From Xestospongia bergquistia (Eukaryota; Porifera; Demospongiae; Haplosclerida; Petrosiidae), in the NCBI GenBank assembly GCA_963965975.1, contig OZ014414.1, positions 8,799,230-8,863,229 of the forward strand: a stretch of 64,000 nt of DNA, written 5' to 3'. This document shows positions 1 through 64,000 of the stretch, piece by piece (positions within the stretch are counted from its first letter, which is position 1; each line of letters begins with the position of its first letter). A model generated the notes under the pieces. The model was not told the DNA's origin. It did not search any database and worked only from the letters and a program-made list of their open reading frames with translations. Position numbers and translations under genes: made by a program.

Positions 1-830
1 TCAGATTCTGTAACCTCCATTGAATCATTATGACTTGTTCTTCCTATCTCTTGAGCAATATCAGTCTTCATCCGGTCATATATCTGAGCTGTAGATATTC
101 AAGAGAAAACACCACTATTAATCCAGATAATATGAAAATATTTTCTCACTATATTCACTGATAATTTTCTCAGATAGAATTTTTGTCTCTTCAAACTTGG
201 ACAGTACTGTTGCTAACACTTTCAAATTCTTGTGATCTGAAGATATTGCTATATGTATAGCAGATAACAGAGTTGTCTTCTTCTCATCCAGAATACCCTC
301 CATTGTCTCCATCTTATCAAGTGTACCTTCATTGATACATCTATCACTAAATAAGAGCTGAGACACTTTTACAGGATTAATCATAGACTGTGATAATGTA
401 TCATTATGATGATAAAGAATAACAATGGCTTCAGTAGCTAAAGAGTCCATTCCTGTAATAAAAATAATGACACATACTATCTTATCAATCAGATTCACTC
501 ACCAGTAGAGATACAACATTTTCTTAATAGGACCAGCTCATACTCATGAGCAATAGTGATTTCTTCAATGACTTCCTTCTTCAAAGCATCTATAACTTGT
601 CTTCTGGTAGCATTAGGGTTGGTATCTAACCACAACTCAAACATTCTTGATGTTTTGTAAGTAGAATCTTCTGGTAACTTTTGAATATCATCTCTTAACT
701 TCTTAGGATCCAGTTTTAACAGGATTCCTAACTGATACCATTTACCACCAATACGAATATGTTCACATAATTCATCAAGAGCTGGTTTCTCTTCTAATAA
801 TTTCTCAAAAGAAAGATTTATTGCAGCCAT
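1..830 (-). CDS. Unit 1 death domain-CARD receptor gene, 5' exons only (partial)
   Basis: This is the 5' part of a minus-strand gene whose 3' part lies left of the window. Exon 1 (503-830) starts at the ATG shared with the other copies and encodes a death domain with the family pattern KWYQLGILLKLDPKKL and MFELWLDTNPNATRRQVI. Exon 2 (150-452) encodes a CARD-like helical domain (INPVKVSQLLFS, DEKKTTLLSAI). Exon 3 starts at 88 and runs off the edge. Introns are GT-AG and phase 1. It is closest to unit 4 (30021-36445). The sequence just 5' of the ATG is interrupted by a 1753-bp insertion (848-2600) that moves the conserved upstream motif 1.8 kb away, so expression may be altered. A role in death-domain signalling is inferred from the fold only. 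Confidence 0.8.
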
Positions 831-847
831 TGCTTCTTTGTCGGAGA

Positions 848-2600
848 GAAGCGGATAAAGACAAGAATGTTTCCACAAGAATGGATATGTTATATATTCA
901 TAGCAACTAAATAAACAGTAGGCGGAGTAACAATTACTAATTATACTGTTAAAAGTAAAAAGCAAGTGATGTCTTGTGTAGTAAACAAACTCAAAAGTAA
1001 GTGATTAGATCTAGTGTAGTCATTCTTCTATTTTAATTGACTTTATCTTAATGCAACTTGAGCAGATCCATGCAGCAGTTGGTGGATTTTCAATATTCAC
1101 ACATGTCCTACAAAATAGATGGTAATATTATATGTTAATCTTAGTCTGTATATTGTTACCAAATCTAGTATATATAATATACCATTTAATATACTTACCA
1201 GTGAAACCATCTGCAGCAGTCATCACATTCTATCATGTTTCTGTGTGTTGTAGATAGTTGGCAATGAGAGCACATCCATTCAAGACGTTTGGTAGTCACT
1301 GTGGTTTTGTGTTGATGATAGTATGGTTGAAGTGTAATGCCACCTTACCTAGTTGTTGTAATACTTCCCATACTTCATTTGTCATGTATTCCTGAATGTT
1401 AGAGATATCAAAGTCAATTATCTCATCAGGTAGGCTGTCCATTTTCTTTTTCATTTGTACCAGTGTTAATTTGCATTGTTTGTTGTTCCATTAATGATCT
1501 TATCTGCTCTATCTTTGGTACATAACAATATTAGAGTATCTATAAAGGGAAAGTAATTGTTATTTTATTGTTTAATGTTAGATTTAGTCATACAGATATG
1601 TGGCTTTCTTTGTCATATCCAATCTTGTGTCATTGTTTAATTGTTTTTCAATTTCTTCTTTTTCAGTGTTCTTTGGCGTTGCTAGTCTAACTGATGGTTT
1701 TTTGGTCTTTTTGTTAAAACATTTACCAAGTCTGTTGGTGTCACCTATCATGAAATTTTATGATATTGATACTGAATTAAAAAACTTACCAATGCATCAT
1801 CAAACTCATACCATCCCTCAGCTGTACGAGCATATGACACATAATGACCTGCTTGTGGGGTAGAGCCAATGTGCACAATAATGGAGGACAGAATATATCG
1901 TTTTGTGTTTGCCTAAATATGAACAAGTTAATTATGTCATCTCGTAACTTCAGTTGATAGAAACACCTTTTTATCATGGACTTCTACTGACTCAGTAATA
2001 TGTACATGCCGACTATCTTTCTTAGCATGTGTACTCTCCCAGGTAAACCTTACATTTAATTTAGTGGTAACACTAGTCATCTAATTTCATAAATTTATCT
2101 ACCTTCTGATATGAATTATTAGCGTTGATGGCAGGTGGAATATGTCATGCTTCAAAACAGCTTGAGTATCTTTCTCACATCTAGTAGAGAATATATTACT
2201 ATCAGTCCGAAAATGCTAGGAAATGTACCGTTCGCAATGTACAAGATCATCAAGAGACAACGTTTCTTCTTTATGATTTTTACTAATACCTTTATGTACA
2301 TTTTCACTCTGAAAAACAGTTACTTCAACATAGCTAGCTGTTGTATTTCAACCAACCTGTGTATCAATTTGAATGTGAGACTGATATGTTTCTGTTATTT
2401 TTACTGCATTACATTCTACACATCGAACTGTATTTTTTAAAGGATTTTAATGTCATCAACATATAAATCATTTACTCACCTGCAGTCTCAATGTCAATGT
2501 TTATTCTTCAATTTCATCTTAATAAACTTACATTATTCATGGTTCTGTAATCGCCGCGCCTATCTTCATGAATTTTTGATAGAACATTCCTGTCCTCGTC
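848..2600. mobile_element. 1753-bp insertion with 9-bp target-site duplication carrying USP/PHD exons
   Basis: The nine bases TGTCGGAGA occur at 839-847 and 2601-2609. The homologous site in unit 4 (36454-36462) has them once, with matching flanks on both sides, so the insertion boundaries and the 9-bp duplication are read from an empty site. The ends share an imperfect inverted motif: AGACAAGAATGTT about 10 bases inside the left end, and GGACAGGAATGTT on the opposite strand near the right end. A 9-bp duplication is typical of Mutator-like transposons. The cargo is ubiquitin-protease and PHD-finger exons, not a recognisable transposase. A Pack-MULE-like gene-capture element is the best reading, but no transposase here supports it directly. 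Confidence 0.75.
1020..2430 (-). pseudogene. USP-type deubiquitinase plus C-terminal PHD finger, fragmentary
   Basis: Reading the minus strand downward: about 2427-2350 encodes a USP zinc-ribbon start (RCVECNAVKITETYQ). About 2180-2100 encodes CEKDTQAVLKHD followed by LPSTLIIHIRR, the conserved USP 'LP..L..HL.R' strand. About 1914-1790 encodes the catalytic histidine box (VHIGSTPQAGHYVSYAR, then WYEFDDAL). After a degenerate stretch, about 1440-1350 encodes a linker. Two exons joined across the intron at about 1112-1200 then encode a PHD finger (CSHC, MIECDDCCRWFHW, WICSSC), ending in a stop at 1020-1022. The linker and PHD exons splice in frame. The USP cysteine box is absent, and stops interrupt some USP segments, so it is unlikely to be an active protease. 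The whole locus lies inside the 848-2600 insertion. Confidence 0.65.
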
Positions 2601-2622
2601 TGTCGGAGACAATACACCCACT

Positions 2623-2646
2623 GGTGACCTTTGGGTGGGGCTCACC
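2623..2646 (-). promoter_or_regulatory. Conserved upstream motif of the receptor genes, displaced in unit 1
   Basis: The stretch GGTGACCTTTGGGTGGGGCT followed by CA recurs with small changes 30-35 bp upstream of the start codons of units 3, 4 and 6. In unit 1 the insertion at 848-2600 has moved it about 1.8 kb from the ATG at 830. A promoter or 5'UTR role is inferred from conservation and position only. Confidence 0.4.
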
Positions 2647-3180
2647 TAGCCTAGTACCACACCTTCTAGTGTTTTTAACTCTTTATGTCAATCTGTTCAG
2701 ACAACAGGTATTATACAATACACGTTGATATTATATATTGCCGCCATTACGAGTAAGTAAGAGTTCTTTAGTGAGTCTAATATCTGAAGGGGCGTCAACT
2801 GTAGGATGTTCAGTAGAAGTCAAGGTACCACATTCATTCATTATTGACCACACCCACATTATTCTATTGTTTTAGTTACATGAGTATACGAGATCTTTAT
2901 CATCAAATCCAACAAGTTTCTTTGTAGAATTATAGGATATGGGAGGGACTGTGTCACATGAAAGGGGCGTGGCATCTTTTATCACTAGACAAATGGTATA
3001 TATTAAATTCACAGTGAAATATCATTGTACATTTGTAGTGTCTTAGAAGACTATTGGATTGAACAATATTGACTATAGTATTAAGAGAAATGAACTCTTT
3101 AATTTAAACTTGATTAATGACAGGTAAGTTGAATAGTTGTTTAATAAATTACATCATTATGACATCATAGGTTATAAAAG

Positions 3181-4231
3181 GATGGGATGTGGGGGTGGCC
3201 ACAATGAAGAAAGGAGAGAAATATTTATTAATTACTCACTAGAATTTGCTTATGGAGAAAGTGGTTCTGGTGAGAAGATTCCTCCTAATTCTACACTTCA
3301 ATTTGAGGTTGAACTCTTTCATTGGGCTGGAGAGGACATTACTAAAGATGGAGGTGTTCTAATGAGTGTGGTTACCAAGGGAACAGGATACAAGAAACCC
3401 ACAGAGGGATCAACAGTAAATGGTATACTATTTAATATTAACTAACATAATACATTATAATCTACATATATAATATTATATGTATATACTGACTGAAGTG
3501 ATAGGAATAGTTTGTATTGTTAATGTATTATATTATTACTATTAATAGTATATAGTTACTATAGCAACTCAAGTTACTATAGCAACTACAACAGTAATAG
3601 TAATTGATGTATCTGCTGTACTAGTGAGTAATTAGTATGGGTGTGGCTCTCTTTTAAATTTAGTATAATATTCTAATATAATCTAATTTTATTTCATTTT
3701 CAGGATAGAGAAGTGGAGTTTGTTGTAAGAGAAGGTGAGTCACCACTAACATGACATGGGTAACACTTCTCTTATAGGTTCAGAGATCAATGTAATTGAG
3801 GGGGTAGAGAAAGGGGTGGAGAAAATGAAGGAGAAAGAAGAGGTCACATTAACAATACAACTTGGTTATGCATTTGGAGCTACAGGAGATACAGAGAAAG
3901 GTGTCCCTCCTAATACTGAGGTCACCTATTTTAGACAGTTTTGTTAAGGTAATCTGCAAGCGATAAGTAATTAGGTCATGAATATCATTATATTGTTAAT
4001 TAGTACACACCCACTAACTAGTTCTATATTAACCACAATATTGTAGATATCACTCTATAAATAGATGGTATTCAGAGTCTACTGTTGTCTGACTACAACT
4101 TATTACGTCCAAATTATTGTTGTAATTAAAAGGGTCATCCTCTTTTAACATTATAGGCAAAGAGTTCATATGAATATGATGAAATAGAAGACAGAGTTAC
4201 TGATGCTACAACTATTTTATGTTATGACTGA
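3181..4231 (+). pseudogene. FKBP52-like immunophilin, copy 1 (broken)
   Basis: Exons encode FKBP-type prolyl isomerase segments. The first reads AYGESGSGEKIPPNSTLQFE, then GEDITKDGG and KPTEGSTVN, matching the junction between FK domains 1 and 2 in FKBP4/FKBP5. Later exons encode GVEKMKEKEEV, YAFGATGDTEKGVPPNTEV and a terminal AKSSYEYDEIEDRV before the expected TPR region. The upstream first FK-domain exons are missing. Compared with copy 2 (37741-38854), the second exon has lost its first ~37 bp (around 3703), so splicing would give an in-frame TAG immediately. An 8-bp deletion near 3930 shifts the frame of the third exon. It lies divergently from the unit 1 receptor gene. Isomerase or HSP90 co-chaperone activity is not expected. 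Confidence 0.8.
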
Positions 4232-4338
4232 ATGGGGAAAAACAGTGTAGGGATATATATAAAGAGCTGAAGAGTTAAATTTACATGAAGAGTCTCTGAT
4301 CAATTATCTGTGTAAGATAATGAAATCACACATAAAAA

Positions 4339-5640
4339 TTAGAATAAACTTATTGAGAGAGGAGGAGGAGCTATTGATGGATGGTTGAGAATTGGAGGAG
4401 GAGATATAGAGGGAGGGTTGAGAGTTTGAGAAGGAGTACTGTAAGGATGGTGGAATTTTGGAGAAGGAGTGGAAGAGAAAGAGTGAAGAATTGGAGGTAA
4501 TGATAATGTAATGATAGAGGAAGATGAAGAAAAGCTGGGCTCAGAAGAATGATTAGATGTAGAAATGGAAATAGAACTGAGAGCAGAGCAGGATAACATT
4601 TGTACTTTGTGAGAGATAGAGTCAATTGAACAGCTTTTATTTCAGTAATAATAGTAGACATTGGTTTACAGGTATTTTCAAGTTTTACTAGCCTATCTTT
4701 TAGCTGAGTAATATCACTTGTTAGGACAGATAGTGAGGAGACTAGAGACTTCACACAGTAAGGACAGATACTGAGGAGACTAGAGACTTCACACAGTAAG
4801 GACAGATACTGAGGAGACTAGAGACTTCACACAGTAAGGACAGATACTGAGGAGACTAGAGACTTCACACAGTAAGGACAGATACTGAGGAGAAAAGAGA
4901 CTTCACACAGTAAGGACAGATACTGAGGAGACTAGAGACTTCACACAGTAAGGACAAATGAAGGGATAGTTAGCAGCAACAGTGGGAGAGATGTTAACAC
5001 ATTCACTATGAGACCAACAAGACTCACATTCTATCATGTGGCCAGTGTCTTCTTGGGTCAAACAAACACACTTCACAACATCTTTATCATTTCAGGACCT
5101 GGATTTAATTCAATGTCGCCAGAGAGTAGAAGGAGAAGAAGTAGAACTATAGCTTGGTACGTTGATGAACTACTATGATGGAGGTGAGAAAAAGACTTTG
5201 TCAGATATCTACGATGTCTGGGTCGATTTGGTACAAAAACAAGACCATACATGTAACACTACAGGTGATGTGTAGACTTCTTTCCTCGAGAGACAGTTTC
5301 TGAGAGAAGGCAGCGTACGAGTGGAAAGACAGAAAAAAGAAGCACATCAGAAAAAGCTGACCGCGCGCTATTTTGATACTAGAATATTTTCATCTCTGAA
5401 TATAAGACAGGTCATGTTGACTTCTTTAGGTGGTCTAAAATATAATGCAAGTACATTTGTCATTGCTTGAGGTCTTCTCTCGCCACAAAGGGTTAAAAAT
5501 AATACTCCGCCCACAAATAATAATTACAGGCGCCAAGTGACCAGCTGTTAGAGAGACAAAAAAGTGCGACGTTAGAGAAGTAAGTGTCAAGCAAAACTGC
5601 TCTATTTTTATTGTCTACTAGTTTTGTTAGAGAAATAAAT
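4339..5640 (-). mobile_element. LINE fragment (2A-PHD first ORF), unit 2
   Basis: On the minus strand this holds remnants of a LINE ORF: an N-terminal segment, a leucine-rich stretch followed by a 2A-like motif (about 5095-5160), a PHD finger, a short coiled coil (TQLKDRLVKLENT) and a Ser/Pro-rich tail. One C missing in the 2A region (near 5095) breaks the frame that is open in unit 3. It starts about 100-350 bp 3' of the receptor stop codon at 5740, on the same strand, and abuts the FKBP 3' end. The endonuclease and reverse transcriptase are absent here. Confidence 0.75.
4721..4962 (-). repeat. 38-bp tandem repeat, about 6 copies, in the LINE ORF
   Basis: The unit begins GACAGATACTGAGGAGACTA and repeats at 38-bp spacing (landmarks at 4741, 4779, 4817, 4855, 4893, 4931). 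Homologous sites have 1 (unit 3), 5 (unit 4), 3 (unit 5), 1 (unit 6) and 4 (unit 7) copies. As 38 is not a multiple of three, copy changes shift the reading frame just after the PHD finger. Confidence 0.9.
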
Positions 5641-5739
5641 TGTTAATAAACGAAGAGAAAAGAAAGTTAAAAGAAATTTAAAGAGAAAACAAAAGTGAGT
5701 GAGAAGACAAATTAAGAATAAACAACAAACTACTTACTA

Positions 5740-8700
5740 TTACCAAAACCGAAGTCTGTCTTTAATAACTTGATAACTGTCTAACTTCATACAATACTCT
5801 TCATCTTGTCTTGATAAGTGTAGTTTCCTTATTGTAGTATTTTTATTAAGTGATGTACATATTATCTTGATATCATCATTGTTTAGTGAAGTATTGTAGA
5901 GATATAGTCTTGTCAATGATGTAGTTGTTTGTATTAGATCTGCTATTGTACTGGTACTAACTGAAGTGATCTGAGGATTATCTCCGATGTTCAACAAAGT
6001 CAATGTTTGGTTTTTAGTAAGTCCTTCACAGATATATCGGACTCCATTATCAGTGATGTTACAGTTGAAGAGACATAGTTCTTCTAAAGTTGTATTACTT
6101 GATAACATAGTAGATAAGTGAGTTATATCTTCATCTGTGACACCAGTAACATCAGACAACACTAACTGTTCAAGTGTTTTATTATTAAGGAGACTATCAC
6201 TGACTTGTTTGATACCACCAGTAAATGAAGAGTAGTGCAGCTCTAGTTCCGTTATTGTTTTATTAGTTTTTAGTATCTCTGATAATATCGATACACACTT
6301 ACTGTCCAATGAAGTGTCTGCTATAAAAAGACTCCACACTGTACACTTATTAAGATTGTTTATAATAACTGCAGTACTTTCAGGAGATGATGAGGAGAGA
6401 TAAATACTCCATTCTTTTCCTGTTTGTTGTTCTTTTATTAATTTACTTATAACATCTTCACTTTCTAATACGCTTGGACTAGTGAGTTCAACATTATTGT
6501 TATCATGTCTCCACTGAACACTTCCAGTGTCTCCTGTTATAAAACAGAGTTAGTATATAATATAGTACACACATAGTAATATATACTATAACACACTACA
6601 ATACACAGACAATACACTGAAGAAGAAAGGAAGCCATTACTGTTTACTGACTATGATTACTATGGCAACGAGCAAATAGGAGGCGGGGCTTATTATCCTG
6701 AATTTACTGAGATGTTCCTTTTAAATTACTGATTTACTTTTAGTTGGTCTAGCTACAGTAAGTCATGTTAATATATTACATCATTTTAATTTGTGAATTT
6801 ATTGTAGTTATAGTAACAGATAGTCTGGTATGGCCAGCCCCTTTGCTTAGAGAGGAAGGGTTTGGTAGTCCATACTATAGTACAGTTGTCTCTTTCACTA
6901 ACATTCCTGATACAACTATTGAACTTGTATCAGACAAACCACATTGTTTTTACAGTGGGTGTGGGTGGAAATTTCTTTGATCTAAAAGTGCAGGATCTAC
7001 AAACAAACATCATTAGATGTTTCTTATGAAATATTGACTTCTTTGTCCTTTCTTGTTTTATTGTATTACAATATCTTTCATTTAGTCATGTTGATTTAAC
7101 TCTGTAAAATATTCATTGTAGTCTCACAAACCAACTTAAGAGAAAGGGGCTGAGTTAATTATGTTCCTTTTATATTAACATATAATAAGGTTTACATAAA
7201 ATTAAATTCTTTTTCATCAACTGTAATATGCTACCAGATCCTTCCTCTCTAAGCAAAGGGGCTGACCTCATCAGACTATATATGGTATTATAGTATACAA
7301 TGTGGTTCTATCATAACAAGATTAGTTATAATGACATCATTATTACTTATGTCATTATAGGTGGAGTCAACTAAGACACAGTCAAGTGTATTAATATTTG
7401 TCAGTAACAATATATGTAGTAGTTAGTCCATTTTTGTTACTATTCATATAGTATAATATGATAACACTTAATATAAATATTTTATAGATCTTATCATAAT
7501 CATAACTCTATCATATTATACTGACACTAAGGGAGTCTATAGTAAATATGGAAATTCATTTTTTATATATTATGAATTTAATTATTGTGGTTTGAGAATT
7601 ATGAATATAATTTACACTATAATAATTTGTGGTTACCTGTAGTTTCATGTGTGGACTCTTCTCGGATGGATTTTGTTTGTGTTTCCTCAACTCCTTGATC
7701 AGTTACTAGTTTACGAACCTTTGGTATGAATGCTAGATCTAGTAACAATGTCGTATAATGAGAAGTGACTAATACCAGTTACCTTTCAAGCTCTGTTTTA
7801 ACTCCTCAATCTGTTGTTCTCTCTCCCTTAGCTGTAAGGTCAATGACGTTATTATTTCTTGTAGTGTCTCTAGTTCTTTCTGTCTCTCAGTAGATACTAA
7901 CAGTATAGTCTTCTCAGTAGCTTTATATAAAATGAGAAGAAAATTGATCACTAATATATTATGTAAAATACTGACAACATTGGACTTGTCATTGATGTTG
8001 TATTAATTTACCTTCCTTTGTTTTCACAAGTGATGTTAAATCTTTAATTGTCTTTTCTTTCATTTCTCTTGTTTCTATATAAAGGAACATTAAGTTATTA
8101 ATCAGATATATCATATAATAGACAGTTATTAAATAAAACAATAGTTGTACACAATATACCTTCATTTTGTCTGACAATAGATGACATTTGTATAGTCATC
8201 TTTTTCCGGATGGTTTGTTCTAGTTCCAAACGACTTCTCAACTCCTTTGTGTTCTCTTCTACAATAGTTCTAACCTCCTATATATCAATAAACAACACAT
8301 GTAGTAACTGTTGTCTAATACTACTCATTTCTTACCTTGTCTCTTTGATATTTATCATAAATGGTACAATATCCAACTGTAAGTTGAAGTAATCCTTTTT
8401 TCTTCATTTCTTCGAGTGTCTCCTGAGCTCTGGCAATAATTGATGTGGTTAGACTGAGTGGAAAAAAACAAGTGACAATGATAGACTTGCCCTCTCTAAT
8501 GACACGAATCTGTACATTATCCTCAACTGATTCAGCAATAATGTCTCGTATATCTTGCAATGTGTAGTTGGTAGGATCCCAGTCTAAGACAAAAATAGCT
8601 GTCTCACATTTGAGAAGAGAACGGCTTTTGCTTTCTTTGAAGGTTTCTTCCAGACAAAGAGAAGCTTTTGTTTCCTTACAAAATGACTGAACAATATTTT

Positions 8701-10622
8701 TGTATGCTTGTATATGTGTCTCAGCTTCTTTGATATCAAATCTCTCCACAATACCCTCCAAACAACTCATATTAATCAATGTACAATGATCACGTACAAC
8801 ATTTAAGACATCATCAATGGACTTTGAATGAGTTATTTCAGTTTCAAGGTGAGGATAACTATCAGCAAAAAAGCACATCAATTTATCCAGAGGTGGAGGA
8901 CTTTTGTTAATTGCTTCTCGGATTTTACTGAAGGCTATTCCAAATTTTTTTCTGATTGACCCAAATGTGGTGTCTAACTTTCGAGGAATTGGAATAGGTT
9001 TTAAGGCTTTATCTATACATTAAAAATAATTTAAATGGACGTAATATCTCTCCAAGTACTTACCTAATGTTTGACTTCCTTCACTACTTCCAGTATATGT
9101 TACTTGTAAGTCATAGTCAGGAAATGCTTTACCTATTAAAATAAATTTCTAACAAAAGTAAAGTCAATATCAATACTCACGACAATCTTGTATGATAGCA
9201 TTAGCACATGGTACATTGCTAGTTTGTTTTAAGAGTATACTAGCAAAGACCTCCAGATTATGATAGTTGGTATGTACAGCATGACGTACAGCTTGTAATA
9301 GGACAAATAGTGCATTTTCTTCAGATTTAGAACGTGCCTCATCTCGTATATTTGCTAATACTTCATTAGAAATAACATCCTCATCATGTAGTAACTGTGC
9401 TACCCTAACAGGATATTTAAGACATTGAGAGAGAGTGCCATAATGACAACGTAAAATGTCACTGGCCAGAGAAGCTTGCTCTATGAAATAGAATTTACTA
9501 AGTATATATTAACTATTATATATATACCATTAGAATCAGATGGTGCTTCTAAATAAAGCTTCTTCTTTTTTGGTATTAAGTCTTCATCAGATATCTCTTT
9601 GTCTTTTCTTTGTCGCTTTCTTGTATTTGATGTACTTAACTCTGTCATCTCATGAGATTGCTAGCAACAACATGTACATTGATTTAATGAACAATATTGG
9701 TATCAACCTGATATTCTAAGTCCTCCATTGTATGATGATATTCTATACCCTCCATTGAGTCACTAATATCTTGATATTGATGACCACTATGACCTGTCAT
9801 TGCTATCTCTTGTATTGCTGTCATCTGATCATCTGGATACTTTTGAGCTAAGAAAAAATAAGCAATTATACATTAAGTTAATAGTGAATGAAATTCTTAC
9901 CATATTCACTGATAATTCTCTTGGAAAGCATTTTTGTCTCTTCAAACTTAGACAGTACTGTTGCTAACACTTTCAACTTCTTGTGGTCTGAAGATATTGT
10001 TATATGTATAGCAGATAACAGAGTTGTCTTCTTCTCATCTGGAGAGTCTTGTAATGACTCCATCTTATCAAGTGTTTCTTCATTGATGCATCTCTCACTA
10101 AATAAGAGCTGAGACACTTTTACAGGATTGATCAGACATTGTGACAGTGTATCATTATGACACTGAAGAATACCAGTTGCTTCATTAGCTAGAGACTGAG
10201 AGTCCATTCCTATAATAAGAACAGTACACAATCTATAAACAAACTAGTAATATAACATTTATAACATGATATACATGTAAAAGGTTCTTGTACTTACTAG
10301 TAGGAAGATTACTGGATTTTCTCAATGTTTCCTCATACTCATGGGCAACAGTGATTTCTTCAATGACTTCCTTCCTCAAAGCATCTATCACTTGTCTTCT
10401 AGTAGCATCAGGTTTGGTATCTAACCACAACTCAAACATTTTTGTTGTTTTGTATGTGGAGTCATCTGGTAGCTTGTGAATATCTTCTAACTTCTTAATG
10501 TTCAGTTTCAACTGAATTCCCAACTGATACCATTTACTACCAATACAAATATGTTCACATAATTCATCAAGTGTTGGTTTCTCTACGAGAATCTCCTCAA
10601 AAGATAGGTTTCCTGTAGCCAT
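5740..10622 (-). CDS. Unit 2 death domain-CARD-coiled coil-LRR receptor, complete, 1055 aa
   Basis: Twelve exons were traced with GT-AG junctions: 10298-10622, 9901-10209, 9708-9847, 9528-9660, 9181-9480, 9064-9132, 8336-9012, 8160-8277, 8012-8074, 7783-7920, 7637-7738, 5740-6533. They sum to 3168 nt (1056 codons) in one frame. Order: death domain (aa 1-108); CARD-like domain (109-211); linker; an exon with a bipartite basic NLS (RKRQRKDK, PKKKK); second CARD-like domain; linker; a ~225-aa block I cannot assign; three coiled-coil exons; linker; and a 265-aa exon with about seven RI-type leucine-rich repeats. No Walker A motif is visible, so this is not a NACHT-type NLR. The start is the ATG conserved in all copies; the frame is open further upstream. 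Innate-type recognition is inferred from architecture. It lacks the two short exons present before the LRR exon in units 3, 5 and 6. Confidence 0.88.
6821..7278. mobile_element. MITE with ~40-bp inverted repeats and TA flanks, unit 2 intron
   Basis: The left end (from 6821, TAGTCTGGTATGGCCAGCCC) is mirrored at the right end (to 7278) with few differences. Shared inside are CAGCCCCTTTGCTTAGAGAG and GGAAGG. Both termini begin at a TA dinucleotide followed by GTCTG, as expected for TA-targeting (Tc1/mariner-like) MITEs. The element sits in the intron before the LRR exon, at the same place in units 2-6, so it predates the unit duplications. A short plus-strand open frame (6765-6980) spans its left end and is not taken as a gene. 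Confidence 0.6.
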
Positions 10623-10739
10623 TGCTTCTTTGCTGACACGCCTACGCAGTGTTAATAAATAAGGCCACACCCAAAATCTTAATTGATGGGCGTGGTATGA
10701 CCTGGAAAATCCCTTACCTTTCATCATCAATTTGCTATT

Positions 10740-11900
10740 AAGCCATATTTTATAGACTTCAGAGACAATACTGACTGTCCTGAGAATTGTAAATAGAGAT
10801 CATCTTTAACAAGAGGTAAGATACTATGCTTGTGTAGTAATTATCATTAACTGATTGCGTTTTTAAAATTACTTATAAATTACTTATACTTATAAGTTTT
10901 ATTGTACTCTTATTTAGAGCTATTATGTAAATATTATATGTAACATACAGCTGTATCCATGACAATACATATACATGTATAATATTACAATATGTACATT
11001 TATTATTAATTTGCTAAAATTATTTATTTCAATGTCATGTGATATTAATACTAAGATATTATAAGTGACTAAATCCTTTGAACCTTGGACTTAAAAATAT
11101 ATTAAGTTTATATTAAATAATACATTAATTGAATTTAATTCCTCTATCACTAGATAATAGAATATTTGTTGTATATATTCTTATAGTAATGTAATCAGTT
11201 TAATACTTTCAAACTATATAATGATTTAAGAGTTAATATGTAGTATGTTCTCCCATACTAACTACACAATACTTGTGTTTAACTAAGGGGAGTGGTCTTG
11301 TATGGTCTCTCCTTATCAACTTAACACTGGTTGGTAATATATATAGTAATTGACTATATATATAACATGTAGTTATATTAGAGATATTAAAATGGACTAT
11401 ATGACTTTATGTACATTGTTTTACTGAATTTGTATCTTTTTCAATATCAATTAATTCCCAAATCATTTAGAAATTTTGGGACCTACTCAACAAAACTTTA
11501 GAACCTTTACCACATGTACATATATATGTACATGTATATATGGTATATGCACATGTACATGTATATATTTCCCTAATAATGATGTCAGTTGTCATGTGAT
11601 AAACAGCTCATCACATGATCAAATAAATTTGTCACAGCTGCAATAAACTCACCCTATATTATTATTATATGAAGTAATGTCATAATAATTTATATAAATT
11701 TGTATATTAAGAGAACAAAAGAGTTAAGTATATTCTTATGTAATAAATATTAATAACTAGACATACCACAATAATACATCTAATTACATGTATATGTAAT
11801 AATTAAAACATGTACTTCATTAATACATTGTTTTAATAACATAATATAATTTTCATTATTAATTTTTTATAGTTACTTTATAATTATTACTTCATTGGAC
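10740..11900. other. AT-rich intergenic stretch, no gene seen
   Basis: This lies between the divergent starts of the unit 2 receptor gene and the Cobl-like locus. It is very AT-rich with short palindromes around 11510-11570 (repeated ACATGTACATGTATA-type words). No splice-consistent coding segment was found. It probably holds both promoters, but no specific element can be supported. Confidence 0.5.
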
Positions 11901-12261
11901 AATGGCTCATGTCTCCTTACCACGTAGTATATCTAATGCTGACTTAGATCAAACCAATCTTTATCACGACTTTATTAAGAAGACATCCATTTTAAATGGT
12001 CATATTAAGTCATCCATACATTAATCTGTTCATTAGTTATCATACAATAGTCTGTAATGAATGGATAGATAGTCAACTAATGGACAGATGATATCAATAT
12101 TATATTTAAATGTAATATCTATTGTCAGAATTAATCACACTCCATCTACTATTGATCCATTTCATCCATCTATTCATCCATTCATACAATAGTCTGTAAT
12201 CACTACTACACAATAATATTTCAACACATAATATATTTAACATCTTATCATGTTATTATAG

Positions 12262-12262
<1 letters not shown>

Positions 12263-12288
<26 letters not shown>
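12263..12288. repeat. (CT)n microsatellite at the splice acceptor of the Cobl-like exon
   Basis: An uninterrupted CT run sits just before CATAGCAG at the start of the long Cobl-like exon, acting as a polypyrimidine tract. The unit 5 homologue (46316-46412) is much longer. Confidence 0.85.
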
Positions 12289-12292
<4 letters not shown>

Positions 12293-14182
12293 GCAGATAG
12301 AGGAATCAACAGAGGTCATACAAAACAACCTAGTACTAACAATCATAAGAAAGGAGCTAAAAATGATACAAGTTACAGTTCTACTCTACCTATCAGAGTA
12401 AAAGCTCGTAAACGATCAAGTCCTCCAGTACCACACATATTTAGTTCTGTTCGAGGCAGAAACAATCGTAAACAACGACCAGTTATTAATGATGACATGT
12501 ATACTAGTAGTCAGAATCATAGTGAATCCTCAGGATATATGAGTTAGCATTCTTCATACAACTCCTTACTTGATCAAGAGAGTTTTAATAGTTTAAACAG
12601 TCAAGATTGAATTAGAAACTACAAGAGTACCTCCTCTCTTTCTTCTACTGCCAATGATCCTAAGAATATCTCCTCAACAACCCCAAAAGCATCCAATGGG
12701 GACTTAACACAACCTCCTAATAAACCTAGGGTTCTTAATCGTACTAGGTCATCTTCAAGTGACAGAAGTGGGTGGGGTCATAAGGGTGTGGTTGCTAAGG
12801 AAAATGGGATACATCTACTTCAAACTAATGGGTCAATCTCACCCAATGTCTTTGATGATGATGTCATTGATAACAGAGAAGATACACCACCAATGTCAAA
12901 ATATTCACCTCATAAGGAATCCTTACCCACTAGTCTTAATGGCTTAGAGGGTTCACCAATAGTAACGAGGAAAGAATCCTTTCCTGGTAAATTAAGCCCA
13001 CCTATAATTAGTCCTACAGCCAGTCCTGAAATAAGGCGGAGAGTAGAGATGTTAACAACACAAGTTGTATCTCAAAGTTCTCATGATTCAAAAACTAATG
13101 TGTTCAGTTTTCCTGATCCTCTTGAAATATTGAAAACTCACAGACTCTCAACAGAATTGACATTATTAAATGGCATTAGTGACCTTTCACCAGATGATTT
13201 CCCACCAATTGATCAAAACGCCTATTCATATGGTCAACCAGACTCACAAAATTTTCAAACTGGTTCTAAAAACCAGCCTAGTCCACCTCGGCATCGTCGG
13301 GCTCCCAGTCCACCTAAGGGTGGTTCTCCAAGACGCCGGTCTATGTCTCTGAGCAATTCTAGTCAGGAGAGTCCACGACCTCATCTTAAATCTCAAGGTA
13401 GTTTAAGTGGGAGCTCACCATATCGTACATCTGACCAAAGTCTCAAAATGTCCCCTAGCATCCCAAAGCGAAAAGCTCCACCTCCTCCATCCCCAGGAAA
13501 GGAAAAACGTACCTCTAGACATTTAAGTTTAGATGGAACACCCACTTCTATCACTATTGACAAATTTAAATATCCTCCTGTACAAGACAAGGGTTCTGAA
13601 ATTATTAAAAATAATCCTTCATCCCCTATTAGGGGATCTGTAAAACTACAGAGGGAGCTCTCAAAGGAACTAGTAAGAAGATCAAGTAAGTTAGTACAAC
13701 AAGAGGAACATATATATCACAAGATACCAGAGAGACAAATGAGTCAAGAAATTGAAAAAACAAAAAATGTTCCAGGACCTCAAGAAAAAGAACATGTTTA
13801 TCACAAGATATCTGAAATACAAGATAGTCGTGATAAAGTAGTGAAGAGACAAGAGAAAGATGCTGTTCATTCCAAAATCAATCTTGTACAAGATAAGAAA
13901 TCAAGTCACGATAAAGAAAAGAAAAAAGTCAAAAATGCCAATCAAATTTTAAAAGCATCTGGTGTTAATACTGTTATCACATCTGAGCGTAGTAATCTTT
14001 TGGCGGCAATTAGACACGGTATGCAGCTGAACAAAGTCAAAAGCGAAGAAGACAAGAGACACGAGGATTCTCCCATGCCGTGGGATGTAGCAGCCATATT
14101 GGAACGAAGACAAGCATTAGCTAACTCTGATAATGAGTTTGAAGAAGCTGCAGTACAGGAAGCTGAATGGGAAGACATGTGA

Positions 14183-14928
14183 GCTGTTGCTTAGCAACTA
14201 GAAATGGTAAATAAACAAAAGTAACAAGCAACAAATCAAAACAAACAATTTGAACAACAACATTATCATCATCTCATCACATAATCTTGTCTAATATAAT
14301 TTTGTTAATAACTTATCATTTTATTGATATAATATTATGTCCATATATGGAATTATAGTTCATTTACCTACTCTTCTCTCCATAGCAACAGAGGTAACCA
14401 ATTCATCCTATCACATCACTTTCTAATTTGTATGACATCTCTCTTTCCTCTTTTATTAGCTATTTAGAGCTAATAAAATAACAATATATACTTATTATAA
14501 AAGAGATTTAACTAATATTCCACAGATCATTACCACAAACACTGATAATGTCATTGTTATTTAGTCTCTCACATAATATATCATATTATATTAACACACA
14601 CACAGACATATTGTATAATATATTATGTCATTATTGTTATTAACGATCAGTTTATTAAATTAAGTTATTAATTATTAATATTAAAATCAAATATATCCAT
14701 ATTAATTATTATAATTATTAATTTGTTCATTATAATTGTTATTATTGTATTATAATAATATGATTTAGTAATTACATGTAATTGATAATTACAAGTACAT
14801 GTAGATCAGTAGCTTTATATAACTACATGTAGATCAATAGTTACATTGTTCTAAATCTATTCAATATCTATAATACTTGATAGATATAACTGTCTACATG
14901 TATATGTATGTTTGTGAATTGTTTTTAG
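14183..14928. other. AT-rich non-coding stretch
   Basis: This lies between the WH2 exon and the small LTQEER exon. It is low-complexity with TTAATTATT runs and a (CA)n run near 14596. It is nearly identical to 47630-48348. No coding or RNA gene was recognised; it may be an intron of the Cobl-like gene. Confidence 0.5.
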
Positions 14929-15359
14929 ATTTGACTCAGGAAGAGAGAATATTAATGTTAGATTGTGCAAGTGAAAATTCAAAGGATGATTTGAAGGGAC
15001 ACGATAGGAGGATGACATCATCATATAGGATGATTGATGAAGTTGAGGAGAAAGATAACTGGAATAATGATATCATGACTAACAGTTAAGAGGTTTAACA
15101 GTCAATAATAATAATATGTAATGTTCCTTGTTTTATGTAATTTAGTGTGAAATTATTTCTACTACTATTATTAGGAAAGTAATACAATTAGTAAATGAAA
15201 AGAATGGAGATCTTTTGTCTAAACACTTACTATATTATTTTATATAATTCCTTCTTTAGTCTACTAGTCTATCTGTCCATTCATTTATCCTAATGTCCAT
15301 TTGACTGTCTATCCATTCATCCATATAACTATTTATCCATCCATTCATTTCTTTTATAG

Positions 15360-16181
15360 GGTCCTGCATTATTGACTTTAGCGGAACTTGTTCAGATAGC
15401 ATTAGATGTTGCTCAAGATTGTTTACAATTGAGTCTGATATTTGGTAAGTGAAAGTTGAAGTAGTTATTATAAAGATATCATTATTGTAAAGGTCTTATG
15501 GAGTACTTCTGTGGGAGATTATGACATTTGGTAATCAACCATATCCTGGTAGAATAAACCAAGAGGTTCTCCAGTTTGTAACAGGAGGAGGAAGATTAGA
15601 TAAACCAGAGAACTGTCCAGGAAGATTGTATGTTGAATGGACGGACAGATGGATGTATGGATGGATCAATAAACTAATGGATGAATGATTAGATATGAGA
15701 CAAATTAATGGACAGTTAAATAATTCAATGGATCAATGGACAAATGAATGGATCAATAGATGAATATATATTAATAAATGTATTAATCATTAGATGATAT
15801 CAGTATATTTATAACTAGATATTAAATTAATGAATAGGAAAGTGTATATATTGATAGTCAGACTGACTTAGTTCTAATATTATAATTGTTAATTCTATTA
15901 TTTGTAGATATAAACTAATGTTGATGTGTTGGAAGAGGTATGTCAGTGAGCGACCTCACTTTGCACAAATAGTAGATGTTATAGCATCATTCTTAGAACA
16001 TTTAAACAATAAAAGAGATAGTTATTATTCTTATGATGATGATGAAGATTTAGAAGAGGTCCTACAACGAAGAAACTCTAGACCTTCAAGAGAGGTAGTC
16101 TCCATAGAAAAGAACTTGAGTCACATCAGAATCATACTGGAATCATATTATTATTATAAAATATTATTTAAGATTATATAA
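15360..16181 (+). pseudogene. ROS1-like tyrosine kinase tail, unit 2 (catalytic exon deleted)
   Basis: Only C-terminal kinase exons remain. Exon 15360-15446 encodes PALLTLAELVQIALDVAQ and then jumps, out of frame, into sequence of the later 'FTIESDIW' exon; the HRD, DFG and APE segments are deleted. The next exon (about 15492-15627) encodes the C-lobe (YGVLLWEIMTFGNQPYPG) and keeps CAG at 15572-15574, where the other three copies have TAG. The last exon (from 15908) encodes MLMCWKRYVSERPHFAQIV and an acidic tail. No glycine-loop exon precedes it in this unit. It cannot encode a kinase. Confidence 0.85.
15640..15775 (+). repeat. Degenerate (GGAT)n minisatellite
   Basis: The intron before the last kinase exon holds degenerate GGATGGAT/AATGGATCAAT words. 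The opposite-strand version (TCCATCCATTCAT) lies in the upstream intron (15270-15350). The same pair occurs in all four kinase copies (for example 26135-26225, 48700-48780, 58480-58560). Confidence 0.7.
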
Positions 16182-16193
16182 AAATTATAATAT

Positions 16194-17540
16194 AAAGAGT
16201 ATTAATAACAGAGTCCCAGGGGAGAGAAGAGAGGATTACATTAGCTGTTTTAAAGTCACCTTTATTATAAAGCCAAATATTACAAAGGTTCTTAGAGGAT
16301 GGTATGTAATGTTGTCTTAAAGGGACAATCAACAATAACAAATTACAAAACAATGGAGGAAGAAAAAGAAGGACATGACAAGTTTGAAGGAACAAAGATA
16401 AGATCAATAGTTGATGATGTACTTCAATAATTAAGAATAATGAGTAGGTTCTTTGATAATTTGAGAAAGATCAATGGAATTGATAAAGTCAAGGAGTTTA
16501 GTTAGAAGGGGAGAAGGGCTCATAAAATTTATGTTAAAATCACCAGTAAGAAAAAAAACTTTCCATATGATCATGGTTTAAAGAGGTTAAGAAATCTATT
16601 AAGATGTCTAGGGCTCCATTATTACTTGGAGGCTGATAGAAAGAGCCAAGTGTGAATGAATAATTAGAAATAGTGACAGAGAGAAGGATTAGTTCAAGAT
16701 TCAAGGGGGATGGGATTACTTTGAATGAAAGTGAAGATTTAATATAAACAACTATTCCACCACCATGGTGGGAACAATCTTTATGAACACAGTGATAATT
16801 AGGTATAGAGATGTCATTGTCAGAAATGTCAGATACTGAGGAGACTAGAGACTTCACACAGTAAGGACAAATGAAGGGATAGTTAGCAGCAACAGTGGGA
16901 GAGATGTTAACATATTCACTATGAGACCAACAAGACTCACATTCTATCATGTGGCCAGTGTCTTCTTGGGTCAAACAAACACACTTCACAACATCTTCTT
17001 TATCATTTCCAGGACCTGGATTTAATTCAATGTCACCAGAGAGTAGAAGGAGAAGAAGTAGAACTATAGCTTGGTACGTTGATGAACTACTACAATGGAG
17101 GTGAGAAAAAGACTTTGTCAGATATCTACGATGTCTGGGTTGATTTGGTACAAAAACAAGACTATACATGTAACAGGTGATGTGTAGACTTCTTTCCTCG
17201 AGAGACAGTTTCTGAGAGAAGGCAGCGTACGAGTGGACAGACAGAAAAAAGAAGCACATCAGAAACAGCTGACCGCGCGCCATTTTGATACTAGAATATT
17301 TTCATCTCTGAATATAAGACAGGTCATGTTGACTTCTTTAGGTGGTCTAAAATGTACATTTCTCATTGCTTGAGGTCTTCTCTCGCCACAAAGGGTTAAA
17401 AATAATACTCCGCCCACAAATAATAATTATAGGCGCCAAGTAACCAACTGTTAGAGACAAAAAAGTGCGACGTTAGAGAAGTAAGTGTCAAGCAAAACTG
17501 CTCTATTTTTATTGTCTACTAGTTTTGTTAGAGAAAGAAA
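16194..17540 (-). mobile_element. LINE with 2A, PHD finger and APE endonuclease, unit 3
   Basis: The frame from 17283 down to 16540 is the best-preserved copy. It has a hydrophobic N-terminus (MCFFFLSVHSYAAF), a second leucine run ending in SGDIELNPGP (a 2A ribosome-skipping motif), then a PHD finger (CVCLTQEDTGHMIECESCW, then CPYC). An internal deletion joins this directly to an APE-type endonuclease (CSHHGGGIVVYIKSSLSF, LGSFYQPPSNNG). A frameshift at about 16560 leads to TGDFNINF, and 16200-16330 encodes the post-endonuclease linker (HYIPSSKNLCNIWLYNKGDF). Reverse transcriptase is absent. The architecture fits CR1/L2-type LINEs. It is non-functional and lies 3' of the receptor gene on the same strand. 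Confidence 0.85.
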
Positions 17541-17634
17541 TTGTTAATAAACGAAGAGAAAAGAAAGTTAAAAGAAATTTAAAGAGAAAATAAAAGTGAG
17601 TGAGAAGACAAATTAAGAATAAACAACAAACTAC

Positions 17635-20600
17635 TTAGAATATGGAGAATTTAAGTCTGTCTTTAATAACTTGATAACTGTCTAACTTCTTACAATACTC
17701 TTCATGTTGTCTTGATAAGTATAGTTTCCTTATTGTAGTATTTTTATTAAGTGATGTACATATTGTCTTGATATCATCATTGTTCAATGAAGTATTGTCG
17801 AGATCTAGTCTTGTCAATGATGTAGTTGTTTGTATTAGATCTGCTATTGTACTGGTACTAACTGAAGTGATCTGAGGATTACCTCCGATGTTCAACATAG
17901 TCAATGTTTGGTTTTTAGTAAGTCCTTCACAGATATATCGGACTCCATTATCAGTGATGTTACAGTTGTAGAGACGTAGTTCTTTTAAAGTTGTATTACT
18001 TGATAACATAGTAGATAAGTGAGTTATATCTTCATCTGTGATATCAGTAACATTAGACAACACTAACTGTTCAAGTGTTTTATTATTAAAGAGACTATCA
18101 CTGACTTGTTTGATACCACCAGTAAGTGAAGAGGACAACAGCTGTAGTATCTTTATTGTTTTATTAGTTTTTAGTATCTCTGATAATATCGATACACACT
18201 TACTGTCCAATGAAGTGTACCTTATATAAAGACTCCTCACTGTACACTTATTAAGATTGTTTATAATAACTGCAGTACTTTCAGGAGATGATAAGGAGAG
18301 AGTAATACTCCATTCTTTTCCTGTTTGTTGTTCTTTTATTAATTTACTTATAACATCTTCACTTTGTAATACACTTGGACTAATGAGTCTAAAACTATTG
18401 ATAACATCATACCACTGAACACTTCCAGTGTCTCCTGTTATAAAACAGAGTTAGTATATAGTATAGTACACACATAGTAATATATACTATAACACACTAC
18501 AATACACTGACAATACACTGAAGAAGAAAGGAAGCCATTACTGTTTACTGACTACGGTTACTATGACAACGAGCAAATAGGAGGCGGGGCTTATTATCCT
18601 GAATTTACTGAGATGTTCCTTTTAAATTACTGATTTACTTTTAGTTGGTCTAGCTACAGTAAGTCATGTTAATATATTACATCATTTTAATTTGTGAATT
18701 TATTGTAGTTATAGTAACAGATAGTCTGGTATGACCAGCCCCTTTGCTTAGAGAGGAAGGGTTTGGTAGTCCATACGGGTTCTTCCGTGTTCGCCTACTC
18801 CGGGTTCGCCTACTCTAATTTTAACACAAAAGTACGGTTTTGCCTACGGATACCGTAATTCTAATTAAACAAATATTGCGATTTTACAAATTACAATTCA
18901 AGAGCTACTGGACCAAAAGGGTCTGAACAATGTAAATAATGATGAAGTAGTTTAAGGTAAATGATAAGTAAAGAGTGTACAATTTAATGTTAAGAAAAGT
19001 AAAGATTAAAGAATTATAATTCACAATTCAAGAGCTACTGGACCAAAAGGGTCTGAAACAATGTAAATAATGATGAAGTAGTTTAAGGTAAATGATAAGT
19101 AAAGAGTGTACAATTTAATGTTAAGAAAAGTAAAGATTAAAGAATTATAAGTTAATGTGTTGAGACATGCCTACTACATAGTCTGATAAAGAGATTACAT
19201 TACTGCTAAATCTTTCTTTGAGTTCCTTAATGTGTTGATCTTTCTCTATAGCTTTCTTTTTCTGACGAGGTGGACGTGCACTGCTGCAAGCTGCTGTATC
19301 GAAACCTCTGTGCTGACTTGTTCTCTTTGAAATACCTCAACACATTCGAAGATGTTTGGATGGGATTTACCAACTACTCGCCGTAGACATTTAACAACGA
19401 AGATTTAATTAAATTTTATAAATGTTAATTCAATAAAAAATTCAAAAACTTCTATTAATTAGAATTACGGTATCCGTAGGCAAAACCGTACTTTTGTGTT
19501 AAAATTAGAGTAGGCGAACCCGGAGTAGGCGAACCCGTACTAACTCGTCCATACTATAGTACAGTTGTCTCTTTCACTAACATTCCTGATACAACTATTG
19601 AACTTGTATCAGACAAACCATATTGTTTTTACAGTGGGTGTGGGTGGAAATTTCTTTGATCTAAAGTGCAGGATCTATAAACAAACATCATTAGATGTTT
19701 CATTATGAAATATTGACTTCTTTGTCCTTTCTTGTTTTATTGTATTACAATATCTTTCATTTAGTCATGTTGATTTAACTCTAAAAATATTCATTGTAGT
19801 CTCACAAACCAACTTAAGAGAAAGGGGCTGAGTTAATTATGTTCCTTTTATATTAACATATAATAAGGTTTACATAAAATTAAATTCTTTTTCATCAACT
19901 GTAATATGCTACCAGATCCTTCCTCTCTAAGTGAAGGGGCTGACCTCATCAGACTATATATGGTATTATAGTATACAATGTGGTTCTATCATAACAAGAT
20001 TAGTTATAATGACATCATTATTACTTATGTCCATTATAGGTGGAGTCAACTAAGACACAGTCAAGTGTATTAATATTTGTCAGTAACAATATATGTAGTA
20101 GTTAGTCCATTTTAGTTGCTATTCATGTCAATAAAGTTACATTATAAATAACAATACTTGCAGTGTATGTGTATTTTATTATATTATAATTATAATAAAC
20201 TAATATAACATTCTCTAAGTCTTACCTCTTTTGTCTGACTCTTCATCCTTTGTCTCTTTATTATCATCATAGTCCTTTAATATATCATGTAATACTGGAG
20301 ACTCTATATAAGATACTTATATTAAACATGTACATGTATATAGTGTAATATGATAACACTTAATATAAACATTTTATAGATCTTATCATAATCATAACTC
20401 TATCATATTATACTGACACTAAGGGAGTGTATAGTAAATATGGAAATTTGTGGTTTATAAATTTAATAATTATTAACATTATTGATTGTAAGAGATAGAA
20501 TATTATCATATAAACTTACTTGGAGGAGTGGTTTCATCTTTATTATCAGCTGAACCTTTTAACTGATCTTTTAACTCTAATATTAGTGGAGACTCTAGTA

Positions 20601-23600
20601 GTCACAATTAAGACATATATATTATTAACAATATTATATTATTACCTGTAGTTTCATGTGTGGACTCTTCTTGACTGGATTTTGTTTGTGTTTCCTCAAG
20701 TCCTTGATCAGTTACTGGTTTACGAACCTTTGGTATGAATGCTAGATCTAGTAACAATGTCATATAATGAGAAGTCACTAATACCAGTTACCTTTCAAGC
20801 TCTGTTTTAACTCCTCAATCTGTATCTCTCTCTCTCTTACTTGTAAAGTCAATGACGTTATTATATCTTGTAGTGTCTCTAGCTCTTTCTGTCTCTCAGT
20901 AGACACTGACAGTATATTCTTCTCAATAGCTTTATATAAAATGAGAAGAAAATTGATCACTAATATATTATGTAAAATACTGACAACATTGGACTTGTGA
21001 TTGATGTTGTATTAATTTACCTTCCTTTGTTTTCACAAGTGATGTTAAATCTTCAATTGTCTTTTCTTTCATTTCTCTTGTTTCTATATAAAGGAACATT
21101 ATTATTAATTAAGTTATTAATCAGATATATCATATAATAGATAGTTATTAAATAAAACAATAGTTGTACACAATATACCTTCATTTTGTCTGATAATAGA
21201 TGACATTTGTATAGTCATCTTTTTCCGGATGGTTTGTTCTAGTTCCAAACGACTTCTCAACTCCTTTGTATTCTCTTCTACAATAGTTCTAACATCCTAT
21301 ATATCAATAAACAACACATGTAGTAACTGTTGTCTAATACTACTCATCTCTTACCTTGTCTCTTCTATGATCATAAATGGTACAATGACCAACTGTAAGT
21401 TGAAGTAGTCCTTTCTCTTTCATTATTTCAAGAGTCTCCTGAGCTCTGGCAATAAGTAGAGTTGTTAGATTGAGTGGAAAAAAACAGGTGACAATGATGG
21501 AGTTGCCTCTTTGTATGTAACGAATCTCCACATTTATGTCAAGTGATATGGAAAGAATGTCCTCGATATCTTTCAAAGTACAATCTTTAGGATCCCAATT
21601 TAACACAAAGACAACTGTCTCACATTTGAGAAGAGAAGGAGTATTTGTTATTTTAAAACTTTCATCTAAACAGAGAGAAGCCTTTGTTTTTTGACAAAAT
21701 GACTGAACTATATCTTTGTATGCTTGTATGTGTGTCTCAGCTTCCTTGATTTTAAAGCGCTCCACGATACCCTCCAGACAATTGATGTTTATCAGTGTAC
21801 AATGCTTTCTCACAACAGTTAGTATGTCATCAATGGACTTGGAGTGAACAATTTGAGATTCAAGGTGAGGGTAGCCATCTTCAAGAAATCTTTTCAATTT
21901 ATCAAGAGGTGGAGGTGTGGTATTGATAGCTTCTCTGATATTACTAAAGGCTATTGCAAATTCCCTTTTAATTGACCCAAAAATAGGACTCAAGCTTTGA
22001 GGAAGTATAATTTCCTTTACTACATCATCTACAATAAGATCAAGAAATAATCCTTCAATATATCACACACAGTATATACTAACCTTGTCTTGAAGCTTTA
22101 GTGCTATCTAATGATTTAGTGGTCAATGGGTGTTTAACTCTGGTCTGTATTTTAGGAATGATAACATCAGGAAATACTTTTTCTATTAAAAATTAATATT
22201 AAAATTATCATTTAATTTAATGAGTACATAATAATGTATTTACCACAATCCTTTAAGACAGCATTAGCACATGGTACAGTGCTAGTAAATTTTAACAATA
22301 CACTAGCAAAGATCGTCAGATGATGATAGTTGGTATGTACAGCATGACGTACAGCTCCTAACAACATCAATAATGCTTTATTTGTTGACAAAGACTTGGC
22401 AGTATATTTTATAATTGCTAGTCTAGTTTTAGTAATAATTCCCTCTCCATAAAGGTAGTGTGCTACTCTAACAGGAAATCGGAGAGACTGAGAGAGAGTA
22501 CCATAATGACAACGTAAAATGTCACTGGCATGATCTTCATGACTACTATAACTTGTCATTACTACCTCTTGAACATTAGCTACTGTTGTCTGGTCATCTG
22601 GAAATGTTTGACCTATTAACAATATGTATTAATTATAAATTATTTAATTGACCTCTTACCATATTCACTGATAATTCTCTTGGAGAGCATTTTCGTCTCT
22701 TCAAACTTGGACAGTACTGTTGCTAACACTTTCAACTTCTTATGATCTGAAGATATTGTTATATGTATAGCAGATAACAGAGTTGTCTTCTTCTCATCTG
22801 GAGTGCCTTGCAATGACTCCATCTTATCAAGTGTTTCTTCATTGATGCATCTCTCACTAAATAAGAGCTGGAACACTTTTACAAGATTGATCTGAGATTG
22901 TGACATCTCTTCAATAAAACTTTGGAGAGTATTTTCCTTCACTAAGGAACATATTCACTGACTGCATCAATAAATGTTGTATCAACTTACCTTTAGTTAA
23001 GTGTTGATGTATTTCATTAGCCTTCTTAATATTATTAACAATAGGACCCTTGATGGAAGTAATCACCGTTTCCCAGGTAACAAGATGTGACTCAGTAGTG
23101 GTTAACCAGCTATGAATAACTTGAGCTAGTTTGTAAGTATTACTCTTTTCACTGTTTGTTAAACCATTTAAAATATTGCAAGAGACTTTCAATGATAATC
23201 CAATCTCATACCACATATCACTAATATCAGCTAATTGATAATGTAGTTCATGTTCAGTAGGAGCCTTCCTCAAAATATATGAAATATCTAAAATGAAGTA
23301 ATACATTAAAACAACTGATAGTGAATGTTATATCAAGTCTTGTATGTTACCTGGTTCTTGAGTTTGAGGCAGTATGTGTGTATGGGATTGAAGAATAGCA
23401 CCTGGTTCAGTACTTGGGATATCCATTCCTATAATAAAAATGACACATAACCATTAATAAACTAATAATATAATATTTATAACATGATGTACATGTAAAG
23501 TACTTACTTGTAGAAAGACTACAGGATTTCCACAATGTCTGCTCATACTCATGGGCAATGGTGAGTTCTTCCTTCCTCAAAGCATCTATCACTTGTCTTC

Positions 23601-23823
23601 TAGTAGCATCAGGTTTGGTATCTAACCACAACTCAAACATTTTTGTTGTTTTGTATGTGGAGTCATCTGGTAGCTTGTGAATATCTTCTAACTTCTTAGC
23701 GTTCAGTTTCAACTGAATTCCCAACTGATACCATTTACTACCAATACGAATATGTTCACATAATTCATCAAGTGTTGGTTTCTCTACGAGAATCTCCTCA
23801 AAAGATAGGTTTCTTGTAGTCAT
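17635..23823 (-). CDS. Unit 3 receptor with two death domains, complete, 1162 aa
   Basis: Fourteen exons: 23508-23823, 23351-23428, 22991-23287, 22660-22941, 22244-22612, 22084-22182, 21355-22028, 21179-21296, 21021-21083, 20792-20929, 20646-20747, 20520-20594, 20226-20303, 17635-18434; 3489 nt, one frame. It differs from the other copies by two extra exons after the first death domain: a 26-aa linker starting MDIPSTEPG, and a second divergent death domain (LADISDMWYEIGLSLKVS, QVIHSWLTTTESHLVTW). The CARD-like exon has a new beginning (VKENTLQSFIEEM) replacing the usual MDSQSLANEA start. The second CARD-like domain is in a fused exon without the NLS exon. The ~225-aa block, coiled coils and LRR exon (ending LKFSIF) follow. 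A MITE and a Mutator-like element lie in the last intron and leave the coding frame intact. Confidence 0.88.
18777..19546. mobile_element. Mutator-like element (770 bp) with 8-bp target duplication
   Basis: GTCCATAC occurs at 18769-18776 and 19547-19554 and only once in homologous units. The inverted repeats are about 100 bp long and nearly perfect (GTTCGCCTACTCCGGGTTCG outside; TACGGTATCCGTAGGCAAAA inside, minus strand). On the minus strand, about 19397-19240 encodes FVVKCLRRVVGKSHPNIFEC then VEVFQREQ, matching the C-terminal part of MULE transposases ('hP.i..fi..l..EQ'). That frame then hits a stop. It is a non-autonomous derivative of a Mutator element, related to 37051-37736. Confidence 0.8.
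18894..19150. repeat. 130-bp direct duplication inside the Mutator-like element
   Basis: The segment from 18894 (CAATTCAAGAGCTACTGGAC onward) repeats almost exactly from 19024. The two copies differ by an inserted A in GTCTGAAACAATG. No coding sense is apparent. Confidence 0.9.
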
Positions 23824-23856
23824 TGCTCTTTGTATGGTGACACGCCCAATGAATTT

Positions 23857-23880
23857 GGTGACTTTTTGGGTGGGGCTCAT
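23857..23880 (-). promoter_or_regulatory. Conserved upstream motif, unit 3 receptor gene
   Basis: The stretch GGTGACTTTTTGGGTGGGGC followed by TCAT lies 34 bp upstream of the ATG at 23823. The same spacing is seen in unit 6, and near-identical versions lie upstream of units 1 and 4. A regulatory role is inferred. Confidence 0.4.
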
Positions 23881-24230
23881 CACATGAGAAGTAATGACCA
23901 CACCCATCTTAATAATAATCATAACATGAGTGGCTTGAACTGTTAAGTATTACAAGTTAGTATTGTATTCATCTCTTGTTATCTGATCTATCCTCCAATA
24001 TTATGTATCTAGTATTTTAACATGTAACTATATTATATTACAATATTATAATGTTCTATTGTTCAGTACTGGCTGTAATAATTTATATTCAAGGACTTCA
24101 TCCTCCTATATTAATGATATGTGAATCATATTGTTGTTATATTTGGACATAATGAATTCATTACAAATGTAATTAACCCAGGACTAGTATATTTATGACA
24201 ATAATACATCTGTTTTTAATCTGTAGTGAC

Positions 24231-27230
<3,000 letters not shown>

Positions 27231-27439
27231 AAATCTAGATTAGATCATATTATTATTAGAAATAATAGAGTTGTCTATTAATATCATCTCACCATTTATT
27301 ATGTGAGTGAGTAAACGTCTCTACTTCAGAAATATGTATTGTTGGACTTGAACAGTTGACAATTTTCATTATTCAACTGAACTGATCTCATTATTATAGT
27401 TAAATTGTAGTCTTCAATCTCTTAATGATTAATTGAATT

Positions 27440-28240
27440 AATGGAGTTTTTTATTAAAACACAAAAGACACTTAATAACAAAGCTAATATAAAGAGTATC
27501 AATAACAATACTAGATTTGTAATGATAATAAAATTAAATAAGAAGTAAAAAGATTAATTATTATTAATTATTAACAATTAATTAATAAATATGAACAATA
27601 TGTGTGTGCTATATTCATGATAATTCTAAAATAGATAAGAAATATTTTGCTTTAATTGACTTACAGAGTTGAGATCTTTGAATGATGAGGGAAGGGAATT
27701 AGAAATGGAATATGGATCCCAAACAGTGGAAGACTTCTTGTTCATTTTTTTAAATAGAGACGAGAAGTCCTTGGAAGTTGAAGAAGAGGATAGCTTGGGG
27801 AAGAAGGTAGATTTCAAATGATGTTGGTAGGAGAATGTTTTGTTTCTACAAATGTGATATTGAGACATCAGAGATGATGATTTAGCTCTTTTGGTTTTAG
27901 TAAATAGAGCATTATGTTTGGGAATACAAGAAAGGAGGTGGTTGTTGGCCCAGGGTGGTGAATTTTTAATAGACACTAATTTAGATGGGATGGTCCGATT
28001 CATTACTTCAATAAAGACTTCTTTAAACATGGACCAAGAGTAATTGACATCAATGGAGGATAAGAGAGAGTCTCAGGGGAGAGAAGAGAGGATTACATTA
28101 GCTGTTTTAAAGTCACCTTTATTATAAAGCCAAATATTCTTAGAGGATGGTATGTAATGTTGTCTTAAAAGGACAATGAACAATAACAAATTACAAGACA
28201 AAATGGAGGAAGAAAAAAAGAAGGACATGACAAGTTTGGA
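27440..28240 (-). mobile_element. LINE ORF2 remnant (endonuclease-RT linker), unit 4
   Basis: The minus-strand frame 28030-27626 encodes the region between endonuclease and reverse transcriptase of a LINE (SPPWANNHLLSCIPKHNALF, KSSSLMSQYHICRNK, DFSSLFKKMNKKS). It is then fused, with the RT domain deleted, to an ORF2 C-terminus (SNSLPSSFKDLNSVSQLKQN). Upstream, 28060-28190 gives IPSSKN and LYNKGDFKTAN. The sequence down to 27440 is AT-rich and is probably the LINE 3' untranslated region. Confidence 0.75.
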
Positions 28241-28385
28241 CAAGTCTATAATGTATATGTGTAGAGAACAGATGACCCCACTTATTATGTTATAAGTCTT
28301 ACTTAGCTCCTAAATTGGTACAGTCCAATTTTATGATACCTGGAGTTTTGTTTCATCCAAGAGTTGATTTGGACAAGTCTATAAA

Positions 28386-28574
28386 TTGCTAGAGAAATTG
28401 AACAAAGTTAATTCTAATGAAGGACTTTTTGATAATGACGAAGAGGTACAGTTTGCTTTGTGGAATGATGATTGTCTACCTATTGAGAGTATATACATTG
28501 TACAGGTTCAGTTTGATAATGTAGTAATAGACCTACTACATTATGTTATGACTGAATGGGAAAAAACAGTGTAG
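28386..28574 (+). pseudogene. FKBP-locus 3' exon fragment, unit 4
   Basis: The open stretch encodes LEKLNKVNSNEGLFDNDEE and ends in YVMTEWEKTV plus a stop. The last residues match the 3' end of FKBP copy 2 (38800-38854, TEWGKTV), so it derives from the 3' part of the same ancestral locus. Copies lie at 51075-51270 and 61832-62020. It is stranded between two pieces of LINE. I do not recognise the fold of the N-terminal part. Confidence 0.45.
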
Positions 28575-28679
28575 GGATATCTATAAAGAGCTGAAGAGTT
28601 AAATTTACATGAAGAGTCTCTGATCAATTATCTGTAAAATAATGAAATCACACATAAAAATTAGAATAAACTTATTGAG

Positions 28680-29960
28680 AGAGGAGGAGGACCTATTGAT
28701 GGATGGTTGAGAATTGGAGGAGGAGCTATAGAGGGAGGGTTGAGAGTTTAAGAAGAGGTACTGTAAGGAGGGTGGAATTTTGGAGAAGGAGTGGTAGAGA
28801 AAGAGTGAAGAATTGGAGGTAATGATAATGTAATGATAGAGGAAGTTGAAGAAAAGCTGGGCTCAGAAGAATGATTAGATGTAGGAATGGAAATAGAACT
28901 GACAGCAGAGCAGGATAACATTTGTACTTTGTGAGAAATAGAGTCAATTGAACAGCTTTTATTTCAGTAATAATAGTAGACATTGGTTTACAGGTATTTT
29001 CAAGTTTTACTAGCCTATCTTTTAGCTGAGTAATATCACTTGTTAGGACAGATACTGAGGAGACTAGAGACTTCACACAGTAAGGACAGATACTGAGGAG
29101 ACTAGAGACTTCACACAGTAAGGACAGATACTGAGGAGACTAGAGACTTCACACAGTAAGGACAGATACTGAGGAGACTAGAGACTTCATACAGTAAGGA
29201 CAGATACTGAGGAGACTAGAGACTTCACACAGTAAGGACAAATGAAGGGATAGTTAGCAGCAACAGTGGGAGAGATGTTAACATATTCACTATGAGACCA
29301 ACAAGACTCACATTCTATCATGTGGCCAGTGTCTTCTTGGGTCAAACAAACACACTTCACAACATCTTTATCATTTCCAGGACCTGGATTTAATTCAATG
29401 TCACCAGAGAGTAGAAGAAGGAGAAGAAGTAGAACTATAGCTTGGTACGTTGATGAACTACTACGATGGAGGTGAGAAAAAGACTTTGTCAGATATCTAC
29501 GATGTCTGGGTCGATTTGGTACAAAAACAAGACCATACATGTAACAGGTGATGTGTAGACTTCTTTCCTCGAGAGACAGTTTCTGAGAGAAGGCAGCCTA
29601 CGAGTGGACAGACAGAAAAAAGAAGCATATCAGAAACAGCTGACCGCGCGCCATTTTGATACTAGAATATTTTCATCTCTGAATATAAGACAGGTCATGT
29701 TGACTTCTTTAGGTGGTCTAAAATGTAATGCAAGTACATTTCTCATTGCTTGAGGTCTTCTCTCGCCACAAAGTGTTAAAAATAATACTCCGCCCACAAA
29801 TAATAATTACAGGCGCCAAGTAACCAGCTGTTAGAGAGACAAAACAGTGCAACGTTAGAGAAGTAAGTGTCAAGCAAAACTGCTCTATTTTTATTGTCTA
29901 TTACTTTTGTTAGAGAAATAAATTGTTATAAAAGAAGAGAAAAGGAAGTTAAAAGAAATT
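28680..29960 (-). mobile_element. LINE 2A-PHD ORF fragment, unit 4
   Basis: The minus-strand frame 29540-29187 encodes a leucine-rich run, SGDIELNPGP and the PHD finger (CVCLTQEDTGHMIECESCW). The start methionine region up to about 29650 is present but frame-disturbed. Five 38-bp repeats (29047-29240) follow, then the coiled-coil and Ser/Pro-rich segments down to about 28680. It sits 3' of the unit 4 receptor stop codon. Confidence 0.8.
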
Positions 29961-30020
29961 TAAAGAGAAAATAAAAGTGAGTGAGAAGACAAATTAAGAA
30001 TAAACAACAAGCTACTTACA

Positions 30021-33000
30021 TTACCAAAACACAAGTCTGTCTTTAATAACTTGATAACTGTCTAACGTCATACAATACTCTTCATGTTGTCTTGATAAGT
30101 GTAGTTTCCTTATTGTAGTATTTTTATTAAGTGATGTACATATTGTCTTGATATCATCATTGTTCAATGAAGTATTGTCGAGATATAGTGTTGTTAGTGA
30201 AGTAGTTGTTTGTATTAGCTCTGCTATTGTACTGGTACTAACTGAAGTGATCTGATGATTACGTCCAATGTTCAACTTAGTCAATGTTTGGTTTTTAGTA
30301 AGTCCTTCACAGATATATCGGACTCCATTATCAGTGATGTTACAGTTGATGAGACGTAGTTCTTTTAAAGTTGTATTACTTGATAACATAGTAGATAAGT
30401 GAGTTATATCTTCATCTGTGATATCAGTAACATCTAACAACCATAACTGTTCAAGTGTTTTATTATTAAAGAGACTATCACTGACTTGTTTGATACCACC
30501 GGTAAGTGAAGAGGAGTACAGCACTAGTGTCTTTATTGTTTTATTAGCTTTTAGTATCTCTGATAATATCGATACACACTTACTGTCCAATAAAGTGTTG
30601 TATATATTAAGACTCCTCACTGTACACTTATTAAGATTGTTTATAATAACTGCAGTACTTTCAGGAGATGATGAGATGAGATGAATACTCCATTCTTTTC
30701 TTGTTTGTTGTTCTTTTATTAATTTACTTATAACATCTTCACTTTGTAATACACTTGGACTAGTGAGACTAACATAATTGTTATCATCTCTCCACTGAAC
30801 ACTTCCAGTGTCTCCTGTTATAAAACAGAGTTAGTATATAGTATAGTACACACATAGTAATATATACTATAATACACTACAATACACAGACAATACACTG
30901 AAGAAGAAAGGAACCCATTACTGTTTACTGACTATGGTTACTATGGCAACGAGCAAATAGGAGGCGGGGCTTATTATCCTGATTTACTGAGATGTTCCTT
31001 TTAAATTACTGATTTACTTTTAGTTGGTCTATCTACAGTAAGTCATGTTGATATATTACATCATTTTAATTTGTGAATTTATTGGAGTTATAGTAACAGA
31101 TAGTCTGGTATGGCCAGCCCCTTTGCTTAGAGAGGAAGGGTTTGGTAGTCCATACTATAATACAGTTGTCTCTTTCACTAACATTCCTGATATAACTATT
31201 GAACTTGTATCAAACAAACCACATTGTTTTTACAGTGGGTGTGGGTGGAAATTTCTTTGATCTAAAAGTGCAGGATCTACAAACAAACATCATTAGATGT
31301 TTCATTCTGAAATATTGACTTCTTTGTCCTTTCTTGTTTTATTGTATTACAATATCTTTCATTTAGTCATGTTGATTTAACTCTGTAAAAATATTCATTG
31401 TAGTCTCACAAACCAACTTAAGAGAAAGGGGCTGAGTTAATTATGTTCCTTTTATATTAACATATAATAAGGTTTACATAAAATTAAATTCTTTTTCATT
31501 AACTGTAATATGCTACCAGATCCTTCCTCTCTAAGCGAAGGGGCTGACCTCATCAGACTATATATGGTATTATAGTATACAATGTGGTTCTATCATAACA
31601 AGATTAGTTATAATGACATCATTATTAGTACTTATGTCCATTATAGGTGGAGTCAACTAAGACACAGTCAAGTGTATTATTTGTCAGTAACAATATATGT
31701 AGTAGTTAGTCCATTTTAGTTGCTATTCATGTCAATAAAGTTACATTATAAATAACAATACTTGTAGTGTATGTGTATTTTATTATATTATAATTATAAT
31801 AAATTAATATAACATTCTCTAAGTCTTACCTCTTTTGTCTGACTCTTCATCCTTTGTCTCTTTATTATCATCATAGTCCTTTAATATATCATGTAATACT
31901 GGAGACTCTATATAAGATACTTATATTAAACATGTACATGTATATAGTGTAACACTTAATATAAACATTTTATAGATCTTATCATAATCATAACTCTATC
32001 ATATTATACTGACACTAAGGGAGTGTATAGTAAATATGGAAATTCATTTTTATATATTAACCCTGATTATGTAAAATATTGAAAACATTGGACTTGTGAT
32101 TGATGTTGTATTAATTTACCTTCCTTTGTTTTCACAAGTGATGTTAAATCTTCAATTGTCTTTTCTTTCATTTCTCTTGTTTCTATATAAAGGAACATTA
32201 AGTTATTAATCAGATATATCAAATAATAGATAGTTATTAAATAAAACAATAGTTGTACACAATATACTTTCATTTTGTCTGATAATAGATGACATTTGTA
32301 TAGTCATCTTTTTCCAGTTTGTTCATATAATTGTATATTAATTAATTTAACATTACTGTCACAGTGTTAATGATAGCTATTGTATTAATAATACCTTCTT
32401 TCCTTTCTGGAAGTGATGTCAAATCTTCAAACTGTTTTTTTTTCATTTCTATATATAACAATATTATACAATATATTATATTATACATGTACTCAGTATG
32501 ATAAATTATATTCATGATCTCAAATAGTAGAAACAAAATTTAAATATACATGTACAAATTTAGTATACTAGACAACTATTAACAAATATTACTATCTTTA
32601 TTTATTGACTTTATTTTTATAATCTTTTCTCATCAAATATTTTCTGTTATATAAATATTAATTACCTTGTAAACTTTGTTTTAATGTCTCATTTTCTTTG
32701 TCTTTATCTCTTAGTTGTAATGTCAATGTTATCTTCTGTTGTTCTTCTATTTCTCTCTGTTTTTCAACTGAAAACAATTCTTCCTCAGTAGCTAAAAATG
32801 AAAAATTCACAAATAATGTCCAAGTATTGACAAGTGACACATGATGTGTTAATATTATATAATTGCACTTAATTAATTTAACATTAATATTAATTAATTA
32901 CAGACAGACTTGTATCCCACTGTATGGAAGGTTTATCAGAAGACAAGCTTACAAAGTGTGGGAATGTGAGTTTTATCATGACCTGATATACCAATCACTA

Positions 33001-36000
33001 ATCCAATACAGTCAGCTATGAATCTCATTACTACAATTATAGCTAAACCCACAGTACTAAGGTTATATAAATTGACCACATTCTCACTTGTTTAGATTCA
33101 CTCACTCAATATTATAATATCTACATGTACATATTATGATAGTTACCTTTTAAACTCTGTTTTAATTCCTCAATCTGTTCATCTCTCTCTCGTAGTTGTA
33201 ATGTCAATGATGTCGTTATCTCTTGCTGTTTCTCTATTTTTCTTTGTTTTTCAATAGACTCTTTCTCAATAACTAAAAATGAATTCACAAAATATACTAA
33301 CAAATAAATAATACAGAGTATGTCAATGTTACATGTATTAATTAAATCTTCCTTGATTTAAAATGATTTTAAACTGTTTGGATGTCAGATACAAGTTATA
33401 AAATATAGATCTTTTCTATTCACAGACTACATCAGACTAATGTCTATTGTATGAAAGCAGTACCTAGTGAGACAGTCCTATATTAAGATATTTATAATGA
33501 TCTCTACCTCATAAACCCAAAACATTAAGTGTTAAAGTATATAGTCTAATACTGTCCCACTAGTCTTTCATACTATTGTGTAATTAATGAGTAACATAAT
33601 GTTAGCTCCAATTACTCTAATAGATTTAGTCTCTTTCTTTTTAGTGTTTCCTTTAATCTTCCACTTAATTATTAATTTATTTTATTAATATCAATTACCT
33701 TTCAAGTTCTGTTTTAATGTCTCATTTTCTTTGTCTCTATCTCTTAGTTGTGATGTTAAATCTTCAATATCCTTTTCTTTCATTTGTCTCATTTCTATGT
33801 AATAATATTGAGTTGTAAAACAGTTATACTATATTTAGTAAATTAAAATTACAAATTAAATTCATAATTTCATGAATGTAGTTAAGAAGTAATTTTAAGT
33901 ATGTACACCCACACACACACAATAGGATAATAGACAGTTTAATAATGGTTATTGACTATATGGACAAATACCTTCACTTTGTTTTTTAACAGATGACAAT
34001 TGCATAGTCTTCTTTTTACTGATGGTTTGTTCTAGTTCTACATGACTTCTCAACTCCTTTGTGTTCTCTTCTACAATAGGTCTAACCTCCTATATATCAA
34101 TAAACAACACATGTAGTAACTGTTGTCTAATACTACTCATCTCTTACCTTGTCTCTTTGACGTTTGTCATAAATGGTACAATGACCAATTGTAAGTTGAA
34201 GTAATCCTCTCCTCTTCACTGATTCAAGAGTTTCCTGAGTTTTGGTAATAAGTAGAGTTGTCATACTGAGTGGAAAGGTACAGGTCACAACGATGGAGTT
34301 ACCCTCTGTCACAATAATTACTTTAACTCTTTTATTTAATTTTTCAAAGGCAACTGACAAAAGGTTTTTAATGTCAGTCAATGAAGTCTTGTCAGGATCC
34401 CATTCAAGAACAAATTTAGCAGTCTCACATTTGAGAGGAGAACTGGTTGACACCACAAGAGATTCCTGGAGACTTAGACGTGTTGTTACTGTGCGACAAA
34501 ACTCCTCAATAGCATCTTCATAAGCTTTAATGTGAACATAAACTTCTTCAACATTAATTTCGTCAGCAATGGCTTTTAAAATCTCAATGTCGATCAATGT
34601 GCACTTAACTTTGACAATTTCTAGCACATCATCAAGTGTATTAATGCTGGGATGAGCTAACTGAGGAGTGAGGTCAGGATAACAATCTTGGAGAAATGTT
34701 TTCAACTTTTCAGAAGTTATAGATGTCTCTTTAATAACATTTCGAATTTTGTTGAAAGTTGTTCCAAATTTTACTCTCATTGAATTAAATTTGGGACTCA
34801 TACTTCGTGGAACAAAAATCCCATCTATGATATAGTAAATATTATTAGATGAATATAAAGGATATTACCTTGAACAGACTCATTGTTTATATGAGATAGA
34901 CTATGAGTAGATCCTACAATAAGAGATATGATATGATAATAATATTAATATTAACACAATATACCTTCACTGAGTAGTAGTGGTTGAGTGTGTATTGTTC
35001 TATCTTCAAATGATTGCTCTATAATTTTAATAATATTTTAAAATTACAATATGTAATAAACTTAATAACTTACTATAGTCAGTCATTATGACATCACCTA
35101 ATTTAATATTATCAGTTAATCTTTGAAGTACACTGGCAAACACTTTTAGGTTACGATAGTTGCTATGGACAGCACCACGTACAGCTTTTAATAGTGACAT
35201 TAATGGCTGAGTAGATAGAGTTAGTGTATCATCTGAAATGACTCCTTCTCCATGAAGTAGTTCTGCTACTTGAACTGGATTTTGAAGAGATTGAGAGAGA
35301 GTACCATAATGACAACGTAAAATGTCACTGGCACAGACTGTAATAAAATAAATAATATTTATAAATACATTTTCAGTTAGTCAACAGTATATGTACCATT
35401 ATAATCAGATGTTAGTTCTAAATCATGTCTCTCCTTCTTCCTTTTTAAGTCATCATCTGATATCTCTTTATCTTCTAGTGGTCGCTTTCTACTTGGATTT
35501 GACATATCCCATTTTGTCATCACATTAGATTCCTATGAAATCATAGTAACATTTAGTAGAACACCATAGTATAATAATAACCTTATAAATAGTGCCCTCT
35601 GATGTAATATGATTTTCAGATTCTGTAACCTCCATTGCATCATTATGACTTGCTGTTCCTATCTCTTGAGCAATATCAGTCTTCATTTGGTCATATATCT
35701 GAGCTGTAGATATTCAAGAGAAAATACCACTATTAATCCAGATAATATGAAAATGTTTTCTCACTATATTCACTGATAATTTTCTCAGATAGAATTTTTG
35801 TCTCCTCAAACTTGGACAGTACTGTTGCTAACACTTTCAAATTCTTGTGATCTGAAGATATTGCTATATGTATAGCAGATAACAGAGTTGTCTTCTTCTC
35901 ATCTAGAATACCCTCCATTGTCTCCATCTTATCAAGTGTATCTTCATTGATACATCTCTCACTAAATAAGAGCTGAGACACTTTTACAGGATTGATCATA

Positions 36001-36445
36001 GACTGTGATAATGTATCATTATGATGCCGAAGAATAATAATGGCTTCAGTAGATAAGGAGTCCATTCCTGTAATAAAAATAATGACACATACTATCTTAT
36101 CAACCAGATTCGCTCACCAGTGAAGATACAACATTTTTTTAATAGGACCAGCTCATACTCATGAGCAATAGTGATTTCTTTGATGATTTCCTTATTCAAA
36201 GCATCTATCACTTGTCTTCTAGTAGCATTAGGGTTGGTATCTAACCACAACTCAAACATTCTTGATGTTTTGTAAATAGAATCTTCTGGTAACTTTTGAA
36301 TATCATCTCGTAACTTCTTAGGATCCAGTTTTAACAGTATTCCTAACTGATACCATTTACTACCAATACGAATGTGTTCACATAATTCATCAAGAGCTGG
36401 TTTCTCTTCTAATAATTTCTCAAAAGAAAGATTTATTGCAGCCAT
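30021..36445 (-). CDS. Unit 4 receptor with expanded coiled coil, complete, 1127 aa
   Basis: Sixteen exons: 36118-36445, 35765-36067, 35582-35703, 35397-35532, 35074-35337, 34965-35018, 34869-34913, 34148-34824, 33972-34089, 33699-33794, 33147-33272, 32666-32791, 32395-32448, 32120-32182, 31830-31907, 30021-30814; 3384 nt, one frame. Order: death domain, CARD-like domain, linker, NLS exon (SRKRPLEDK, LKRKKERH), second CARD-like domain with a shortened helix region, two small linkers, the ~225-aa block (the most diverged copy), then six coiled-coil exons. Among these are duplicated heptad exons ending ERDEQIEELKQSLK, DKENETLKQNLK and DKENETLKQSLQ. It lacks the KVRKLVTDQG and ESPLILELK linker exons of units 3, 5 and 6. 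The last exon is the LRR domain, ending DRLVFW. Function is inferred as receptor-like recognition. Confidence 0.88.
31101..31560. mobile_element. TA-flanked MITE, unit 4 intron
   Basis: This is the same element and position as 6821-7278. The inverted repeats start at TAGTCTGGTATGGCCAGCCC and end at CATCAGACTA. No internal coding sequence. Confidence 0.6.
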
Positions 36446-36474
36446 TGCTTCTTTGTCGGAGACAATACACCCAC

Positions 36475-36498
36475 TAGTGACCTTTGGGTGGGGCTCAC
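36475..36498 (-). promoter_or_regulatory. Conserved upstream motif, unit 4 receptor gene
   Basis: The stretch AGTGACCTTTGGGTGGGGCT followed by CACC lies 30 bp upstream of the ATG at 36445. It is the uninterrupted counterpart of the motif displaced at 2623-2646. A regulatory role is inferred from conservation among copies. Confidence 0.4.
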
Positions 36499-37050
36499 CT
36501 AGCCTAGTACCACACCTTCTAGTGTTTTTAACCCTTTATGTCAATCTGTTCAGACAACAGGTATTATACAATACACGTTGATATTATATATTGCCGCCAT
36601 TAGGAGTAAGTAAGAGTTCTTTAGTGAGTCAAATATCTGAAGGGGAAGTCCTCACTAATCCCACGTCAACTGTAGGATGTTCAGTAGAAGTCAAGGTACC
36701 ACATTCATTCATTATTGACCACACCCACATTATTCTATTGTTTTAGTTACATGAGTATACGAGATATTTATCATCAACTCCAACGAGTTTCTTTGTAGAA
36801 TTATGGGATATGGGAGGGACTGTGTCACATGAAAGGGGTGTGGCATCTTTTATCACTAGACAAATGGTAAATATTAAATTCACAGTGAAATATCATTGTA
36901 CATTTGTAGTGTCTTAGAAGACTTGGATGGAACAATATTGACTATAGTATTAAGAGAAATGAACTCTTTAATTTAAACTTGATTAAGGACAGGTAAGTTG
37001 AACAGCTGTTTAATAAATTACATCATTATGACATCATAGGTTATAAAAGG

Positions 37051-37736
37051 GGGTTAGTCCCATTTCGCCTACTCCTATTTTGCCTACTCCCATTTCGCCT
37101 ACTAATTGACAACCAGTGCCATTTTGCCTACTCATGAAAAATGCTATACAATTCATGGAATACCATAAATACATGATGGTTTTGATGTGAGTTTCACATA
37201 TATATTACCTAAGCCAGTCTTTGATTTTAATTGCTAAAAACAAGGGTTGCATGACAAGTTTTGATGTGTTTATTGTTTGCTACCAGGAAAATCTTGTGCG
37301 GTTTATCTGAGAACCCTTGAGATTATCAAGCAGAAATCAGAAGACCTAGGCTACACACTTGCCTCACTGACTTTGAACTAGCTATAATTCAAGCAGTAGA
37401 GTTGACATTTCCAACTACAGAGGTTAAAGGGTGCTTTTTTCATTTTGCACAAGCTTTAAATAGAAAAATAGCCACCCTTTGTCTGCAATGCGCTTACAGA
37501 CAAAATCCTGATGTGAGCAAATTTGTTAGGAAGACTGCCATTTGAACTATATGTGTATGCATAGTTTTGTTGGAACTTAATATTATTAGATGATTTTTAA
37601 CCTTTTTTATTTTCTTACAAACTTACTTCTATCATTTTCATCACGTTTTGCAGGAGTAGGCAAAATGGCACTGGTCGTCAATTAGTAGGCGAAACAGGAG
37701 TAGGCGAAATGGGAGTAGGCAAAATGGCACCAATTC
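37051..37736. mobile_element. Mutator-like element (686 bp) with transposase remnant and 8-bp duplication
   Basis: ATAAAAGG is present at 37043-37050 and 37737-37744 and only once at the homologous FKBP site (about 3174-3181). The terminal inverted repeats (~75 bp) are built from CCATTTCGCCTACTCC-like modules. On the plus strand, 37368-37544 encodes TDFELAIIQAVELTFP and GCFFHFAQALNRKIATL, matching the C-terminal part of the MULE transposase domain ('tDfE.A', 'GC.FHf.qal.rk'). The preceding segment (VYLRTLEIIKQKSEDL) is in another frame, so the gene is dead. The termini resemble those of 18777-19546, so the two are one family. Confidence 0.85.
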
Positions 37737-37740
37737 ATAA

Positions 37741-38854
37741 AAGGATGGGATGTGGGGGTGGCCACAATGAAGAAAGGAGAGAAATGTTCATTAATTACTC
37801 ACTAGAATTTGCTTATGGAGAAAGTGGTTCTGGTGAGAAGATTCCTCCTAATTCTACACTTCAATTTGAGGTTGAACTCTTTCATTGGGCTGGAGAGGAC
37901 ATTACCAAAGATGGAGGTGTTCTAATGAGTGTGGTTACCAAGGGAACAGGATTTAAGAAACCCACAGAGGGATCAACAGTAAATGGTATACTATTTAATA
38001 TTAACTAACATAATACATTATAATCTACATATATAATATTATATGTATATACTGACTAAAGTGATAGGAATAGCTTGTATTGTTAATGTATTATATTAAG
38101 ACTACTATTAATAGTATATAGTTACTATAGAAACTCAAGTTACTATAGCAACTACAACAGTAATAGTAATTGATGTATCTGCTGTACTAGTGAGTAATTA
38201 GTATGGGTGTGGCTCTCTTTTAAATTTAGTATAATATTCTAATATAATCTAATTTTTTCATTTACAGTATATATTAAGGGTACTATTGGTGACTATGTCA
38301 TTGAGGATAGAGAAGTGGAGTTTGTTGTAGGAGAAGGTGAGTCACCACTAATACGATGTGGTAACACCTCTCCTATAGGTTCAGAGGTCAATGTAATTGA
38401 GGAGGTAAGAAAGGAGTGGAGAATATGAAGGAGAAAGAAGAGGTCACATTAACAATACAACCTGGTTATGCATTTGGTGCTACTGGAGATATAGAGAAAG
38501 TTGTCCCTCCTAATACTGAGGTCACCTATTTTGTTAGACTAGACAGTTTTGTTAAGGTAATCTGTGAGTGATAAGTAATTAGGTCATGAATATCATTATA
38601 TTGTTAATTAGTACACACCCACTAACTAGTTCTATATTAACCACAATATTGTAGATATCACTCTATAAATAGATGGTATTCAGAGTCTACTGTTGTCTGA
38701 CTACAACTTATTACATACAAATTGTTGTAATTAAAAGGGTCATCCTCTTTTTACATTATAGGCAAAAAGTTCATATGAATATGATGAAATAGAAGACAGA
38801 GTTACTGATGCTACAACTATTTATGTTATGACTGAATGGGGAAAAACAGTGTAG
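37741..38854 (+). pseudogene. FKBP52-like immunophilin, copy 2 (frameshifted)
   Basis: Exons: about 37741-37991 (AYGESGSGEKIPPNSTLQFE, GEDITKDGG), 38268-38336 (IKGTIGDYVIEDREVEFVVG), 38379-38556 (YAFGATGDIEKVVPPNTEV, FVRLDSFVK) and 38762-38854 (AKSSYEYDEIEDRV, ending TEWGKTV stop). This spans the FK1-FK2 junction to the end of FK2 of an FKBP4/5-type protein. The first FK domain and the TPRs are not present. Compared with copy 1, one base is missing near 38408 (GAGGTAAGAAAGG versus GGGGTAGAGAAAGG), shifting the frame into a TGA. The second exon, deleted in copy 1, is intact here. A Mutator-like element separates the first exon from its upstream sequence. Confidence 0.8.
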
Positions 38855-38942
38855 GGATATCTATAAAGAGCTGAAGAGTTAAATTTACATGAAGAGTCTC
38901 TGATCAATTATCTGTGTAATATAATGAAATCACACATAAAAA

Positions 38943-40140
38943 TTAGAATAAATTTATTGAGAGAGGAGGAGGAGCTATTGATGGATGGTTGAGAATTGGA
39001 GGAGGAGATATAGAGGGAGGGTTGAGAGTTTGAGAAGGAGTACTGTAAGGAGGGTGGAATTTTGGAGAAGGAGTGGTAGAGAAAGAGTGAAGAATTAGAG
39101 GTAATGATAATGTAATGATAGAGGAAGATGAAGAAAAGCTGGGCTCAGAAAAACAATTAGATGTAGGAATGGAAATAGAACTGACAGCAAAGCAGGATAA
39201 CATTTGTACTTTGTGAGAGATAGAGTCAATTGAACAGCTTTTATTTCAGTAATAATAGTAGACATTGTTTTACAGGTATTTTCAAGTTTTACTAGCCTAT
39301 CTTTTAGCTGAGTAATATCACTTGTTAGGACAGATACTGAGGAGACTAGAGACTTCACACAGTAAGGACAGATACTGAGGAGACTAGAGACTTCACACAG
39401 TAAGGACTGATACTGAGGAGACTAGAGACTTCACACAGTAAGGACAAATAAAGGGATAGTTAGCAGCAACAGTGGGAGAGATGTTAACACATTCACTATG
39501 AGACCAACAAGACTCACATTCTATCATGTGGTCAGTGTCTTCTTGGGTCAAACAAACACACTTCACAACATCTTTATCATTTCCAGGACCCGGATTTAAT
39601 TCAATGTCACCAGAGAGTAGAAGGAGAAGAAGTAGAACTATAGCTTGGTATGTTGATGAACTACTACGATGAAGGTGAGAAAAAGACTTTGTCAGATATC
39701 TACGATATCTGGGTTGATTTGGTACAAAAACAAGACCATACATGTAACAGGTGATGTGTAGACTTCTTTCCTCGAGATACAGTTTCTGAGAGAAGGCAGC
39801 GTACGAGTGGAAAGACAGAAAAAAGAAGCACAGCTGACCGCGCGCCATTTTGATACTAGAATATTTTCATCTCTGAATATAAGACAGGTCATGTTGACTT
39901 CTTTAGGTGGTCTAAAATGTAATACAAGTACATTTCTCATTGCTTGAGGTCTTCTCTCGCCACAAAGGGTTAAAAATAGTGCTCCGCCCACAAATAATAA
40001 TTACAGGCGCCAACTCCGCCAAGTGACCAGAGACAAAAAAGTGCGACGTTAGAGAAGTAAGTGTCAAGCAAAACTGCTCTATTTTTATTGTCTACTAGTT
40101 TTGTTAGAGAAAGAAATTGTTAATAAAAGAAGAGAAAAGA
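38943..40140 (-). mobile_element. LINE 2A-PHD ORF fragment, unit 5
   Basis: The minus-strand frame 39848-39393 reads from the start methionine through a leucine run, SGDIELNPGP and the PHD finger. Three 38-bp repeats (about 39325-39440), a coiled coil (39300-39220) and a Ser/Pro-rich tail follow. Endonuclease and RT are missing; the fragment ends at the FKBP copy 2 3' end, as in unit 2. Sequence up to about 40140 is the LINE 5' region between it and the receptor stop codon. Confidence 0.8.
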
Positions 40141-40216
40141 AAGTTAAAAGAAATTTAAAGAGAAAATAAAAGTGAGCGAGAAGACAGATTAAGAATAAAC
40201 AACAAACTACTTACCA

Positions 40217-43200
40217 TTACAAGAACTCAAGTCTGTCTTTAATAACTTCATAACTGTCTAACATCTTACAATACTCTTTATGTTGTCTTGATAAGTGTAG
40301 TTCCCTTATTGTAGTATTTTTATTAAGTGATGTACATATTGTCTTGATATCATCATTGTTCAGTGAAGTATCGTAGAGATATAGTCTTGTCAATGATGTA
40401 GTTGTTTGTATTAGATCTGCTATTGTACTGGTACTAACTGAAGTGATCTGAGGATTACATCCGATGTCCAAAATAGTCAATGTTTGGTTTTTAGTAAGTC
40501 CTTCACAGATATATCGGACTCCATTATCAGTGATGTTACAGTTGTAGAGCTCTAGTTCTTTTAAAGTTGTATTACTTGATAACATAGTAGATAAGTGAGT
40601 TATATCTTCATCTGTGATATCAGTAACATAAGACAACACTAACTGTTCAAGTGTTTTATTATTAAAGAGACTATCACTAACTTGTTTGATACCACCAGTA
40701 AGTGAAGAGGAACGCAGCCGTAGTCTCTTTATTGTTTTATTAGTTTTTAGTATCTCTGATAATATCGATACACACTTACTGTCCAATGAAGTGTTCTCTA
40801 TACCAAGTCTCCACATTGTACACTTATTAAGATTGTTTATAATAACTGCAGTACTTTCAGGAGATGATGAGGAGAGATCAATACTCCATTCTTTTCCTGT
40901 TTGTTGTTCTTTTATTAACTTACTTATAACATCTTCACTTTCTAATACACTTGGACTAGTGAGTATAACAATATTGTCATCATTATACCAATGAACTCTT
41001 CCAGTGTGTCCTGTTATAAAACAGAGTTAGTATATAGTATAGTACACACATTGTAATATATACTATAACACACTACAATACACAGACAATACACTGAAGA
41101 AAAAAGGAAGCCATTATTGTTTACTGACTATGGTTACTATGGCAACGAGCAAATAGGAGGCGGGGCTTATTATCCTGAATTTACTGAGATGTTCCTTTTA
41201 AATTACTGATTTACTTTTAGTTGGTCTAGCTACAGTAAGTCATGTTGATATATTACATCATTTTAATTTGTGAATTTATTGCAGTTATAGTAACAGATAG
41301 TCTGGTATGGCCAGCCCCTTTGCTTAGAGAGGAAGGGTTTGGTAGTCCATACTATAGTACAGTTGTCTCTTTCACTAACATTCCTGATACAACTATTATC
41401 AGACAAACCACATTGTTTTTACAGTGGGTGTGGGTGGAAATTTCTTTGATCTAAAAGTGCAGTCATTAGATGTTTCATTATGAAATATTGACTTCTTTGT
41501 CCTTTCTTGTTTTATTGTATTACAATATCTTTCATTTAGTCATGTTGATTTAACTCTGTAAAAATATTCATTGTAGTCTCACAAACCAACTTAAGAGAAA
41601 GGGGCTGAGTTAATTATGTTCCTTTAATATTAACATATAATAAGGTTTACATAAAATTAAATTCTTTTTCATCAACTGTAATATGCTACCAGATCCTTCC
41701 TCTCTAAGCAAAGTTGCTGACCTCATCAGACTATATATGGTATTATAGTATACAATGTGGTTCTATCATAACAAGATTAGTTATAATGACATCATTATTA
41801 CTTATGTCCATTATAGGTGGAGTCAACTAAGACACAGTCAAGTTTATTAATATTTGTCAGTAACAATATATGTAGTAGTTAGTCCATTTTAGTTGTTATT
41901 CATGTCAATAAAGTTACATTATAAATAACAATACTTGTAGTGTATGTGTATTTTATTATATTATAATTATAATAAATTAATATAACATTCTCTAAGTCTT
42001 ACCTCTTTTGTCTGACTCTTCATCCTTTGTCTCTTTATCATCATAGTCCTTTAATATATCATGTAATACTGGAGACTCTATATAAGATACTTATATTAAA
42101 CATGTACATGTATATAGTGTAATATGATAACACTTAATATAAACATTTTATAGATCTTATCATAATCATAACTCTATCATATTATACTGACACTAAGGGA
42201 GTCTATAGTAAATATGGAAATTCATTTTTTATATATTATGAATTTAATTATTGTGGTTTGAGAATTATGAATATAATTTACACTATAATAATTTGTGGTT
42301 TATAAATTTAATAATTATTAACATTATTGATTGTAAGAGATAGAATATTATCATATAAACTTACTTGGAGGAGTGGTTTCATCTTTATTATCAGCTGAAC
42401 CTTTTAACTGATCTTTTAACTCTAATATTAGTGGAGACTCTAGTAGTCACAATTAAGACATATATAATATTAACAATATTATATTATTACCTGTAGTTTC
42501 ATGTGTGGACTCTTCTTGGCTGGATTTTGTTTGTGTTTCCTCAAGTCCTTGATCAGTTACTGGTTTACGAACCTTTGGTATGAATGCTAGATCTAGTAAC
42601 AATGTCATATAATGAGAAGTCACTAATACCAGTTACCTTTCAAGCTCTGTTTTAACTCCTCAATCTGTTGGTCTCTCTCCCTTAGCTGTAAAGTCAACAA
42701 CGTTATTATTTCTTGTAGTGTCTCTAGTTCTTTCTGTCTCTCAGTAGACACTGACAGTATATTCTTCTCAAAAGCTTTATATAAAATGAGAAGAAAATTG
42801 ATCACTAATATATTATGTAAAATACTGACAACATTGGACTTGTCATTGATGTTGTATTAATTTACCTTCCTTTGTTTTCACAAGTGATGTTAAATCTTCA
42901 ATTGTCTTTTCTTTCATTTCTCTTGTTTCTATATAAAGGAACATTAAGTTATTAATCAGATATATCATATAATAGACAGTTATTAAATAAAACAATAGTT
43001 GTACACAATATACCTTCATTTTGTCTGATAATAGATGACATTTGTATAGTCATCTTTTTCCGGATGGTTTGTTCTAGTTCCAGACGACTTCTCAACTCCT
43101 TTGTGTTCTCTTCTACAATAGTTCTAATCTCCTATATATCAATAAACAACACATGTAGTAACTGTTGTCTAATACTACTCATCTCTTACCTTGTCTCTTC

Positions 43201-45216
43201 TATGATCATAAATGGTACAATGACCAACTGTAAGTTGAAGTAATCCTTTCTCTTTCATTATTTCAAGAGTCTCCTGAGCTCTGGTAATAAGTAGAGTTGT
43301 TAGATTCAGTGGAAAAAAACAGGTGACAATGATGGAGTTGCCTCTTTGTATGTAACGAATCTCCACATTGATGTCAAGTGATATGGAAAGAATATCCTCA
43401 ATATCTTTCAAAGTACAATCTTTAGGATCCCAGTTTAACACAAAGACAACTGTCTCACATTTGAGAAGAGAAGGAGTATTTGTTATTTTAAAACTTTCAT
43501 CCAGACAGAGGGAAGCTTTTGTTTTTTCACAAAATGACTGAACAATATCTTTGTATGTTTGTATATGTGTCTCAGCTTCCTTGATTTTGAAGCGCTTCAC
43601 AATACCCTCCAAACAACTGATGTTGATGACTGTACAGTGATCATTTACAACATCTAGGACATCATCAATGGAATTAGAATGAGCTATTTGAGATTTTAAG
43701 TGAGAGTAACCATCTTTAAGAAACTGTTTCAATTTATCCAGAGGTGGAGGTGTGGTATTGATAGCTTCTCGGATATTACTAAAGGCTATTGCAAATTCAC
43801 TTTTAATTGACCCAAAAATAGGACTCAAACTTTGAGGAAGTATAATTTCCTTTACTACATCATCTACAATAAGATCAAGAAATAATCCTTCAATATATCA
43901 CACACAGTATATACTAACCTTGTCTTGAAGCTTTAGTGCTATCTAATGATTTAGTGGTCAATGGGTGTTTAACTCTGGTCTGTACTTCAGGAATGATAAC
44001 ATCAGGAAATACTTTCTCTATTAAAAATTAATATTAAAATTATCATTTAATATAATGAGTACATAGTAATGTATTTACCATAATCCTTTAAGATAGCATT
44101 AGCACATGGTACATTGCTAGTAAATTTTAACAGCACGCTAGCAAAGATCATCAGATGATGATAGTTGGTATGTACAGCATGACGTACAGCTCCTAACAAC
44201 ATCAATAATGCTTTATTTGCTGACAAAGACTTGGCAGTATATTTTATAATTGCTAGTCTAGTTTTAGTAATAACTCCCTCTCCATAGAGGTAGTAAGCTA
44301 CTCTAACAGGATATCGGAGAGACTGAGAGAGAGTACCATAATGACAACATAAAATGTCACTGGCATGATCTTCATGACTACTATAACTTGTCATTACTAC
44401 CTCTTGAACATTAGTTACTGTTGTCTGGTCATCTGGAAATGTTTGACCTATTAACAATAAGTATTAATTATAAATTATTTAATTGACCTCTTACTATATT
44501 CACTGATAATTCTCTCAGATAGTGTTTTTGTCTCTTCAAACTTGGACAGTACTGTTGCTAACACTTTCAACTTCTTGTGATCTGAAGATATTGTTATATG
44601 TATAGCAGATAACAGAGTTGTCTTCTTCTCATCTGGAGATCCCTGCAATGACTCCATCTTATCAAGTGTTTCTTCACTAATGCATCTCTCACTAAATAAG
44701 AGCTGAGACACTTTTACAGGATTAATCAGACACTGTGACAGTGTATCATTATGACACTGAAGAATACAAGTTGCTTCATTAGCTAGAGACTGAGAGTCCA
44801 TTCCTATAATAAGAACAGTACACAATTCATAAACAAACTAATAATATAACATTTATAACATGATGTACATGTAAAAGGTTCTTGTACTCACTAGTAGGAA
44901 GACTACTGGATTTTCTCAACATTTGCTCATACTCATGGGCAATAGTGATTTCTTCAATAACTTCCTTCCTCAAAGCATCTATCACTTGTCTTCTAGTAGC
45001 ATCAGGTTTGGTATCTAACCACAATTCAAACATTTTTGTTGTTTTGTATATGGAGTCATCTGGTAGCTTGTGAATATCTTCTAACTTCTTAGCGTTCAGT
45101 TTCAACTGAATTCCCAACTGATACCATTTACTACCAATACGAATATGTTCACATAATTCATCAAGTGTTGGTTTCTCTACGAGAATCTCCTCAAAAGATA
45201 GGTTTCCTGTAGCCAT
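40217..45216 (-). CDS. Unit 5 receptor, complete, 1046 aa
   Basis: Twelve exons: 44892-45216, 44495-44803, 44079-44447, 43919-44017, 43190-43863, 43014-43131, 42866-42928, 42637-42774, 42491-42592, 42365-42439, 42003-42077, 40217-41010; 3141 nt, one frame. Death domain and first CARD-like domain resemble unit 2. From the fused CARD exon (GQTFPDDQTTV-type start, no NLS exon) through most of the ~225-aa block it resembles unit 3 (LSPIFGSIK, CETVVFVLNWDPKDC), so the gene is mosaic. Coiled-coil exons include KELETLQEIITLLTLQLRER. The LRR exon has its own strand residues (RLGIENT, RLRLRSSS, LDIGCNPQ) and ends DRLEFL. One linker exon is 3 nt shorter than in the other copies. Receptor function is inferred from architecture. 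Confidence 0.88.
41298..41733. mobile_element. TA-flanked MITE, unit 5 intron
   Basis: This is the same element and insertion point as 6821-7278, slightly shortened internally (about 41393 and 41461). The right inverted repeat is diverged (AAGTTGCTGACC). Confidence 0.55.
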
Positions 45217-45427
45217 TGCTTTTTTGCTGGCACGCCCACACAGCGTTATAAGACAAAACCACACCCAAAGATCTTAATCCCTTACCTTTTCCTACACTTG
45301 CTATTTGCTATTGCGCCATATTTTATAGACTTCAGAGACAATGTCCTGAGAATTGTAAACAGAGATCATCTTTAATGAGAGGTAAGATAATGTTACTTGT
45401 GTAGTAATTATAACTTATTGCGTACTT

Positions 45428-45899
45428 CAAGGGCGTAGGAGCCGGTCCGGCCAGTCCGGCTTTAGCCGGACCATTTTTCAGCTTCTCTGATTATTAAAAT
45501 ATAATAATGAATCAACAACAAAAAACAAATGAAACAAAAAGAAAAATTGGTAACTCACACGCATTTGGCAGCCATGTTTTCATTCACCACACCCATTAGA
45601 TTGTAACTGTTGTATCAGCTGTTCTACATGGCTAGCGACTTGACAACTTACGTATTTCCAGACAAGCCACACCAACCGAGAAACTTCAATTTTCTGTACT
45701 TTGTAATCTTACCATATTAACATTGATAATATATATATTATATATATAACACTATAATAGTATTAAGTGTATTTACTGCTCAGTGCATACAACAAATTTT
45801 GCATGGAAAGAAACAACGAAAAAAGTTGCAATGGCCCCGCATCCCCCTAGATGGATTCAGTGTCAGCCTGACCATTCCATTTTTGCTTCCTACGCCCCT
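45428..45899. mobile_element. 472-bp TIR element beginning (A)GGGCGTAGGA
   Basis: The left end CAAGGGCGTAGGAGCCGG and the right end (opposite strand) AGGGGCGTAGGAAGC are inverted repeats flanked by GTACTT at 45422-45427 and 45900-45905. The unit 2 homologous region (about 10850-10900) lacks the element. GC content near the left end is much higher than the surroundings (GGTCCGGCCAGTCCGGC). No coding remnant is seen. The superfamily is uncertain; hAT-like termini are possible, but the short duplication does not prove it. Confidence 0.6.
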
Positions 45900-46315
45900 G
45901 TACTTATATCAATTTTTATTGTACTCTAATTTATTTAATTATTGTATGTATCTAAATCCTTGAACCTTAGACCTAAAAATATATTAACTTTATATTAAAC
46001 CAATCATCATCATGACTTTATCAAGAAGACATCCATTTTAAATGGTCATATTATGTCATCCATTCATTCATCTGTTCATTAGTTATCATACAATAGTCTG
46101 TAATGAATGGATAGGTAGTCAACTAATGGACAAATGATATCAATATTACATTTAAATGTAATATCTATTGTATGAATTAATCCATCTAGCTATACTCCAT
46201 CTATTATTGATCCATTTCATTCATCTATTCATCCATTCATACAATAGTCTGTAATCACAATTACACAATAATATTTTAACATTTAAAGTATTAAACACCT
46301 TATCATGTTATCATA

Positions 46316-46340
46316 GCTCTCTCTCCCTCCCTCCCTCCTT

Positions 46341-46412
<72 letters not shown>
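46316..46412. repeat. Long (CT)n/(CCTC)n microsatellite
   Basis: A CT and CCTC run of nearly 100 bp lies just before the CATAGCAG acceptor of the Cobl-like exon. The unit 2 homologue is only about 26 bp. Confidence 0.9.
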
Positions 46413-46415
<3 letters not shown>

Positions 46416-48510
46416 GCAGATAGAAGAATTAACAGAGGTCATACAAAAACAATCTACTAACAATCATAAGAAAGGAGTTAAAAATGATACAAGTTACAGT
46501 TCCTCTCTTCCTTCTACTGCCAATGATCCTAAGAATATCTCCTCAACAACCCCAAAAGCATCCAATGGGGACTTAACACAACCTCCTAATAAACCTAGGG
46601 TTCTTAATCGTACTAGGTCATCTTCAAGTGACAAAATACCTATTCATATGGTCAACCAGACTTACAAAATTGTCAAACTGGTTCTAAAAACCAGCCTAGT
46701 CCACCTCACCATCGTCGGGCTCCCAGTCCACCTAAGGGTGGTTCTCCAAGACGCCGTTCTATGTCTCTGAGCAATTCTAGTCAGGAGAGTCCATGACCTC
46801 ATCTTAAATCTCAAGGTAGTTTAAATGGGAGCTCACCACGTCGTACATCTGACCAAAGTCTCAAAATGTCCCCTAGCATCCCAAAGCAAAAAGCTCCGCC
46901 TCCTCCATCCCCAGGAAAGGAAAAACGTACCTCTAGACATTTAAGTTTAGAAGGAACACCCACTTCTATCACTATTGACAAATTTAAATATCCTCCTGTA
47001 CAAGACAAGGGTTCTGAAATTATTAAAACTAATCCTTCATCCCCTATTAGGGGATCTGTAGAACTACAGAGGGAGCTCTCAAAGGAACTAGTAAGAAGAT
47101 CAAGTAAGTTAGTACAACAAGAGGAACATATATATCACAAGATACCAGAGAGACAATTGAGTCAAGAAAAAGAAAAAAACAAAAAATGTTCCTTGAGAAA
47201 AAGAACATGTTTATCACAAGATATCTGAAATACAAGGTAGTCGTGATAAAGTGGTGAATAGAACTGGTCTACAAGAGAAAGATGCTGTTTATTTCAAAAT
47301 CAATCTTGTACAAGATAAGAAATCAAGTCACGATAAAGAAAAGAAAAAAGTCAAAAATGCCAATCAAATTTTAAAAGCATCTGGTGTTAATACTGTTATC
47401 ACATCTGAGCGTAGTAATCTTTTGGCGGCAATTAGACATGGTATGCAGCTGAACAAAGTCAAAAGTGAAGAAGACAAGAGACATGAAGATTCTCCCATGC
47501 CGTGGGATGTAGCAGCCATATTGGAACGAAGACAAGCATTAGCTAACTCTGATAATGAATTTGAAGAAGCTGCGGTACAGGAAGCTGAATGGGAAGACAG
47601 TGAGCTGTTGCTTAGCAACTAGAAATGGTAAATAAACAAAAGTAACAAGCAACAAATCAAAACAAACAAACAATTTAAACAACAACATTATCATCATCTC
47701 ATCACATAATCTTGTCTAATATAATTTTGTTAATAACTTATCATTTTATTGATATAATATTATGTCCATATATGGAATTATAGTTCATTTACCTACTCTT
47801 CTCTCCATAGCAACAGAGGTAACCAATTCATCCTATCACATCACTTTCTAATTTGTATGACATCTCTCTTTTCTCTTTTATTAGCTATTTAGAGCTAATA
47901 AAATAACAATATATACTTATTATAAAAGAGATTTAACTAATATTCCACAGATCATTACCACAAACACTGATAATGTCATTGTTATTTAGTCTCTCACATA
48001 ATATATCATATTATATTAACACACACACAGACATATTGTATAATATATTATGTCATTATTGTTATTAACAATCAGTTTATTAAATTAAGTTATTAATTAT
48101 TAATATTAAAATCAAATATATCCATATTAATTATTATAATTATTAATTTGTTTATTATAATTGTTATTATTGTATTATAATAATATGATTTGATTACATG
48201 TAATTGATAATTACATGTACATGTAGATCAGTAGCTTTATATGACTACATGTAGATCAATAGTTACATTGTTCTAAATATTGATATATCTATATTACTTG
48301 ATAGATATAACTGTCTACATGTATATGTATGTTTGTGAATTGTTTTTAGATTTGACCCAGGAAGAGAGAATATTAATGGTAGATTGTGCAAGTGAAAATT
48401 CAAAGGATGATTTGAAGGGACACGATAGGAGGATGACATCATCATATAGGATAATGGATGAACTTGAGAAGAAAGATAACTGGAATAATGATATCATGAC
48501 TAACAGTTAA
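46412..48510 (+). pseudogene. Cordon-bleu-like WH2 protein, copy 2 (degenerate)
   Basis: This is homologous to 12296-15089 but has lost about 450 bp corresponding to 12770-13220 and further sequence near the start. A TGA interrupts the frame near 46795 (SPRP in copy 1). The frame resumes at 46866-47228 (PSIPKQKAPPPPSPGKEK, HIYHKIPERQ), shifts, and continues at 47251-47622 with the WH2-like SNLLAAIRHGMQLNKVK and MPWDVAAILERRQ. At its end GAAGACAGTGAGC offers a phase-1 splice donor that joins in frame to the small exon 48349-48510 (LTQEERILMVDC...MTNS stop), which suggests that exon is the natural C-terminus. It is divergent from the unit 5 receptor. Confidence 0.65.
47630..48348. other. AT-rich non-coding stretch
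   Basis: Nearly identical to 14183-14928 in unit 2. Low-complexity AT sequence with no gene seen; probably intronic to the Cobl-like locus. Confidence 0.5.
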
Positions 48511-48791
48511 GAGGTTTAACAGTCAATAATAATAATATGTAATGTTCATTGTTTTATGTAATTTAGTGTGAAATTATTTCTACTACTATTATTAGGAAAG
48601 TAATACAATTAGTAAATGAAAAGAATGGAGATCTTTTGTCTAAACATTTACTATATTATTTTATATAATTCCTTCTTTAGTCTACTAGTCTATCTGTCCA
48701 TTTATTTATCCTAATGTCCATTTGACCGTCTATCCATTCATCCATACATATACCATTCATCCATACATCCATCCATTCATTTCTTTTATAG

Positions 48792-49740
<949 letters not shown>

Positions 49741-49984
49741 GTCCATTTTTTTATTTATTCATCCATTTTGTTGGTATTGTAAATCTAGATTAGATCATAT
49801 TATTATTAGAAATAATAGAGTTGTCTATTAATATCATCTCACCATTTATTATGTGAGTGAGTAAACGTCTCTACTTCAGAAATATGTATTGTTGGACTTG
49901 AACAGTTGACAATTTTCATTATTCAACTGAACTGATCTCATTATTATAGTTAAATTGTAGTCTTCAATATCTTAATGATTAATT

Positions 49985-50760
49985 GAATTAATGGAGTTTT
50001 TTATTAAAACACAAAAGACACTTAATAACAAAGCTAATATAAAGAGTATCAATAACAATACTAGATTTGTAATGATAATAAAATTAAATAAGAAGTAAAA
50101 AGATTAATTATTATTAATTATTAACAATTAATTAATAAATATGAACAATATGTGTGTGCTATATTCATGATAATTCTAAAATAGATAAGAAATATTTTGC
50201 TTTAATTGACTTACAGAGTTGAGATCTTTGAATGATGAGGGAAGGGAATTAGAAATAGAATATGGATCCCAAACAGTGGAAGACTTCTTGTTCATTTTTT
50301 TAAATAGAGACCAGAAGTCCTTGGAAGTTGAAGAAGAGGATAGCTTGTGGAAGAAGGTAGATTTCAAATGATGTTGGTATACGTAAGAGAATGTTTTGTT
50401 TCTACAAATGTGATATTGAGACATCAGTGATGATGATTTAGTTCTTTTGGTTTTAGTAAATAGAGCATTATGTTTGTGAATACAAGAAAGGAGGTGGTTG
50501 TTGGCCCAGGGTGGTGAATTTTTAATAGACACTAATTTAGATGGGATCATTACTTCAATAAAGACTACTTTAAACATGGACCAAGAGTAATTGACATCAG
50601 TGGAGGATAAGAGAGGATTACATTAGCTGTTTTAAAGTCACCTTTACTATAATGCCAAATATTACAAAGGTTCTTAGAAGATGGTATGTAATGTTGTCTT
50701 AAAGGGACAATGAACAATAACAAATTACAAGACAAAATGGAGGAAGAAAAAAAGAAGGAC
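49985..50760 (-). mobile_element. LINE ORF2 remnant, unit 6
   Basis: Copy of 27440-28240. The minus-strand frame 50577-50176 encodes SPPWANNHLLSCIHKHNALF through DFWSLFKKMNKKS fused to SNSLPSSFKDLNSVS; the RT domain is missing. The region 50600-50720 encodes the HYIPSSKNLCNIWHYSKGDF segment. Confidence 0.75.
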
Positions 50761-51074
50761 ATGACAAGTTTGGACAAGTCTATAATGTATATGTGTAGAT
50801 AAGAGGTGACCCCACTTATTATGTTATAAGTTACTGCCAACTAAATGTATTGTGGATGTAGTACTAATAAATGTAAAATGATTAATACTGAGCATGCAGA
50901 CTTACATGTATTGCACTACTAACACACTTACTATTAGCAGTTCACATATGTACCATGGCTACTAAATACCGTCAACTATCAATTTGTCCTAAGACCTTAC
51001 TTAGCTCCTAAATTGGTACAGTCCAATTTTATGATACCTGGAGTTGTTTCATCCAAGAGTTGATTTGGACAAGT

Positions 51075-51270
51075 CTATAAATTGCTAGAGAAATTGAACA
51101 AAGTTAATTCTAATGAAGGACTTTTTGATAATGACAAAGAGGTACAGTTTGTTTTGTAGAATGATGATTGTCTACCTATTGAGAGTATATACATTGTACA
51201 GGTTCAGTTTGATAATGCAGCAATAGACCTACTACATTATGTTATGACTGAATGGGGAAAAACAGTGTAG
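51075..51270 (+). pseudogene. FKBP-locus 3' exon fragment, unit 6
   Basis: Homologous to 28386-28574. It has an in-frame TAG at 51157-51159 where the other copies have TGG, and ends TEWGKTV plus stop. It lies between two LINE fragments. Confidence 0.45.
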
Positions 51271-51358
51271 GGATATCTATAAAGAGCTGAAGAGTTAAAT
51301 TTACATGAAGAGTCTCTGATCAATTATCTGTGTAAGATAATGAAATCACACATAAAAA

Positions 51359-51850
51359 TTAGAATAAACTTATTGAGAGAGGAGGAGGAGCTATTGATGG
51401 ATGGTTGAGAATTGGAGGAGGAGATATAGAGGGAGGGTTGAGAGTTTGAGAAGGAGTACTGTAAGGAGGGTGGAATTTTGGAGAAGGAGTGGTAGAGAAA
51501 GAGTGAAGAATTAGAGGTAATGATAATATAATGATAGAGGAAGTTGAAGAAAAGCTGGGCTCAGAAGATGTAGGAATGGAAATAGAACTGACAGCAGAGC
51601 AGGATAACATTTGTACTTTGTGAGAGATAGAGTCAATTGAACAGCTTTTATTTCAGGAATAATAGTAGACATTGGTTTACAGGTATTTTCAAGTTTTACT
51701 AGCCTATCTTTTAGCTGAGTAATATCACTTGTTAGGACAGATACTGAGGAGACTAGAGACTTCACACAGTAAGGACAAATGAAGGGATAGTTTGCAGCAA
51801 CAGTGGACATTAGAGAAGTAAGTGTCAAGCAAAACTGCTCTATTTTTATT
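51359..51850 (-). mobile_element. LINE ORF1 fragment without 2A, unit 6
   Basis: Only the Ser/Pro-rich tail, coiled coil (TQLKDRLVKLENT) and one 38-bp repeat with the PHD end (AANYPFICPYCVKS) remain. The 2A motif, N-terminus and most of the LINE 5' region are deleted, so it comes within about 60-100 bp of the receptor stop codon at 51889. Confidence 0.75.
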
Positions 51851-51888
51851 GTCTACTAGTTTTGTTAGAAACAACAAACTACTTACTA

Positions 51889-54800
51889 TTACCAGAACAC
51901 AAGTCTGTCTTTAATAACTTGATAACTGTCTAACGTCTTACAATACTCTTTATGTTGTCTTGATAAGTGTAGTTTCCTTATTGTAGTATTTTTATTAAGT
52001 GATGTACATATTGTCTTGATATCATCATTGTTTAGTGAAGTATTGTAGAGATATAGTCTTGTCAATGATGTAGTTGTTTGTATTAGATCTGCTATTGTAC
52101 TGGTACTAACTGAAGTGATCTGATGATTACGTCCGATGTTCAACACAGTCAATGTTTGGTTTTTAGTAAGTCCTTCACAGATATATCGGACTCCATTATC
52201 AGTGATGTTACAGTTGTAGAGATGTAGTTCTTTTAAAGTTGTATTACTTGATAACATAGTAGATAAGTGAGTTATATCTTCATCTGTGATATCAGTAACA
52301 TTAGACAACACTAACTGTTCAAGTGTTTTATTATTAAAGAGACTATCACTGACTTGTTTGATAACACCAGTAAGTGAAGAGGACAACAGCTGTAGTATCT
52401 TTATTGTTTTATTAGTTTTTAGTATCTCTGATAATATCGATACACACTTACTGTCCAATAAAGTGTTCCATATCTCAAGTCTCCTCACTGTACACTTATT
52501 AAGATTGTTTATAATAACTGCTGTACTTTCAGGAGATGATGAGATGAGACGAATACTCCATTCTTTTCCTGTTTGTTGTTCTTTTATTAATTTACTTATA
52601 ACATCTTCACTTTGTAATACACTTGGACTAGTGAGTCTAACACTATTGATAACATCATTCCACTGAACACTTCCAGTGTCTCCTGTTATAAAACAGAGTT
52701 AGTATATAGTATAGTACACACATAGTAATATATACTATAACACACTACAATACACTGAAGAAGAAAGGAAGCCATTACTGTTTACTGACTACGGTTAATA
52801 TGGAAACGAGGAAATAGAAGGCGGGGCTTATTATCCTGAATTTACTGAGATGTTCCTTTTAAATTACTGATTTACTTTTAGTTGGTCTAGCTACAGTAAG
52901 TCATGTTGATATATTACATCATTTTAATTTGTGAATTTATTGTAGTTATAGTAACAGATAGTCTGTTATGGCCAGCCCCTTTGCTTAGAGAGGAAGGGTT
53001 TGGTAGTCCATACTATAGTACAGTTGTCTCTTTCACTAACATTCCTGATACAACTATTGAACTTGTATCAGACAAACCACATTGTTTTTACAGTGGGTGT
53101 GGGTGGAAATTTCTTTGATCTAAAAGTGCAGGATCTACAAACAAACATCATTAGATGTCTCATTCTGAAATATTGACTTCTTTGTCCTTTCTTGTTTTAT
53201 TGTATTACAATATCTTTCATTTAGTCATGTTGATTTAACTCTGTAGAAATATTCATTGTAGTCTCACAAACCAACTTAAAAGAAAGGGGCTGAGTTAATT
53301 ATGTTCCTTTTATATTAACATATAATAAGGTTTACATAAAATTAAATTCTTTTTCATCAACTGTAATATGCTACCAGATCCTTCCTCTCTAAGTGAAGGG
53401 GGCTGACCTCATCAGACTATATATGGTATTATAGTATACAATGTGGTTCTATCATAACAAGATTAGTTATAATGACATCATTATTACTTATGTCCATTAT
53501 AGGTGGAGTCAACTAAGACACAGTCAATTGTATTAATATTTGTCAGTAACAATATATGTAGTAGTTAGTCCATTTAGTTGCTATTCATGTCAATAAAGTT
53601 ACATTATAAATAACAATACTTGTAGTGTATGTGTATTTTATTATATTATAATTATAATAAACTAATATAACATTCTCTAAGTCTTACCTCTTTTGTCTGA
53701 CTCTTCATCCTTTGTCTCTTTATTATCATCATAGTCCTTTAATATATCATGTAATACTGGAGACTCTATATAAGATACTTATATTAAACATGTACATGTA
53801 TATAGTGTAATATGATAACACTTAATATAAACATTTTATAGATCTTATCATAATCATAACTCTATCATATTATACTGACACTAAGGGAGTCTATAGTAAA
53901 TATGGAAATTCATTTTTTATATATTATTAATTTAATTATTGTGGTTTGAGAATTATGAATATAATTTACAATATAATAATTTGTGGTTTATAAATTTAAT
54001 AATTATTAACATTATTGATTGTAAGAGATAGAATATTATCATATAAACTTACTTGGAGGAGTGGTTTCATCTTTATTATCAGCTGAACCTTTTAACTGAT
54101 CTTTTAACTCTAATATTAGTGGAGACTCTAGTAGTTACAATTAAGACATATATATTAGTAACAATATTATATTATTACCTGTAGTTTCATGTGTGGATTC
54201 TTCTTGGATGGATTTTGTTTGTGTTTCCTCAAATCCTTGATCAGTTACTGGTTTATGAACCTTTAGTATGAATGCTAGATCTAGTAACAATGTCATATAA
54301 TGAGAAGTCACTAATACCAGTTACCTTTCAAGCTCTGTTTTAACTCCTCAATCTGTTGGTCTCTCTCTCTTACTTGTAAAGTCAATGACGTTATTATTTC
54401 TTGTAGTGTCTCTAGCTCTTTCTGTCTCTCAGCAGACACTGACAGTATATTCTTCTCAATAGCTTTATATAAAATGAGAAGAAAATTGATCACTAATATA
54501 TTATGTAAAATACTGACAACATTGGACTTGTCATTGATGTTGTATTAATTTACCTTCCTTTGTTTTCACAAGTGATGTTAAATCTTCAATTGTTTTTTCT
54601 TTCATTTCTCTTGTTTCTATATAAAGGAATATTAATTTATTAATCAGATATATCATATAATAGACAGTTATTAAATAAAGCAATAGTTGTACACAATATA
54701 CCTTCATTTTGTCTGACAATAGATGACATTTGTATAGTCATCTTTTTCCGAATGGTTTGTTCTAGTTCCAAACGACTTTTCAACTCCTTTGTATTCTCTT

Positions 54801-56983
54801 CTACAATAGTTGTAATCTCCTATATATCAATAAACAACACATGTAGTAACTGTTGTCTAATACTATTACTACCTTGTCTCTTTGATGTTTATCATAAATG
54901 TTACAATATCCAATTGTAAGTTGAATTAATCCTTTTTTCTTCATTTCTTCAAGTGTCTCCTGAGCTCTGGCAATAATTACGGTGGTTAGACTGAGTGGAA
55001 AAAAACAAGTGACAATGATAGACCTGCCACTTCTTAAATCAAGAATCTCTACATTTCCTCCAACTGATTCAGCAATAATGTCTCGTATATCTTGTAATGT
55101 GTAGTCAGTAGGATCCCAGTCTAAGACAAAGATGGCTGTCTCACATCGGAGAAAAGAAGGAGTTCTTGTTTCTTTGAAATTTTCATCCAGACAAAGAGAA
55201 GCTTTTGTTTTTTCACAAAATGTTTGAACATCATCTTTGTATGTTTGTATATATGTCTCTGCTTCTTTAACATCAAAACGCTCCACAATACCCTCAAGAC
55301 AATTGATATTAATCAGTGTACAATGATTTCTCACAACTGTTAGGACTTCATCAATACATTTAGTGTTGTCTATTTCAGATTGAAGGTGAGAGTAACCATC
55401 TTCAAGAAATAGTTTCAGTTCCTCCAGAGGTGGAGGGCTTGCTTTAATAGCTTTTCGAATTTTACTAAAGGATACTGCAAACTTTCTTCTAATAGACCCA
55501 AATATAGAGTCTAACTTGCGAGGTATTTTAATACTTCTTGTCAATGAAGCTTCATCTACAGATATTAAAAATGAAACTGTTAAATGTCACAATTAACCTG
55601 GACCTAATGTTAACTGGTTCTCAAGCAAAGATGGATTATCTAATATTTATCTAATTAATTAGTTTAATTTATTTATTATCTAATGTTTGATATAATGAAA
55701 ATACATTCTAAATTACATAATGACTACCTTTACTAACTGCAGTAACACTAGGTTGTACTTCAACAGCATTATCTTCTGATAATACTTTCTCTACAAAGAA
55801 TATTTATTTTAAGAATTGTATTTATAACTAGCATTTTATACTTACCATAATCCTTTAAGATAGCATTAGCACATGGTACAGTGCTAGTAAATTTTAACAA
55901 TATATTAGCAAACACCTCCAGGTGATGGTAGTTGGTATGTACAGCATGACGTACAGCTTTTAGCAGAAGAAAAATTGCTTCTTTCTCGGAATGAGATTGC
56001 GCAGTAGTTTTCACATTAAACAAAGTTGTCTGTGAAATAACTCTCTCTTCACAGAGTAATTGAGCTACTCTAATAGGATAATGAAGAGACTGAGAGAGAG
56101 TACCATAATGACAACATAAAATGTCACTGGCATGATCTTCATGACTACTATAACTTGTCATTACTACCTCTTGAACATTAGCTACTGTTGTCTGGTCATC
56201 TGGAAATGTTTGACCTATTAACAATATGTATTAATTATAAATTATTTAATTGACCTCTTACCATATTCACTGATAATTCTCTCAGATAGTGTTTTTGTCT
56301 CTTCAAACTTGGACAGTACTGTTGCTAACATTTTCAACTTCTTATGATCTGAAGATATTGTTATATGTATAGCAGATAACAAAGTTGTCTTCTTCTCATC
56401 TGGAGATCCTTGTAATGATTCCATCTTATCAAGTGTTTCTTCACTAATGCATCTCTCACTAAATAAGAGCTGGGACACTTTTACTGGATTAATCAGACAC
56501 TGTAACAGTGTATCATTATGACACTGAAGAATAGCAGTTGCTTCATTAGCTGGGGACTGAGAGTCCATTCCTATAATAAGAACAGTACACAATCTATTAA
56601 CAAACTAGTAATATAACATTTATAACATGATGTATATGTAAAAGGTTCTTGTACTTACTAGTAGGAAGACTACTGGATTTTCTCAACATTTGCTCATACT
56701 CGTGGGCAACAGTGATTTCTTCAATGACTTCCTTCCTCAAAGCATCTATAACTTGTCTTCTAGTAGCATCAGGTTTGGTATCTAACCACAACTCAAACAT
56801 TTTTGTTGTTTTGTATGTGGAGTCATCTGGTAGCTTGTGAATATCTTCTAACTTCTTAGCGTTCAGTTTCAACTGAATTCCCAACTGATACCATTTACTA
56901 CCAATACGAATATGTTCACATAATTCATCAAGAGTAGGTTTCTCTTCTAGAATCTCCTCAAAAGATAGGTTTCTTGTAGCCAT
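51889..56983 (-). CDS. Unit 6 receptor, complete, 1038 aa
   Basis: Twelve exons: 56659-56983, 56262-56570, 55846-56214, 55728-55790, 54873-55555, 54702-54819, 54554-54616, 54325-54462, 54179-54280, 54053-54127, 53688-53765, 51889-52682; 3117 nt, one frame. It has one death domain, unlike its block counterpart unit 3. The first CARD-like domain and the fused second CARD exon lack the NLS. The ~225-aa block resembles unit 2, not unit 3 (CETAIFVLDWDPTDYTLQDI). Coiled coils and two short acidic linkers follow. The LRR exon has strand residues EIWNT, ILQLLSSS, LHLYNCN, LNIGRNHQ and ends DRLVFW. Upstream lies the conserved GGTGACCTTTTGGGTGGGC motif. No ATPase motif is visible. Confidence 0.88.
52959..53419. 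mobile_element. TA-flanked MITE, unit 6 intron
   Basis: Same family and position as 6821-7278. The left end has GTCTGTTATGGCCAGCCCC and the right end TGACCTCATCAGACTA. Confidence 0.58.
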
Positions 56984-57016
56984 TGCTCTTTGTATGGTGA
57001 CACACCCAGTGAATTT

Positions 57017-57040
57017 GGTGACCTTTTGGGTGGGCTCATC
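57017..57040 (-). promoter_or_regulatory. Conserved upstream motif, unit 6 receptor gene
   Basis: The stretch GGTGACCTTTTGGGTGGGCT followed by CATC lies 34 bp upstream of the ATG at 56983, the same distance as in unit 3. A regulatory role is inferred. Confidence 0.4.
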
Positions 57041-57319
57041 ACATAAGATATAAGGACCACACCCATCTTAATAATAATCATAACATGAGTGGCAGTTAAA
57101 TTTGAACTGTTAAGTATTACAAGTTAGTATTGTATTCATCTCTTGTTATCTGATCTATCCTCCAATATTATGTATCTAGTATTTTAACATGTAACTATAT
57201 TATATTACAATATTATAATGTTCTATTGTTCAGTACTGGCTGTATTAATTTATATTCAAGGACTTAATGATATGTAGATCATATTTGTTGTTATATTTGG
57301 ACATATTTTCGAAGTCATC

Positions 57320-59740
57320 CACATACTAATAATGAGCTAACATGTGATGAGGTGAAGTAATATTACTACTATTATAATGTTATGTTAATAATAGTTGTAG
57401 GATCTTATCATATCAAGTTATAAAACATGTCTGTTCTTTATCTGTAGTACCTGATCCAGTAACTGGACTCAAATCTCTTCTCTATGGACCTGATAATATT
57501 TTCTTTTATTGGAATAACTCTAGAGGAACATCATAGAGTCTTGCAGACGATTGATGCATACATTATGGAAGATCAGGTATGTGGGTGTGGTTTACATGTA
57601 AGCACTTTATGTCTCTGACAATATACATAATGTTAATCTATTTTTCATCTATCTATTGTTATATTCTATTTATAGCCCAACCAACCAACGTAGTGAAAAC
57701 TCATCCTCAGTATCTGGCTATCCTCTTCAACTTATTAACTAATCTCTCCGCCTACACTAATTATAACCTGTACATTCGATGGACCTACAAGTCTATAGAG
57801 TACAATGGAACAGAATATACAGCTGGAGTCTTTGAGAGTTTAAGTATCACTGAATTAACAAGATGTAATATTTACTGACAATTATTTAATATACTATACA
57901 TTTAGTACATGTATACATGTATTTTAGATAAACATTTATAAATACTTTATCATATTAAAATATGTCCTAATATGGTAACAATGTTCTGTCTTATTTAATT
58001 ATATTATAATTGTATCTTTCTCTCTCTCCCCTCCCATTCAGGTTTATTGATCGAGGTGAATTTGGTGAAGTATACCAAGGTACAGCTGTAGATATCCTAG
58101 GTCAAGGTACAGGCCCCACCCCTGTGGCTGTTAAGAAAATGAGGAAAGGCAGTACAGCTGAGGAACAGGAAGTTCCTGTTGGAAGCAGCTCTAATGAGGT
58201 CATTATATTTTGTTTATATTCTCTCAGTTCATTTCTCTCAATTACAGTAACTTCAATCATCAAAACATTGTTAAGGTGTTAGGGGTGTGTCTTGATAATG
58301 ATCCTATTTATATCATCATGGAATTAATGCCAGGGGGTGATTTATTGAAATTCCTAAGAGAAGCTAAACGAGAACATGTGAGTGTCACATGATAAATAAA
58401 ATCACTTGATCTAATTATACACTCTATTAAAACTATCTATCAATTTATTCTTTAGTCTACTAGTCTATCTGTCCATTCATTTATCCTAATGTCCATTTGA
58501 CCGTCTATCCATTCATCCATACACATACCATTCATCCATATATCCATCCATTCATTTCTTTTATAGGGTCCTCCATTATTAACTTTAGCAGAACTTGTTC
58601 AGATAGCATTAGATGTTGCTCAAGGTTGTCGATACTTGGAGCAAACTCATTTTATTCACAGAGATCTTGCTGCACGCAATTGTCTTGTGTCAAGTAAAGG
58701 AGCAGATCGTGTTGTAAAGATTGGTGACTTTGGTCTTGCTAAAGATCTGTATAGCCAAGTCTACTACCAAGTTAGAGAGAGAGAGAGAGACTGTAATTTA
58801 TATCTCCTTCAAGGGAAGTTTACAATTGAGTCAGATATTTGGTAAGTGAAAGTTGAAGTGGTTATTATAAAGATATCATTATTGTAAAGGTCTTATGGAG
58901 TACTTCTGTGGGAGATTATGACATTTGGTAATCAACCATATCCTGGTAGAATAAACCAAGAGGTTCTCTAGTTTGTAACGGGAGGAGGAAGATTAGATAA
59001 ACCAGAGAACTGTCCAGGAAGATTGTATGTTGAATGGATGGACATATGAATGTATGGATGGATCAATAAACTAATAGATGAATGTTTAGATATGAGACAA
59101 ATGAATGGACAGTTAAATAATTCAATGGATCAATGGACAAATGAATGGATCAATAGATTAATATATATTAATAAATGTATTAATCATTAGATGATATCAG
59201 TATATTTATGACTAGATATTAAATGAATGAATAGGAAAGTGTATATATTGATAGTCTGACTGACTTAGTTCTAATATTATAATTGTTAATTCTATTATTT
59301 GTAGATACAAACTAATGTTGATGTGTTGGAAGAGGTATGCCAGTGAGCGACCTCACTTTGCACAAATAGTAGATGTTATAGCATCATTCTTAGAACATGT
59401 TAACAATAAAAGAGATAGTTATTATTCTGATGATGATGATGAAGATTTAGAAGAGGTCCTACAACGAAGAAACTCTAGACCTTCAAGAACATCATCTGTA
59501 CGATCAGGTAAGACCATTTATTCATCTATCAACTCATGTATCTGTCCATCTACAACACCATATGTCCATTTCCCCTCATCCATTTGTCCATAAATCCATG
59601 TACTCATACAAGTATCCATCCATTCATTTTTCCTTCCATTTAGTCCTTTCATTTGTCCATTCTTTCATTTATTCATCCATTTTATAGGTATTGTAAATCT
59701 AGCTCGTCAAGGTAGTATGCGAATTCATAACAGTTTCTGA
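57320..59740 (+). pseudogene. ROS1-like receptor tyrosine kinase, unit 6 copy (interrupted)
   Basis: Homologous to 24231-27230 but without the propeller exon. FN3-like pieces lie at about 57450-57535 and 57677-57840 (NLSAYTNYNLYIRWTYK). The N-lobe exon (58043-58198; GEFGEVYQGTAVDILGQGTG) ends in a frameshift (GSTAEEQEVPVGSSS), losing the alpha-C region. About 58247-58377 encodes [20 protein letters not shown]. The exon from 58567 keeps CGA ([18 protein letters not shown]), where two other copies have TGA, and has [14 protein letters not shown]. The next exon has lost the MAPE segment, keeping only LLQGKFTIESDIW-type sequence. The C-lobe has the shared TAG at 58969-58971. Only this copy keeps the acidic tail (DDDDEDLEEVLQRRNSRPS) and a terminal exon at about 59689-59740 (NLARQGSMRIHNSF stop). 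Confidence 0.83.
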
Positions 59741-59989
59741 TAGAAAACAGTTTCTGATAGAAAAGAACTCGACTCACATCAGAATCATACTGGAATCATA
59801 AAAATCATATTGTAAATCTAGATACTAGATTAGATCATATTATTATTAGAAAATATTATTATTTAAGATTATATAAAAATTATATACAAAACTAATATAA
59901 AGAGTATCAATAATAATACTAGATTCTAAATTCTAGAATAAGAATATAATAAGTAAAAGATTAATGATAAGTGATGATATTGACAGATG

Positions 59990-60805
59990 AATTAGTTGAG
60001 ATCTTTGAATGAGGAGGGAAGAGAATTCTACAGGGAGATAGCACTGGGAAGGAAGGAGTTGAGGGTAGCAGAAGATCTGGAGAAGGGCAGATTCAGATTA
60101 AATGGATGGAAAGAACGTAAATTATAAGAGGACTGATTTTGAAATGAAAATGAGCCAGCAGGAATGTAGAGATTACTATAAATAAACTTGTATAATAAGT
60201 GTGAATGAATAATTAGAAATAGTGACAGAGAGAAGGATTAGTTCAAGATTCAAGGAGGATGGGATTACTTTGAATGAAAGTGAAGATTTAATATAAACAA
60301 CTATTCCACCACCATGGTGGGAACAATCTTTATGAACACAGTGATAATTAGGTATAGAGATCTCATTGTCAGAAATGTCAGGAGACAATCAGTACTCAGA
60401 AATACAAACAATATCAGGGAAGGAAGAGGAATATATAACAGCAAGATCATCTAGTTTAGGTAGAAGACTTCTAGTATTGAAGTGTAAGATTTTTAATGAG
60501 CTGGATTTGCAGGAGAGAGAGGTGGACTTAATAGAGTTAACAACAGAGAAGCTATGTACATTAAGTCTTGAAGATATGGAGGATGATGGACAATTTGGTT
60601 GAGAGGAAGAGGTTGCTGAGGAGTGACATATTTCAGAGGAAGTTGATTTACAAGAGGTGAGGGAAGAAAGCGGAGGTTTTTGAGGATGAGAGTAAGGATG
60701 AGGATTGATGTTGGTGGGGAAATGTTGTGGAAGAGAGGATGATGGAGGATGATGCATGGGATGATATTGAGGAGATGGTACACAGGAAAAAAGTATTGAA
60801 TACAT
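59990..60805 (-). mobile_element. LINE remnant: endonuclease N-part plus ORF2 C-terminus, unit 7
   Basis: The minus-strand frame 60805-60389 has a Ser/Pro-rich stretch followed by the APE endonuclease start (LKILHFNTRSLLPKLDDLAV, FPDIVCISE). The frame 60388-60176 continues with CSHHGGGIVVYIKSSLSF. Then 60170-60000 encodes the ORF2 C-terminus (YNLRSFHPFNLNLPFSRSSA, FKDLN), with TAG where tryptophan is expected before NSLP. The rest of the endonuclease and the whole reverse transcriptase are deleted. Confidence 0.8.
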
Positions 60806-60809
60806 TCAT

Positions 60810-61830
60810 TGTTTTATTGATGTAAATGAGATGGTTTATACTACAATTACAATAGTAAATATTCCATTCATTTTGTACCATGTTTTTTTTTACATAATAT
60901 ATATATGATGGATTTATTACAATTGTTGTATTAACATTGTAGATTTTACAACGTCTTTACACTGTTGTATTAATGTTGTAAATTATGAAAAAGTAATATT
61001 GTAATTAAAGAAAAAACATCTGTAAATAACAAAAATGTATTTAAAATATTCCAACAGTATAAACTTAGTTTAGTAATGTGTGGTCAATGAGTGGAGCAAA
61101 TATCAAGTTTTTCCTGTTCTCCTAAAACAGTAAAGTTCATAGAAAAGCTCATAAGTAGTGAAGGGTAACTCCCTGAGAACCCTCCAAGTGTTGAACACAT
61201 AAACAACAAATCTGGCACATCATTTAGATCTATCTGTTGTCTTGATAGATCTTCTATACTTTAGGACACACTGACGTAGTAGCAAAGGTCTAATGTTAGG
61301 ATTTGTGATACATGAAGTCTCCATGTCTAAAAGTTATTTTATTCACTCCATGAGTTAATTTGATCATTGCTAGAAAACTAAATAAAATTATTACTAATGA
61401 AGTATTTTTTTCATAAGGTCAAGTTTGTTTTGTATCTATCTATTCATCCATTCAGTATCCTTACCAGGATAAACATTAAAGAGATAGACATTGATGGTAT
61501 GATAATTAGGAAAGCGCTAGACTACCAACTATAATGTATTGTTGATGTAGTACTAATAAATTAATTGGGAAAGTGCTAGACTACCAACTATAATGTATTG
61601 TTGATGTAGTACTAATAAATGTAAAATGATTAATACTGATCATGTAGACTTACATGTATTGCACTACTAACACACTTACTATTAGCAGTTCACATATGTA
61701 CCATGGCTACTAAATACCATCAACTATCAATTTGTCCTAAGACCTTACTTAGCTCCTAAATCAGTACAGTCCAATTTTATGATACCTGGAGTTCTGTTTC
61801 ATCCAAGAGTTGATTTGGACAAGTCTATAA
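60810..61830. other. Non-coding stretch with a local direct duplication
   Basis: No gene seen. A roughly 58-bp direct duplication (GACTACCAACTATAATGTAT onward) lies at about 61519 and 61577. The segment 61620-61830 is shared with unit 6 (50840-51080), so it belongs to the duplicated unit. Confidence 0.55.
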
Positions 61831-61831
61831 A

Positions 61832-62020
61832 TTGCTAGAGAAATTGAACAAAGTTAATTCTAATGAAGGACTTTTTGATAATTACGAAGAGGTACAGTTT
61901 GCTTTGTGGAATGATGATTGTCTACCTATTGAGAGTATATACATTGTACAGGTTCAGTTTGATAATGTAGCAATAGACATCCTACATCATGTTATGACTG
62001 AATGGGGAAAAACAGTGTAG
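61832..62020 (+). pseudogene. FKBP-locus 3' exon fragment, unit 7
   Basis: Homologous to 28386-28574. Open frame ending TEWGKTV plus stop (HVMTEWGKTV). It lies between the two LINE pieces of this unit and abuts the Ser/Pro-rich end of the LINE ORF. Confidence 0.45.
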
Positions 62021-62073
62021 GGATATCTATAAAGAGCTGAAGAGTTAAATTTACATGAAGAGTCTCTGATCAA

Positions 62074-63240
62074 TTATCTGTGTAAGATAATGAAATCACA
62101 CATAAAAATTAGAATAAACTTATTGAGAGAGGAGGAGGAGCTATTGATGGATGGTTGAGAATTGGAGGAGGAGCTATAGAGGGAGGGTTGAGAGTTTGAG
62201 AAGGAGTACTGTAAGGAGGGTGGAATTTTAGAGAAGGAGTGGTAGAGAAAGAGTGAAGAATTGGAGGTAATGATAATGTAATGATAGAGGAAGATGAAGA
62301 AAGCTGGAATAATAGTAGACATTGGTTTACAGGTATTTTCAAGTTTTACTAGCCTATCTTTTAGCTGAGTAATATCACTTGTTAAGACAAATACTGAGGA
62401 GACTAGAGACTTCACACAGTAAGGACAGATACTGAGGAGACTAGAGACTTCACACAGTAAGGACAGATACTGAGGAGACTAGAGACTTCACACAGTAAGG
62501 ACAGATAATGAGGAGAATAGAGACTTCACACAGTAAGGACAAATGAAGGGATAGTTAGCAGCAACAGTGGGAGAGATGTTAACACATTCACTATGAGACC
62601 AACAAGACTCACATTCTATCATGTGGCCAGTGTCTTCTTGGGTCAAACAGACACACGTCACAACATCTTCTTTATCATTTCCAGGACCTGGATTTAATTC
62701 AATGTTGCCAGAGAGTAGAAGAAGGAGAAGAAGTAGAACTATAGCTTGGTACGTTGATGAACTACTACGATGGAGGTGAGAAAAAGACTTTGTCAGATAT
62801 CTACGATGTCTGGGTCGATTTGGTACAAAAACAAGACCATACATGTAACAGGTGATGTGTAGACTTCTTTCCTCGAGAGACAGTTTCTGAGAGAAGGCAG
62901 CGTACGAGTGGAAAGACAGAAAAAAGAAGCACATCAGAAATAGCTGACCGCGCGCCATTTTGATACTAGAATATTGTCATCTCTGAATATAAGACAGGTC
63001 ATGTTGACTTCTTTAGGTGGTCTAAAATATAATGCAAGTACATTTCTCATTGCTTGAGGTCTTCTCTCGCCACAAAGGGTTAAAAATAATACTCCGCCCA
63101 CAAATAATAATTATAGCGACCAGCTGTTAGAGAGACAAAAAAGTGCGACGTTAGAGAAGTAAGTGTCAAGCAAAACTGCTCTATTTTTATTGTCTACTAG
63201 TTTTGTTAGAGAAATAAATTGTTTATAAAAGAAGAGAAAA
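62074..63240 (-). mobile_element. LINE 2A-PHD ORF fragment, unit 7
   Basis: The minus-strand frame 62958-62488 is open from the start methionine through the hydrophobic N-terminus, leucine run, SGNIELNPGP (D to N at the usually conserved 2A aspartate) and PHD finger. Four 38-bp repeats (about 62390-62540) and a shortened coiled coil/Ser-Pro tail follow. The D-to-N change would be expected to weaken skipping, from known 2A requirements. Confidence 0.8.
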
Positions 63241-63318
63241 AGAAATCATGAGTAATTTAAAGATAAAATAAAAGTGAGCGAGAAGACAAATTAAGAATAA
63301 ACAACAAACTACTTACTA

Positions 63319-64000
63319 TTACACGAACACAAGTCTGTCTTCAATAACTTGATAACTGTCTAACTTCTTACAATACTCTTTATATTGTCTTGATAAGTAT
63401 AGTTCCCTTATTGTAGTATTTTTATTAAGTGATGTACATATTGTCTTGATATCATCATTGTTTAGTGAAGTATTGTAGAGATATAGTCTTGTCAATGATG
63501 TAGTTGTTTGTATTAGATCTGCTATTGTACTGGTACTAACTGAAGTGATCTGAGGATTATGTCCGATGTCCAAAATAGTCAATGTTTGGTTTTTAGTAAG
63601 CCCTTCACGAATATATCGGACTCCATCATCAGTGATGTTACAGTTGTAGAGTTCTAGTTCTTTTAAAGTTGTATTACTTGATAACATAGTAGATAAGTGA
63701 GTTATATCTTCATCTGTGATATCAGTAACATGAGACAACACTAACTGTTCAAGTGTTTTATTATTAAAGAGACCATCACTGACTTGTTTGATAACACCAG
63801 TAAGTGAAGAGGAACGCAGCCGTAGTCTCTTTATTGTTTTATTAGTTTTTAGTATCTCTGATAATATCGATACACACTTACTGTCTAATAAAGTGTTCTC
63901 TATACCAAGTCTCCACACTGTACACTTATTGAGATTGTTTATAATAACTGCAGTACTTTCAGGAGATGATGAGTAGAGATCAATACTCCATTCTTTTCCT
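63319..64000 (-). CDS. Unit 7 receptor, LRR exon only (cut by the window)
   Basis: This is the terminal LRR exon of a further receptor gene whose 5' exons lie right of the window. It is open throughout. About seven RI-type repeats have strand residues RLGIENT, RLRLRSSS, VLSHVTD, LELYNCN, LDIGHNPQ and RELYLSRQYKEY, and the end is DRLVFV. By position it corresponds to unit 4, but its strands are closer to unit 5, suggesting conversion between units. A LINE fragment lies 3' on the same strand. Confidence 0.8.
   Translation of the reverse strand, partial: GKEWSIDLYSSSPESTAVIINNLNKCTVWRLGIENTLLDSKCVSILSEILKTNKTIKRLRLRSSSLTGVIKQVSDGLFNNKTLEQLVLSHVTDITDEDITHLSTMLSSNTTLKELELYNCNITDDGVRYIREGLTKNQTLTILDIGHNPQITSVSTSTIADLIQTTTSLTRLYLYNTSLNNDDIKTICTSLNKNTTIRELYLSRQYKEYCKKLDSYQVIEDRLVFV

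Follow-up and report, generated by a model that had tools for sequence, protein, structure and literature searches.

More than 100 copies of one leucine-rich repeat exon in the sponge Xestospongia bergquistia, alike except at the predicted binding face

Introduction

In the lamprey VLRs variable residues lie on the concave face of the leucine-rich repeats (LRRs), and the genes are assembled somatically from partial cassettes. Ribonuclease inhibitor (RI) is a conserved inhibitor and is not known as a diversified family. Related families have been reported in animals and fungi. In Amphimedon queenslandica 357 Death-like/TRADD-N proteins (TRADD-N of the NCOA6 clade) have been described, with an SH3 domain preceding the LRRs (PMC8195603); the available text of that paper gives neither site-level selection on the LRRs nor exon conversion, and it uses neither "positive selection" nor "gene conversion" as a term. 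The NWD/HNWD genes of Podospora anserina form a 10-gene family of fungal NACHT proteins carrying WD40 repeats, with 69 repeat units analysed (PMC1805685), and the zebrafish NLR-B30.2 genes are clustered in their hundreds (PMC4852459).

Here we analyze a window of 64,000 nucleotides of the X. bergquistia genome, this being the whole stretch of DNA under study. An initial annotation, made from the sequence alone, had described six LRR exons with nearly identical helices and loops and variable strands, and had interpreted them as the product of diversifying selection on a binding surface, as in plant NLRs and lamprey VLRs. This observation is right, and stronger than originally put: the genome holds more than 100 copies of one LRR exon that are alike except at the residues of the predicted binding face. 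The earlier reading overlooked the absence of a NACHT match and the homogenisation of the LRR exon independently of the rest of the gene.

Results

The window contains five whole and open LRR exons and a sixth that is cut by the window edge, all on the minus strand like the other exons given below. The exons of unit 2 (5740..6534), unit 4 (30021..30815), unit 5 (40217..41011), unit 6 (51889..52683) and unit 7 (63319..64000) were defined by their open frame and alignment A2, and that of unit 3 (17635..18435) shows nine variable strands and is RI-like. For unit 7 the window includes codons 39-263 only, the full exon being L043. The unit 6 exon has an identical copy about 74 kb away, at C4:8777135. 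Five units of the window have every main exon, and each of them carries upstream exons of its own. A search of the assembly (146.5 Mb, 21 contigs) matched 143 LRR exon rows, with no stop listed in 126 of them, and 59 of the exons form the array around the window (C4:8.43-9.63 Mb).

The LRR exon of unit 3 matches LRR_6 above the cut-off (E 2.8e-6), and the profile of alignment A2 matches both ribonuclease inhibitor (E 2.4e-27) and NLRP3 (E 4e-20), its relatives being RI and NLRP LRRs. The AlphaFold model of unit 3 (pLDDT 87.7, pTM 0.86), the leucine spacing (strand leucines at 69, 97, 124, 153, 181, 210 and 238) and the RI profile agree on repeats of 27-29 residues with an LxxLxLxx strand and an alternating helix. 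When human RI chain 1z7x_W is aligned, its strand Trp residues, which are known contacts, fall on the variable codons 70, 72, 125 and 182.

An upstream exon, exon X, was placed by alignment A1 in units 2 (8336..9013), 4 (34148..34825), 5 (43190..43864) and 6 (54873..55556), and by model m6416bea97ee3 and alignment A3 in unit 3 (21355..22029). The unit 3 model contains helices at residues 14-121 followed by a b-a-b-b-a-b order at 134-220, with a mean pLDDT of 65.6 that is low in the second half. TRADD-N is defined by an RRM-like fold in which the turn linking strands 2 and 3 holds a small residue and a Ser. In exon X the Ser of the turn that precedes the third strand is invariant in 24 of 24 copies, in the form G-x-S (Gly in over 90%) and not G-S, and the second half of the exon is, on this model, a putative TRADD-N. 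No TRADD-N match was found among Pfam or PDB sequences and no Pfam family scored above the cut-off for exon X; PDB matches of the second half to pentatricopeptide proteins (about 25 residues covered) and to NBR1 (E 0.5-0.7) were set aside.

Further upstream, a Death-domain exon in unit 5 (44920..45220, approximate ends) matches PF00531 above the cut-off (E 1.1e-6) and provides an N-terminal Death-like domain. The frame of unit 5 alone was scanned, and the counterparts near 537-820, 10290-10630, 23500-23810, 36120-36440 and 56690-57000 were identified by alignment. Two further exons look CARD-like by eye: CARD-like exon 1 (unit 5, 44505..44807; counterparts at 145-453, 9905-10213, 22661-22954, 35763-36071 and 56272-56574; alignment A4) and CARD-like exon 2 (unit 5, 44077..44391; counterparts at 9200-9475, 22242-22556, 35060-35335 and 55829-56143; alignment A5). 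For neither was a Pfam domain above the cut-off or a credible PDB profile match obtained. Unit 3 has an extra open exon at 22911..23327, death-like by eye and with no Pfam domain above the cut-off, as well as short exons between X and the LRR (20790..21300) that were judged by eye to be a putative coiled coil. Pfam returned no NACHT in the scanned window exons, and none lies in C4:8.43-9.63 Mb among the matches listed (at least 97 genome-wide; 103 of the 156 candidates were scored, and a weak match could escape). Membership of the NLRs, defined by NACHT/NB-ARC plus LRR, was dropped because the array has the C-terminal LRR without a NACHT match.

Translation of the exons of units 2-7 recovers every strand string quoted in the initial annotation. 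We defined as hot codons 36 exposed positions on nine beta strands, at offsets -1, +1, +3 and +4 from the first strand leucine. Since these offsets were chosen after inspection of a 91-copy entropy table, the hypergeometric p-values given here are not blind, although the strand x positions had already been named beforehand. Of 250 columns compared among the six copies of the window, 55 are variable: 28 belong to the 36 exposed codons and 27 to the other 214 (p 4e-15). The helices and loops are thus much less variable than the strands but not invariant. The five strands and the preceding one that had been listed do vary, but alignment and model show that nine strands do so, including codons 14-19, 209-214 and 237-242.

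The codon set consisted of 84 stop-free exons (93 fetched, minus seven with a stop and two exact duplicates). When the codons of these exons are ranked by variability, 29 of the top 36 belong to the 36-codon set (p 8e-25). The variable codons coincide with the strands of the predicted RI-like model. The ratio dN/dS, obtained by simple counting without a tree because recombination breaks the tree, and with third-base controls used in its place, is 2.56 in the hot codons (codon bootstrap 1.94-3.51), 0.53 in the other 214 (0.42-0.67) and 0.21 at the strand leucines. The expected excess of dN/dS over 1 at strand x positions was therefore found in the main family, and codon tests and model together support the proposal that the concave face of an RI-type LRR has been diversified by selection, which acts strongly on about 36 codons. 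In distant copies, with no refitting, variability peaks again at offsets -1, +1, +3 and +4, plus -2, with an overall dN/dS of only 1.01-1.13.

Base by base, comparisons within the core array give difference rates of 0.38 and 0.35 at the first and second positions of the hot codons, while NNY third bases differ in 0.031 inside hot codons and 0.016 elsewhere. Codons adjacent to hot ones differ at 0.067, 0.036 and 0.078 per base position, against 0.061, 0.054 and 0.064 in other codons. One codon encodes each residue at each site in 2563 of 2666 cases (96%). Synonymous diversity is 0.055 between two hot codons and 0.013-0.017 at four or more codons away, as expected if selection retains old variants near hot codons. 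Between the copies L023 and L024 the 36 hot codons have gathered 36 nucleotide changes and the other 214 of codons 13-262 only six. The 100 closest pairs combine a hot pN of 0.31 with a backbone pS of 0.015 and a backbone pN/pS of 1.04. Change in hot codons is not clock-like, since other close pairs carry several backbone changes and zero hot changes (W4/L048, 9 and 0; L062/L066, 8 and 0; L031/L039, 4 and 0).

Across 300 pairs of 25 genes, LRR backbone pS stays at 0.030-0.042 whatever the identity of the X exons, from the 36% bin to those over 80%, against an X exon pS ranging from 0.155 to 0.65. Hot codons are equally diverse across these bins (pN 0.32, 25 genes). Divergence of X and of the LRR exon is still weakly correlated (Spearman 0.30). 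Among 31 copies, diversity of the upstream flank is 0.02 over the 50 nt next to the exon and reaches 0.33 at a distance of 250-300 nt. In the downstream flank it is 0.10-0.19 over the first 200 nt and 0.34-0.49 at distances above 250 nt. The LRR exon is thus homogenised independently of the rest of the gene, and half of the proposed explanation falls to gene conversion.

Linkage disequilibrium (LD) between hot codons is near zero. Excess mutual information is 0.048 within a strand and 0.009 between strands, and runs of shared hot codons that exceed chance length are few (nine or more in 6 of 1326 pairs, about 2 expected). Shuffling of whole-strand cassettes was rejected, as codons inside one strand are almost independent and many strand variants are singletons (for instance 46 distinct variants in 55 copies at the codon-69 strand). 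A recent 5.3-kb duplicate pair, about 77 kb apart, differs by 17 substitutions, all within 104 nt (codons 67-101), and by one 2-nt gap outside this tract. No donor of the tract was found among the 40 of 156 candidates scored per search, the best other matches reaching 94% and 96% over 147 nt.

Forward simulations (8, 11 and 19 runs with a pool of 500, one seed except for one repeat) served as a plausibility check and were not fitted to the data: both the conversion rate and the strength of selection could vary freely, neutral diversity was noisy and most runs mismatch. With conversion and rare-variant advantage, and mutation not raised, 3 of 19 runs approach the observed combination. They need 2-6 scaled conversion starts per nt against a scaled mutation of 0.03 per site, a high ratio of about 67-200; lower conversion rates, or rates of 1-2 with strong selection, leave LD above that observed.

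Discussion

The best reading of these data combines short-tract gene conversion with strong diversifying selection; together with the receptor model as a whole, we give it a probability of about 0.77. Against it count the lack of a donor for the replaced tract among the candidates scored, the high ratio of conversion to mutation that the simulations need, the scarcity of shared hot-codon runs longer than chance, the close pairs with backbone changes alone and the residual correlation of X with LRR divergence. The copies resemble an extensive inherited repertoire of recognition proteins whose diversity selection maintains. In this model the window covers some members of a large tandem receptor family, presumed intracellular, in which Death and CARD-like modules, a putative TRADD-N and a probable coiled coil come first and the RI-type LRR exon last as the sensor. 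Pieces of this exon would be copied among members of the array, and perhaps also with copies elsewhere, by a process that we infer to be gene conversion; this would even out the scaffold and reshuffle the variable codons to near independence from one another, while selection would retain rare or new combinations, leaving almost all copies with a face of their own. Binding to the LRRs would lift an inhibition through the TRADD-N/coiled-coil part, and the freed Death/CARD modules, probably in the cytosol, would assemble a signalling platform upon meeting a ligand, presumably in an immune or self/non-self role.

A dedicated mechanism rewriting the hot codons, either diversity-generating retroelement-like or deaminase-driven copying, with selection secondary, would account for the clustered substitutions in the otherwise near-identical duplicate without a donor among the candidates scored, for the near independence of codons a few nucleotides apart and for the high hot pN of the closest pairs. 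It is, however, difficult to reconcile with third bases almost as conserved in hot codons as elsewhere, which also led us to drop local hypermutation, and with the use of one codon per residue per site. No single template base stands behind the hot bases either: at codon 98 one copy out of 84 starts with A and the others with C, G or T, contrary to the adenine-templated mutagenesis of diversity-generating retroelements. As simulations with raised mutation keep more LD than observed and every hot codon is unchanged in some close pairs, we consider such rewriting quite improbable. It is unlikely that the array LRR exons are one freely recombining population on which dedicated copying acts, sparing the rest of the gene, through rewriting events like the 104-nt replacement; this would be a germline, perhaps also somatic, diversity engine in an early animal lineage.

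Recent expansion from one ancestral gene, with ordinary divergence under positive selection and no conversion, would fit the tandem layout and the recent 5.3-kb duplication, but it is contradicted by an LRR backbone pS nearly independent of X identity while X itself diverges up to 0.65, and by the near-zero LD, which leaves it very little credence. We give just as little to a backbone constrained at the nucleotide level that only seems young, with hot codons merely relaxed. Backbone selection does look weak in the closest 100 pairs, and the hot codons might be its extreme; relaxation, however, cannot yield a dN/dS above 1 with the interspersed strand leucines at 0.21, and the uniform stretch reaches into the intron and the 3' flank, fading with distance. 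The same evolutionary pattern could also serve allorecognition, the telling apart of self and non-self among individuals, in place of pathogen sensing; we consider this rather unlikely. Families of this sort, large and in tandem, more often serve pathogen recognition. The Podospora NWD genes, the closest evolutionary parallel, serve allorecognition (PMC1805685).

If conversion with diversifying selection on a receptor is correct, an animal uses LRRs plant-style, with many recognition surfaces encoded in its germline but no NACHT switch. Within one exon the scaffold is uniform and the likely contact codons are saturated, a contrast that marks conversion and diversifying selection very clearly, and since it points directly at the likely contact residues, the hunt for ligands and tests of specificity can begin from sequence. 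The array also allows one to ask if conversion alone, or a dedicated process, can yield such a repertoire; were dedicated copying true, it would amount to a receptor diversity engine in an early animal lineage.

Closely related kinds of system are already known, and the present case is a variant of them on RI-type LRR exons, with no NACHT found in the array. The parallel with lamprey VLRs drawn in the initial annotation holds for the look of the surface and stops there, because the exons here are complete LRR blocks in a germline assembly, with their own upstream exons in five window units, and no observation made here points to somatic assembly. The Death-like/TRADD-N/LRR architecture described in Amphimedon (PMC8195603) resembles the exon chain of the window, where the putative TRADD-N comes from a low-confidence model. 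In the zebrafish NLR-B30.2 genes the C-terminal domain is positively selected and has been shaped by gene conversion across groups, but there B30.2 varies, the LRRs are reported not to be particularly variable and NACHT is present (PMC4852459). In Podospora, repeats are likewise homogenised between loci by concerted evolution, exchange supplies combinations, and a few surface codons are positively selected beside a conserved one (PMC1805685); here, in an animal, whole LRR exons are concerned and no NACHT was found in the array. Plant hvNLRs differ in that their variation is allelic, as opposed to paralogs of one genome with RI-type LRRs and no NACHT found in the array, but the parallel fits: in Arabidopsis hvNLRs as here, the exposed LxxLxLxx surface holds the high-entropy residues, aromatics included (PMC8226289).

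Organization of the receptor genes

The minus strand of the window (C4:8799230-8863229 in the 146.5-Mb genome) carries five units in which every main exon is present, and portions of two others. In each unit a Death-domain exon is followed by two CARD-like exons, an exon called X (225-228 aa) and a single LRR exon; short coiled-coil-like and linker exons are interspersed, as seen by eye in unit 3. Pfam matched the Death exon of unit 5 (E 1.1e-6) and recognised the LRR exon of unit 3, and found no family over the cut-off in the rest of the scanned exons. A genome-wide LRR-exon search gave 143 matching rows, two of which are halves of one place, with 126 listing no stop. By our own count from this list, 59 rows fall within C4 8.43-9.63 Mb. 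Death domains are very abundant in the genome (at least 150 matches, with 150 of 983 candidates scored). For NACHT, with 103 of 156 candidates scored, the genome search found 97 matches elsewhere and none in C4 8.43-9.63 Mb. An extra exon of unit 3 (window 22911-23327, minus strand) is death-like by eye, with no Pfam family over the cut-off, and no counterpart frame was seen in the open-frame list for the other window units.

Exposed strand codons show a signature of diversifying selection

The LRR sample comprised 93 exons, three taken from the window and the rest from 90 loci. Among 91 distinct copies, high entropy lies mainly at strand positions, as the initial annotation had it, but with exceptions that include codons 7, 9, 12, 67, 187 and 262. 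The hot set was defined as offsets -1, +1, +3 and +4 from the first leucine of nine strands (36 codons), offsets chosen after the entropies had been seen. In the 84 exons kept after leaving out two exact duplicates and seven with a stop codon, dN/dS by simple counting was 2.56 (1.94-3.51) at these post hoc positions, 0.53 (0.42-0.67) at the other 214 codons of 13-262 and 0.21 at the strand leucines, so that the excess over 1 anticipated for strand x positions was found. In the seven regular repeats pN was 0.02-0.03 at offsets 0 and +2, 0.12-0.13 at -2 and +6, and 0.27-0.42 at the four hot offsets. The strands predicted by the LRR model, a confident one (mean pLDDT 87.7), coincide with the hot codons; profile searches matched ribonuclease inhibitor and NLRP proteins.

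Distant LRR copies (L095-L114; C4:0.32-0.62 Mb, C1:1.6 Mb and others), 20 copies mostly of one subfamily and with 54-73% identity to that of unit 3, show strand-position diversification as in the main family, with identical offsets peaking without refitting. Five copies with a stop at or near an end of the fetched piece were set aside. Overall hot dN/dS was 1.13 (15 copies) and 1.01 (9 copies, one cluster), with hot pS high too. Close pairs in this cluster gave hot pN 0.20-0.30 vs backbone pS 0.02-0.05, and L113/L114, another close pair, hot pN 0.07.

Among the 55 copies of the core array, hot codons differ at the first base in 38% and at the second in 35% of comparisons. For NNY third bases, whose change never alters the residue, the figure is 3.1% within hot codons vs 1.6% elsewhere. 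Mean synonymous diversity is raised between two hot codons (0.055, 18 codons) vs 0.013-0.017 at least four codons off; several Leu/Ile codons in that position are invariant in every copy having the residue. The pattern points to selection, not local mutation rate, as the driver of hot-codon diversity. Where a residue occurs five or more times at a site, one codon per residue accounts for 2563 of 2666 copies, indicating that each variant codon arose rarely and was then passed around.

Uniformity is limited to the LRR exon

X and LRR exons were compared pairwise across the 25 genes for which both sequences were at hand (300 pairs). One exon of each type contained a stop and was retained, stop codons being skipped. 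X identity spans 36% to more than 80% and X pS 0.155-0.65 by bin; in all these bins LRR backbone pS is 0.030-0.042 and hot pN 0.32-0.33, with a weak correlation of X and LRR divergence persisting (Spearman 0.30). In the window units alone, X pS is 0.21-0.56 vs LRR backbone pS 0.02-0.09. Flank diversity (31 copies) reaches about 0.33 within 300 nt upstream of the LRR exon and 0.34-0.49 beyond 250 nt downstream. Some flanks are alike: the closest 45 of 93 alignable pairs diverge by 2.8-7.3%, and these pairs carry 8-26 backbone changes and differ at 13-26 of the 36 hot codons.

Proposed short-tract conversion and its rivals

Faces are distinct in 53 of 55 core copies, with 81 different faces among all 84, and hot codons are near linkage equilibrium (mean z 1.0 within a strand, 0.3-0.5 beyond). 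Three LRR exons are repeated at 74-77 kb distance (C4:8777135-8799300 and C4:8851124-8876700). One recent duplicate pair of 5.3 kb differs by one 2-nt intron gap and 17 substitutions; the substitutions are confined to codons 67-101, and 13 fall in hot codons. Two further LRR exons, repeated at a corresponding distance (74 kb), form identical pairs, so that one exon of three is rewritten, over 104 nt. Judging by the sequence, a single short tract seems to have been replaced. A search for its donor in this genome, with 40 of 156 candidates scored, found none; the source may be a copy outside the scored set, an allele carried by other individuals, or a process of another kind. The duplication itself may reflect the assembly, with two haplotypes placed one after the other, in which case the two copies would be alleles and the tract reading would be unaffected. 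The pair W4/L048 speaks against clock-like change: these two LRR copies, whose flanks match at 97.8% over 1268 nt with the exon counted in, show nine backbone changes and zero hot changes.

We simulated a pool with conversion and rare-variant advantage, mutation not being raised. Three of 19 runs gave values near those observed: hot diversity 0.54-0.66 (observed 0.594), far-neutral diversity 0.012-0.024 (observed 0.013-0.017), and excess MI of 0.07 within strands (observed 0.048) and 0.004-0.011 between them (observed 0.009). The conversion rate needed was high, which is the chief strain on short-tract conversion plus diversifying selection, our best explanation, and the less probable reading of a dedicated LRR-exon copying process is therefore kept.

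Other frames and repeats in the window

Retroelement-like frames in which a 2A-like motif was read by eye (minus strand, window 16540-17301, 29187-29597, 39393-39866 and 62488-62976) adjoin LRR exons, and three of them have a 38-bp tandem repeat nearby. A Pfam scan of the last frame showed a resemblance to a PHD finger slightly below the cut-off (PHD_5, E 7.9e-6). Interleaved with the receptors is a further kind of duplicated gene, represented by two related plus-strand frames (12200-14182 and the shorter 46417-47622); a WH2-like motif in the first falls slightly short of the cut-off (E 7e-5). At 15867-16181 there is a weak match to a kinase end (E 0.009), with a similar frame, by likeness, at 59264-59593. 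An FKBP-type domain frame (37601-38008, plus strand) exceeded the cut-off for PF00254 and has a near copy by eye at 3137-3445 (plus strand). The intron before the unit 3 LRR exon holds a repeat-bounded insert (18780-19540; 15-bp and 131-bp tandem repeats), possibly a small transposon.

Comparison with known systems

Among the open-access papers listed by the literature searches, none, judged by title and opening of the abstract, reported such a pairing of concerted evolution and surface-codon selection for animal LRR proteins that lack NACHT. Related observations may be contained in the study of Amphimedon NLRs by Yuen et al.

The X model shows a helical bundle and then a b-a-b-b-a-b order (mean pLDDT 65.6, with lower values in the second half), and a Ser ahead of the third strand is invariant (24 of 24). 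This predicted order and the Ser resemble the TRADD-N description, an identity that profile searches left unconfirmed. According to PMC8195603, a Death-like/TRADD-N/variable C-terminus architecture is expanded in the sponge Amphimedon, and the layout of X, as a putative TRADD-N exon, with Death/CARD-like and LRR exons resembles it. This likeness suggests a sponge origin. The sponge NLR survey PMC12909245 treats NACHT genes. Concerted evolution with positive selection is described at surface codons of Podospora NWD genes (PMC1805685) and by domain in zebrafish NLR-B30.2 genes (PMC4852459), where LRRs are reported to vary little, whereas LRR faces vary in the window family. The likeness to plant NLRs drawn in the initial annotation holds, since variable LxxLxLxx surfaces are known there too (PMC8226289).
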